NCBI GenBank assembly: GCA_009192285.1
Contig: WBVU01000009.1
Location: 1,922,001-1,986,000 of the forward strand
Source of the DNA: Morchella semilibera
Lineage: Eukaryota; Ascomycota; Pezizomycetes; Pezizales; Morchellaceae
Direction of reading: 5' to 3'
Length of the DNA stretch: 64,000 nt
The notes below the pieces were generated by a model. That model was not told the DNA's origin and ran no database searches. It saw only the letters and a list, made by a program, of their open reading frames with translations. Positions 1-64,000 of this stretch are shown piece after piece (position 1 is the stretch's first letter; every line of letters begins with the position of its first letter). Made by a program: the position numbers and the translations under genes.

Positions 1-2274
1 AGAAGGCACAGTGGTTGTCTCCCGGCACATGCCAAGAACCGCCGGCGAGTGATGGCCTGTGATTGTCGGTGTGACGGTGCCACAAGGTCGGGAAGCTTAG
101 GGTAGGAGCGGTAGTTGGTTTGTGTTTGGACATTCTGCGCCCTTGGGGGAGTGCGTGGGGGGGTCGTGCTTTGGTGCGTGGGGGGTTTCGTAACACAGCC
201 CAGCCCAGCCCTGGGTGGAGAGGTAGGATATGTGTGCTTTCTCACTGGCCTATGGTAGGTAGGGGGGCGGGCTAGCATCTGGACGGGTGCGAGTGATCTG
301 CTGTGATTGCGGGGCCGTGGCCTGAAACACTGGCGGTTGGCTGGCCTGCAAGGGCGAGCTCAAGTATGCGTAACAAGGCGCAAGAAATCCAAAAGATAGA
401 GCAGCCCCGGCCGGCGCGTAGCTGGGGATCCTTGTCGTGCTGTAATTGTCTCTCTCTGCAGAAGGCATGGCAGCCTACACTGAGGGCCACTAGCTGAGCT
501 ACGCGGGCATAGTAGCTACATGTACATATGCTATGGAGCTACTATAGATATGGTCTGTGCCCAACCATTGCTATATATATATGTGTATGGGCCGGGCTAT
601 ATGTACTCCCTTTCTCTCTCCCGGGGGGTTTCTGGTACCGCTGGCTGTTAATGCCCCCTCTCCACAACCGTAGAGGGGCGAATAGAGGTTGGAAGTCTAC
701 CCTCCACTCGGGCAACGTTGCCATGTATACAGGACCGGGCTGTACGTGGGCTGATTTAACTCTACTTTAAGTACTTACCAGCTTCCCTCCTTAGTCCAGT
801 AGGGAGTACCTTCTCTACGTACGCCGCAGCCAAAGCTGCGCGCGATAAAGGCGATCCCCCCCAAGTTATGTACCTGTACACACACATATACCTGTACATA
901 CAATACGTGACACCGACTCCATCCGCAGAGAACAAACCCATGCAAGACCAAAGTCCACACCCAACCCTACCCCGAAGCACGAGCGTGGGGGCCGTCTCAC
1001 TTTTATTTTTATTTTTTTTTATTTTTTTTATTTTTGTACGTTCGATCCAGCACGTAGTACCGGTACCACAGGTCTCACGTCGTCACGTCGATATGATACA
1101 TACATACATACATGTACAAGTAACGTACGTACATGACGTAGTCCCTGCATGATGCCCCCGGAGTCCGGACGAGGGAGTGTGTTACACGTGACACAGCATG
1201 CGGGTGTGTGCGCGGGGGTTTGGTTTTGTGGAGGTGCCGACGGAGATGACCGGAGAGACGTGGGGGGTGATGTGATAATGTATAGATATAGTGAGTGGGG
1301 AGGGAAGATTGCGAGGGAGATGGTTTCGGCGCTCTTAATGCTGCTCTCGCGGGAAGGGAGGTTTATGCCAAATCTCCGCCCATGTTTCTATAGCTACATG
1401 TTATCTATCTATCTCTATACGGGGCCGGGTTCTAGTATATAAGGATTACTGTTTTTTTAATTCCTCTTCTTATAATTATACTTGTTTGTCTGTAGCCAGC
1501 ATGTAGAGTACATACAATACATTATACACCCCAATATTATATCCGCAGGCCGCTACAGACGCCCCATAATAGCTCACGACCAGCACAATAATTACAACAG
1601 TTACAATATACAGTACGAATCTCCTGCACAGCGCCGCACCCGAGACGTCCGCAACCTTAAATCCGAACACTACGCTACACCTGTATATCCGCACCACCCC
1701 CGAGAATAACCATATCTTCCATCTCCACGATCCCCACCACAATAACTCTGTGGCTCCGAGGGCGGAACCCATGTACGTCCAGCCCCCAAGCCGCATGTCA
1801 CGCCCGCCCGATACTCGCAGCGCGGCTGCACGGTACGGTACAGTTACCAACCGACCCAGCGAGGGGATCGTATCACAAAAGGCGTCCGCGTCCGCCAGGA
1901 CCTCTCCTCCTGCATGGGGGGGGGAGGGGGGATCTACACGAGTGATATCTCATGATGCAGCCTTTTCCACCACCACCACCACCCCACTACCCGCTTTTGA
2001 ATCTGGCGGGGCGAATGGATGGGCACGGAGACAGATGTCCTTCCCCACACATGCTCTGTCTGTGGAACCCCACCACACACACTTTGTGTTTCGTTCCGGA
2101 AAGTGCGGTTGTGTGAAGAAGGGATCGAGGGATAGAGGGGAAATGGGAGATGGGCAAGTACGGCAGTCGGCAGTCGCGGTGCTAGCTAGCTAGCTAGTTG
2201 GCTGCCCTTTGCTGCGAGTGGTAGCTAGGCGGTGATCATGGGCCGGCTGAGACAACCCAACCCAACCCTCGAGA

Positions 2275-2299
2275 AAGAGAGAGAGAGAGAGAGAGAGAG
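2275..2299. repeat. (GA)n microsatellite
   Basis: About a dozen GA units in a row, seen directly. One of the cleaner dinucleotide tracts of the left-hand gene-free region. Confidence 0.9.
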
Positions 2300-3142
2300 C
2301 CGGTTTTCAGGAACTTGGACCATCCCCCGATCCCGTACCTACTGACTGCAGCTGGTGCATATCAGCGTCCGCCCGGAATATATTACGTTTTTTGTTCTTG
2401 CACCCCATAGATATATCCGTTCCTGGGCCGAGTTAATTGCTGAGCAGCGCAGGATATATGTTTCCAGAAGAAGCTCGTAGGAGCTACATATGTACATACA
2501 TAGCTGGGGCAATTAGGCCTATCAGGAGATGGTGATCAATTAATTGCGGACCTTATTCCAAAACCACCTACTATATTGTGGTTGATCTTTGGCGTCGAAA
2601 CTAAAGGGCGTACATGGCTCATGATGGATTAGCATAAGAAAAGCTCTCACGGGATTCCAGGCATCTATCTGTCTGATCCCCGTCTTGCTCTAATTAACCT
2701 CAATTACAAGAGGTTAATGGCAAACAATGGCCCCCCAATGGGGCGCCGTTATCACAACCCTAACTCGTCAGTAACCAATCTACATAGCTCAACCTCCACA
2801 CATACATATATATACACATGTATATATATAGAAGTTAAAATAACCCACCTCCCTCCTTCAGGGACCACAGTTAACCCAATAACACCCCTCCCCCCGGATT
2901 CCCATCCCGCCGGGCCCTAGCTCATCATCAAGCTCGCGACGTTTCACCCACAAAACACTCACAGGGGGATGGATGCACTTACGTAAAAAAAGCCGAAACC
3001 GTTTTTTTTCTTCTTTCTTCTTGTCCCAGTGCTCGCTGATCATCACTCGCTCGCACATGATAATTAGTAGCCTAGCTACATGTAGGTATTGTGTTTTAAA
3101 AACGGAAACCCTCCGCCATTCACCAAACAAACGACCGAAAGG

Positions 3143-3200
3143 AAAAAAAAAAAAAAAAAAAAAAAAGCATGTCGCAGGGGTGTGTGTGTGTGTGTGTGGT
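3143..3200. repeat. poly(A) tract followed by (GT)n
   Basis: A run of more than 20 A, a short spacer, then a run of about ten GT units. A (CA)n tract follows at about 3335-3353. The open frames crossing this stretch are artefacts of the simple sequence. Confidence 0.85.
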
Positions 3201-3772
3201 TGAGTCGAGTAGCAGCTCGACATGACATGCAGTATCGCGCCCCGAAAACCCGGGTACCTTTAAAAGCGGACCGCAGATGGCCTACAGCTACAGATGATAC
3301 TCTGCTCCTACTTTTTGTTTTGTTTTGTTTTGTCACACACACACACACACACAGCGCTCAACTCATGATGCCCAAAACAAAAACGTGGGGTTTGTGAATG
3401 GCCAGCAGGCGGGCGCGCGCGCGCGCGGTCCCACTGCAATTGGCCATGAGCCTGTGAGGTTTTTGTTTGGTTTCCCTCGGACGACGACGAGCTTTGCGGT
3501 GCCGTTTTGCACCATATACTAGTACCTACTTACCCCCTTGCTGCGGTGGTACCGGTGTTTCCTTTTTTGTTTTACTTTATTTTTAATTTTTGTTTTCTAT
3601 CTCTCTTCTTTTTTTTTGTTTTTTTTTTCTTTTCCCTCCTAGCTGGAGCAGTTCCGAAAGACATCTCGAAATTCGCTCATCCGGGAAGAGGGAGAGGGTC
3701 TTTGCCAGTAATTCGCTCTCTCTCTCCCGCTCTTTCGAATCCTCCCCCCTTAATTTGAAATTAGTTAGTTAG

Positions 3773-3795
3773 CTGGCGGTGGTGGTGCACCACCG
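3773..3795. repeat. short perfect hairpin
   Basis: A 10-bp perfect inverted repeat (GGCGGTGGTG / CACCACCGCC) separated by 3 nt, directly after a TTAGTTAGTTAG-like stretch. No T-run follows and there is no adjacent gene, so I cannot assign a role. Confidence 0.7.
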
Positions 3796-5784
3796 CCGAT
3801 ATCATTCGCTTCCGAAAACTTTCTTTAAACGCTAATATATGTATGTAGCGAGGATCGATCCGGGGCCCGGGGCGGGGGGGGTGTGGCCGCGGCAGCATCT
3901 CTCTATGGTGGACATGATCATCATCATCACGGCCGGATGGTTGTTGATCAAATTAGACTCGTTCACGGATTCGCACTCGCCTCGCCTCGCTTATGTGTAC
4001 GTACGCGCGAAATAAAATAAAAGGCAAAAAAGTCGCAGTTATGTCATTGCCCCCTCCCCCAGGTCAGACAGCACAGCTCGTCGTCACCTGTCTCAACAAC
4101 TGTCTGTACCCATTCCATTCCGGCCCAGAGCTACATTACATGGAAGTATGTAGAGACGTAGGTACTCTAGAGGAGAGTACATGTGTCTACCCTAGTAGGC
4201 ACTGCTCCTAACGCTCGTGAGTACGATCAGCCCGGCCGGATTCGCAAGTGGCCGTGTCTGGGAAGTATGTAACTACATGTAACAACATACTTGCATGATG
4301 AGATGGTACTCTTGGACAAACGGGTAGCGACCTTCATTCATTCCAAGTACGAGTCTACCATGCAAACCGTGTCTCACGACTGCGCGGAGGAGGAGGAGGA
4401 GGACTCTGGAGACGATATTATTAGTATTTTGAAGCAATGAGGTTACCCCGGTGGTGGAATATGGTCAGTGCGCAGCATGTGTGTACGTAAAGTACCATGT
4501 ACCCCGGATTTTGCGCCCCCACCGTCTTTGGGGGCCGGTGGGAGAAACATGTGTAGGTACATGTACTCTACCTACTCTATGTAAAGGTACTTGCTCCTTC
4601 CTCCCTCCCTGGACTTCATTTCCTTCGCTTTGTCCAGTCCCTGAATGTCTGTCTATAGATCTACATTCTCGAGAAGAGAACGGAAAGGAAGGAAAAGAAA
4701 CCCTCGGTAGGATTCGAGTTGTCACACGCTGAATTTTGTTTATCCTAGAGTAATCCCCAGCGCCCGCCGCGCTTGCCTACCACCTGCCCGCCCGGGGCGA
4801 GAGGCCGAGTCGTGTGTCCGCCTACTCTATTGCGTCAAGCGCCTGCCTGCCTGCCTGCCTGCCGTCTCAGTAGCTATTGAAATTCCGAAAAAAAAACAAA
4901 GAAAACCGACTCGTCATGTTACAGGCAGGGCGAACAACAGAAATTCAGCGTATATATGCAGGGTTGCTGGTGAAGATCAGGTTTCTCTTTAGTTGTTTTT
5001 TTTCTGGGCTTGCGCGCGCGCGGGGGGAAAAAAGAAAGTTACGCTGGTTGTCACGCTCGAGAGTGACGCTGGGGGGGTTAATGCCCGCGGTTACCGAGTA
5101 GAGGTATGTGTGTACTTGGATGTAAGGCGGTGATGAGTGCGTTTGCTAGACAGGGCAAGAGAATTAGAGAGCACCGCGCTGCACTGGGAAGACTTAGACC
5201 GAAAAGTCAATATGTAGGCAGCAGGCAGCAGGCACTCAGGCAGCTAAGCGGTGAGAGACTGACTGACTGACTCGTGTCGAGATTTTGATCTGGCCGGCGG
5301 TGTATGTCGGTACATAAAATCTACACTGCAAATACCTGTCTGTCTCTGCTTTTTTTCCCACCAACAGACAGCGCCATCATGCAATTGCAGCGTATTTTAT
5401 TCTAGGTATTAAAGATCTGGCCCAAGCACATATGTAAGCGACAAAGACAATTAATTAAGCGTGATCATGTTGTTGGAATCCGAAACGTTAACACGGGAGT
5501 GGTGGGTTATCGTTACTGTTACTGGTACTGTTACTCAACAGCTGGATTTGAGCCTTTTTGAGTTTTGAGTTTTGAATTGATTCCGGAGGTCGCACGGGGG
5601 GGGGGGGGTCCAGAGCGAGGTACAAGTACGAGTTTGCTAAAAGCTTGTGTTGACGGAATGTGGTACCGGGAGACCTAGAGTAGTAGTAGTAGTTAGTAGG
5701 AATAGTAGTAGATAGCTGAGCAATGTCAATCATTATAATTAATTATTCAATCGAATATCGTAGGAGAGTGCTAGAAGTTGGAGA

Positions 5785-5813
5785 ATGGATGGATGGATGG
5801 ATGGATGGATGGA
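5785..5813. repeat. (ATGG)n microsatellite
   Basis: About seven tandem ATGG units. They create spurious methionine-rich open frames on the plus strand and Ile/His/Pro/Ser frames on the minus strand. Confidence 0.9.
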
Positions 5814-8050
5814 GTGGATGGGACGGATGGATGGCGTCATTGGTTGCCGATACGGTATATGCGTACGTTAATGGGGTCGGGTTATTTCTCTCTTTGGCAC
5901 GGACAGGAGATCCAGATCCAGTTCGTGGTGTTTGCGGTGGCATATGTACTCTCTTTACTCTTCTCTTAATCTCCTCCACTACATGTACCTACTCCTCCTC
6001 CTCCTCCACCCCACTACCCACTCAAACAATCCATCAGCTCTCCACTAACCTCTCGGGATCTAGATTCCAGACATGTACCATGTAGATACTCTCTCTCTAG
6101 CCCCCACGAAGAATGGAGCGAGAGTATTTACCCACACATGGGGTAGAAAGAGAGAAAAGAAAGCAATTAACTACGCATTCTAAAGATAGGAGCGCTACAT
6201 CTATCCGTCCAGCAATAAAAAGGTACATATACATGTATGTATTATGCATGATCCCTATATTTTTTCTTTATTTCCCTCTCTCCCCGCCGTACCGCCGCCG
6301 CCGACATAATCCAATAATTAACAATCACAAAGCAGAATAGAACAGAACAGATATATCATAACAATCACCATAATCAATCTAAAAGCCCCCAGTTATGTAT
6401 CGGTCGTTCCTCTCTGGATCTAAATATCATCCTATATCGCTCACTCTGTCCGGGAGAATGCAAATCAATATGTTGTCAGGGAAAGTAATCTATCGCAAAA
6501 CACACCCCAGATGCTAGATTATCGAGAGTGCAACCCGATCTCTCTTCAAGTTTCGGGGGTGTAAGGATGATGTAGGTAGGGGGGGGGGTGTAGGGTAGGG
6601 GAAGGAAGGAAGGGTGCCACCCCCATAAACCCATAACGGGGCGCAGGCAGACTGGTACTTTAGTGAGTATGTAGCCGCACGAGACCACCGCACTTGATGA
6701 TGGTGATGAGTGGACCGACCGTCGACGACACGCTCCCCTCAGCGGGCGCAAAAACAAAAGCAAAAAAAAACTCAAAGGGGGAAGCTGAATGCGGATGAAA
6801 CTATCTGTAACTGTCGCTCCTCCGTTCGTACTCCTCTTCTCTTAGAGGTTTTGTTTTTTATTTTTATTCTCATTTTCCTTGACTTCCGAGAGTTGCGCGC
6901 GTTACGTTGTTGTTGATCAACAAGGCACCTTGATCATCCTTTTTTCCCAAGGTAGGAGATACTCAGGAAGGAGATATTTTATTTTACTATCGATTTACTA
7001 GTATCTACCCCACCTCGAGCTTTGGTCGGGTAGAGGAAGTGATAAACAAGATCTCCTGTTTACCTATTTTCAATAGGTCGGGGCCTCATGACCGTGGAAA
7101 CAGGTCTGACTTCTAGATGACGCTTGCTAGCAAATAATACTCATCTTACACAGTCAACAAGGAATAGAGAGAGAGGGGGAGAGAGAGAGAGAGAATGGGT
7201 GTCGTAGAGTAATCTGGGGAGGGGGAATAGAGGTGAGGTGAGGTGAGGGGGAGGGGAATACATAGATAGAAGTAATGGAGACAGACAGAGAGGCTCTTTC
7301 ATCACAGCTGCAATAGTAAACCCTACGTCATAAACCCTGCCTCTCCTTCCGCCACGAACCAATCAGAGGTGGCGTGCACCCTGAATGGAACGGTCGGTTC
7401 AGCAGTGCCCTGCTTTTCTTCTCGACTTGCCTAGAGCAACTTGCTTGCTTTGCTTTGCTTACATACACTACATAGATAGAGTAAAGGGCAATGCTAATTC
7501 GCGTATCGCAGCTGTCTCGGGAGGGAGAGATTACCTCTCTCGCTTTCAGGTCCTGTGGTCTAATAAAAGAGAAGAGAGCCAGTTAGATGCAAGATACAGG
7601 AACGTGTCGTGTGTGTGTCTTGGAAATGTCACGGTGAATATTCTTTTTTCTTGGTTGCTTGCTGTGTGTGGCGGCGAACGTTTTTGGTTGCGTTACCTTC
7701 TTGCTACCCTGTCCTTACCTCCCTGCCCCTCCATCCCAGGTTTTGCCCCGCAGATGTGTGTGTGTGGTGGTGGTGGTGGTTGTGGGTAGGTGTGGATGGA
7801 TGGGGAAATGGAAAGGAAAGGGGGAGGGAGGGAGGGAATTTTGTGGGTTTCCAGCCCATCAGGGTCCTCACCATGCATCTGAACTAATCACTCGGAAGAA
7901 GGAGAGAATTATAGAACGCAGTATGTAGTTTAGTTGAGCACGCACAGCACAGAGCAGGGAGTAGCTCGTCCACATCCATCCCACACATCCCACATCTTCA
8001 ATTATTCAAGCCAGCTAGCTCTAAGTGGTACTATGATACTGTAGCTACTA

Positions 8051-8107
8051 CTCCTTCTCCCTCCCCCTCCCCCTCCCTTCCCACCTCCCCTTTCCTTCTT
8101 TCCTCTT
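8051..8107 (+). promoter_or_regulatory. polypyrimidine tract upstream of endopolyphosphatase
   Basis: A nearly pure C/T stretch about 430 nt upstream of the endopolyphosphatase start codon, followed by further CT-rich sequence up to the ATG. CT-rich blocks are common in promoters of expressed genes in filamentous fungi. The role here is inferred from position and composition only. Confidence 0.4.
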
Positions 8108-8538
8108 AATATTATTCTCAACCCCACCATCCTGGCCAATCACACCGTCAGCCGATACACAGCGCTTTTGCTGATTCCTGTGTTAACCTGATAGCGCCGG
8201 TTATTTATCCATATCTTATTTCCTATTATTACTCGTTCACCTTAGATGGCCGCCATTTTTTGATATATATCTTCTTACCTCCCTTCTCCCATAGCCTACC
8301 TACTACCCCAGCCATCTTCATCTTCATCTTCATCATCTTCATCTTTACTTACTATTTCTTCCTCGTCCTTTCCCTCTTCTATTACTTTTTGGTTTCTTTT
8401 CTCCATCACTCAAACTCCCCCATATATCTATATATACACCATTGTCTTTTAGCTTTCTAGATCATCTAGACTACAAGCTTCATCGCTTTTGATACCTTTT
8501 CCAGTTTACCGCCTGGCTAGGGCCAACCCAACCCCAAT

Positions 8539-11026
8539 ATGCGGTTCACCACTTCCGCCGCCACCTTTATTGCGCTTGCAGTCTCTCTTCTTGCACCTTC
8601 AATAAAGTCCTCCCCCGTAAGTAGCCAGAAGCTACCGGCGCACGTTGAGGACTTGCCCTCCACACAGCAAGTTATCCAGACGAACCAGGAGCAGCCAAAG
8701 AAACTCAAGGGGAGATTTCTCCACATCTCAGGTATGCAAACTTTCGACTTTGCGCTTTTTTTCTTTTTCCCTTTGTTGCTTTGTGGGTACTTGAATATTG
8801 ACTTTGGGAATGGTAGATGTGCACCCAGATCCATTCTATGTCGCCGGATCAGATCCTCTACAGCGTTGCCACCGTGGTTCAGGGGACGCCGCCGTGCTTG
8901 GCGCTGAGAGTTCGGATTGTGATACGCCGTTCACACTTGTGAATGCGACGTTCAAGTGGATTGAGGAGAACCTAAAGGATGTACGTTGTCAACCACCTAA
9001 ATCCCGCAACCCAACTCCCGCGGGTGAGAAAGAAAAAAAGAAAGAAAGAAAAACTGACACATTACAACAGGAGGTCGATTTTGTTATCTGGACCGGCGAT
9101 TCAGCGCGCCACGACAACGATGCCAATATCCCCCGCTCGGAATCCCAGATCTTTGACCTGAACCGTCGCATCTCGGACAAGATGTTTGCGGTGTTCGGAA
9201 AGCCCGACAACCTTGGCGACGACGACCCGACCAACGACCTGATTGTACCCATCGTCCCGACTCTGGGAAATAACGACATCTTCCCGCACAACATCATGAC
9301 TGCCGGTCCGAACAGGGTTACCAGGGAGTTCTCGGACATCTGGCGCAGGTTCATCCCCCAGGACCAGTACCACGTGTTTGACAAGGGCGCCTACTTCTGG
9401 ACCCAGGTTATTCCCGGAACGAATGGGAAGATGGGATTGAACAGCAAGGGCGGTCTTTCAGTCATATCCCTAAACACAATGTATGTTTGATGAGTGTTTT
9501 CTCCCTGCTGTGCTTTGTTTTCTCTTGGTTTGCTAACATTGAATCGTAGTTATTTCTTTGGGTCTAATGCGGCAGTTGACGGATGTGATGTCAAGGGCGA
9601 GGCTGGTTACGAGCAGATGGAGTGGTTGAAGATCCAGCTGGCGTTGATGCGCGACATCGGCATGAAGGCAATCCTGATCGGGCACGTTCCACCAGCATGG
9701 ACCAGCACCAAGCAAAGTTGGGATGAAACGTGAGTTACAACCGCATATCTCCGTAATACAACAACGAGCTTCAAAACTAACGGATACCTCTAGTTGCTGG
9801 AAGAAGTATGTTTTGTGGTCTAAGCAGTATCGCGATGTCATCGTTGGCTCCATTTATGGGTATGTCGATCATTTCCCCATATAGCAGAGAAAAACGTTTT
9901 TTAAGGCTAACATATCCGGCTTAGCCATATGAATCTCGACCATTTCTTGCTTCACGACACTGACGAACTCGAGCCCCCACACGAAGATGAGATCAGACGT
10001 CCGAAGAAGCCAAGAAAGAAGACAAAGGTTTCCTGCGCCGGCCACCCTAGCTGTGTAGAGGAGGAACCGGAGCGTGAAGACGAGGTCGCGCAATTCGACG
10101 AGGAGAACCCTACCTTCTCCGCATCGAATGCCGAGACATATCTGCACTCGCTACGCGAGGCCTTCTCATACCTACCTAGCCCCGTCAACGTTGTCGGCTC
10201 CAGCGCAGAGGAAGTCGAAGCCGCCAGCCGCAGCTATTCCAAGAAGATTGGTGGCAAGTGGGGCGAGCGCTATATCCTCTCTCTTGTTGGGCCCAGCGTC
10301 GTTCCGAACTACTTCCCGACATTGAGAGTGGTCGAATATAACATTACCGGTCTTGGCGAACCCCATGATGATAACGAGCTCGGCCCCGGCCCAATCGAGG
10401 AGCTTGACGAGGAGATTGCCAGCATCATGAAGAAGAAGAAGAAGCAGCCTGGTGTTCCAGACGGTCCTACAAAGACAGCAGCTCCTGGCCCAGCGTACTC
10501 TATGCAGCCTTTCACATGGCTGGGATACACGCAGTACTATGCCAACATGACCAGGATCAACGGAAGACAGCCGGAGCAGGAGGATGCAGCGGAATACCAC
10601 AAGAACCTTGAGCTCCGAGACGTCGAGGACCGCGAGTTTAGATACCAGGTCGAGTACAACACTAGAACCGACAAGACTTACAGTTTGAAGGACATGACGG
10701 TCAAGAACTACCTTAAGCTCGCGCAGGAGATTGTCGATGCCACGCTGAGAGACAGCCGGAAGAAGAAGGCTGGCGCAAAGCAGGTAGTTGGACTTGATGA
10801 GGAAGACGAAGAGGTAGAAGAGGTAGAAGAAGACGTAGAAGAGGAGAGCGAAGACGCAGATGCTTCAAAGAAGAAGAAGAAGAACAGGGGAGGGGACGAC
10901 AAGAAGCACAACCACAACCTCAAGAAAGATAAGATCTGGCACGCTTTCGTCACTAGAGCTTTTGTCAGCACCATCAAGGGCAAGGAGTTCCCAGAGTCCC
11001 CGCTCACCACTAGAGAGTCGTCGTGA
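8539..11026 (+). CDS. PPN1: endopolyphosphatase (vacuolar Ppn1-type metallophosphatase)
   Basis: Predicted to hydrolyse long-chain polyphosphate in the vacuole. Exons that join in frame: 8539-8731, 8817-8980, 9071-9480, 9550-9729, 9794-9859, 9925-11026, giving 704 residues; all introns are GT...AG, 64-90 nt. The N terminus is a hydrophobic signal/anchor (about residues 7-20), matching the type II topology known for yeast Ppn1. The calcineurin-like metal-site motifs are all present: DVH (65-67), GDSARH (128-133), GNND (185-188), GHVP (300-303) and GHMN (338-341). After the catalytic domain come basic and acidic low-complexity segments: a KK-rich stretch near 360, a KKKKK stretch near 510, and an acidic block followed by KKKKK near residue 650. 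The length is close to the yeast enzyme (about 670 residues). The start is the only ATG that gives the anchor in frame with the first metal motif. Family assignment is strong; vacuolar location is inferred from the family. Confidence 0.93.
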
Positions 11027-14000
11027 TTGAGTTTTATACATTCTTTTATTGTTGTTAGGGTTCATTACTGTTCTTTATGGCGTATCATTTTTAGGGGCGT
11101 TTTTATCTTTATTATTATTTGTTTTTAAGTTTCTTTTGTATGGGTTTCCTACGGCAATGGAAGGCTCAAGGGGGAAAGGGGTTCAAATGGTTTTTTCTTT
11201 ACTGCGTTTGCATTCATTTTTGCATCCGTTTTTTTTTTTTTAAACAGCGTTGCTTGATTGCTGCTGCTGCTTCTGCTACCACTTCTTCTTTTACATATTT
11301 TTAGTTTGGTTATTCTCTCTCCTTTGGTGTTGTTGTTGTTGTCCTTTGGGGCAAAGGAAGCAATTCATTATTATTTTTGCGTCACGAAGAATGAAAGAAC
11401 GAAGAACGAACGAATTGTTTTTGTATGATTAGAACACAATGCAAATCGAAACATGGTGGAATTTTCGATATAAAAAAAAACCTCTTGCAATTCCAAATTC
11501 TTTAGAAACCTCGGCGATGACGAGATAGAATAGATATTTGAAAACTAATTGATTCCTCCTGCCATTTTCTAGCGTCGGTGGGGCCACCACACCCCACAAC
11601 CCACAACCCAAAAGACCCCACCACACCCACCACTACATACTACTAAGCACCACCACCACCCCCGCTATTCGCTCCGGAACCTCCACGGCAGGGCAAGGCA
11701 GTGCAGCGAACCCGTTTCCACCCGCCAGCCAACAAGGAAGGGGGGGGGGAGAGGACCCCTCGAGCTTTTTCTCCTCCGAGGAGCCTTTAACGTCGTTGTT
11801 GTCGTTGCGATGGGGAGCGTGAGCTAGGGTTGGTTAGTGCTAGCATATGCAGGGTTAGGGTTTCAGATGCAGATGATGGTTGCAACGACTTGCAGCGGCA
11901 GGGCAGGGCAGGGCAGGGCGTGGGTGTGGGTGGATTCCCGATTGGGAAATTGGTCGTGTTTAGGGCAACACGAGACACAAGGACTCAGGAGTTTTGCAAA
12001 AAAAAGAGAGCTCGATCGTGATGCCGATGGCGGGAGTTATGTTGGCAGGGAGAGGGGGGAGAGAAAGGTTTATAGGTCGGTTTTTCAATTTTTTTTGCTA
12101 AAAAAAAAAAAAAAGGACCTTTTGATAGTGGGATCGGGATTGTGTGGTGGTTGTGGTTGTTGTTGGGTAGGTTTTGAAAACGGCATGTTGATAAGTGGGA
12201 TCTGGGAGTTGGTTGGGTGGTTTTTCTTTTTTTTCCCTTCTTTTTACCTCACGCTCGTTTCTTTGCGTGCTGGTGCTGTGTCGATGGTGATTCCCATGAC
12301 TGACGAGCAAGTCTATCATCATCATTGTCGTCATCATAATAGAGATATTAATTAGGGACTTTTTTTTTTGAGTTCTGATATCTGACTGCTCGGCGTTTCG
12401 CCTCTGTTTGGTCTGATTAGCTGGTATATATTATTATTCACTGTTATAGTAACCAGCTATCAGATGGCGAAGAGCACCCGGAAGGAGCGATATAGAGTAC
12501 TCGAGACCCTCATCGCTGGCTGACTGGCGGCCTTCTGTCAGTTCGGGGGGGGCAGGGTGTCATGTCAGCCAGCCAGGAGGTCAGCAAGGTACTCAACATG
12601 TCAATATCACAAAACCCCCAAAGACCGATTCGATTCCCGACATTCGCAACGAATCAGACAACCGTGCCAGAATCGAGATTCGATCGGATCGGTAGTGGGA
12701 GTAGTAAGGCAAAAGGTTCATATAGATGCAGGGCAGGGCATGGGGGGTGGGGGTGGGTGTGTGTGTGTGTATGCTGGGGTTTTAGCCGGACCAATAGTGG
12801 GATGTGGGAGAGGAACTATTTTTGAGGGCGGATAGGAGGGCCCGACAAGCGCGGCTTCGCCTTGCCCCCGGCCGGCGGGCGACGTATCGGAGATGGCTGG
12901 CTGGGGTCGGTGATAGGGGGTTGGGTTGGGCGGGGAGTGAGTGGACTCGGAGGTGCTGTTGTTTATTGGTCTGTCACGTATATGTACTACTAGTACCGGT
13001 ACTTGAGTTTCAGGATCTTTATTCCACTGAGTATTTCATGTAGATGTACGTGTGGAGACTTGCTACTCCGATCAAGGGCTGGTGATAGGTTTTCGGGAGC
13101 CCGTAGTGTATATTGGAGTCAAACTTCATGTGTTGTCAGACTTGTTGCAAGAAACGGAATGATCTTCTTTGTCTATATTGTTTGAGCCGTAGAATTTTGT
13201 GTTTCTGATATCCTTATTGGACGTGTGAAGTTCTTCCCAGTTTCATCAGTTTAGCCAAGTGGTAGAACTTGAAAGTCGAGAGGACATGGATCCAGTGGTA
13301 GTGTAAGTATTCTAATCATAAAATCGAGTCGTGTTTCAAATGCTTATTAGATTTAGAAGAGAAAATAATCTTCGCACAAGAAACGGAAGTGGTGCACACG
13401 TGGGGTAAATAAAAAAAAATGCTGTCCAAGGCGTCACGCTAGCACTTTCTGCTAGAACGGGTACTTCAAGCGTGACATTGGCGTGACAACTAAAAAAGAA
13501 TAAAAAAAAAACCCTTCCACATGTTTTCGGCAGACAGACAGATGGTAGCGGCTAAACGGGGAGTCCCGAACCCCGAATCCCGGAATCAAGCTAAATCTCC
13601 TAGGGACCGGGCCGAGAAGGCACCGAGGTGGCGTCAATAATTAGCCGTATCGGATGAACATGATGATGCCGAGCTTTCCTTAGAGGGCTCTTTACCGAAT
13701 GAACTTATAATAGACTAGATTAGCTGCCTACGGGAAAGTATTTGGTCTGTCTCAGTACGTAAAAAACTATTGTATTGTCGCTGTTGGAGAGAGGCGCTTG
13801 TGTTGTTTAAATTAGTTGCACGATCATTTCCAACTATCATAGGATCAGAACGTTGAAGGATTCAATTCAAACCGCCATATGCGTGTTTACTATCCCATAC
13901 TCAAATATTCCACACCCAAGTCCAGGAAACCCTAATTCTCCAGCCGCAATCAGCCGTTGAATCCAGTAGAAGGTTTAGAGTAGGTAGTATCATCCGGTAC

Positions 14001-14476
14001 TGTCCCAGGTTTCCCCATTTCCCCAGTCCCCACAATCTGACTTTAACCTCTTCGACATCCCCAGAACAGCACGTGGGGCACGCGTACCCCGCGAAACAGG
14101 CAAAGCGAGCCTCGCTCGGTTGGCTATCAATTTAGCCGGCTGCAATCCTTACATATGTACCCCTGATACCTCATCTCATGAGATTTTCCGTACGCTCTAA
14201 CTCGGGGGATCTAGTAATTCCATCCCAGGTTTATTTGGTTCTCGTATTGCGGTCCCCCACCTCGCGAACCCGGATGAATAAAGACCGCTGCAAAAAAAAC
14301 CGGGCAATTGGATGATGTAGATTTATTAAAATTTGCGGGGATGAGATGGAATGTAGTCTGGGCTAGTTCGTGGGATTTGGGGTATATAAACCTCCTTGGT
14401 CGTCCAGTCTTTTCGGGTGGAGAATCATCTTCAAGCTCTATAGTTAAGCAGACCTGATCCGACGACGCGCACAAAG
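11027..14476. other. intergenic region with simple repeats
   Basis: T-rich 3' flank of the endopolyphosphatase gene, then CA/CCA-rich sequence, a (GGGCA)n-like run at about 11898-11919, a poly-A run near 12101-12115, poly-T runs, and GT-rich tracts near 12750-12770. No gene recognised. A tRNA-like A-box string near 13252 has no matching B box or stems. The last 150 nt form the promoter of the arabinanase gene. Confidence 0.6.
14381..14388 (+). promoter_or_regulatory. TATA box of the arabinanase gene
   Basis: A TATATAAA-type element in GC-richer surroundings, about 90 nt upstream of the ATG, the usual spacing for a fungal TATA promoter with a short leader. Confidence 0.55.
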
Positions 14477-15801
14477 ATGTTATTCTCAATCCCAAGTTTG
14501 CAATTGACGGCCTTTGCCTCTTTGGCTGCAGTAGCTTTGGGCGCACCATCGGGGGGTGATAGTGCTAAAGATCTTTTCTCATCGTCGAACTGGCCGTACC
14601 CTGCTAAGGTTTGTTTTGCTATTACTTAATTCGTGTTATAGGCCTTCATCTAATATCCAGTAGATCTTTGGAGATACAGATGGCTGGGGGACTGTTCACA
14701 TCCACGATCCTAGTGTCGTGAAGCATGACGGGTGGTACTACTCCTTCGGAACCCATCTTCGCGTCACTATTGCCCGGTCTCCAACCCTCTACGGGCCCTG
14801 GAAGCACCTCGGGAGTGTTCTTGATGCCGGTCAGAGCATCATCGAGCTCCCAGGCCGTGACGATATCTGGGTAAGCTGATAACCCACGAACCACACGAAT
14901 AGCTCCGTTACTGACAATATATCCCACCTCAACAGGCTCCCGATGTTATCAAAGTAGGAGACACCTTCCACTGTTACTACTCCGTCTCCACCTTCGGCGC
15001 CCAAAACTCCGCCATCGGTCTTGCAACCTCCAAGACGCTCCTACCGGGCTCCTGGACAGACCACGGTGAAGTAGTCCGCTCCTATGACTTCGACGACTAC
15101 CCCAACGCTACCGAGCCTTGGACCATCACAAACGCCATTGACCCGGCTGTCGCTTTCGATGTCAAGACCGGGAAGCCTTACATGTCGTACGGCTCCTTCT
15201 GGACCAACATCTGGGGGTTCCCGCTGAACAAGGAGATGGACGGGATTGAGGAGGGTGCAGCGCCTGACCATTTGGCGTATGATCCCGTCTCCCCGAATCC
15301 GGTTGAGGGGCCGTTTGTCCACTATGCGAGCAAGACGGGCTACTATTATTTGTTTGTTAGCCATGGCTTCTGCTGCGGGTATAATGCCAGTATGCCTGCT
15401 GCTGGAGAAGAGTATGTTTCCTCGTCGCCCTTGGGCATTTGTGAGTGATCGCTAATGGGTATGGGGCATTAGGTACAAGATCAAGGTAGGACGTTCAAAG
15501 TCAATCGATGGACCCTTCTTGGACCGCAATGGCACGGATATGGTAAATGGAGGTGGTGATGTTATCCTCGGTAGCCACGGCTGGCTGTACGGGCCTGGTG
15601 GACAGGGTGTTCTTGTTGATGGCAAGAAGGATATTCTCTACTATCACTATGGTATGTGGTTTTCTTTCTTTCTTTCTCTAGATGAGCTTTTGGTGCTAAC
15701 AAGAACCTGCAGTCGATAACAGAGTCAGCTATATCGACGAGGACAAGTACCTGGGATGGAACGAGATTAAGTACTCCCAGGGGTGGCCATACTTGGTTTA
15801 G
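14477..15801 (+). CDS. secreted GH43 arabinan endo-1,5-alpha-L-arabinosidase
   Basis: Predicted to cut alpha-1,5-arabinan in pectin outside the cell. Exons: 14477-14608, 14664-14870, 14936-15411, 15473-15651, 15713-15801; they join in frame to 360 residues, and introns are 55-65 nt. A signal peptide covers about residues 1-22, ending near ALGAP. The five-bladed propeller signatures of GH43 endo-arabinanases are visible: HDPSVV with the catalytic base Asp59, AIDPAV with the pKa-modulating Asp182, and VEGPF with the catalytic acid Glu237. The GGYDVILGS-like region and the GPGGQGVL motif near the C terminus, before YHYVDN, also fit the family. Length matches single-domain fungal AbnA enzymes plus a slightly longer N terminus. 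There is no carbohydrate-binding module. Neighbours are unrelated, so this is a stand-alone plant-cell-wall gene. Family assignment is strong; the exact linkage specificity is inferred. Confidence 0.92.
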
Positions 15802-16918
15802 AACCTAGATGGGAAGTGCGCCAATAAATAGCTCTTTTAATTGTAATGATAGAAATTGAAGACATAGGTACTTGTACATGTACTTCTGGAGAAATAAAAT
15901 GTTATCAAGGGGGGTTTTTCGAATGATAGGTTGATGACTATGACGTGTTGACGTGGTTGTGGTTGTGGCTGTGGTTGTGGTTGTGACGGTTCGTTAGGCA
16001 AGTGCATAACGAATCATGTTTGCTTAGCACTTGTTTCTAATACCGTTAACATTAACCTGACTGGGATACCACTACATCATAGATACATGTAATTAAGGCA
16101 AGCCCCATAACGAGAATTATGCTACGATATTTATATTATACATAATTTATCGAACTTGATTAGGAAATTCTATTTCTCAACAGTAAATATATACATATAG
16201 ACACTTAGCATACCCTACATGTAGTTCACCCAGAGGCTATTGTTATGTGCCAATTGAGTTACCGTTAGATAATATCAATCAATGCACAGCTCTCGTATGA
16301 ACCTCACAACAGCTCTTGTTTCGCAGCGGCTATGTTCTTGCTAGTTTGATGGTGCCGATAGTCATAAGCTATCACTCGGGAGGCATCAGTTCTTGGCACG
16401 ATCAATATGGAGCACAGTCAATCGCTTTGGCTCACTGTCTCATCCGTTATTTTATGAGGTAGGGTTTTAATATTGGGTTTAAAATTTAGAGTAGAGCCAT
16501 AGCCTCATTACTTCATGATTCCCTAACCCCTAGCCCTATATAATATCTGCTTTTGGTATATATTTCAATAATCTCAACATAAAATCACTTCATGGGTTCA
16601 CTTGCATTTCATAACAGGCCATCTATAGTTAATGTATACGGTATAGTTTTCAACGGCTATCAAAGCTTTATAAACACTACTAGGAAATAAAACTAAGGGA
16701 TTGCGAAGAGCTTGCTCTTCCACCACTATCTTCCCACCCAAAATATAAAATACAAATACAAACAGTCACCACCCCCATCTAATAGTAGAGTAGACCAGGG
16801 AGATAACGTTCATTCAGCCAACTTAGGCATCACACCTTTGCAGGAATCGTCAATAAACCATCACATATAAAACGGAAAGGGATATGAATACCTCTCAGTA
16901 TACCTCTACAAAATACGT
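15802..16918. other. intergenic region between arabinanase and repeat-protein genes
   Basis: Convergent 3' flanks. It contains a candidate poly(A) signal at 15893, a (GTTGTG)-like tandem repeat at about 15955-15990, and three TACATGTA palindromes near 15875, 16087 and 16218. The rest is AT-rich, without open frames of note. Confidence 0.6.
15893..15898 (+). terminator. candidate poly(A) signal of arabinanase gene
   Basis: An AATAAA hexamer about 90 nt downstream of the stop codon; another CAATAAA lies about 20 nt after the stop. Fungal 3' ends are degenerate, so this is only suggestive. Confidence 0.35.
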
Positions 16919-17464
16919 CTAAAACCCGCCATGTCCGTGGTGATAACCACCAGGACCCCTGTTACCGGGGGCACCAGATGGCTCAGCGCCTCCTGCAGTA
17001 GAAGTTGGGACGACAATAACTGGGGAGCCACCACTTGGATATCCTCCCGTAGCGGTCGCAACCGGAGCATCAGTCGGTACACCTGACTCAATTGGAGCGC
17101 CAGTAGCAATGGGAGCACCGGTGGCAGTTGGGATACCGGTTCCGGTGCCAAATGCCTGCGGGGCAAAGATACCGCTAGCGGTGGGGACTGCGCCGGATGG
17201 GAAGGCGCCGCTGGGGAAGATTCCGCTGGGGATTCCGCCAGTGGGGAAGGTACCGGTGGGAGCAGGGCCTGAGGGTATCGCGCCGGAGGGAAAGCCGCCA
17301 GTGGGGAAAACAAAGGTGGGGAAGGCGGTAGGGGCGGTGCCGGTGGGGATGTCAGTGGGAGCAGCGCCTGAGGGTATCGCACCTGAGGGCGCCTGAGGAA
17401 CTGGGACGGCGCCAACCAGGGCGGAGAGGAGAGCGGCGGTGAAGGTGACTGAAAAGAACTGCAT
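16919..17464 (-). CDS. small secreted Pro/Gly/Ala/Ser repeat protein
   Basis: 181 residues, single coding exon. It starts with a clear signal peptide (hydrophobic residues 5-19, cleavage near VGAVP). The mature part is almost wholly a degenerate short repeat of the type GAIPSG-xAPT-xxFPTGG, rich in Pro, Gly, Ala, Ser and Thr, with no Cys. The C terminus changes to a Gly/His-rich end (GPGGYHHGHGGF). It has no catalytic motif and no GPI signal. I do not recognise a named family; composition resembles fungal wall-associated structural or adhesin-like secreted proteins. A CT/TTG-rich leader precedes the ATG, and a 5'UTR intron is likely upstream. The open frame on the opposite strand (17109-17396) is a shadow of the GC-rich repeat codons. 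Confidence 0.75.
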   Translation of the reverse strand: MQFFSVTFTAALLSALVGAVPVPQAPSGAIPSGAAPTDIPTGTAPTAFPTFVFPTGGFPSGAIPSGPAPTGTFPTGGIPSGIFPSGAFPSGAVPTASGIFAPQAFGTGTGIPTATGAPIATGAPIESGVPTDAPVATATGGYPSGGSPVIVVPTSTAGGAEPSGAPGNRGPGGYHHGHGGF

Positions 17465-17525
17465 TTTGGTTGGTTGGAAAAGGAACGGTTTTGGTGTGGT
17501 GTAGAATACTGAGAGTGAACTAGCA

Positions 17526-17589
17526 CTGCTATCTAGAAGTTTTTAGAGAATGAATTGCAATTGAGTTAGGTAGACGGGGTTGAACTTAC
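17526..17589 (-). other. probable 5'UTR intron of repeat-protein gene
   Basis: Read on the minus strand, a GTAAGT donor at 17589, a CTAAC branch-like site, and a GCAG acceptor ending at 17526 define a 64-nt intron of typical size, 62 nt before the start codon. It contains no coding sequence. RNA reads would settle it. Confidence 0.5.
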
Positions 17590-20500
17590 AAGAAAGAATG
17601 TAAAGTAGGGCGGAAAGAAAGAGAATGTGTAAGTGATGGAATAAACTGATAGACCAAGCTAGTGATTTCAAAACGATGGGGAGGGAGACACCATGATTTA
17701 TACGTTTTCAGAACTCAAATCAATCTTAACTTTCATATTTGTTTGGCGATCAGAAAACTTGATTGCACCAATCAATCAATGCACGGCACACTATCCTCAA
17801 TAGACATATACACCATAAACAGCCCTATCAACATAGATTGAAGCTCAACCAAGAATACTGGGCTCTACCCCTGAACAAACGAAATATCTTTTAGATCTTC
17901 AGGTTGTTAGACGGCATCAGGATGACTCTCCGCCGGCCCAGGAACCAGCATGCAGGTTGGCAGGTATATTTCTCCTTCGGTAATTATATCGAACTGTATT
18001 AGTTAAAGATCAGTCTCTAGATTGAGTTAGGAGAAACTACCCTGGTTTATAATTATCCAGCCTCCAAAATTTCTTGGTTCGCATGGTGCTGAACATCCAA
18101 TAGTTGGCTCTACCCAGTTAAAAGCACAGTATTCTGCAGCATCTTGACAACCTTTTGGTATGGGATTTTCATAAACAGCTGACGCGTCGCCCGTTTCAGA
18201 AGAACTCTAAAACTGTCGAATAGATTGACATCTCGTTTGTTCTGAAACGTGCAGCCCTCGGTTCTTTCTACCGAACAGGTACCAGAGGATCTACAGTCCA
18301 GGATCATCGGTCCCGATTTGTCTATTCCTGGCACGTTAAGCGTATATATCTCGGACTGCTAATTTATCACGTTTCAGAAGTAAGTATACTTGGAAATCGA
18401 AGTACATATCCCAATATTTTTTGAATACTACGCGACGTTGATTCACGCGGCGTTGGTATCATGCGGTAAGTTCCTTTGTGTGCTTGTAGGCGAATACAGG
18501 TTGATTGTCTAGATATATCAGGGATCTATTCGTTTGAGTGTTTTAGCGATACCAGTAGAAGTTAGGTATGTTTAAAGTCTCGGAGGAACACATTACTTTA
18601 CGTCTCGGGACCCAGCTAGTAAACAATGGCTTAACGCACACTCCGGTTCACAAGAAAAAAAACCTCGGAAAGAAGCTCAGAGAGTGTGCTCACAGGTCCT
18701 AGACTGATGGATACATTTGTTTGTTCGATAGCCTTGATACCGCTTCGGACTGGGGTCGATCACCAATCCTACAACTTACAAGTTCATCATCCTCCCCTTG
18801 TGTTGCGCGATTGAAGAATATGGAAAATCCCGTGTCAATAACAAGGAATAAATAGCTTCCTTAACCGCATATTATGCATACTTTGACATGCCACTAGCTA
18901 CAAAGCTCCTCGCGAAGGTGGGTCCGACCATAAGTATAGTGGCATCGTGCACAGGGAGGTATTTCATCCCCTAGATCCATGAAGGGAACTTACTACATGT
19001 ACTTTACCTCCTTCCCATTTTCAGCTAGCTGGTACCTAACGATAAAGCTTATCATTGACAAGAAGAATAACCAACCTGGGGTACCCTGGTAGACGTACAT
19101 ACTCTAAGTCAGCCTTTTCCTCTCAATAAATTCCAGCCCTTGTACTTTAAAGTGCCGGGACAATATAGGCTTTAACTCGGGACCCATCGGCCGATATTCG
19201 ATATGATCAGCAGCTTTTTCTGCGGGCTTGCTGTCCGCCGTCCGGTCGGTGGAGTAAATAGCTCGGTATTTATTCAACCCGACTTGGCTCCGATCAGCTA
19301 TATCGTCACTATTATTTCCTCAATTAATGTTTCAACAATGTTCGACACAGACGTGTTGTGGGCGCCAAACCTTGCTTTAGGTACCTAGGTGGAAATGCTG
19401 CACCAGAAATCACTCGGGGTTGATAGCGAAGGGCGGGCCTTGCTTCTGGTGCCTTGGTTGTCTAATACCCTCAAAATATCTCTCATGCGTACTGCAGTAT
19501 CTTTAACCGACTTTCAGCACTTCATATGGTAAGCACATACATCAGTGAACCGAACACTAATTTCTAGACAAAAGAGTGTTGAGGAAACCCACCTCGCTTA
19601 CGGCTGATCCTACGAAGAAAAGAGAGGCGACGTGGATGGAGGGCAATAGAAGCAACGGTGTTCTCAGTAGTAAACACTACTTCACTTCACCACCAGTCGG
19701 ATTTACCAATAAACCCAATGATTCCACGAACATTGCAGACCCTGGAGATACTTACGGACAACCATTCATCGTGCTACGTTTCAGGGATCTAGTTCTCACG
19801 GCGGCCTAAAAAAAAACAAGGAAAGGAGCCCATTCGCGAACTTTCTAGAGCTTCCCTCACCACACCATACTGCTTTGAACATGACGTTACCAGCATTTTC
19901 TATCCTCACCCCCTTTACCTTTCGTATACCATACAGCGGGCCTAACTTCTGGCATAGTCTCCATCTTCCATCATGGCTAATCTTAAACATCATTCACTCT
20001 ACGCAACAGTTCTATTCTATTCCAAGGTTGAAGGTAGATATGGTACTCATAACTATATCACAAGTCCCACAAACCTCTAAGCTATATAAACAAATTAATT
20101 AGTATCAACACTTCGCCTATCTCGATGCCAATAATCCGGTATGGGTCTATAAACCATAAGAGTTTAAGAGCGTTGGATTACCATTATCTCGGCAGCAGAT
20201 TGGGACTTCGCACACGGCCACTACTGCCTTTCCCGTCGCATAGCCTTAATGGAAACATTGAAGGTAGTGAAACAGCCGAACCGTACATGGTCGAACTCAT
20301 GAATGAGCAGAACGGCCCAGGAGAACATCCTACGGGCAAGGTCTCGCCCTAACTATTTAGAGATGGGAAGAGCAAAAGGATAGGGAGATAAATGAATACA
20401 AAACACTTTTCTCTTGAGCTTGAGTTCTCAAGTGTCAATAAACAGCCATTCATCAAAGCCAGAAGGAGTAGTACAGCTTTACACTGAGCCGGAAGTTCTG

Positions 20501-21610
20501 CACGGGAAAATTTCGTCGGCCAGTAGGCTCTGAGAAGTTATTGGTCCATTAATGCAGACCTCCCGGTGTTCTGTAGGGGTTCGATAGTGACTTCTATGTA
20601 GACATAGCTTATACAATTGTACACGTCGTGTTTCTAGGTTTTATAGGGCGCGATCAGCAACCGCCCAGTGGCTATAGATAGGTGTAGATATGTGATGTGT
20701 AGAGCGAGGGTAAGGGGGACGTGAAAACAATTTAAGATTATGTTAGTTAGGGGCTAGATATAAAAACGGAATATTTGATGGCTCATACTAATAATAAAGT
20801 CACTCCCATAGCGTGATGGGATAGACGAGTGATATACCATGACTACGATTGTAACACAGGTGACTCGGTGTTTTGGTACACGCACCGAGCTTTAACGCAT
20901 TTACCGATATTCTCTAAATCATGCAGTACATGTACCCACTGCACAAGGGCTGCATATCATCATGATTTAACAATGTACGGTAACAACAATGCCGACTGCA
21001 CATAGGCCTCGCATATCTTCAGAGAGTGTAGAAATGCATCAAGAAGGGGAGTTTAATAACTATTCTAAGCACTATAAATGTGCTGCCGTTACGAACTACA
21101 GCGAATATTAACCTAGTGTGGTAAACACTTCGAAATCCTTGTTTGGTTCTGTTGTTGCTATTTACTATAACAAGCAATGTAATTTCTCTACTAAGTGGTG
21201 CACGGTCCAGGTCGTTGATAACTTTCATCCGTGCAAGGGATAGGCCAAGAATGGCGTAACCGAGTGATAATTTGTGATTCGTAGAATATTTACTATCTGG
21301 GCGTCGGGCCCCCCGTGGAGTATATCTATAATAGCGCAAGGTTTTATTTTGGCGTGTGTATCTGGCCTGTGTACAAAAATCTAACCTTGAGCCAAAGTTT
21401 GAGGTTAAGACGTTGGTACGAAGACCGATACGTCCAGATCAGTGTTCTCCTTTGTCTATGATGGTTAGCCTTTTTTTTCTTCTTTTTTTCTTTTTGTTTA
21501 ATTCATTAATTATGATGGTTAGTCGGAGTTAAGGCGTATAAAGGTTCTATGAGGTACTACACCCGAGGCTTCGGTATTATACCTTATTGAGGTATCATAA
21601 TTAAGAGTTC

Positions 21611-21704
21611 TCGGACGGTTGCCAAGAGGAGCTGAAAAATATCACCCCTTAAAGGAAGAGATCAGAGCCTTTTACAGCGAGCACCGCCCTTGGCAACCGT
21701 CCGA
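21611..21704. mobile_element. 94-bp terminal-inverted-repeat element (MITE-like)
   Basis: A perfect 16-bp inverted repeat (TCGGACGGTTGCCAAG and its complement) bounds 62 nt of unrelated sequence; weaker pairing (AGTTC/GAACT) extends outward. The size and the sharp arms resemble a MITE or solo inverted-repeat remnant. I see no clear target-site duplication and no second copy in the window. Confidence 0.5.
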
Positions 21705-24700
21705 ACGAACTGAGATTTTGCGGTAGTAGATGTACAGGTTATTCGCCGGATATTTTGCGTTATCGGAAAGCTAGCTGAATTAAGCTCAATACTGAGACTT
21801 CATGTGAAATTTCTATTTCCTTGAGAAAGGCCGCTGATTAGACCCATACGCTATTATCGGACCTCTATCACACACGACTGGCCACACACAGGGTCATTCT
21901 GGGGCCTACAACCACCTGCACCACCTAGCAATATATCCCACCAGCATAATACGAATAATGGCCGCGAATGTTTGATATTTAGGCGCATATTCTGTATTTT
22001 GCGATTGGACTACTCTGTAGTTTGCAAAAGAAAAGAAGTAAGCCTTCTTCCCCTTACATAGTATGTAAGGGTTGTGTTCTAATCGATATATATTACTCAG
22101 GTAGCCAGTAAAAAATTCCTGAGTGCAGGGAGGTGCCAAATATTGAGCGCAAAACGGCCAAGGATATCATGACAAGACTAAATGCCTACAAACCTTTAGG
22201 TCATAACATATAAGTTATAATTTATGCATCCGACCTTCACCGTATTATATACTTAGTTTCGCTTTATTGAAACACACCAAGTCTATGTAAACATAACCAG
22301 CCTCTGACAGAATTCCTGCCCATTTATATAAATATTTTTTTAAGGGTCAACATGGCGTTATAGGTAGAGATCTACAAGGCTCGGGCTTTCGGCCGTTCAA
22401 CGGGGACATATATCGATCGTATCAGGCGTTCATGGTTGAGCTGGAGCACACCCCACCCCCCCACCCAATATCAGCTGTATGTACGTTATCGATGGTCCAG
22501 TTAGTAGGTGGCCTGAGCCCCATGTTTTTACTGTATCTCTTGAGCTGACATGATAGATATATTCTGGAGTACATGCAGTACGTAGTTCTGATGGAAATGA
22601 TGCGTATGCAATGCAGTACCTGACCAATTAATCAATCAATCAATCAGATCTGCGAATGCGAATTGAAAAAGTGCATACATAGGTGTTCGTCTATTATGTC
22701 ATTTCGGCCCTACTTTCTTCCACCTTTCTGTAGACTATCATGATTCCTTTGTCGTTTCCCCTCAAATATGATTATATATAAATGTTATTATGCCTAGTGC
22801 TAGGAAACTGTGTATATGGCAGGATAGGCGGGGGTAAGTACAAGTGCAATAGGCACTATATATATGCACTTATGATTTTTTCAATACGTAAGGAGCTGTG
22901 GGGGCACATTGATGAGTCTGGACCGATTACCACGCGTACGTAGATCAACCACCGTGGAAAATAACTAAACCAACTCCACCAATACTATAATTAGGATGGT
23001 CGCTTGGATGAAATTATGATCTGTTGGATGCCTGCGACGTAAATAGACGCCAGAAGCGCAAGTCCATAATAGGAAATAGTATCGTAATATATGTAGCAGC
23101 TTACATGCAGTGCATATTGCACCTTTCTACATGTATTGTTAGGATATCAACTGGTGTGTGTAATTGTTGTATTTATTTCCGTCTCAAATACGCCTGCAAT
23201 GCGAGGGCAAACAAACTGACTTGCAGGAGCCTTTATGGTCATGTATTTGAATGCTTATGGGAACAGAGATGTTGATATACCAATATGTATATATTTCACT
23301 CTACTTGTCAGATGTCTTAATTCATGAGTGATATTTGATGAAGCGGAAATGCCAACCCGCATATTTGGGTCAGCAGTCAAACGAAGTATGTCGTGCCCGA
23401 ACAAAAAGGGATGGAATTTGCGACAAACCAAAGCACTATACAGCTACCTGCAAAGTCCCGCATAGCACAGCTCAATGATCTAGAATCTCGGTTCCGAGCT
23501 TTAGATTTCTCTTCCTCCAGATGATATTAGATAGCCGATCATGTTGGTTTCCGTTTCATCTATGATTTTACCGGTGGTAAAAAAGATAGCCTAGAACATT
23601 AAGGGGCCGGCTAGATTATAATGGCCTTTGTCAAAATAGATTGAATTTTAGAGCAGGGGTGGGAATACCATAAATGGGGATTAATTCTTAATACCGGCAC
23701 AGCGGCTACGAAGTACTTTTGTAGATGTATTGTATGTACATGTACGTACTTACATGTAAATAAGGGCCGGGCCGGGTCCGAAAAAGGAACATGCACAGTT
23801 ACATGTATCTTCCCCTGTACTCGGCCGCAATCAATGCATCATGTCATGTACATGTATGTATCATTGGTTCCATTGTCCAAGATTCGCGCAAATATCGAAT
23901 AAAGTAAGTTGGTGTGATGTGTAAATTTGGTTGTCTAATATATAATTACATATGTACATGTACATCTCACATGCACATGTGTGGTAAATCAAGATTGACC
24001 GCTGCCTTCACATTATATCACTCGACCATCGTCTATTGTGTGATCTAAGTCAACAAGACCCTAGCAGGAGAAATCCCGGCTCCTGGCGAGAGAAAAGGCA
24101 ATCTTTGGAAAAACAAGCCCAAGTTGACATATGTAGACTACTAGAGATAAGAAAACCTGAGAACGCAAGCTGCATTTATGGAATTCAATCGTAGGTTATT
24201 TCTGAAGGGCCGCTACCACTCAAAACCTTGATCAGGTTCAGACTTCCCCAGAGTCTTAAACCCCTTCATCTCCTTATCTACCTAATTACAATATACATAT
24301 AGTTAGTGTATGTAGTTAGCCTTTTCTAACTACGGCCCTATAAGACCTTATATATCTAGCTTAAGTTGAAGAGTATGAACGAGGTAAAACAAAACCCCTT
24401 TTCTCTCTATCTCCCTCTTACCACACATGCAGGTGGTGATATATATACTACGGAATTTCAAAAACCGGAAACTTGGTAATTGGCATGTGTGTTCTTTTAG
24501 GCCCGCGCATACATGTGCATGCAATGAGAGTGGGGGCCAGAGAGTGTAACTGGTTTCCCCGATGCACATGGCATCAACGCATCAAGACATTCAGATACTA
24601 CAGTAGAGAGTACGTACCATATCATCAAGACATCTGAGGACAAAGATCCCATTAGATGAGAAATTGGATGGGGTATGGCGGCAGCCCGATAATTGGGAGC

Positions 24701-25099
24701 GTTATCAATCTGTGCAGAAATTCCGAGCCTAGATATGCATATATGACAGTCTTCATTGCCCAATTAAAACTACACTACGTTGCTCTTCACAAAGAGATAT
24801 CAAAGGTCCCGTACGAAATTACTCCGACCCTGAATAGACAATGCATTTAACAGTTGATGGATGCGTATGCCCTAAACATTACATGTATGCAGGTCCCAGT
24901 AAAAGCAGGCTGACAGACGGGCCGAGGCCCCTTGAAATATATTGTACGCAAGCGATCGATCACGAGTGGTTCATTCATCCAGGAAATAGGAAAGGCCCGG
25001 TTTTGAGATAGTACCTTGCATCAAATACCCAAATTTCAAAGTTCACCGGGGGGGATTCTTCATGTGTAAAAAAAATTTTCGGTCCCTATGCAAAGCGGC

Positions 25100-25121
25100 A
25101 AAAAAAAAAAAAAAAAAAAAA
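25100..25121. repeat. poly(A) tract
   Basis: 22 consecutive A. It could be a retroposon tail or ordinary homopolymer slippage; no retroelement coding sequence is recognisable upstream. Confidence 0.85.
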
Positions 25122-28100
25122 TGCCGTGAAAGGGGTCTGAATGCTGATCCGGCCTCCAACTCCGCGGTTCGCCGGCCGAGCCGTCCCTACTTCCTAAGTA
25201 GAGTGAAGTTTCTTTGACAATATATGTTGCAAATTAATGTCAGGAATTTCCAGGATAGATCAAGTCTCTATAACAGGTCAGCGTCAATAGAATACGTAAA
25301 TCCCTTTTTGTGGAAATTATATTTCACCGAGAGGTCGTGGAAAATAAAAAAACTTCACATGTGATTATATATAATATATCCATACCTGAAAATGGAGTAG
25401 AGCGGACTCGAGAGATGCAGATATATCAGAATATCTAACCCCAAGTTTATTCTGTTGAAAATGTCAATCAGAGGCACGTATCCGGCGATTATACCGTTAG
25501 GGAAAACTGATGGTGATATTTCCCAGCCAGAAGGTCTAATATCGCCCTCTCCGAGTCGATCTAAGCATAACAGATGTGATTGAGCACTTCAACCGGTGAA
25601 ATACACTGTTTTGTCATGCATGAGTACAGAAAAGGGCATGAATACTTTATTTAGTTTGTTGTAAAATTTTAGTCCACAGGTCTGTACCCGGGCTCCCGCC
25701 TCTGCTGTGCGTATAATTACATGGTACATGTAATTAGTACAACCTCCCCACTCACTTCCCCATATCCTCACAGAGTGGTAAGGGTCCGTGCAGTACACGA
25801 TATAAGATAAAACCAGGTTAGTTTTTGCGGATTCCAACGATTGTTTAATTTAAAATATCGGTAAACTAGCGAGGGTTTTTAGGTCCAGCGTTAGAGTACA
25901 TGCATGTAGTTTCGCAACCTTGGCTTGCGAATCTATTCGAGGAGGAGTTTCGAAACTCAAGACTCGTCTTCATAGTTAATATGAATCCTACGTACTTAAT
26001 ATCCATAACGAAAAGGGCCTAACTTTTTTTACCCTGATGCTGTTGCAGCTCAAGTTTATCGGTACTAGGAGTGTTGGTGCCCCCGTGCATGACTTTCGAC
26101 CATGGTACCGGGGACTCCCCCCACCACGCCACGAAGCAGGCTTACCGAATATGAAGTCCTCGTGGGGTTAAAATTCCCGGAAATCCGTCTTAAAACGACT
26201 TTCTTTCCACTCTTCCCGCAGCCGAGAAAAGATCATAAGAGACCTTTATGGGAAAGAGCGTACCGCCCCCCCCCCCCCAAATCCTATGTATGTGTTACTG
26301 AATTCGAAAACGGCAGGAGTAGTACATGCATGTACATATTTAGATGACAGCCAATCGATAAAGGTTTTTACCGAAAGGAAATGCCATGTTATTCCAATGG
26401 AGATAGGAGAACATCAGCATTCTTGTTCGAACTAGTAGGCATCAACCAATTCCATACCATCGTGATCATACAAGGCCCATAGACCCCCCAGAGCATGTGC
26501 TGCCCAATTTAAGGAATGATATTCTCTGCGCAAGATAGGTGGGAGAACATTGGCAGTAGCCAGCCGAAGTAGACGTGAGGGGGAAAGCTGTTGCGCTGTT
26601 CACTGGGACCCAGAACTACTTTTGCACATAGTCCCGCTTGGCCCAAAGATGGAGATGTCAGCCGGCCCCGCCATCCTACACCCTTCGTCCGCCATGCGGC
26701 CCCTGCTTTCAACATGTCTCACTTGAATTTGACCACTTTGGACCAACCCAGCTGCATGTGCTAGATCGAATCATTAAGTTCTAGAGTCAATTACACACAA
26801 TCGTGATACCATGTTAATCCCTTTTCTATCAAGCCCGTCAGAGAGTTGAGCACACGAGCACAGTTTCCTAGCCAATTAAATATAAAGGACATTAGATAGA
26901 AAGTCTGTATGTGTGTGCGATGCAAGCACTAACCACAGACCCTGAAGCGCTGGTGAGGACCCGGATGTATACGAAAGTATGTATTTGGAGCAGTAGGGTA
27001 CTACTACAAGTCGTCAGCGCCGTAAACTCCAACAGTTCTGAGAATCACACTAGTTGAGGTATATGAGCCTGGGCCTTGTTTTCCAAGATACATGTATATT
27101 TGGTTCCATGTATATCAGGCCAACCGATGATAGTTTCGATGACTAGATCTATAGATGGGTGAGGTTACTGATGAGCCTAGCTAGATAGGGATCTCCACAA
27201 ACAAAAACTGGAACCAGCAACCCAACCCGTCGTTGCTCCAAGTAGATAGTCTTTTCTTCGATGTATTGCCAGTATTTTTGGTGTAAAAAGGTTCATTGCA
27301 TGAGATAAAGCGGATATTTGAGAGAGCCGATTTGAAGGGATTAATATTGGTCTGGAACACCATCGAATATGGCATGGACATACAGTAGCACATGATGGCA
27401 GTCGAATACGATCTCGGTTGAGCTTTGTTCCCCAGGAGGGGACTAAGAGAGGGCCACGGCGTTCCTTGAGGGTGATTTTCACAGCCAAACTAATTGGAGA
27501 TTCTTCTGGTTGGTAGTCGATCTTCCATAGCGCTGATGATGGTTGATCCATGAGCCAGGCTAATGTGGTTCGGATTTTGACGTACACGTTTTTCATTCGG
27601 GATTGCCTGCTTTGACCTTCACGGATGCAGCCTACCAACTCTGAGCCGAACTTCTACAATTGTATAGGTTTCTCTGTGGGATCTAAAGATTACTCTCATA
27701 CTGCTTTAAACCTCGGAATTATGCAGCTCAAAGCTAGACAGAACTCCTGCAGCTTTGTACAGCGGCGCGTTCGATCAACGCGTTGCAATGATAGGCTACG
27801 GCGGTGTCCGCACGTTGATCAGTCGCTACCATGCTCTCTCCCCGTACAAATATCGATTGCCTTTGATACATATCTTTCTACATACTCCTCCCTTTCTGAT
27901 CCCCCTTGTTTGTATATAACGTCCCATGCCTACAAACAAAATGGGAACCTGCTCTGCAGAGAAAGAGGGCTCGTGCTCTTAGCAGATAGGTTGATAATAA
28001 CTCCTCAGATACACCCAATCTGCAGGGAGCCGCGGGAAGGCTTTGAGTAAAAGAACTTATTTAATTTTTATAAGGATTAATTCCGTGAAAGTCAATGAAG

Positions 28101-28342
28101 CATTGGTGCGGTATGTTGACGTGTCCGCTGCTGCCCGGAGAGAGTTTGAGTTTCGGGTTGAAGGAGGTCAGTCTCCAATATATAAAGACACTGATATCTC
28201 CCGCTTGCTATATTGAAATAACTAGGTCCTACTGCTACTACTCCCAGCTGTACGTGTTAGTCTGCCCTGCAAAGCTAGCTTCCTTCAATCCAATAATCTG
28301 TGCCAGTCCACGTCAGGTCCCCTTCGTTTTTCAATTCGATCC

Positions 28343-28357
28343 CATATATATATATAC
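28343..28357 (+). promoter_or_regulatory. TATA-rich promoter element
   Basis: An alternating TATATATATATA stretch about 65-75 nt upstream of the ATG of the luciferase-like-domain gene, followed by a pyrimidine-rich leader. Confidence 0.45.
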
Positions 28358-28420
28358 CTCTTTCATCCATCTGTTCACCTCAGTCATCTTATCATCCCGT
28401 GAATCCTGATACATAAAACA

Positions 28421-29416
28421 ATGGAGACCGTCCATCTAATCTCGAAATTCATCTCTCCTCCTCTCCCTTCGTCTCCATCGGTGCACACAACCCCAAACCT
28501 TAACCCTCTCTTTACATCTCAGCCCGATGGTTACATCCTTTTTGCGCTGTTGGTGCTCCCTGCTCTTGTGTTTTTAGTATACAAGGACTATAATGCCTTC
28601 TTATCACTCGGTCCTGGAGGAACCCCATCAACATTTTACGGCTACCTAAAGATCACATCTCTCCGGGTCATAACTCTCCGCAATACTCGAGTTCCTGGAC
28701 CAATTCCTGAAAGCCTGCAAGGCGGTGGTTACCTTTCACCAATTGGCATCCCAAAACGCAACTCCAGACGTCCCAATGTAGCTGGTATTGCGCCGCATAG
28801 GCAAACCAACCAGAAGCCTTCAAAGGAAATATATGACCTTCTTTGTCGATCGATAGTTGAGCTAGCGGATAAACATCCAAAAAAGCTGAGAATGGCTACC
28901 AGCTGTTTCGAGAAACATTGTTCTGGCCTGTTCTCCATAAACCAGGTCAATAAGACCCGCAACGGAGAGGTTGCTCATGCTCATCCATTTGATGGGAGTC
29001 TACACTTGACATTACACCCGAAAGACGCCAAGGCTGTGATTGAAGCGGGGTGGGGAGGTATGTAACCAGTTATCCTATATCCTTTTTAAGGTTCTTTTGA
29101 CCAATTGTTATTGCCCGATCTAGAACGCCACCCTCTTGCTCGTGGTGGATGGTGCACACGCTTTGTTCCAGTCAATTTCCTCATGGTATACGCGCCACGT
29201 ACTGAAGAAGAAGTGAAGACTGTTATGGACATCATATTGGCAGGGTTTGGATGGGTCAACGGCGAGACTCTCAGTGGCTCCGGTACCGGAACTTATTCAG
29301 AAATTGTTGACAACCTAGCTTATACCAACCGCGCTTATGGCTCTGAAGCCGCGTCCACAGGTGACGGATCTGGGGTTACTGCAGGCCTTGCAAATGTGGT
29401 CATGGGAACTACTTGA
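28421..29416 (+). CDS. membrane protein with luciferase-like domain (PF17648, DUF5519)
   Basis: Two exons, 28421-29057 and 29124-29416 (66-nt intron), joining in frame to 309 residues. A transmembrane segment lies at about residues 39-57, before a DYNAFLSLGPGG-type linker. The domain then runs from about residue 65 to 275: GYLKITSLR, VAGIAPHRQ, TSCFEKHCSGLF, the H-HPFDGSLHLTLHPKDAK block, and, across the intron, GWGERHPLAR with FVPVNFLMVYAPR. These are the hallmarks of the fungal 'luciferase' domain family, whose biochemical function is not established; no light emission is implied. The intron splits the GERHPLA motif exactly, which supports the splice call. The gene is isolated, with kilobases of gene-free DNA on both sides. 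The family call rests on recognition of these blocks; function is unknown. Confidence 0.82.
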
Positions 29417-32400
29417 TTTACTACAGTCCTGCTATGGATGTCCGGTTTTTTTCAAGGAACTGCAACCTTTCCTAAACCAGGGATTTGGGCGTAGAAGTGG
29501 TCAGTTAGTACGGTACTAGCGAGGGTCTGGAAGGCTAAAGTTCCTTAGGCGTTATTCATAGGGTCTTTCCTATTGGTGTTAATTTTCTTTCTTCTCAAAA
29601 AAGTACTATCTCTCTTAAATTTACTTCATACTTGAAATCTCTGCTTAAAATAACCTTAATGTTCTCTCAAGATTCCCGTTTTAAATGATTTTCTAGGCCA
29701 GTTCGCATCACCCTAGGTCATCACCATGGTGTTTGTACATCCATTCCCCAATGTCGTAAATCAGCGTCATTCCAACTATAGCTAAGCTACATATTCCGCA
29801 AACCTGAAATCCTAGCCCCTATAACACAATAAGACCTATAGAAATACAAGATCGCAGTATACGAGGAAAACACCGGTTTACTGCTTCCTTCGAGGATCGA
29901 GCTGTTAATCAGAATCAGTCAGTTACACGACCATGAACGTACTCCCCGTTATTTTTTTAGTGAAAGCCAATGACTTGCTAGCATCCAGTAACATAGCCAC
30001 CCTTATGCAGCATGTATGCTGTTCTTCTTTCATTGGGAATATAGATGGATCACAAGGTACCAAAAATTCCTAAACGCATAGGAGAACCAAGATTATTTAG
30101 AGACCTATGATCTAGTTTATCCCCAGGATATGAATCATTGTATACACTGTCCTGCGAACGGTCGGTGCTTCCTATAAATACACAAGACTGAAGTCACGGA
30201 GTAGATGAGACTAGATGATTATTTGTCCGATCGGTTCCTCGAATTGCTAATGGTAATCCTTTCGGTGACATAGGCCTACACACAAAATATTATAGGGCTG
30301 TTTTTGAGCATTGACACTTGAATGTTTAAGTTGTTTCGTCATGAATAAACGCGTATATGCATGTTTTTACTACTGCATGTACTTGTATGTACGGGTTTCA
30401 GGAACAGAGTTACTGTGGCACATGTTACCATACCAAAATAAAAGGGGAGTGTAATAAGTACTGCAGCAATACGGGATCGTGCAAAACCTAGCTATTATGT
30501 CGTAGTATCATGGTATTCTGCCAGATAAGGTACCGGATATACCCACTTTTTTGTAGTGGCTGGACCGAGTTTATTATGTGGTAGTCAAAGTAACACATGT
30601 CATAACCGTCAAGACACGTACCAGACCGTGGATGCCCACATACGTATATAACGCTTCTCTAGGATTTATCTGTCGCCTACTATATGAATACATGATGATC
30701 ATAATTTACCCGCAAGGCTCAAGTGTTTTTCAATATTATAAGTGGCATTGAACAGCTGCATTATTCTCACTAATCTTGGGTGCATTCCGGATAATCAAAA
30801 CCGGTTAGACTCCAAGGGTTAGGGCTAAATTCCCCATAGGAATTATCTCCGTGGGAAAAAGTTCTCCAGCGGAACATCATATGCAGATATACGATGCATT
30901 ACTCCACGTTCTTTGCGCTTTGACACTACCCTTCATCTTCAACAGACTGCCTGACTACCTAAGCTCTGGGCTCTTCGGAATTCATTCGTCAGAGGAATAC
31001 TCTGGTTGGGTGTCATAAATGTGAACTAGGATTGGGAACCTTTCATTCGAGCCTTATTGCTGGGTTCAGAATTAGGTAGCCTATGACAACGACACACGCG
31101 CCCCACGCCGAACTTACACAGAAGATATCTTGAAGAGGCCATGGCGGAAGTCACTAGCTCACTTGTGCCTCGACTGCTCGTCTTCTGCATGGTATCCTAT
31201 GCGCAACTTAATCAGCGCCTTGTTGGGATGATTCATGAGATATCACTCTGGGAAATTACCTCTTGCATAGCTTTCTTTTTACATGCAACACTTATGTATG
31301 TATGCAGCTGTGTGCACTATCATGGGATCGGATAACCACCTCCGTCCATAATGCTAGTGTATCTAACAAAGCTGTCTACATATAGTTGGTACACCGCCTC
31401 CTTAGGTATCAATATCTATTCGTCTGCACTTTTTGGCGTTGTCTTTGCTACTTGGACTGAGGTATGACTTATGAAATATTTAGGATAGAAGAAATTCAAC
31501 AAGGCGAAATAAAAAAGCCCAACTACGCCTCCCCCATAGGAGTGACCCACAGGAATCATGGTGTATCACTCTTCCGCGGGTGGCATGAAATGGTCTCACA
31601 CTCAATTAACCCACATAAGCCCGCTTATTTTTTTTCTTTCCCGGCGCCGGTACCACCGTTGGCGCCTAGTAAATTATAAAATCGAGGGGCCAATGTTGCT
31701 AGAGGAGCACGGAGTTGAGTTCGATCGCCCATGTGTATCTGCATGTGCTCTGTCATAGTCGATAATATTGACGTACGTAGCATGAACTACACTACCTTTA
31801 ATTATAAGGCTGAACCGTTTCAACTCTGTAATTCAACTGAGACTATGCATTGTGACATAGCAGTCAGAAACTGAGGAGGGATTATCGGGAGCCCGCATCA
31901 ATGTGTGTGCTCCTGGCTCTCAGATGACTCTTCACCGACGACTGGGCCTTTTCCGCCTATCGGCTAGCTGCAGTACCTCCCTACACAAAACTGAGAATAC
32001 TAGGATATTACTTACGGAATAACAAAATTCGTAAGTGAATATACTCCAAAGAAAAATCTTTCTAAAACCAATCATATCCCTGACGAAATGTGTCAAATGC
32101 GCGTGGGGATCTCCATGCATTGCTTAATCAGTCTGTGTGGGTCCCTGCAGCAGAAATCCAGTGTCGCCATTTCTGGGAGCATATGACTTTAGTTACACTT
32201 CCACCAAGAACAAAACACGCGTATCTACCATGTACCAGGTTTTGAAATTCTCTGTAACTGGAAGGAATTACTTGGAATGTAGGTGAATGGAGAGTTTGCG
32301 ATACAGACCTAGGTGGGTGTAATGAGTTTGCGGACTTGAGGTTGTACTAGTATTAGGATGTAATAGAAACCTTTTATTCACCCCTGCTTTACACTTCAAT

Positions 32401-32855
32401 TTACACACCCCCGAGCCTAGGAAGAGGTGAATTGTTGAGGTTTATCTTGGTATTTTTTATAATTTTATCCCCCATAATCTTGTGATATCTTTATGAGTGG
32501 AGATTTCAGGTGTCCAAATCGAAATTTTAGACCTCCAGTAGGTGAGTACTCTGCATGCGGATCCAGGAAGGCATTTTCCCGGCATGACCGTGGCCTGCAC
32601 CGCAAACTCTCTAAGACCTCAAAGAATTGGGCGAGGTGATACCTGTTTTTCGTCTGTTGAGGGGTACTCATTATACCTGCATCGAAGGTAAGAGGTCGAT
32701 AGTAACAAGACATCTGCGCTATGACTGTGATCGAGGAAAAAAGCCTGTCAGAGGGCCAAGACTCGGGTTGTCTTCTCGGATCGGAAATTGGAGATTGATG
32801 GCAATCTTCAAATTAGCATGCTGAACTGTTTGAATCGTGTTCCGCGGGTAATAAT

Positions 32856-32981
32856 TACTCGCAACCTCATAGCGTTTCTGAACACTACCGCTATTACATG
32901 CCATATAAAAATGTAGTCTTGGCGGTTTTTTGTGTGTATGTAATATTAGTCGTGTTCAAAAACGCTATGAAATTGCGAGTA
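32856..32981. mobile_element. 126-bp fold-back element with 44-bp arms
   Basis: Left arm 32856-32899 and right arm 32938-32981 are inverted repeats of 44 bp with about seven mismatches, mostly C/T or G/A transitions, around a 38-nt loop. The shared core is CATAGCGTTT...TGAACAC. This resembles a MITE or fold-back element that has since decayed by transitions. No target-site duplication is obvious. Confidence 0.6.
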
Positions 32982-33153
32982 TAATCAGGAGTAGCACTCA
33001 TGCAGCTCGTTCCGGTAAACGCCGTTGGGAAGGCTTCGACTGATTGCGGGTGATAGTCCTGGCCCTTCCAAGACGCCAGGGCAAATAGGCACTTCCATTT
33101 AGATCTCTGTCTTGCTATAGTATTATATATATTATGCGATTCAATATTGTCTT

Positions 33154-33155
<2 letters not shown>

Positions 33156-33190
<35 letters not shown>
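33156..33190. repeat. 35-nt poly(A) tract
   Basis: 35 consecutive A, the longest homopolymer in the window. It lies 175 nt after the fold-back element and could be a retroposon tail, but I recognise no SINE or LINE body upstream. Confidence 0.85.
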
Positions 33191-33194
<4 letters not shown>

Positions 33195-33973
33195 ATGGCC
33201 ATCAGAATTGTTCCTTCCGAGGGTTATACAAGAACGCCATGCTGAAATGGAGTACGTAGCGTTCATAACAGACAACTTGGAGTAAAGAGTTTAGAAAATT
33301 GCCAAGACTTTATAAAGCTTATCTATAGCAGGTTCGATCTACATGTATATGATATCAGGTGTGATATACAATGTACGTTTGTACCACACAGGCACGATCA
33401 AAAGTTGGGTCATGAAATATCACTCTGAAAGTTGGGGATCCAGAGAACTACCTGGCTATCAATCAATTGATCTACCCATAGTCTGACGACACAGGCTTCC
33501 TATACAGTTTCAATTGGCTTCGCATGTTTCCTTATCTTATTAGGATACCAGTAACATTATAGGTCCATTGGATCACAGTATATCACTCGAAATATCATTG
33601 TATATTCGTATTTGCTTGTTGCTCAATTAAACAACTATAACCGAAAAGCCCCACCTGGAACTACCGAGACAACGCCTATTGAAGTCTAGGTCGCGTGGAG
33701 ATCTATTTAGAGAGTGACGAAGGGTATACTGGGTTTATTCCCACTCACAGATTCTGGCAGTAAATTTGATATCTATCTTAAATACACATAGAATTTCATA
33801 CGTAACACCATCACACAGGAAATACATTTACTAGCATCAAATATACTGAAGGGTATGGCAACTAAATATAATAATAAACCCTTAAGCAAGCCTCGAATTT
33901 TCAATAAACATTGACGCCGGTGTCCCAAAAATGCACCCTTCAATTACCAAAGATCTAAACATACCCTTTCTTC

Positions 33974-36217
33974 TCAATACGGCCTTACTCCATCTGCCCC
34001 GCCCTTCTTCTTTTTCTTCTTCTTCTTTCCTAGACATGGTAACCACATTTCCTTTACGCTGCTCCATATCACACCAGTCTCTAAGGTATCTGTACTTTTA
34101 CCCACTGTATACAGTATCAATACCATTAACACCACAAAAATTCCACTTGCAGCCCAAAAATGAGCTTGTGTGTAGTCATCCATGTCCTTCAGCTGCATCG
34201 AGAAATACCCTGTAATCAGCGTGAGTGGTAGAAATAGAAACGTGAACTTTGTTAAGAAGATGGCTACACGAGAAAGACGCTCCACGGCCTTTGCCTCCTT
34301 CATTGCGAGTAGATTAAACACCATTGATATTAACTCTGTTTTCTCCTCGAGACAGTCTTCGATTTCGCCGAGAGCGTAAAGCTTCACACGGTCTCGAAGA
34401 CGCTCAAATTTTGCGATGGCGATCGGAGAGAGAGGTACACCAAGGATATTAGGATCACCAAGAGTCGGAGATGGATCATTAGGGTTAGAGGGAGCGGCAG
34501 GCGGTGACTGGACGGTGGTACGGTTGGAAAGTGAATTTTCTTGCCGGTAGAGAACGTTGTCAATTATGATCTTTTTAGTCTCATACATGCGCTTCAGTGT
34601 AGCAAGCTGGCGGGCAAGACGGTGGAGGCGAGAAATGTGAGAAAGTTTGGGATCACGTTGCATTTCCTGCCGGAGGTTGCTCATGTGGATGCTGTAGGGG
34701 TCACCTCGTCCGATAACAAGGTTGAGAGAGGAGTACCAGTCATCGAAAAGATAGTAGAAAAGTAAACTCGGTGCACTATCAACCTATTTTATCAGTCCGT
34801 TAGCTAGTGGATATAAGCACAAAGAGTTTTGAAACGCACATCCTCCCTCTTGTCACCTTTGGTATGAATACGTCTAAATGGCATCTCCTCTAATCCTGAG
34901 TTTAGGTCGTAAGAGTTTCTTGCTTCATCTTGAGCCTTGGGTGATTGAGATAATGACCGAAACACGGTGAACATGTTTTTCCGTATCAGTTTCATTTGGT
35001 TTTCTGAGACATTTCCTGTTGGCTCGTGTAGTGCTAAAACAGTTCCTGTAGATAGCTTCATGTTAGTCAAATCATTTTACCACCAAAAGCATGCCGTATT
35101 TATGTATTTATGTATGTGAGGGTAACGAACCATCATCACAGAGAACTAGCCAACTCCAGAGTCGTTTTCCTTGTGGGTAGTTCTCGCCCTTATCCATGGA
35201 AGCTTTTCCATGCTTGTCACCGGACCAATGCCACTCGCTCTCATAGTCTGTGTCCTCCTCATCCCCGTTGCTGGAGTCTTCTCCTTCGTCGGGGATCTGA
35301 TGAAGGAGATTAAAGCCGATGCACATAACTAAAGCGACATCAGCATAAACCCCTAGGACACTGAAGGATATAATTTACATCTACCACCCCACTCTACAGC
35401 ATGCCAATGCCACACACTGCTAACAAGGTCCATATACCCCTGCCTCTCGTTTCCTCCAGCGAAACGGCTGTTTTCATTAATATCAGATATATTTTCGACA
35501 TCTCGGCCCCAATGAAGGTGAAGGCCATTTCTGAACCTTTCCAGGATCTGTTGCCGTGGCTGGACAGGTTTCTTTTGGACAGGCTCCACGCGTTGCGGTG
35601 GGGCAATCAGGGCGCTAGTATGCCGCGACGAAAGTCCGTAGTGCTGCGCGATAGTCCTAACAAGCGCCTGCTGTGTGTGGGGGGAGAAGATGTTTCTACA
35701 AATGGGATTAGCCAGTTTTCAATTATTACGGTTTAAGTATAGGTTTGGTGGCTATGCAGGTACTAACATCCATCGAGTTCGTAGCTCTCGTGGTCTCTAC
35801 AAATATGGGAAGTATGTTAATACTTCCTTCTCCCTTTTATTACAGTGAGAGTAGTCCAAATACCTCCTTTCCTAACAGGCCCTTAACTGCCTCCACTGTA
35901 GCTGGAGAGTCGTCGAGATTAAGTGCACACCACGCGGTGCCCCCCTCCTCTGCTGCACCTCCAAAATCGATAATGAAGTTGTTAGTCGCCTCATTCATGA
36001 CAGCTGCCTTGCACTCCTCGTAGACCGCGTCTGAGTCGAGATCTTGGAACTTGCTGCATAGCGTGGGGAAAGAGTGGTAATATTGATGTGTCGGAGACGA
36101 GTTGCTAGGTTTACTCGCGGCTCTTGGGTTTGGGGGAAGGTTGGCAAGCTGTATTCCAGTACTGTGAGCGGTCATTATAACCGTATTTGAAGGGTTTAAA
36201 GAAGGACTAGGGAACAA
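33974..36217 (-). CDS. CorA-like Mg2+ transporter family membrane protein
   Basis: Fungal member of the CorA superfamily (PF01544), predicted to move divalent cations across a membrane. Minus-strand exons: 36217-35864, 35796-35768, 35695-35379, 35328-35131, 35045-34840, 34783-33974. All phases agree, giving 637 residues (or 623 from the second ATG at 36175). Family blocks appear in order: RPRELRTRWI, WHWHAVEWGGR, LVLCDDGTVLALHEP, SLLFYYLFDDWYSSLNLV, and a long helical stretch. Two C-terminal transmembrane helices follow at about 545-565 and 576-598, with the loop TGYFSM in place of the canonical GMN motif of bacterial CorA, as is common in this fungal branch. The second exon is only 29 nt. 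The C terminus carries eight consecutive Lys. An insert rich in Pro/Asn/Ser (near residue 460-485) interrupts the stalk. The exact ion and membrane are not known. Confidence 0.85.
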
Positions 36218-37786
36218 CTATTGAATTAAATAGAGGGGAGACCGTTGCATGTCTTAGGTAGGTGCAGGAGTGCTGTAGAAAAAGCAATCGTCGCTTACGT
36301 GACATAGGCAGTGCCTGTGATCTGCTTCTTCTCTAAGCTCCAATAGAAGGCTAGAGAACTCTCAGGAATTCTTTCGGATCGAACCCATCAAGTCAATGGA
36401 GAGGCTCATGGACGTAAGTAAACCCTTAGAGCATTGAGTTCAATTCAATGTTTTTAGTTTTTAAAGAAACAAGATATAAAAAGTACTTATGTACATGTAG
36501 GTAGGTGCTCATATGAAATACACAGCTATTGTACATAAGCTAAACCTGGCTTTCCGATCAGCCTCTCCCCGAAAAGCAGGTCATCCGCTCTGTGCATATT
36601 TGACGATGCATGAGTGCAAGGTCCCCTAGCCACTGAGCCTCATCCAGAAACCCTAACCCTGGTTAGACTGACATCGGCATCAATTCACTCCATCTTCAAT
36701 AAGCTGTTTCTTCTGCCTAAAATCTATAACACAGTCCGGTACCTTTAGATACCCGGATATCATTACACAGCTCTCTCACTTCAATATCGCTCATCTGGCT
36801 ACATGTTCTCAGCCCTCCTCCCACCAGGATATACGAGAATGCTGCCCGCATCTCTAGAGCTGCTACAAATCCCTAGAACTCGGCCTCCGCCGCTGCCGTC
36901 ATCTTCCAAACTCTCAGACCCCCCCCCCCCCCCTCTAGCCCTACATAAGGATGTACCTACGTGCAGTCTCATGACAGAATCCGGGCCTCGGAACATACAT
37001 GTACTTATGTCTCAGCTCTCAGGACCCAATTTGCGAATAACATGCAGGGATACGCTTTCTTGTGTTCCGTGTCGATAATCGATAAACTGATAGCGCTATC
37101 AGGCGGGAAGAAGGAAATACATATTCATGGCGCCTGCTCTATTTACCTGACCCGGGAGCCGTCTAGGTTACCACAATACCTCCAACATCAAGCCGGATAG
37201 GGTAAGCCGCCTTTAAACCTACGAATATCACGCAGGGACAGACTGCACTTTAATTGCGCAAGCCTCTATGTGATCATCTAAGATCATCAAGAGCTACATG
37301 TAGAGATTGACTTGCTTTATTAGACAGGAGCACTATGAGATGCTGATATTTCCAAATTTTTCCATGTTACTATTATAGCTTCCTATGCTATAAAACCATA
37401 TGAAACTGTAGAGCAATAATCTTCGTTGTTTATTCGTATCATCATCATCCTCTACACTTAACTACCCCACACCAAGCACCAACATATTGCAGAAATAACA
37501 AAAAAACCTTCAACCTAAACCGAGCCCACTAAAACACACAAAAGTTGAAGGCAAAATCGGCATTCATTGGATCTGAAGAAAATGATATGAAAGTAACTCA
37601 ATATCATAAAATCACATCCCGTTCGATCCAGATTCGGCCTTCAAGAAAAGGGAAAAAATATGTCTCACAAAGATTACCATCTTTTTTTGTTTATTTGATT
37701 GTTAAAAAGATTTGACAAGAACACTAAAGGCTGGCTGGCAGACGGAGGGGGGGCAAATAGACGGAGGATAAGGGAATGTTGATAAT
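36218..37786. other. intergenic region
   Basis: Upstream region of the CorA-like gene and 3' flank of Arf1. It contains TACATGTA at about 36493, 36994 and 37290, a 13-C run near 36920, and AT-rich sequence. No gene recognised. Confidence 0.6.
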
Positions 37787-38751
<965 letters not shown>

Positions 38752-40420
38752 TGTGAATTTTGTTTTTGATTAATCCCCTTTAGAATCCGTTATTTCGTGA
38801 CGAAGATAAGAAAAAAAGCTTCTATAAGTTGAGGTGGAGGTGTTAGCGTTAAATGCTCGGTGCTGTTGGCACGTGGCTACAAAAAGTAGAGCAATCCGGA
38901 ACGCCGCGGGGGGGGATCAAGAGATAATAAAATAGAATACTCGAGACTCCCAAGCTAAGGAAAAGCAAAAGCAGGATCCCAAGTAGCCGGCTCTCAAAAA
39001 GGTGAGGTGATATCTCGTGTTAAACTTGATAAGGGGTGCGACGGGGCTGATTACAACAACGAAATTGTACAGGAGGGGTAGAAACAGCAGGTTAAAGAGA
39101 TGACTGCACTAGCAGCGCATGGGTATTTTCTATAGAAATGGGGACATAGCGGAACTTACAATGATGAATACGACAGAGATGGTGTGTTGAGAAACAGACG
39201 TTGAACGTTGCTCCAGGTGTCGTGATGGGTAGAGGAAGCGGTGATGGCCTTTGAAAAGTTGACAGAGAGGTTGGTTGGGAAAGCGCAAAGTAAAGGGGCG
39301 TCGACGGGTTTTTGGGACTGGGGAGGCTAATTAGCTTGCTTTTGCCGCGTAGGTTGGCTTGATCAGGATAAGGAGACCAGGTTATTTCGATTGGCTTCTG
39401 TTTTTACAACGCAAGAGGAATTTACTGAACTTTTTAAGTGAATGCGGTGAGATAGTGATGCAGGAGAAGATGATTAAAGTAATCCTCGGGACCTGCGTTT
39501 TATGGCTTAGATACGAAAAGGACACTTCACTATGTTGAATGGCTATTGCTCATTCAATAATAAGCCACAGGGGAGTCTAGGTATCGACGTATCAGCGTAC
39601 GACGTTGCCGCGCCACAAATGCCCGATCTAGGGTAATTTACTGCCATTCAATCCTCGAAGATGACAGCATGTCATCAGCCACGTCAAAGCTTGTGGTCTT
39701 GATCCAACGACAGACTATGTTTCCATGTATTACCAGTGCTTTATTGATACTAATTTGTGTACAACGCCCAAGCTGTTTTGTAGGTAACAAGCCGGATGAG
39801 TTGGTTGAGACATTCACTGTGACATTTTGCTTTATGGCATGTCCGTTGATAACCCCAGATTTCCGCGATGCCTTTCTACTAGTGGTAGCGTCTATATGAC
39901 ATGTAACAAGCTCTTGCCTCGGCTCAAAATTGCCTACAAACAATTATCTAGGTCTCATTTAATATATATCTCACCTAGCCTCACCGATGGGGAAATGGCA
40001 ATGAGCCTCTGCGACCGCTACAAGAACTGAAGATGTTCACACTCTGTCCTTATTCCAATTTATGACTCGATAAAATAACCTGGCCTGTGATCGTCATCAA
40101 TATGTTTCGGCTACATCTCCGTTTGGCATCAAAGAGTCATGAGTATTTTTGTTTGCAACACAAATAGACCTAGAATGGGAAAACAGAGATCTGTCCTGAA
40201 GAAAATCATAGAATACCCCAGACAATAGTCACGATAATCACTTGATTACCGCCGTGGATATGGATCAGGAATGTTTAGTATCTGGTTCGTTTGGGAGGCA
40301 CCAAGTAATCCATTGCTGGTAACTACAATTCATCGAAATCGAACTTACTTACAAAGAAAATAACGTCCAACATATCCTTCAGCTACATGCATACATGTAT
40401 GTATCTAGCAAAACCATTGC
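38752..40420. other. Arf1 upstream region and intergenic DNA
   Basis: A pyrimidine-rich (minus strand) leader of Arf1 occupies the first few hundred nt. The rest has no recognisable gene; open frames of 60-100 codons overlap on both strands. TACATGTA occurs near 40393. Confidence 0.55.
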
Positions 40421-41237
40421 CTAAACTTCTGCATCTCTATGTAAGATGCGCTCTCTTCTTTGCTCAAATTCTCTTCCTCCCACTGGTTCTTCTTCGTCAC
40501 CCGTTGTATCACTTCTTTCCAATGTCCCCGGTCCTGGCCCTCCATTGCCCGCGAATGGCGCCGTATTATAAAGCCAAAAACTCAAACTCCTCCCTACCCC
40601 CGCCGCCGCCCTTCTCGGTGAATACAAGAGGTGGGTGTTTTCGTCGACTACATCATCGTCTTCTCTGCTATTCCTACCCCAAATGCGTCTCCATAAAGAG
40701 AAAAAGGAGGGACAGTATCTTACGATAGCGAAGATTATCCCAACAATCAAAAGTGTCGAGAGCACACTGCCAACCGCAGTGAGAGCAGTCAAAGTACTGA
40801 CATTACATCTCAGGGGTTTCGCGCGAAGCTCGAACCGCTCAGAAGACATTGGACAGATATTTGAGTCTCCGAGTGGGGTAAATAACCCCACTAAAGCTGG
40901 AACACAAGCTTGACTCTGGATGTTTTTCCTTATTAGTCCTGGAACTTAATACAATGAGGGAGGGGGGTATCTCATTACAATCGGGCACCATCCACATGGC
41001 ATAGGTGTTCTCAAACACTCTCCACAAGAGTTCCGTCGCCAGCAGTGCTGAAATAGTCTTTCAGGGTCGAAGTCAGATAGTAGTATCCCTGCTGGGAACT
41101 CGATGAGTTAGGAAGTTTGCTCTTGACAAGTTATCTCTTTCAAGTAAGCGTATACCCGAGCTAGAACTGTTGGCCCGCACTTTGACGCCAAGCGCCTCAA
41201 GCTCGAGTGGGCTTTCTATCATGTCGAGGGCAACCAT
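40421..41237 (-). CDS. PSI-domain single-pass membrane protein
   Basis: Recovered by joining three minus-strand exons: 41237-41156, 41091-40979, 40915-40421, giving 229 residues. Introns are 64 and 63 nt with good donors (GTATAC, GTAATG) and branch-like sites (CTAAC, CTAAT). The extracellular part has eight Cys (44, 50, 53, 60, 63, 69, 86, 102) in a plexin-semaphorin-integrin pattern, with CGECL, CGWCP and ACVPAL. A transmembrane helix spans about 107-128, and a cytoplasmic tail follows with an acidic DDDVVDENTHLL stretch and Arg-rich end. Fungal proteins of this layout exist as uncharacterised PSI-domain proteins. No signal peptide is seen at the proposed ATG, so a further 5' exon carrying one (between about 41240 and 41460) is likely and the start is uncertain. 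Function unknown. Confidence 0.7.
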
Positions 41238-42615
41238 AGTTAAGTGCTGTGTAGAGTGAAAATACTAGATCTGCGCAGAACAGAACCTTGTCGTTGTATT
41301 TATGTGGCCGACCGCCCACGGGGGTACAGCACAAAGCAGGGTGACCCAGGACCCAACCACACATAGACAATTGTTTCCACATATTGTGCGCATCTCCAAA
41401 CGCCCGAATGATACGTAGCGAGACCCGGGGCTAGTTATAATTCGCAGGGTTACCGCCAATCAGTATGTCGTACATGTGTTCACGACAAGTTCCTGCATAC
41501 GAGGGGTTACGGGGAAACGTTGTTCCACTCCGAGTGCTTAGGTGATGTGCGCTAACCAGGTCAAATTGTCTCCTCTCCCATGAGCTCTACCTTAATCTTT
41601 GGGAACTAGCAGGATACCTCGATTGAGCTAATATAATTAGTAGAATAATGCAGGAATTGAAATCCCACACACATAACCGGGAAAGCAATCATGACAACAG
41701 GACTTTAAAAATTTCGGATTTTGAGGCTGGAGCGAATCAAGTGTCCAGAAACACCCTTTAGATGTCTTGGCTATTTTAGATGATATTTGCTAAGGCTGAG
41801 TGGTGAAGGATGGTTGCCATATACATAATTTCTTCTCGGTTCATGGGCTATATAGGATGACGGTCAATGTTGGCAATTAAATTCGGGTGGTGGGTCTTGT
41901 GCATGTGCCCATCCCAAAGCCTTGATAAAGAGAAATCACTAGCCACACCTGCATAATAGGTCTTCAAAACAGGACAATACAGCTGCTGGGTGTTAATACC
42001 AGGCGTGTGAAAAAATCAACAATGAAATTCTCAGTTCGGAAGAAAGACCCCCACACCTCCAGAGATCTAGCCTACAGCCTGCCGAGACACTAAGCGGGGT
42101 ATATAGATGGACGAGTGAGAGCTTGTGATCATGGGTTCATCATAACTACATGTATCACTCGATCGAGTTAGATACAATTTTGGGAAACAATATAAATCCT
42201 TAGAAAAATATCCTATCATTTAAAAACCCCTCACCAGTCACCAAATACTCTACAAACTGCTCCACAAACGTGGCCGTCGTTATTGTTGAAAAAACAGACC
42301 TTACGCCTTCCGCCAAACGAGAACAGAAATATGCAGAAAATCTCAAAACGAAAAAGAAAAAAATTTGAAATAAAAGATAAAGGAAAAGAAGAACAATTAC
42401 CCGAAAGGTATGTGCCCGTCCCATTTTGAAAGTTGAGAAATAAAACCCCGTTGTTGAAACACCATTTTTGAACCATGACCAAAAGAAAGGAAAGAAAAAG
42501 CAAGAAGGTTAAGAAATGGCTTGATTTGCTGCAAAAAGACCTAAGGGGGATTAACTTTACTGTGAAAAGTATCCAGACCTTCTTTCTTTATCGGATATAG
42601 AGTAGGGTGTTAGAC
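41238..42615. other. intergenic region (may hold a 5' exon of the PSI gene)
   Basis: No complete gene seen. A hydrophobic minus-strand frame near 41265-41459 could supply the missing signal-peptide exon of the PSI-domain gene, but no clean splice site joins them. The remainder is AT-rich; TACATGTA near 42148. Confidence 0.45.
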
Positions 42616-44184
42616 CTACTCCATCGCCCATCTCTTCTCTCTGATACCCATCTCCCCAGTCCTAGTTCTCATTTTCTCCGCTTTCCAGTCCCAGTACTCG
42701 CCCAACCTGATTTCAGCATACCCTTTGTAGTCGAAGTGGATTTGACTGATCTCAGCCTGGATAAGTGCCCAGACACCCCAGTAAAATCCCGGCACGCCTC
42801 TGAATAGGTCAACCTCGGCCATGAGGCTCTCGGTCTCTGCTTCCAGAGTCGCGCTGTAAAAGCAGTTACGGTGCTGGTGAAAGCTCTGAAGATAATGTTT
42901 GATGAACTCGCGACGGGTAGAACAGGTTGGAAGGAGGTTGAAATCACAGTCAAAGCCACCCCATTCAGCGAAATGGTTGGCAATGTCGAAAGCGCGTTCG
43001 CAGGGGGTGGAGTACCTATTGTTGGTTAACACATAGCTAGTAATGGACTATTCAAAGTGGGTGCCTACTCGTAATCGATAAAGTGAACCTTCTTTTCCCC
43101 GTTCGCGGATGTAACTCCTTCTTCTTCAGGCAGTATGATAACATTTCCGCTCAGCAAATCGCAATGCCCAACCACGAGTCCCATTCCACCATCTTGTCCC
43201 ATGATGTTATATCCGCCTTCATCCTCTCCTAACTGTAGTAAATCCAGCTCCTTCTGGAGCAACTCCTTCCTCTCCTTCTGGGACTTCCCCGTCTCTGGCA
43301 GTGCACTAATCCATTTCTGCAACACATTCCATAGAGTCACATCCGGTTCAGACGAAGAAGCCGAGCTCGATGAAGCTGGAGATGGTGGCGGGGTAGTGCT
43401 AGTCGGAAGAGTACCATGCCACTCACCCATTCGCGCCGCGACAGCCTTCCAGACGTTGGGCTGGGACATCTCCGGGACTGTGCAAACTCTTCCGGCGACA
43501 AATCTGTAGAGGAGACCATTCTCGAAGCGCGCGAGGAGTGCTGGCGCTAGGTTATGGCGGGAGAGGAGGAGGTGGGATGCACACTCGCCTGCCCTTTGTT
43601 AATCGACGTTTCTGCTAAATGAAGCTGGACGTATATGAAAGCTTACGTTCACGATCAATCAGGATGCCGGTGTCCCTCCCGTATGCGCGCAAGAGTACGG
43701 ATTCCTCATCTGCAAGCCTCTTCGCTTCGGCTGAAGATACGCCCCCCGGGGGATTGTGGACGCACTTGAGGAGCTATTGGCCGAATCACGAGTTAGCATT
43801 CAAAATAATTCAGAACCTTCGAAATCAATGACAGCCAAATATCACAGAATTCTTTTTTCAAATCCGCTGTCGTAGGGACCAAAAACTTTCACATGCAAAT
43901 TCCACTAGCGCAGCTGCAGGGAACCCGTTGAGTTCGCCTCAAAAAAGCAAATTACAATACCCAACAAAAACACAGAACAGGCATCTACGTACAGTATTAG
44001 TGATTCCATCTGTGAATGTCACGAGGGTGATGCCCCTTCCTCCGTTGATGGGGTTCCATTCTGGCAGTAAAGTATACACCAACTGTTTTGCTGAATCGTC
44101 TGAATTCGCTACGCTATAGGATAGCGGAAGTACTGGAAGCTGCTCCATTTTCGCCAAAGCTTGTAGAGTCGGTTTGGAAGACAT
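42616..44184 (-). CDS. ethanolamine (choline) kinase
   Basis: Phosphorylates ethanolamine, the first step of the CDP-ethanolamine (Kennedy) route to phosphatidylethanolamine, in the cytosol. Minus-strand exons: 44184-43993, 43773-43647, 43588-43069, 43015-42616; in frame, 412 residues. Signatures: GGITN-like start (FTDGITNTLLKC), the RAYG block, HCDLLSGN at 248-255 (the catalytic Brenner-type Asp loop), FIDYEYS (the DFG-like Asp), FDIANHFAEW and GVWALIQAEISQIHFDYKGYA at the C terminus. The NHFAEWGGFDCDFNLLPT block favours ethanolamine kinase over choline kinase. An insert rich in Ser/Pro/Thr lies at about 167-186. An in-frame ATG exists further upstream (44307), but its extra 41 residues are not conserved-looking, so I chose the internal one. 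The second intron-exon junction and FIDYE|Y split support the model. Confidence 0.9.
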
Positions 44185-44998
44185 TTCGGTTGGATGGTTC
44201 GTTACAGGCTTGGTAGAGAAATAGGGTAGACGACGACGATGAGAGAAGATGGTAACGCGGAAAGGTTCACAGTACAAGTGTGTGCGTAACAGCAAAAACA
44301 GCAACAAGCTTGGAGTTTCAGGAAGTGAATTTCACTATTGCTCAGCTGAACCTAATTTCAGGATAAAGGGGATGGTAATATTATAGATGGGTATGTAGAT
44401 GGTGTACATAGATGTAGGAGGAGAAGGAGAAGAAGAGAAGGAGAGAAGGGTAGGAGGAAAACTATGGAGTAGAAAAGGTTCGGGGTCTCGTGCCCCAACC
44501 TAACACACTCCCACGTTTTTTTTATTCTCAACTTCCCTATCATCTGGTCTGGACATATTAATGGATACAAGTAATTTCCCCGTGGTGGGGAAGGGGGGGG
44601 AGGGATATTGGATCGGATGGTGGTCATTGATACCATGTCACTGGTGTGTCCAGTTTTATGGGGGGGGGGGCATTCCATGCGTGGCCATTAGAATGGGATG
44701 AAGAGTGATGTTCTGTTATACCCTGAGTTACCTGAAGGGACAAGAAGAGGTTCAAATTATAAATGTGACCCGTACCTACATGTACATACATGTACATTTA
44801 TTAGTACACTACATAATCTCGTTACTAGGGTATACAATTCTAGTCAGTGTGGTTCTATGCGTAGCAGCTTGATCGTTCTGCTCTAAATGCAAGGAAGGAA
44901 GCGAGTGAGAAAAGAAAGTAGGGCTCTGCCATTAATTCGTAGCCTTGTCTAGATCATCACTTTGCACATGTCAATGGATAGTAAACTTGATGATTCAA

Positions 44999-45098
44999 GA
45001 CTTTGCGCAAATTATGGAGCCAGCTCCTCCATCCTTCGGCAACTTGACTAGTGCCGATCCCAAAGCCGATATAGAGCTGGCTCCATCTGCGCAAAGTC
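44999..45098 (+). mobile_element. 100-bp MITE-like element, copy 1
   Basis: Bounded by terminal inverted repeats of about 25 bp, GACTTTGCGCAAATTATGGAG at the left and its near-complement ending GCGCAAAGTC at the right. The centre includes GTGCCGATCCCAAAGCC. A second copy lies about 180 nt away in the opposite orientation. No transposase is present, so it would be non-autonomous. Confidence 0.75.
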
Positions 45099-45281
45099 TC
45101 ATCACACTGATATATGCAACTTAGGCATCTTTAGAATTTTCACTCGCCTCACAATTCACTGCTCACGCGAGCAAGTTATGACGCTAAACAATTTTTAGTG
45201 GTTGAGTAAATTAAAGTGCACAAACAAAAGGATATAGGCAGCTGAAAAAACCAGGAAGTGCAAGGAAGTGATCTATACTGA

Positions 45282-45393
45282 GACCTTGCGCAGATGGAGC
45301 CAGCTCTATATTTCGATTATCTGATTGGGAGGCTTTGGGATCGGCACCAATCAAGTTACCGAAAAATGGAGCTGGCTCCATTTGCGCAAAGTC
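45282..45393 (-). mobile_element. 112-bp MITE-like element, copy 2 (inverted)
   Basis: Reads on the minus strand as GACTTTGCGCAAATGGAGCC...CATCTGCGCAAGGTC and contains the same GTGCCGATCCCAAAGCC core as copy 1. It carries about 12 nt in the centre that copy 1 lacks (near TCAGATAATCGAA), so copy 1 is either a deletion derivative or a related subtype. Confidence 0.75.
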
Positions 45394-46531
45394 ATGCGCA
45401 TTTTATAGGGGCGGGTTACCAATAAGCTGACTCCAAGCTATGTATGTAGTTGAGAGAAGAACACAAGTAACCGCATTTCTGCGTCTCTACATCTTTGAAC
45501 GCAGCCCAGAAAAGTGTGGCTTTGAAACAAATACATGTATGTCTGAATCGCCCAAGAACGCACACGTATGTACAGTATACATACTACAACCTCTGTCACG
45601 GTTGAGGGCTTAATATGCACTCTCTGCTTTCACTGTAACAGCGATAATCAATATTAAAACTAACCGTAAACTACATGTACATGTAGGTACCTCCGAGCAA
45701 GATGATAAAGTAGACGTGCATGGTATATATATCGTTCTATCACTGGTACTCTACTACATATCAGTACAAATTATAAAAGATGTCTCCTGGGCTAACACTC
45801 GACTAGAGTAGATACGCTTATGCCTAATATTCAAACATATCCATTCAATTCTACCTGCAAAGCCTTCAGTTGATGGCTCGCATTCATTTGGAATAGCTGT
45901 CACTCTCGCCGGAAAGCGGAAGGAGTTGTTGGGAATATGCATAACTAGCCGCATATAGATATGGGCCTCTGCTGTTGCTATGGCAACAGATGTCTGGGGC
46001 TGCGCGCATGTGATTTTGTCCTATCTGGTACCAGATAAATATTTACAAAAAACTAATCCCGGAAAAAAAACCCCAAAACATTCCTCGGTGGCGATCATCG
46101 AACCTTTAAGCCTTTCTTTTGCGGGGACAAGGATAATAGAAAACCCGATGAAAATCAAAACCAGATAAGTATGCAGAGTTGATTGGATCGGCAGTGCCTC
46201 TTTGACCTTTTCCTACTCCACAAGAGGCAATTCAAAAGACGGATCAATGATAGTCTGTCTACAAGGTTATCACTAATTCATTATTTGGCCACGCGAAGCA
46301 AGAATCGTCAACACGCTACGCACGTTAGTGAGTGGTGGGGAACCCCCTGAATGTCATATCAAAATAGTTATACACACTACAAAAGGACTTTAACAAAGTT
46401 CCTACGAGCGTTAACCCCCTAAATCCTTCAATGCTATCGGGGTCTCAAGTTTAGGTCGGCGTACAGTTTTTTGATTCGTTGCGTCTACTATCACTGAGAG
46501 ACATCAAGAGAAGCGTACAGCGCCAAAAACA

Positions 46532-48871
46532 ATGGGTTGGTGGAAGAACCTTCAAGATACACTCCATCCCCCTCCGCCTCGTCGCGCGCGACCTCCTGGC
46601 GCCGCCCTTCCTCCTCCCACCGAAGTACTTCTAAGTCCCTTATCCGACCTCGAATCTAGCAAATTATCATGGCCGCCTACGCCGCGCCGCCCCCCATTCG
46701 CTGGTCGACGCACATTCATACGCATTCTTATTTCCATAATAGTCTTTACGCTACTCATTGTTGTACTCTCAGCTAGTGGAGCCTCGCCTTCGAGCCCGCC
46801 CACGATCCCATCGGACAGCGCAGAACTCTCCTCTCCCGATGATACTCCGCAGCCTCCAAAAATGGAATCATTCCCGTTCCTCAAGAACTACTATAAGGGC
46901 CTGTTTAGTCTTGTGGACAGTGATGTGAATGTTCCCGAGTACCCTCCGCGTCTTGCCTGCGAGCAAAAAGCGGCCATGGAGTCAGCGCGGCCTGCTGCAG
47001 CAGCGGGTAGTGGAATGACTGCCGGAAGCAGAGTGTTTAATCCGTATCCTAAGTACGGCCATGATGAGTACCGGCAAATATGGGAAGGTGAGTACAAAGA
47101 GTGCTCTTTCGACGAAGACGAGAATTCGGGAAAGACGAGAGGTCGGCCGGAGATTAGAGTTTTCGATGGTATACCTCAGGGTATGTCTGCACCAATCTTT
47201 GGCTCGCATGGGTTACTTGAGATCAATGATAATGTGTGTTTCGATCGATATGGGAGATATGGCGCATATGGATACGGATACATAGACGTCGAGGGCGGTT
47301 TAGGGGAGGCCGTATTTGACGGTGGTGATAACGAAACCGATATAGAGACTGGCTGGGGACCGGGTAAGATGCCGTTCAACAGAGTCGATTGGAGGGGTGT
47401 TGATTGGGGCACACTTCAAAAGAATTGTTACGAGAAAAACAAAGACCGGTTTGAAGGTGTGGAGACAAAGGACACTTTGTACCCGAATGAAGATTTTCTT
47501 GCTGTCAACGTTGTGGAGGATAAGAAGAATATTGATCTAGAAACACGAGGCATGCCCGGGGGCAACTTGCACAAGCAGAAGAAACACCTTCCCCGGACTG
47601 CAGTTCTTGTCCGAACCTGGACAGGTTACCAATACAGCGCTGGAGACATTGCGTTCCTCCGATCCCTTATCTCCGAACTGTCTATCATCTCTGGCGCCGA
47701 ATACAGTGTCCACCTACTCGTCCATTCAAGAGACAACAAGGTCCCAATCTGGTCCGACAGCGAGGTTTATCGACAAGTTCTCCAGGAAAATGTTCCTGAG
47801 GAGTTTTGGGGAATCGCAGAGCTATGGAACGAAGCGATGATGGCATCCATTTATGCTAGAATGGAACCGTGGAAATACAGAGACCTCCCACTGCATGGTG
47901 TATACCGCAGCACCTTTATGCCAGTCCAGTGGTTCGCGCACCGTCACCAGGGATACGAGTTTTTCTGGAACTTGGAAATCGACGCACGCTACACTGGTCA
48001 TTGGTACCAATTTTTCGACAAGATCGCGTCCTGGGCCAAGCAGCAGCCGCGCAAGTATCTTTGGGAGCGTAACGAACGTTTCTATATCCCAGAAGTGCAC
48101 GGTAGCTACGCCAACTTCTCCGAAACCATTTCTAAAAGCATCCACGCAAACTCCAGCGTTTGGGGCCCACCGCAAGTCGAGACAGTCACCATCCATCCCG
48201 ACGACCCCATCCCGCCCTTCACATCAGCAGAAGAGGACGTAAACGCCGAATGGGGTGTCGGCGAAGACGCCGATCTCCTCACAATGAACCCTATATTTGA
48301 TCCCGAGGGCACAGACTGGGGTCTCAGCTCTGACACCACCGGGTACGGGACCTACACTGAAGCCTCCTACCGGTACAACCAAGACCCGCGCAAAGACCGC
48401 CTCAAAGAGCCGCCCCCCCCGCCCCCGGGAACCCCCACTGGCCCACCGCGCCGCACCGCAATCGTCGCGATCTCCCGTCTTTCCCGGCGGCTCCTGAACC
48501 GCATGCACTGGGAGAATGCGGTACAGGGCCACACGATGTTCTCGGAGATGTGGCCTGCATCGTGTGCGTTCCAGCATGGGCTCAAGGCCGTGTTCGTCCC
48601 GCACCCGGCATACATTGACCGCGAGTGGCCCGTCGATCATCTGGAGAGAACATTCAACATGGGTGTTTACGGCGGCCAGACGGTGTTTGGCGAGGCGAAC
48701 CAGTATAACTTCCTTGGGAGTACGTGGTTCTATGTCTCTGGGTTTCCAGCAGTGCTGTGGACGCGGTGGTTGGGTGGGGAGGCGCATAATGATGGTGGGG
48801 AGGCGTGGGACAGGGAGCGCGGGAGGATGTGTCTGAAGGCCATGTTTATGCATCCTATCAAGGGATTGTGA
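46532..48871 (+). CDS. DUF3405 type II membrane protein (putative Golgi glycosyltransferase-like)
   Basis: 779 residues in one exon, unlike its intron-rich neighbours. A Pro/Arg-rich cytoplasmic N terminus (1-60) is followed by a single transmembrane anchor at about 61-81 (FIRILISIIVFTLLIVVL), then a Ser/Pro stem to about 110. The luminal part contains the DUF3405 (PF11885) core: RTAVLVRTWTGYQY (about 352), a block ending SVHLLVHSRD, the segment FWNLEIDARYTGHWYQFF (about 475), YIPEVHGSY, and a late segment with YNFLGSTWFYVSGF and SGFPAVLWTRW. Type II topology with an acidic EIDARYTGHW motif resembles Golgi glycosyltransferases, but no activity has been established for the family to my knowledge. 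A Pro-rich loop (about 630-642) and a Gly/Tyr-rich stretch near 240 are variable inserts. The start is the first ATG, giving the usual short cytoplasmic tail. Confidence 0.88.
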   Translation: MGWWKNLQDTLHPPPPRRARPPGAALPPPTEVLLSPLSDLESSKLSWPPTPRRPPFAGRRTFIRILISIIVFTLLIVVLSASGASPSSPPTIPSDSAELSSPDDTPQPPKMESFPFLKNYYKGLFSLVDSDVNVPEYPPRLACEQKAAMESARPAAAAGSGMTAGSRVFNPYPKYGHDEYRQIWEGEYKECSFDEDENSGKTRGRPEIRVFDGIPQGMSAPIFGSHGLLEINDNVCFDRYGRYGAYGYGYIDVEGGLGEAVFDGGDNETDIETGWGPGKMPFNRVDWRGVDWGTLQKNCYEKNKDRFEGVETKDTLYPNEDFLAVNVVEDKKNIDLETRGMPGGNLHKQKKHLPRTAVLVRTWTGYQYSAGDIAFLRSLISELSIISGAEYSVHLLVHSRDNKVPIWSDSEVYRQVLQENVPEEFWGIAELWNEAMMASIYARMEPWKYRDLPLHGVYRSTFMPVQWFAHRHQGYEFFWNLEIDARYTGHWYQFFDKIASWAKQQPRKYLWERNERFYIPEVHGSYANFSETISKSIHANSSVWGPPQVETVTIHPDDPIPPFTSAEEDVNAEWGVGEDADLLTMNPIFDPEGTDWGLSSDTTGYGTYTEASYRYNQDPRKDRLKEPPPPPPGTPTGPPRRTAIVAISRLSRRLLNRMHWENAVQGHTMFSEMWPASCAFQHGLKAVFVPHPAYIDREWPVDHLERTFNMGVYGGQTVFGEANQYNFLGSTWFYVSGFPAVLWTRWLGGEAHNDGGEAWDRERGRMCLKAMFMHPIKGL

Positions 48872-50670
48872 TAATGAAAAAAGGATTTGCATATATGGAT
48901 GGATACTTATATTGGCGTCTTTGAGATTATATTTAATTTTCTTTTTTCAAAGGGGATCTTCATGGGAGGTTTTGAGGACTGGAGGTGGATATTCTTGTAG
49001 ATACTTACCTTATATATGTATTCTCTTTAGTTATCACACTTACTTCTTTTTATGTGTATGTGTGCGTCTTCTTGTTTAATTATTATTCGTTTAGGGTTTT
49101 TTCGTTATAAACCCAGGGGGAACTAGATGTCCCATCCTTTTTAATACACATCTACTTCCAAGGTCTGCACCTGCTTTTTGAAATACCTTCTGTCTGCAGC
49201 TACCCTTCTCGAGACGAACCTGCAAAACCTCATGTCATGTACATACAATCACACCACACCCGACAGACTCTAGTCAACAGCACCCAGCCCGCAACCCTAG
49301 AGTGCAAAACCACACGAAAGCTCCGCCAGTGCTGCAGATCCAATGCAATTATACATTGGTACCAGAAAGCCTAAGAGGCAGCTGCAGTGCTAGCACTACA
49401 GGCTTGACGATCCGCTATGCGTGTCAATTACCACCTTGTTCCCACTCGACAGCTACCAGTGGCTTCCGAGTGACGGTCTATGATTGTGTACTATAGTAGT
49501 GTGGGTCGGTGCTAGCTGGCTGCTTGGCTTGTGGGAGGGCTGGTGGTGGTGGTGGTGGTAAAGTGTGTGTGGGGGGGGGGGTGTGCTGGGTTGCGTCTAC
49601 AGGTAAATGTGGCACAGTTCGAGGCGGGCTGGGTGTGGTTTGGGGGAGGACGAGGGCGGTCCTGTGGGGCTGGGCCTGTTTAAGACCTCCGGCACTGACT
49701 AGGGCGGTGGTCTGGCATGGAGAACTACATGTATGTACATGTATGTACGTACGTACCGAGCCGGCTCATATGTACATGTATACAGCAGGCTTTTGCTATA
49801 GGGATACATGTACTGTCAGGACCAGAGTACGATATCCTTATCGTTATGGAAAGTTCAGGGCTATAATAGATACATAGGTTCTGCTCCAGTACCATGTAGC
49901 AGTATCTTTTTGATCTAGCCCTATTCCATGCTTTGAATACTGATAATAACAGAAATTTGTCCTAATAAAATGAAGAACTTTTTTTTGGTTTTACTACATG
50001 TAGGCCGTATATCCTTATCAACAACACCCTTACAGTGGGGTTCCACTTTATATGTACTGTATTATATGCCAAACCCTCCTTTCTCTCGCGCTGTACGGGT
50101 TGCTGGGAAGGCCAGGTTCAAAACATATATATCAGATCATATTATCTCCCCCCAAGTATACATAAGGAGCAGAAAAACCGTCCCACTGTCACGGATATGA
50201 GCCCGAGTGGTCGTGGACCAGAGGGGATGATAGGCGTGTTGCCCCAGCCGCGTATGCATGAGGCGGCGGTGGTTTGGATCTCTATGATGGTATGTTTTTA
50301 CCAGTACATACATGTACCTGGCTATACGCACACCCTTATATACATGCATTTTGCCCTGATTGCGCACGCCCAACCAAGACCAGCATATATCGAGTGAACC
50401 CAGGCTCGTGGTGCTTCAAGGACGGAATTAAATAGGCGCGGCCAGTCGGACGGCAGAGCGGGGCCCGCAGGTTCTTTTCTTCGGTGTGTCTGTTGTCTTT
50501 ATTTCCATGGAGGGGGACTGGTTAATCATGGTGTCGTATGGGAGTGCGTTGCCATAGCCTAAGGGCTGCATGCATGTATGGAGTATAAATAAATGGTATG
50601 GAGTGCGTCATAAACTATCACTCGTGAATACTGGGTCTCGAGCTTGATTGAACTATTCATTGAGTACATT

Positions 50671-50816
50671 TACAGTACACTCTCGCTATAAGGATACGGT
50701 CGTGGCCAGAAACATGCATCTTTATAGCGAGTTATCCTTATACGGAGTGAGAGGATGCTAATAAAATGGCACTTGCGGTCCAGCAAACTGTATCCTTATA
50801 TCGAGAGTCTACTGTA
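50671..50816. mobile_element. pogo/Tc1-like MITE with TA target duplication
   Basis: Terminal inverted repeats of about 24 bp (CAGTACACTCTCGCTATAAG at left; complement of CAGTAGACTCTCGATATAAG at right, two mismatches over 24) are each flanked by TA, the target duplication typical of the Tc1/mariner-pogo superfamily. The element is about 142 bp without the TA. Inside it, a second pair of inverted segments (CTCGCTATAA / TTATAGCGAG, TATAAGGATA / TATCCTTATA) makes a nested palindrome. It has no coding capacity. Confidence 0.75.
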
Positions 50817-53800
50817 CAAGCTTTAGCTTATGTGGAGATCTTTATTTGGATTTCCAGTAACGATACTTATATGCCCTAGACCTGCGGTGGTGTTGGCGCG
50901 GCTAACGAGTGCGGTCCGGGATTGACAATTCAAGAACAGACAATTTGGTTTTATACCCAGGGACTTTGTCATGTCACCAGTTAGGTTAAACTCGGGGTTA
51001 GGTTAGATACACATGAAAAGATTACTTGTACGAAGACCGTCGGTGGCCACGTTTCTTACTAAGGCGCAAATGTGTCTTGAGTAAGCGGATATATGATATA
51101 CCACATTTACCCACAGGGTGACGGCTCTTCCTTCCTGAAGATGGTCTGTGATTCCGGGCCAGTAGCTAGTTGAGCTCACATTATTGACGATACGGATCAT
51201 AAGTGACAGTGGGGACCGCTATCAGACAGGATACGCCTTCGTGAAGTGAGTGTATATATAAAACCAGGCACTCCACCTTCCATTCCTATCCCGCTCCTAC
51301 TCACCACTGCAGCCATCTACATCCCTCCGCACTATCTATCACTCCGGTCGAGTTTCTCTCTATTCATCATTCTAACATATCATAATACCGACGATAAAGT
51401 AAAAACAAAAACAAAAACCCTCGCCATGCATGGCATAACAAAACATAGTCCATCACTCGCACCATCAGTCTCATACAAGCATAAAATATTCCTACAGGCA
51501 TAAGATATTCCTACATCCATGTAACACATACGTGCAGTTACCAAAGCACCGGCCTCACCGTTTCAACTTTTACATATTTCCAAGGGAACATACCATATGG
51601 TGACAGTTAGTGCCAGCCAGCAGCCTATGAGTTTGATGCAATAGCGTGCAACGGTACACATGCCAGTGAAGGCCAACTTTTCATGTGTTTGATATTTCCA
51701 GGCTCGATCCTATCCCCAACGCTACGCTTAACTAACTGACACGTAGAGATACGGCTATAGAGTCACGGAAAGTGGGGGGGAGGTGGAATTCAAAGACACA
51801 ATAGCTAGCTAGCTGGAGGACTGCATAATGATCTGGGTTGTTCCATTCTTCCCTTCTATTCTCCCTGCTAATTGCTCTCTTTTCAACAACCTCTAGCCTT
51901 AGAACGGGAAGGTCTGTATTGATAGCATCTACTCAACAAAAACCATGAATTATACAGGACCAGAATAAACCGAGGGTGAGACCATTCCATGAAGTGTGGG
52001 AATGCAAGAGCCCGGGCCTCCGAGGTGAGCAAGAATAAGGTGCCAGCACGTGTATAAACGACAGGGCATATGTATAGACCTGCGATATTAATACATGTGC
52101 GTGTAGTACGTTTGTTTACCCAGGCCGCAGAAAATTCTATCTTTGCACTTCCGTATATAAGCGTCGCTGACAAATCCGGTTGGGCTTTATTAAGCCACCA
52201 ATTCCCTGAGTGTTCCGGCAAATCAACTACATTGATTCTGTCATCTTCCTATTCGCAGCCTAAGCCTGCGGTTGGACTTGGCGCAATTGATGGGAATCGC
52301 GATTGCACCCTGCTACAAGCACATACACGAAGTTGAGTGGCAGTCCAGTACGAAATATCAGGATCGCCGTACATCTAGCCGGTTGCCTAGTTACTAATGG
52401 TCGAATTGGGAAGTAGGCAATATTCCTATCAGTTGAAGCATTAGGCAACTATGCGCCCAATGCTCAAGCCTTGTCCGACTAATGTTGAATGCATTTGCCC
52501 GGATGTTTAATCATCGACTCTCCTGCATTTCTATTCTTTCCAATTCGACCTCTCGATGGTACCGATATATCACTTTTGGCATCGACCCATTCTCCAAGCG
52601 ATAGCGAACTAACTCCGCCCTCGACAATGTGGCACGAGAGACTTCAGTGATTACCGCCAGCCGTTGCGTCTCCATTTGCGCAATGGATCGCCCAAACAAC
52701 ACAACAAACCCTCGAGTGATGTACTATGACGCCCTCCTAATAAACAACAGACGCCCGTCTGAACCCGTTTACCCAAAATAACGCACGGACGCGTGGTGTA
52801 ACGTGTCAAAAAGCTTAGCACCGAGCCGCTAACGTTTCATGTCCCCTTGCTAGAATGCTATCTACAGAACGTATCCGTACTCCATGGTCGATATGCAAAG
52901 AAAAGGAACACAGAGAGGCAGTGCTCTGTTTATATATATAGAGCGGAGCCGGGGCGACTAATGCGGAATGGATATATCCAAAGGGGTAGGGAAGGGGGGG
53001 GGGACACGATGTTTCTCCAAGAGTCCTCGGATGAGTCGGGTTTGTCAGTTGAGGTAGGGGGGAAGGTCATGGGAACACGATGAATTCCCTTCAGTCAATG
53101 CACTTTTCACTCCTGGCCGACCATATTTTCGTTTTCGTTGCCCTGCCCAGCCAGACAATAAATAATTGCGGTTATGGTTGTGGTACCTACATGCGTGAGG
53201 GAGGGCGTTCGCGAAGAGAAGAAAAAAAAAATTCACTTACATGCGCAAGCGAAAAGTAAAATTGCACCCCTATCGTACCTGCCCAATTAAAGAGCCGTGA
53301 TCTTCAGCTGTCGCTTTTTTTCGTCATTTTTTGAATCCTCCTACGGAGGCGTTTCCTCCAACCAACCAACGTCCAACGTCCCCAGCCAGCCAGTTATGTA
53401 GGTCATACTCAGGCTACATAGCACTTGGAAACCAAACCAAACATCACGATCTCGATTCTCAATCCCATCTTGGCCATACCACATTACCACCTCACACTTT
53501 GAATTGGAAGAAGAAGCTGAAAAGGGGGGGGGGAGGGATTCTCCAGCAGCCGTTTTTTTTTCTTTGCTTTTTGGAGCCAGGAAAGATTTCGGAAATTAGC
53601 CTCCCCCCCCAGCCCTTGTCAGTTGTTTGTGAGCAGCAGCAGCAGGCAGCTTCTAACTGATCTGATCAGATCGTCGCACAGGCACAAGCAAGCACAAGCA
53701 CAAGCATAGGGCCAAAACTGGTCAGGGGTGCAGAAGAGGTCCGCCGAATGCAGTATGGTAGTAAGCTGGGAGGTTCCCCCTACCCTGAAAAGTACATACA

Positions 53801-54417
53801 TGAACCTACATACATACATGTACATAGGAGTACCCTTGGACGTAGATCGCAATACGTAGGGTAGAGTACTGAGTACATACAGACTAGGCTAGCTATGACG
53901 GCTTCCCCCAATCCCGGTCAATGACATTGTCATGGTAGGGGAGATTGGAGGAGGGCGACTCGGCGTATGTACATACATGTATGTATAGGGCAAGTAAGCT
54001 TAAAATCACCACTCTGTCAATATATATGTTGCTATGAGGGTGGGTGGAATTGGGGTTGGGTTTGATTGCAATGGATAGGATACTCTCTCTGTAGACTACA
54101 TGTAAGTACTTCTCTACTGGTCGCTCACACAAGTCTACAAGTAGCAAAAGCATAATTGGAGAAAAAAGAGCGTAATGGAGCAAAAAAAGTATTTTCGCCA
54201 GTTACATGCAGGAAGTAATATACAAAAAAAAAAAAAAAGAACCCGAGCCCCAAATAAAAAATTGTAAACACAAAAAAAGAATATCACAGTAAAAAAAAAG
54301 CAAAACACCGGTACCGTGTTTCCCGCACTGAAGGCTCTCTCTCTCTTCTGCCCCTCCCCGGAAATTCGAATGTAAAAAGAAGAAAAGAAAAAATAAGCTG
54401 TACACTTTTGCACTTTG

Positions 54418-54456
54418 TAGTAGTAAGTAGTAGCAATAGTAGTAGTAGTAGTAGTA
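54418..54456. repeat. (TAG)n microsatellite
   Basis: An interrupted run of GTA/TAG trinucleotides directly seen; it lies about 225 nt downstream of the SOD stop codon. Confidence 0.85.
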
Positions 54457-54681
54457 TTTGGTGAAGACCATGTTGGCATGAGAAACCCAGCAGCTTGTTT
54501 GTTGTCCATTAAACCCAACCGGTCCATAAAAAAAAAGACCGATTGGCCCTCAATCCACCGAGATCCACAAGGGGGAAACATTACAACCCATTAATATCTC
54601 TATATTCGTCCACCCATCCCCGAGCACCACCCCACACACACCTATTACACATAACGGGTCGGTTTTATGCGTCCGTCAGAT

Positions 54682-55568
54682 TTAGAGGGCGAAGACAGCA
54701 GCAACAAGGACGCTGCCAAGGGCAACAACCGACGAGACGCCGAAGCTGGACGCAGCACCTTCCTGGCTCTGGTAGGTGGGGGCCGAGGCGTTCCTTGCGG
54801 TGGTGTCAAGAGTGATGTTGACGCACACGTAGCGGCCGCCGCCAGCCCTGTGGATGACAATTGAGCGGTTCCCAACGAAGGCGCCGATACCAGACTTAGT
54901 CGAGATGTAGTTGTCGACGTAGGCATCATGGAACTCGACTATTTCCCCCACCCAATTAGTACTGTGCTTACTTGTGTGTTTATCTCCAAGTTAGGAAGAA
55001 AAAGAAAAGGAAGAAAAAAACTTACTCAGAGAGCCATTGGTGTTTGGAATGGCATTGTGCTTTCCAGACAAGTCACCGACCTCGCAGGTCTCTGGGGCAG
55101 TCTTGTCACAAACGGGGGTCTGCCCGCGCTGGTATGGGTCCAGATGCGCAAGAGTGCCATTGCAGTTTCCGTCAGCGGGCACGGGCTGGTCGTGGACGTG
55201 GTAGTTGAAAGGACCAGTGGCACCCGCGAAGCCCCTCAAGTCGACAGTGACGGCGACACCAGTGCCGTTAGCATTGGCGGTGAAGGCAATCTTACCAGTC
55301 ACGTTGCCCTCGAAGGTGGCAGAGTATCTGTATAATTGTTGTAATTAGTGAGTGTTGATAGAGAGAGAGGAAACAGCATATATCAGGGTGCTGATATAGA
55401 TATCGCTATCATTGACTGATTTGCAGGAAGTGAGACTTACGTAGTGCCAACTGGATTGTCGTTAATGACGGCAGCGGGCCCAAGGTAATTTGCAGGGAAA
55501 CCAGTGGTCTGGGCCGAGACAGCAGCGACAGCCAGGATGGAAGAGGCGATGATGGATTTGAACTGCAT
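54682..55568 (-). CDS. GPI-anchored extracellular Cu/Zn-type superoxide dismutase
   Basis: Predicted to dismutate superoxide at the cell surface. Minus-strand exons: 55568-55441, 55327-55026, 54938-54682; in frame, 228 residues, introns 113 and 87 nt. A signal peptide covers about 1-19 (cleavage near VSAQ). Copper-site His residues are visible: HVH at 86/88, His104 in LAHLDP, and His173 in SIVIH. DLSGKHN with His133 recalls a Zn ligand in classical SODs; Cys98, Cys116, Cys124 and Cys182 could form disulphides. The C terminus (about 209-228) is a hydrophobic segment after a small-residue SS/GV site, a typical GPI signal. The layout matches fungal surface SODs of the Candida SOD4/5 type, several of which are copper-only. 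Whether this one binds zinc cannot be settled by eye. Four or more N-glycosylation sequons are present. Confidence 0.9.
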
Positions 55569-55614
55569 ATTTTCTGTATGAATTGGTTGGATCGAGAGTA
55601 TTAGAGAAGTTGTA

Positions 55615-55624
55615 GTTATATAAC
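55615..55624 (-). promoter_or_regulatory. TATA-like element of SOD gene
   Basis: GTTATATAAC (palindromic) about 50 nt upstream of the SOD start codon on the minus strand, with a CT-rich leader between. Position and sequence fit a TATA box. Confidence 0.45.
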
Positions 55625-55979
55625 TAGGATGTATGTATATCTAGTTTGATGGAAACGGTTGTTTTGGTTCAGCGAGTGACTTTTTTGCGGGGAGAAAAAG
55701 AAAACCCTTTGGCCGGATCGATGAGGAAATAGAAGAAGAATGTATGTGGATGGGGGTGGAGAGGGGGGGGGGAGTGCAGAAGGCGGCGGGCGAGTCTTAT
55801 AACCACTTCACGAGCTGGCTGGGCTGGCTGGGTTGGGCTGGCTGGTAAGCAGGTACGGTACGGTACTAGCAACTTTTTTTTCTTTTCTTTTCTTTTCTGT
55901 GCTAGCTAGCTGGCAGCTGTGTATGTGTGTCTTTCTCTGGTCCACGAACCATCATCCCTCCAATGTGGCACATACTGAC

Positions 55980-56056
55980 AGACACACACACACTCATTCA
56001 CTCATTCACATTCATTCACACACACACACACACACCCACACACACACACACACACA
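55980..56056. repeat. (CA)n-rich microsatellite
   Basis: CA repeats interrupted by a few TCATTCA units; the longest dinucleotide array in the window. It generates a spurious Thr/His-rich open frame. Confidence 0.9.
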
Positions 56057-56790
56057 AAATATCATATCACATATATTAGGACCAAGATACTCTACCTACT
56101 TTAGTTCTAGGTCTAGCCAAATAGAAGCCCGGTCTGTCGTCCATGCTGGCCCTCATTCACTCTTTCTCTCTATCTCTCTCTCTGCCGTATCCCGGAAAAG
56201 TAGTTCACATCATCCACAATTCCTATTCCAGGCCCATAGAGTACCACAAAAGAGGGCTCTGTGCTTTCTCACTACTTACTGGCTGAGCGGCGCTTGCTTT
56301 GCTAATTCCCCGACCCAATTGAACAGCACCCCCCCTAGGAAATTCCCCCTCCCCCCCTCTCCAGCCGCAGAGATAATATTTTAATAGAGCTTCTGCGCCA
56401 CTCTAGACTTAACTTAGGACTGGAGGTGGAGGTGGAGGTGGAGGAGGGCAGAGAATACTCTAGAATAGAAAGGGCTTAAGCTTGCTTATTTTCTGTTTTT
56501 GGGGGCAGGCCGGGGTTGGTGGTCATGTATAATGTGCTGTAGGAACTTGAGTAAGTATGCAATTAATCCAGTGTTAATTCTACTTAATTTGTAATTCCTA
56601 ACCTCGAGCGCCCTGTTCCGTTTCGTTTCCCCCCTCCAAACGTGGCGGAGCAACCCTACTGACATGAGCCTCCAGATAGAACAGATCGATCAGCAGCACC
56701 CTCTCCTCCAAGCGAAAAAGAGGAGGCCCGGAATAGATCTGTAATCTGTAATCGATAAGCAGTCAGGGCCCTTACCGACCGACTGGCCAA

Positions 56791-56814
56791 CTGACTGACT
56801 GACTGACTGACTGA
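56791..56814. repeat. (CTGA)n microsatellite
   Basis: Six tandem CTGA units. A shorter run of the same unit occurs near 5262-5272. Confidence 0.9.
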
Positions 56815-57645
56815 CGCCAGCTAAAGTACTGGTAATAATAACAATAATTTTGTAGACATGATTCGAAAACGTCGCAATGTTACTCACATCCACTTTCCAC
56901 ACATACACACACATACACACACACACTCTATTAAGGTACATAGGCATAGGCATAGGTACAACATGAGTAACATTAGAATTAGCAAGTGCATCGCATACCC
57001 TACATGTAGCTGGCCTTGAACATATTAATTAAATTAACCTCCGACTACTACTCTATCTCTATTTTTCCCTACCTACCTGCCTACATGTAGGATAGGACGG
57101 GTAGGGACTACCTTATTTTTAGCCCTGCCTTCCGTTCCGCATAGAGGGAGGGAGGGAGGGGGGGAGGGATGATGGGTGGGTGGGCCATGGGTGGGGAACA
57201 GTCCCGGGCAGAATGTACCCGTTCCTAATACTCTAGACAAGGGACGTGGGAAAACCCTGGATAATTTTATTATGGTTGACTTTTGACTTGACGTCTACAC
57301 ACGCACGCACACACACGCACATTCCCCTCTAACCACTCTAGCAAATATCTAGCGACCCAAGAAATGAAATCTTTACTCCGGGCCCTACACCACCCGCGAT
57401 AGTAGCACAGAACAGAACAGACCGCAATAATAACAACAACAACTGCATCAACATCGACATCGACACAATTCACAATTTTACTATGTACCTACATGACATC
57501 TCGTGCTCCATCATATCGTATTCAGGTGTATATTCATAGCTACTAATCAATTCAATCAACCTCTCCCCCACCACCACCACTGCCTCCAATCGGGCACTTG
57601 TCAGTCTCTCCTTGGTCCACGACAAGCCCACTCGCTATCGATCGC

Positions 57646-57704
57646 AGGAAAAAAAAAAAAGAAGAAGAAGAAGGAAAAAAAAAAAAAAAAAAAAAAAAAA
57701 AGAC
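57646..57704. repeat. homopurine tract (poly-A / GAA)
   Basis: A run of nearly 60 nt containing only A and G: poly-A, GAA units, then about 27 A. Encodes a spurious poly-Lys/Glu frame. Confidence 0.9.
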
Positions 57705-60700
57705 TGAGGTATGTAGGTATCGACAATTTCAATATCATGCCTACATACCTCCTCTAGAGTACTCTAGCTATACATACATGCATACATATACCCGAGTCTA
57801 TATCTGTCTTTACTCCGGCTCCGCTCGCATACATCTGTTTCTCCCTTCGTACTTTTCTAATCTACATGATGACATCGCACCGCTACCAGTGCCGGGCGAT
57901 GATCCCTCTAGTCCGACTGCAACGGCCGGGCGGTCGAGCCGCCTATACAGTACGCTAGGAGTAGGAATTGTAGACATTGTAAACAGGTACATGAGGTACT
58001 TGTATCATAAAGGATCATAGACATAGATCTGGGCCGCTCGGATACACCATATCCCTCGATCCTCTCCACAATCAATAACCCCCCCGGTCCCGTCATTTGG
58101 CAGCGGAGGTAGGAGGGCAGGAGGCCCCATTATTTTTCTTCGCCCTTCTTCATCTACCTAAGAATAAATGCCTATCCTAGGCTAGGTAGAGAGACAGAGA
58201 GAGACAGAGAGAGTTACTCAGTCAGGGCTGGCCGCACGAACGATCGGTTCCTGCCACGGGTACAATTTCTCCGCACCCCCGCCCTGGGGCGCGCGAGCTA
58301 GCAAGCAATCACAAAAAGGGAGGAGGCAAGAAAAAAAACCGTGAAACACGATTAGCGGACCGGGTGGTGGTCCCTTTCCTTGGTCGACCGACGGTCTACA
58401 TACATACCCACCTGCCACGCGAGCGAAGCAGAAAAGGAAAAAAAAAAAGAAACAGAAAAAAAACCCTCCGGGCCGGGGAGGGAGTTAGGTGCGTGGTCGG
58501 TCGTTCGTTCGATGTAAAGTACGGTGGTAGGGAGTCTAGGACATGTGTGAACTGGATATAGAGTATGGCGGGCATGAGTGGTGGATTAATCGAATGGCCC
58601 GGCTTCCAGGGTAGAGCTACCAATCGGTATGTTATGCCTTCCTTCCTTCATTCCCTTGGTCCTTCCCAACCTTCTCTCGAGACTCGTGAACCTATTCGCC
58701 TAGCTATGGATGGAGCTGTGGCTGGTGGTAGATCGTCGTGGATGACCGGTCCGGTTACGATTGGGTTGGGAAGAAAGGAAAGAAAGGATCGACAGAAGCG
58801 TATTGTAGAAACATGCCCCTGCCCCTACCTATAGAGTAGCTAGGTAGCTGGCTCCATGTCTGGCCGGTCAATTGCCTCTTCCTAGCATCTTATACATACA
58901 TATAGCTATCTACATGTAAATATGTGGCCAGCCTCCTATTGGCATTTCGGTGAGTTAGTGTAGTTAGTGCAGTTTATTAAGTCTACCTGGCATGGATAGA
59001 GTTGGTAGTCTACTTACTAGTAAACAACAACCAATAACACCAATAACAATAACAACAACAGCAGCAACAACAATCAACTTTGACCGGAATCGGTCAGGAC
59101 CTGTCTGGCATTGGCATTACGGTTATTCTTCTCTGGCCTGCCTGCCTATCTGGCTGGGCAAGCAACATCAGACCAAGTGCTGTTGTTGGTACACGTCCCT
59201 AATTGAGTTCCAGACCTACAATCGCCTCTCCCTCCGATCAGCGAATGAGCGAACAAATACAACAAAGGTACTTGGAGTACTTATTTGCAACGTAACTAAC
59301 CATGTAACTTCGATCGCAATTGTCTAGGCAGCACAGTCCCCACAGTACAGCCATCCCGCTAGCCGTAGCACTTAGACTTTTTTGATATGCAGGAACACAC
59401 GGCATCTCTGTACCTACAAAATCAACACAGACAAAGGAAAGTAAAGGATCACATCCTTCCGGCCGCTTGCAGGTCCGTCCGGCTGTTTGTTTGATGAACT
59501 ACTTCCTACTCATGTACTCGCGCTATGAACGTTCAGGGGGAAAGGGGGAGGTGGGGGGAAATTACCCATGCTGTGCGACAGAAGAAGAAGAGAAGAACAG
59601 ACACTTATTCAGAGGATACTTAGGTAAAACGATTGGTTGGGTGAGACCACAGCTTCGCCAAATGCTGGGCCACTCGTCCGCATAGGAGGATAGAGTACAA
59701 GCCACATCATATCGGTCACCGACGGTGAATGCAGTCAGCTTAAAGTTCTCCGCGATTAAGTCATAGGTACTTCTATGTCTTATCCTTTCCTTCGATCCTG
59801 TCTAGCCTAGGACTAGTATAGATAGAATAGGTAGGGTCGGTCATGCCAGTTAGGAGCGGGCTTGAGTTGTGAGGATTTTTTCCCTTCCTTTCTTTGCTTC
59901 TTCAGCCGTCATATGCACCGCGCTTATCAATATTGCGGCTGATTCGATTTCTCGTAATGAGGTCCCAGGAACTCTATTCTGGAATTAACCATGCATATCT
60001 ATATATCAAGTGATAGTGGCTTACTCCATAAGTTTCCCCTAGCCCTATCCACATACAGAAAAAACATGCGGCTGGAGGGATAATTCGCGCAGATAATATG
60101 ATCAGAGTGAGATTATGCAGTGGGTGGGAGGAGATTTAAGCTTATCTGATTCCCCCAGGCCTCCCTGACATATATATATCTTGGCATAGTGATTCACTTT
60201 ACATATGCAGTCAGGATACGCCCGAGCTCGTTCAATTGCACTCGAGAGCCAGTCGAGCTAGTCAGGTGGTGATTGAGGGCTCACAGCGGTGGAGATGAGA
60301 GATTCTATTTTGGTAGTGCACTGTGAGTGAGTGAATGAGCGAGCGAGTGAGCGAGGCGAGTGATTGAAATTATCATACCACATACTTACTAGACCAGAGT
60401 AGACGGCCAGGCCAGCGTACATTTATTAATAAATACTCTGATCTTGGATTCTACCAGCCAGGCCAGCAGCCGCCTGATTGTCTTAGATCTCCGCAAGTAG
60501 ATCTCGAGTGACTTGACTACACAGCCAGATGATCATAAGTTGACATGTATTAAATACTGCGGTCTGGAGTTCTGCCAGCCAGCCCGGATTGTTAAAGGTG
60601 ATAGTGCTAAAGGCTTGTACTGTATGATCTGATGGCACAAGAGATGAAGAAGCAAGGTTCTTCTATAAAAAAATTTGCAAAACAGGTGAATTAAACGAAT

Positions 60701-63700
60701 TAAACACGTATTGCGTCTAGTCAACATAGACGTTGTCCTATGCATTCGAAATAACAAATATAACAAACAAACGGCTAGGCCGCGCTTATTAGCAAGTGCT
60801 ACCACCTTACATGTACCCCGGGTCCTCATAATTTCGCAGCTACCGGCCACCGTGGGAGATGCGTATGATTTATATAGATCGAATGGCATCAGGCGGAGCT
60901 ACATATATACATGTAGTACCTGGAAACAAAAATGGGAAAGGTCAACTGGGGCCACTTTTGATGGTGGTTGTGATACCAGTGTATTGAGCTCGTTGCGTCA
61001 CCTTTAAGGACCCCCGGGGTACATGTACATGTAGTTCTGCCAACCAAACATGGCAGAACTACGTGATATATACATACTTGCATGTATATAATAGAGCCTT
61101 CTCTCGATACTACGGATGTGGCTGCGAAAGATAAGAAAAGTGCAATTATGCGCCATTTACTCCATATTGCAATCCGAAATAACCAGCTGAGCCCTCTCTC
61201 CCATAGGCCCAACAATTATTTGCGCCGGGTTGCATGCATATATAAAAATCCCAATAATCTTCAATCCCGCCACACTGATGTAGATTATCGATTTCAAAAG
61301 TGACTGCGCGCCGATGATCTCCTGGTGCGCAGCATCTGCGTGCCCAATTTCACGCGCAGCTGCAATATATATCTCCTCCACCAGCACCCCACCACCACCG
61401 CCGCAGTCATAACAGCCATTTCTTAATCCATGACCCTCTGGTAATGGAAGTAGGTACATATGAAACCGCCATATCATCACTCTTTCCTTCGGTGACGTTG
61501 TCACGCATAAACCGCACAATGCCATTGTTTCATGACCATTTGTATTCGGTGCAGGGGGGGATGTCCGTATAAAGTTTCAGACTGTGCAGGACAACGCATA
61601 TCTCTTGTTTTAGTATATTCGACAGGTGTTATCTATCCGCCTCTTGGCCTTACCCCCATTAATTGTCGGCATCGTGGTCATGATGGTGGTGGTGCGTGTA
61701 GTAAGCATTAGTCACCCACCTAAAGGCTAGACCGGCATCACCATATTAGTGCTATGGTGAGGTGGTCAAAGCCCGTCGCACAATCGCTTGGAAAGGAACA
61801 GAATAGAAACATAGACATAGTTCATTGTTTCTACGTACGGGAGCTCCGTTTGGACGCTCTCACGCATACCCCTGACCGTATTATGTGGCTTAATTGGGAC
61901 GAGGTTATATAGTCTGTCGAGTGATATCCTATGAGTAAGCCAGAATTCTACAACATTAAATAGATTTGTGATCATTGATCCGTGCTGGACAAGCTAGTAA
62001 AACCCCGGAAATCTTATACAAATGCAGAGATGGATGGCGTGCTTCTGTGTGGGTGTGGGGTGTGGTGTCACATGGGAAGACGTACGATGGGGTAATTGAA
62101 TTTAATGTGATTCGCTGTGATTCGCTGTGATTCACTCGAATGGATAGTTATGAAAACTAGAGGGTTCCTTTTTTCTTCTGCTCAGCGCCCCGCTAGGCAG
62201 TGTTTTTAATTCTGTAGAGGAGCGCCGCCGGGGATACTTTTACTTTTTCACTTTAATTTTCTTTTCTTTCGTATTTTTTTTTTTTTTTTACTTGCGTTTT
62301 CATTTTCATTTTTTATTATCACCAGGCCGCCGGCGGAAGTTGGGGCCGAACACGATGATGGGATATTTGCATAAATGCACTTTTTATTTTCTTTCTCTTT
62401 CCATTTCATAAGTGGTGCTTGCGGTATTTTTGGGAATTGGATCAGGTGAAGATATTCAGCTTCATGAGTTCAAATGTCGAAAGACCGAACATGCTTTTGC
62501 AACGGTCATTGGGAGGTTCGGAGAGTATTCGCTTTCTACATGAGTAACGTTCACATGTAGAGGCACAACCAGCTCGTTGTCATTTGAAGCCTTACTTTTA
62601 CCACTGGCAGCCATGGACTAGTGCTTCCACGTAGCGTAGCTAGTAATTGATTAATATGGGTATTATGGGAAAAGTACATGTAGGCATGGCTTTGCAACGT
62701 CCAAGAGAAAGTTCTTGGTAATGGGAGTAACGCCTTTTTCTGCCCTTGTACTGCGTTTAGCATATAGCTACATGTAGGACTGCCTCTTTCGATGATTCAT
62801 TCTAGAAGCCGGGTGATCAACTGCATACTCCACCGGCGGTATGGGGTAATATAAGCTTCACCTACATATATATATATAAAGTACTACATGTATTGATCCA
62901 ACCACATATAGATGAGGGGAGCACGGGGCCACATGTTGAGTGTACGTGTATGGACATACACGTACCCCTTTCTCTACTCGGCTAAGCCAGGCATAACGTC
63001 TAGTTTAACTACATGTATTCTGTACCAGCGAGTCTACGGGGCCCTTGCCGCGGTTACCGACGCTGGAGGTCGTGTTTTCGTAAGTGCATTTAAATTTTAG
63101 TGTGTTACGAATGTTGATGATTAACTGGTTTCTCGGCATTGCTAATCATATGTTTTTTATTCGTTGGTTTCTATTGGGTGCTCTCTTAAACATATTCTTC
63201 CTCCTGTCCTATCGGGTGCATAGTCCCGTATAGAAGAAGAAGGGGATTCTAGCAGCTTGTAAGATTCTGTGCTACATGTGCACAGATCTGTACTTAGGTA
63301 TCGACTGCATGAGATCTTAAGAGGCAGACAATTGGTTCTGCAGCCACTGTTTCGGGAACCGAGTTGTGGTGTGTGAACGATGTCTCCTTTGATATCGACT
63401 CCTGGGGCAGTCTGCCGCCGTTAATGATCCCTAAACTCCAATGTGTATATCTACTCGATGTTAAGATTTTGTAGCCAACGGACGTATAACCGAATTTTCA
63501 TACATACGAATGATTCTTGCTACCGATATTCTTCTATTGGAATCGGAAGAATTTGAGGGTAGGTGAAGATTATCTAATCTCATAGATCTTGATACAGCTG
63601 TGCAGATGCCTCGGGCCCCTGCTGTTGCTCCTCTAGGCATCGAAAGATCTCAAGGCGGATAATGTTTCTCGAGAGGTCTAAAGACAGACCTGCATATTAA

Positions 63701-64000
63701 AAGGGTCCAAGAAGGGTTCCTGCATGGCTGGAAACCAAATTGTCCTGGGACCTCTGTTCTCGCAATCAAGGCTTCTTGCTGCCGGTGTTCGGGAGATCTC
63801 ATGCCCTCAAGTTCTCCACAAAATGTACCAGATCATGGAAGAGGAGAGAAAAAAAAGAAAGTAATATCCAAACGGATCCTGCAGCCTTCCCCTCTCCCAC
63901 GAATGGAAGAGAGAATTTCCTGTTAGCGCTCTTCTGTTCTCGAAGAACCGGGTTATTGCCGCTGGTACCGAAATTCAACCGCATCTCTACCCGCATGATA

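Follow-up and report, generated by a model that had tools for sequence, protein, structure and literature searches.

An eight-base palindrome in strong excess in the intergenic DNA of Morchella semilibera

Abundance of the palindrome

The palindrome TACATGTA is present 52 times (exact-match count) in the window, i.e. the whole stretch of 64,000 nt that was analysed, and 22,206 times in the whole assembly (56.76 Mb), compared with 3,723 copies of the reversed word ATGTACAT; the assembly-wide counts take in some duplicated contigs. We suggest, with a probability of roughly 45%, that it is the recognition site of a dimeric protein, is kept by selection or active maintenance, and is not a promoter element. 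This reading is based on the excess, the sharpness over eight bases, the nearly purely intergenic location, the scarcity of common flanks, and a deficit of near misses at position 4, which is weaker at positions 2 and 3.

Copies of TACATGTA in the window (exact matches, no strand assigned):
517..524, copy
1109..1116, copy, adjoins a TACA microsatellite
3077..3084, copy, extended to CTACATGTAG
4274..4281, copy, inside a putative intron, the gene model being weak (exact match and gene models)
4558..4565, copy
5980..5987, copy
6230..6237, copy
15875..15882, copy
16084..16091, copy
16216..16223, copy, extended to CTACATGTAG
18994..19001, copy
20927..20934, copy
23128..23135, copy
23737..23744, copy
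23751..23758, copy
23800..23807, copy
23849..23856, copy
23955..23962, copy
24880..24887, copy
25725..25732, copy
27089..27096, copy
33340..33347, copy
36492..36499, copy
36996..37003, copy
37295..37302, copy, extended to CTACATGTAG
40392..40399, copy
42147..42154, copy, overlaps by one base with the motif-2 half ATCACTCG at 42154
44777..44784, copy
44787..44794, copy
45532..45539, copy
45672..45685, two overlapping copies
49726..49733, copy
49736..49743, copy
49773..49780, copy
49805..49812, copy
49995..50002, copy, extended to CTACATGTAG
50309..50316, copy
53815..53822, copy
53974..53981, copy
54097..54104, copy
57001..57008, copy, extended to CTACATGTAG
57082..57089, copy, extended to CTACATGTAG
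58911..58918, copy
60808..60815, copy
60908..60915, copy
61020..61033, two overlapping copies
62675..62682, copy
62769..62776, copy, extended to CTACATGTAG
62885..62892, copy
63010..63017, copy

The original prediction had put the count at about 55 and the chance expectation at about one per 64 kb. The strong excess stands with the slightly lower exact count: in Markov simulations of the window (60 runs per order), order 1 gave a mean of 1.2 and a maximum of 5, order 2 a mean of 2.7 and a maximum of 7, and order 3 a mean of 3.9 and a maximum of 8. A count near the Markov expectation, which had been named as refuting the claim, did not appear (52 versus an order-2 mean of 2.7 and a maximum of 7). 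The two overlapping pairs are real, as is the long gap, with no copy from 6238 to 15874. The density in the window, 0.81 per kb, is about twice the genome average of 0.39 per kb. Extension to CTACATGTAG, described before as frequent, is real and applies to 7 of the 52 copies. Assembly-wide the extended form is found 2,029 times, compared with 30 for its reversed control, yet these 2,029 represent 9.1% of the 22,206 copies, close to the roughly 8% expected from independent -1 frequencies, showing that the ten-base form is no unit of its own.

In a sample of 224 kb, TACATGTA is the most outstanding 8-mer after removal of simple repeats, with a z value of 48 over order 3, compared with 17 for the next unrelated 8-mer, ATCACTCG. 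Its count is 23 times the order-2 expectation, whereas none of the other 15 palindromes built as TA-xy-y'x'-TA exceeds 5.1 times (the top one being TATATATA); this ranking against other palindromes refers to the sample. The duplication among contigs is seen in 10-kb pieces of C9 and C10 and of C12 and C13, which are 100% identical where they overlap.

Location relative to genes

Spliced gene models were built in this analysis, 11 of them within the window. Matches in Pfam and PDB would suit a filamentous ascomycete. The avoidance of exons noted earlier was confirmed, i.e. none of the 52 copies is exonic, and a single one, at 4274, is in the putative intron. In the 224 kb sample, 114 copies are found in 147 kb of intergenic DNA, two in 11.4 kb of introns, and one in 65.8 kb of exons, corresponding to 0.776, 0.176, and 0.015 per kb. 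The exon count is no higher than the codon composition predicts (0.5-1.3 expected in 65.8 kb). The densities in divergent, tandem, and convergent spacers are 0.76, 0.87, and 1.00 per kb, respectively, so that there is no promoter bias. The 250 bp preceding start codons are depleted, with one copy in 13.4 kb, while 22 control palindromes are undepleted in the same zones (14 copies; Fisher p 0.011). The number of copies per spacer rises with spacer length and is over-dispersed (chi2/df 2.5); both features would equally fit neutral accumulation.

Near misses of the palindrome

The sequence is very sharp. On both strands of non-coding DNA, 232 of 332 ACATGT words are part of TACATGTA, and each of the other 15 flank pairs occurs 0-17 times. 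The 12 one-mismatch classes reach 0.87-4.4 times the order-2 expectation, compared with 23 times for the exact word, and their excess over order 2 sums to about 79, compared with 116 intact copies in the sample. Genome-wide, half-sites with TA at -4 number 16,337 in intact form, compared with 1,389 in which position 4 is changed to any other base and 1,572 in which position 2 is. The reversed controls of the half-site and variant counts are 753, 2,671, and 2,274, plus 1,820; the first three are about as large as the near-miss variant counts, or larger.

Among the first 100 variants listed for position 4, 51 have T, 25 C, and 24 G. Order 2 predicts a G share of 22%, and thus A>G changes are hardly in excess at this position (an estimated 36 or so copies). 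Neutral turnover at equilibrium would have produced about 1,225 such copies, assuming that transitions make up 60% of changes and that one change in eight hits that position, although the CpG created by this change may be partly responsible for the low value. Of the first 100 variants listed at position 2, 54 have G (18 rows being one palindromic word on both strands), and 64 of the first 100 listed at position 3 have T (25 rows being TA-repeat-like words). At position 2 this corresponds to an estimated 490 or so decayed copies of the A>G type, and at position 3 to an estimated 210-860 of the C>T type, again compared with about 1,225 under neutrality. Near misses are clearly scarce at position 4 and less clearly so at positions 2 and 3. 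Decay is present to some degree, which counts against the recognition-site reading, as do the size of the reversed controls and the summed one-mismatch excess in the sample. The mild surplus of transitions at positions 2 and 3 slightly lowers the probability of this reading and of its extended version with two motifs (see below), and raises that of excision footprints and of a simple-sequence origin.

Flanking sequences

The flanks of 134 sites yielded three matching pairs (two of 23 bp, one of 55 bp), compared with zero for the controls, and none of the 134 sites falls inside the repeats detectable within the sample, which add up to 7.7 kb. This near lack of common flanking sequence gives no sign of a larger mobile element, i.e. 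a transposon or MITE of which the palindrome would be a part, and that origin is rejected. Target-site duplications show no clear excess (2-bp in 11, 3-bp in one, and 4-bp in two of 116 sites). CpG decay of TACGCGTA is rejected as the origin, because this word has one copy in the intergenic sample and three in 180 kb (exons and duplicates included).

Proposed recognition site of a dimeric protein

The earlier proposal of a protein-binding or chromatin mark emerges as the best-supported reading, short of proof. A symmetric dimer would read TACATGTA via the half-site TACA/TGTA, which in many cases has one more TA four bases farther out. Selection or an active maintaining process would keep the sites at thousands of intergenic places and would exclude them from the 250 bp before start codons. 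We infer that a protein binds the palindrome, that it is homodimeric, and that its role may be architectural or genome-wide, e.g. in organising chromatin, in spacing, in insulation, or in repression, rather than in activating promoters.

A second iterated motif in the intergenic DNA counts in favour of the recognition-site reading. RTCAY-N5-ATCACTCG (motif 2) has at least 4,467 copies genome-wide, its reversed control has one, and it is unrelated to TACATGTA, binding-site-like, and iterated in the same intergenic space. TACATGTA and motif 2 were not seen to keep a constant distance from each other. Motif-poor blocks are found on contig C1 among the matches listed, but control words are sparser there, too, so that no significance is attached to these blocks. 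An extended version, in which about 20,000 copies of TACATGTA and at least 4,467 of motif 2 would be two unrelated exact addresses for abundant architectural proteins, a eukaryotic counterpart of the HIP palindromes (see below), appears rather doubtful to us.

Alternative explanations

Unlikely, but foremost among the alternatives, is that thousands of Tc1/mariner hops left TACATGTA as excision footprints. An element with CA...TG ends at a TA would be cut two bases inside its ends, and filling and joining of the overhangs would give TA-CA-TG-TA. According to PMC3520976, taCATGta, the same sequence, is cited as a rare Tc1 excision footprint in C. elegans, and this origin is not accepted there for that study's own motif. 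DDE_3 matches number 69 in the present genome (57 above the family cut-off), which also contains CA...TG-ended elements flanked by TA (L027, L031/L032, L033, and L034), as well as short relatives with such ends (50671-50816 in the window, L007 8400-8516, and L024 5113-5332). Avoidance of exons would also be expected of insertions, and some decay is seen at positions 2 and 3. The flanks argue against footprints: the base adjoining the TA on its outer side is a G in 15 of the 16 half-flanks of elements, compared with 64 of 232 half-flanks of the palindrome, and thus the palindrome's flanks differ from the target preference of the sampled families. The element flanks come from inspection by eye of 8 among 20 inverted-repeat rows, L031 and L032 being one family; of the 12 rows left out, four had TACATG at each end (regarded as chance palindrome pairs), five were TACT-ended, two were overlapping rows of L009, and one was nested within L027. 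Only 1,486 of the 22,206 copies are GTACATGTAC. Partial footprints appear to be weakly represented (TACATA 325 versus 158 expected, 2.1 times; TACAGTA 33 versus 28, 1.2 times), and TACTAGTA, predicted from CT-ended elements, is found 8 times versus 2.8 (2.9 times). TA at -4 is common to other TA words, and about 20,000 excisions would be required. The mobile micro-palindrome in its footprint form is thus weakened by the flank mismatch, while the CA...TG-ended elements speak for it.

Biased mutation, repair, or gene conversion could write and restore the palindrome without any use for it, a scenario that we likewise consider quite unlikely. Its extreme sharpness, symmetry, genome-wide distribution, and few near misses at position 4 would agree with such a process, and in one published model (PMC4390886) the excess of the exceptional HIP sequences may be an epiphenomenon of mismatch repair. 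The methylation-guided repair proposed for these cyanobacterial words would be a parallel. However, the single exonic copy in 65.8 kb, no more than codon composition predicts, means that writing would need to be blocked in genes or its products purged from them, and the stretch of 250 bp ahead of start codons is likewise poor in copies.

Origin as a simple-sequence by-product, with TACA/TGTA/TA microsatellites and TANNTA texture generating the word at array junctions, is improbable. TACATACA, TATATATA, and TA at -4 are enriched, and TACA, TGTA, or CATG is present within 20 bp of 62% of the sites, compared with 42% of random non-coding places. TA at -4 has a frequency of 0.40, versus 0.08-0.27 for other TANNTA words, and is partly general texture. 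Nevertheless, 44 of 116 sites lack these repeat words within 20 bp, whereas about 3 would be expected (4.9 expected copies times the 0.576 of random places without them), and TA is absent at both -4 and +4 in 47 of 117 sites. Isolated copies thus exist, as had been claimed; the copies are not generally members of tandem arrays, and a seed of repeat expansion, another of the original suggestions, does not suffice as the cause. The 15 sibling palindromes also stay far below the 23-fold excess.

The remaining alternative, an ordinary promoter cis-element of one transcription factor, as proposed for Phytophthora infestans motif-1, is similarly improbable: the octamer is the same, very abundant, and a proposed homodimeric site in PMC3520976, which names the Homeobox_KN domain, with one match in this genome (C14:782200), as a candidate, but TACATGTA is not concentrated upstream of genes (0.76 per kb in divergent versus 1.00 in convergent spacers; one site in 13.4 kb upstream of starts), and 22,206 sites seem far above a usual regulon.

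Implications

If TACATGTA is a maintained binding site, it would point to a DNA-binding system of filamentous fungi that acts across the genome and has gone unrecognised; two addresses would form a genome-wide organising code in intergenic DNA, one for which we found no fungal description. If the copies are footprints, transposon hops would have left an exceptional fossil record in them. The titles and abstracts searched, which covered few subscription papers, contained no fungal report of TACATGTA or motif 2. To our knowledge, very few eukaryotic genomes have one exact octamer this dense outside repeats.

Comparison with known systems

Several known systems share features with the palindrome. 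The Tc1 footprint is identical in sequence, and elements with the right ends are present in this genome, but the flanks mismatch the targets of the elements sampled here and partial footprints appear scarce. The preferred site of the Irx family of homeodomain proteins, as cited in PMC3520976, is also TACATGTA; these are animal factors, whereas here binding by the one Homeobox_KN protein is putative. In the same article, P. infestans motif-1 has the consensus TACATGTA, is highly abundant, was suggested to be a homodimer site, and is located upstream of 12,070 Phytophthora genes. Octamer, abundance, and suggested mode of binding are thus alike; motif-1, however, is in upstream regions and correlated with infection-induced genes, while the fungal palindrome is sparse close to start codons and occupies intergenic DNA at large.

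HIP1 of cyanobacteria (GCGATCGC) is an octameric palindrome of high frequency genome-wide, as are alternate HIPs, according to PMC4390886. In M. semilibera, too, one palindrome is far above the others, with 22,206 copies genome-wide and the others compared within the sample. In contrast, HIP1 is prokaryotic and tied to methyltransferases that recognise its inner bases (PMC4390886), whereas TACATGTA is eukaryotic and intergenic.

Abundance of TACATGTA

The 8-bp palindrome TACATGTA occurs 52 times in the window by exact count. In Markov simulations of the window (60 runs per order), the mean counts were 1.2, 2.7 and 3.9 for orders 1, 2 and 3, and the maxima were 5, 7 and 8, respectively, confirming the excess that the original prediction had reported. 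Its coordinates, including two overlapping pairs, were correct on exact recount, and the stretch described as empty has no copy between 6238 and 15874. The ten-base extended form CTACATGTAG is present seven times. In the assembly searched (56.76 Mb, 23 contigs), 22,206 copies of TACATGTA and 2,029 copies of CTACATGTAG were found, versus 3,723 and 30 copies of the reversed words, and the density of TACATGTA in the window is about twice the genome average. Two pairs of contigs of nearly equal length (C9/C10 and C12/C13), whose 10-kb samples are identical across the overlap with shifted coordinates, appear to be duplicated in the assembly, and thus the non-redundant counts of both words are somewhat lower. 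The observation is genuine, and broader than originally stated.

The best reading, which we hold tentatively with a probability of about 0.45, is that TACATGTA is a genome-wide, non-promoter recognition site, i.e. a dimeric DNA-binding protein would recognise it throughout the genome in a role outside promoters.

Placement relative to genes

Placement was analysed in 224 kb, i.e. the window and 16 pieces of 10 kb, leaving out two duplicates (L014, L017), one piece that came from the window (L023), and L001–L004, which had been fetched for holding CTACATGTAG. A home-made spliced gene finder yielded 66 genes with 131 introns; host genes with introns include DUF3405, CorA, and Dbp5-like genes, which point to a probable filamentous ascomycete. 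Most copies are intergenic, with 114 copies in 146.8 kb of intergenic DNA, two in 11.4 kb of introns, and one in 65.8 kb of exons. The scarcity in exons is mostly a matter of composition, because codon composition alone predicts only 0.5–1.3 copies, and the striking feature is the non-coding excess rather than the exon scarcity.

The densities in divergent, tandem, and convergent spacers are 0.76, 0.87, and 1.00 per kb, respectively, and therefore a promoter preference is absent. Within 250 bp before start codons, a single copy is found in 13.4 kb (against the intergenic density, Poisson p 0.0003), versus no depletion of 22 control palindromes in the same zones (14 copies; Fisher p 0.011 against TACATGTA).

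Sharpness and decay of the motif

In the non-coding DNA of the sample, exact TACATGTA reaches 23 times the order-2 expectation, versus 0.87–4.4 times for single-mismatch words. Genome-wide, 16,337 half-sites with TA at −4 are intact (reversed control 1,820), and the variants number 1,572 at position 2, 2,580 at position 3, and 1,389 at position 4 (reversed controls 2,671, 2,274, and 753). At equilibrium, about 1,225 transition copies per position are expected from neutral turnover, assuming 60% transitions. Letter shares were taken from the first 100 matches listed per position, and the copy numbers are estimates from these shares. Position 4 had T 51, C 25, and G 24, with a predicted G share of 22%, leaving hardly any G excess (about 36 copies). 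Position 2 had G 54, including 18 rows of one palindromic word listed on both strands, and a certain A>G excess, put at about 490 copies; position 3 had T 64, including 25 TA-repeat-like rows, and a certain C>T excess, put at about 210–860 copies. Compared with about 1,225, decay thus falls far short of neutral at the centre and also stays under that level at position 2, its extent at position 3 being uncertain.

Constraint peaking at the centre, as these counts suggest, fits a recognition site. A CpG created by A4>G may be lost faster by mutation, lowering the position-4 count, and the few decayed copies may instead reflect a fairly recent burst of TACATGTA sites.

A second intergenic motif

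Word and spaced-word scans of intergenic DNA revealed another strong signal distinct from simple repeats, in which RTCAY precedes ATCACTCG by exactly ten bases. This spacing is found in 27 of 46 ATCACTCG copies, and each of 15 other spacings tried in at most one. RTCAY-N5-ATCACTCG has 4,467 exact matches genome-wide on both strands, versus one for the reversed control, and single-mismatch variants of ATCACTCG are few in the sample (12 over 24 words versus 27 intact). ATCACTCG or its reverse complement occupies 18 places in the window, the RTCAY half being present at some, not all.

Start positions and strands of ATCACTCG in the window
46, reverse
290, reverse
1939, reverse
3042, forward
7887, forward
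16371, forward
19409, forward
20826, reverse
21261, reverse
24017, forward
28603, forward
33582, forward
42154, forward
50617, forward
51452, forward
52713, reverse
60357, reverse
61918, reverse

A gapped, non-palindromic motif of fixed spacing would have few plausible explanations other than a protein site. Because both motifs occupy the same intergenic space, the protein-site reading of TACATGTA gains plausibility; no fixed spacing between TACATGTA and RTCAY-N5-ATCACTCG was seen.

Flanks and transposable elements

A Tc1-type element with CA...TG ends that excised with both 2-base overhangs kept would leave exactly TACATGTA, and the genome has such elements (69 DDE_3 matches, 57 over the cut-off). 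That the copies are such excision footprints is nevertheless unlikely, as G occupies −1 in 15 of the 16 half-flanks at the targets of eight CA...TG elements, whereas TACATGTA sites have it in only 64 of 232, and GTACATGTAC makes up only 1,486 of the 22,206 copies genome-wide. Partial footprints are weakly raised. Element families outside the sample, with other targets, may have left footprints.

Two Tc1-like elements, 98.9% identical, lie at TA sites within TACATGTA-like targets in two sampled pieces (L031 2930–4271 and L032 2737–4078). The window contains three inverted-repeat features.

50671–50816, short inverted-repeat element of 146 bp, a probable Tc1/mariner MITE, flanked by TA and having CAGTACACTCTCG-like ends
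32856–32981, short inverted-repeat element of 126 bp with TACTCGCAA-like ends, marked as repeated in the sample
45027–45371, 41-bp inverted repeat, 88% complementary, arms 263 bp apart, both in stretches marked as repeated

The repeat marks on the latter two are perhaps due only to their arms matching each other.

Among the 100-bp flanks of 134 TACATGTA sites, three pairs matched, two over 23 bp and one over 55 bp (85%), versus none for controls. The repeats that could be detected in the sample total 7.7 kb, and none of the 134 sites fell within them (Poisson p 0.015). T is rare directly outside the core (26 of 232). TA four bases outside it has a frequency of 0.40–0.41 per half-site, versus 0.08–0.27 for other TANNTA words, and is in part a texture common to such words; 47 of 117 sites have TA at neither −4 nor +4. 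TACA/TGTA microsatellites are rejected as the sole source, as TACA, TGTA, and CATG are all absent within 20 bp of 44 of 116 sites (and of 58% of random places).

Comparison with known systems

An octamer identical to TACATGTA, 'motif-1', is abundant in upstream regions of Phytophthora, and its binder was suggested to be a homodimer or Irx-like (PMC3520976). The genome studied here has one Homeobox_KN match, without any tie to TACATGTA. In behaviour, the closest analogue is cyanobacterial HIP1, for which a model of methylation-guided repair was proposed (PMC4390886).
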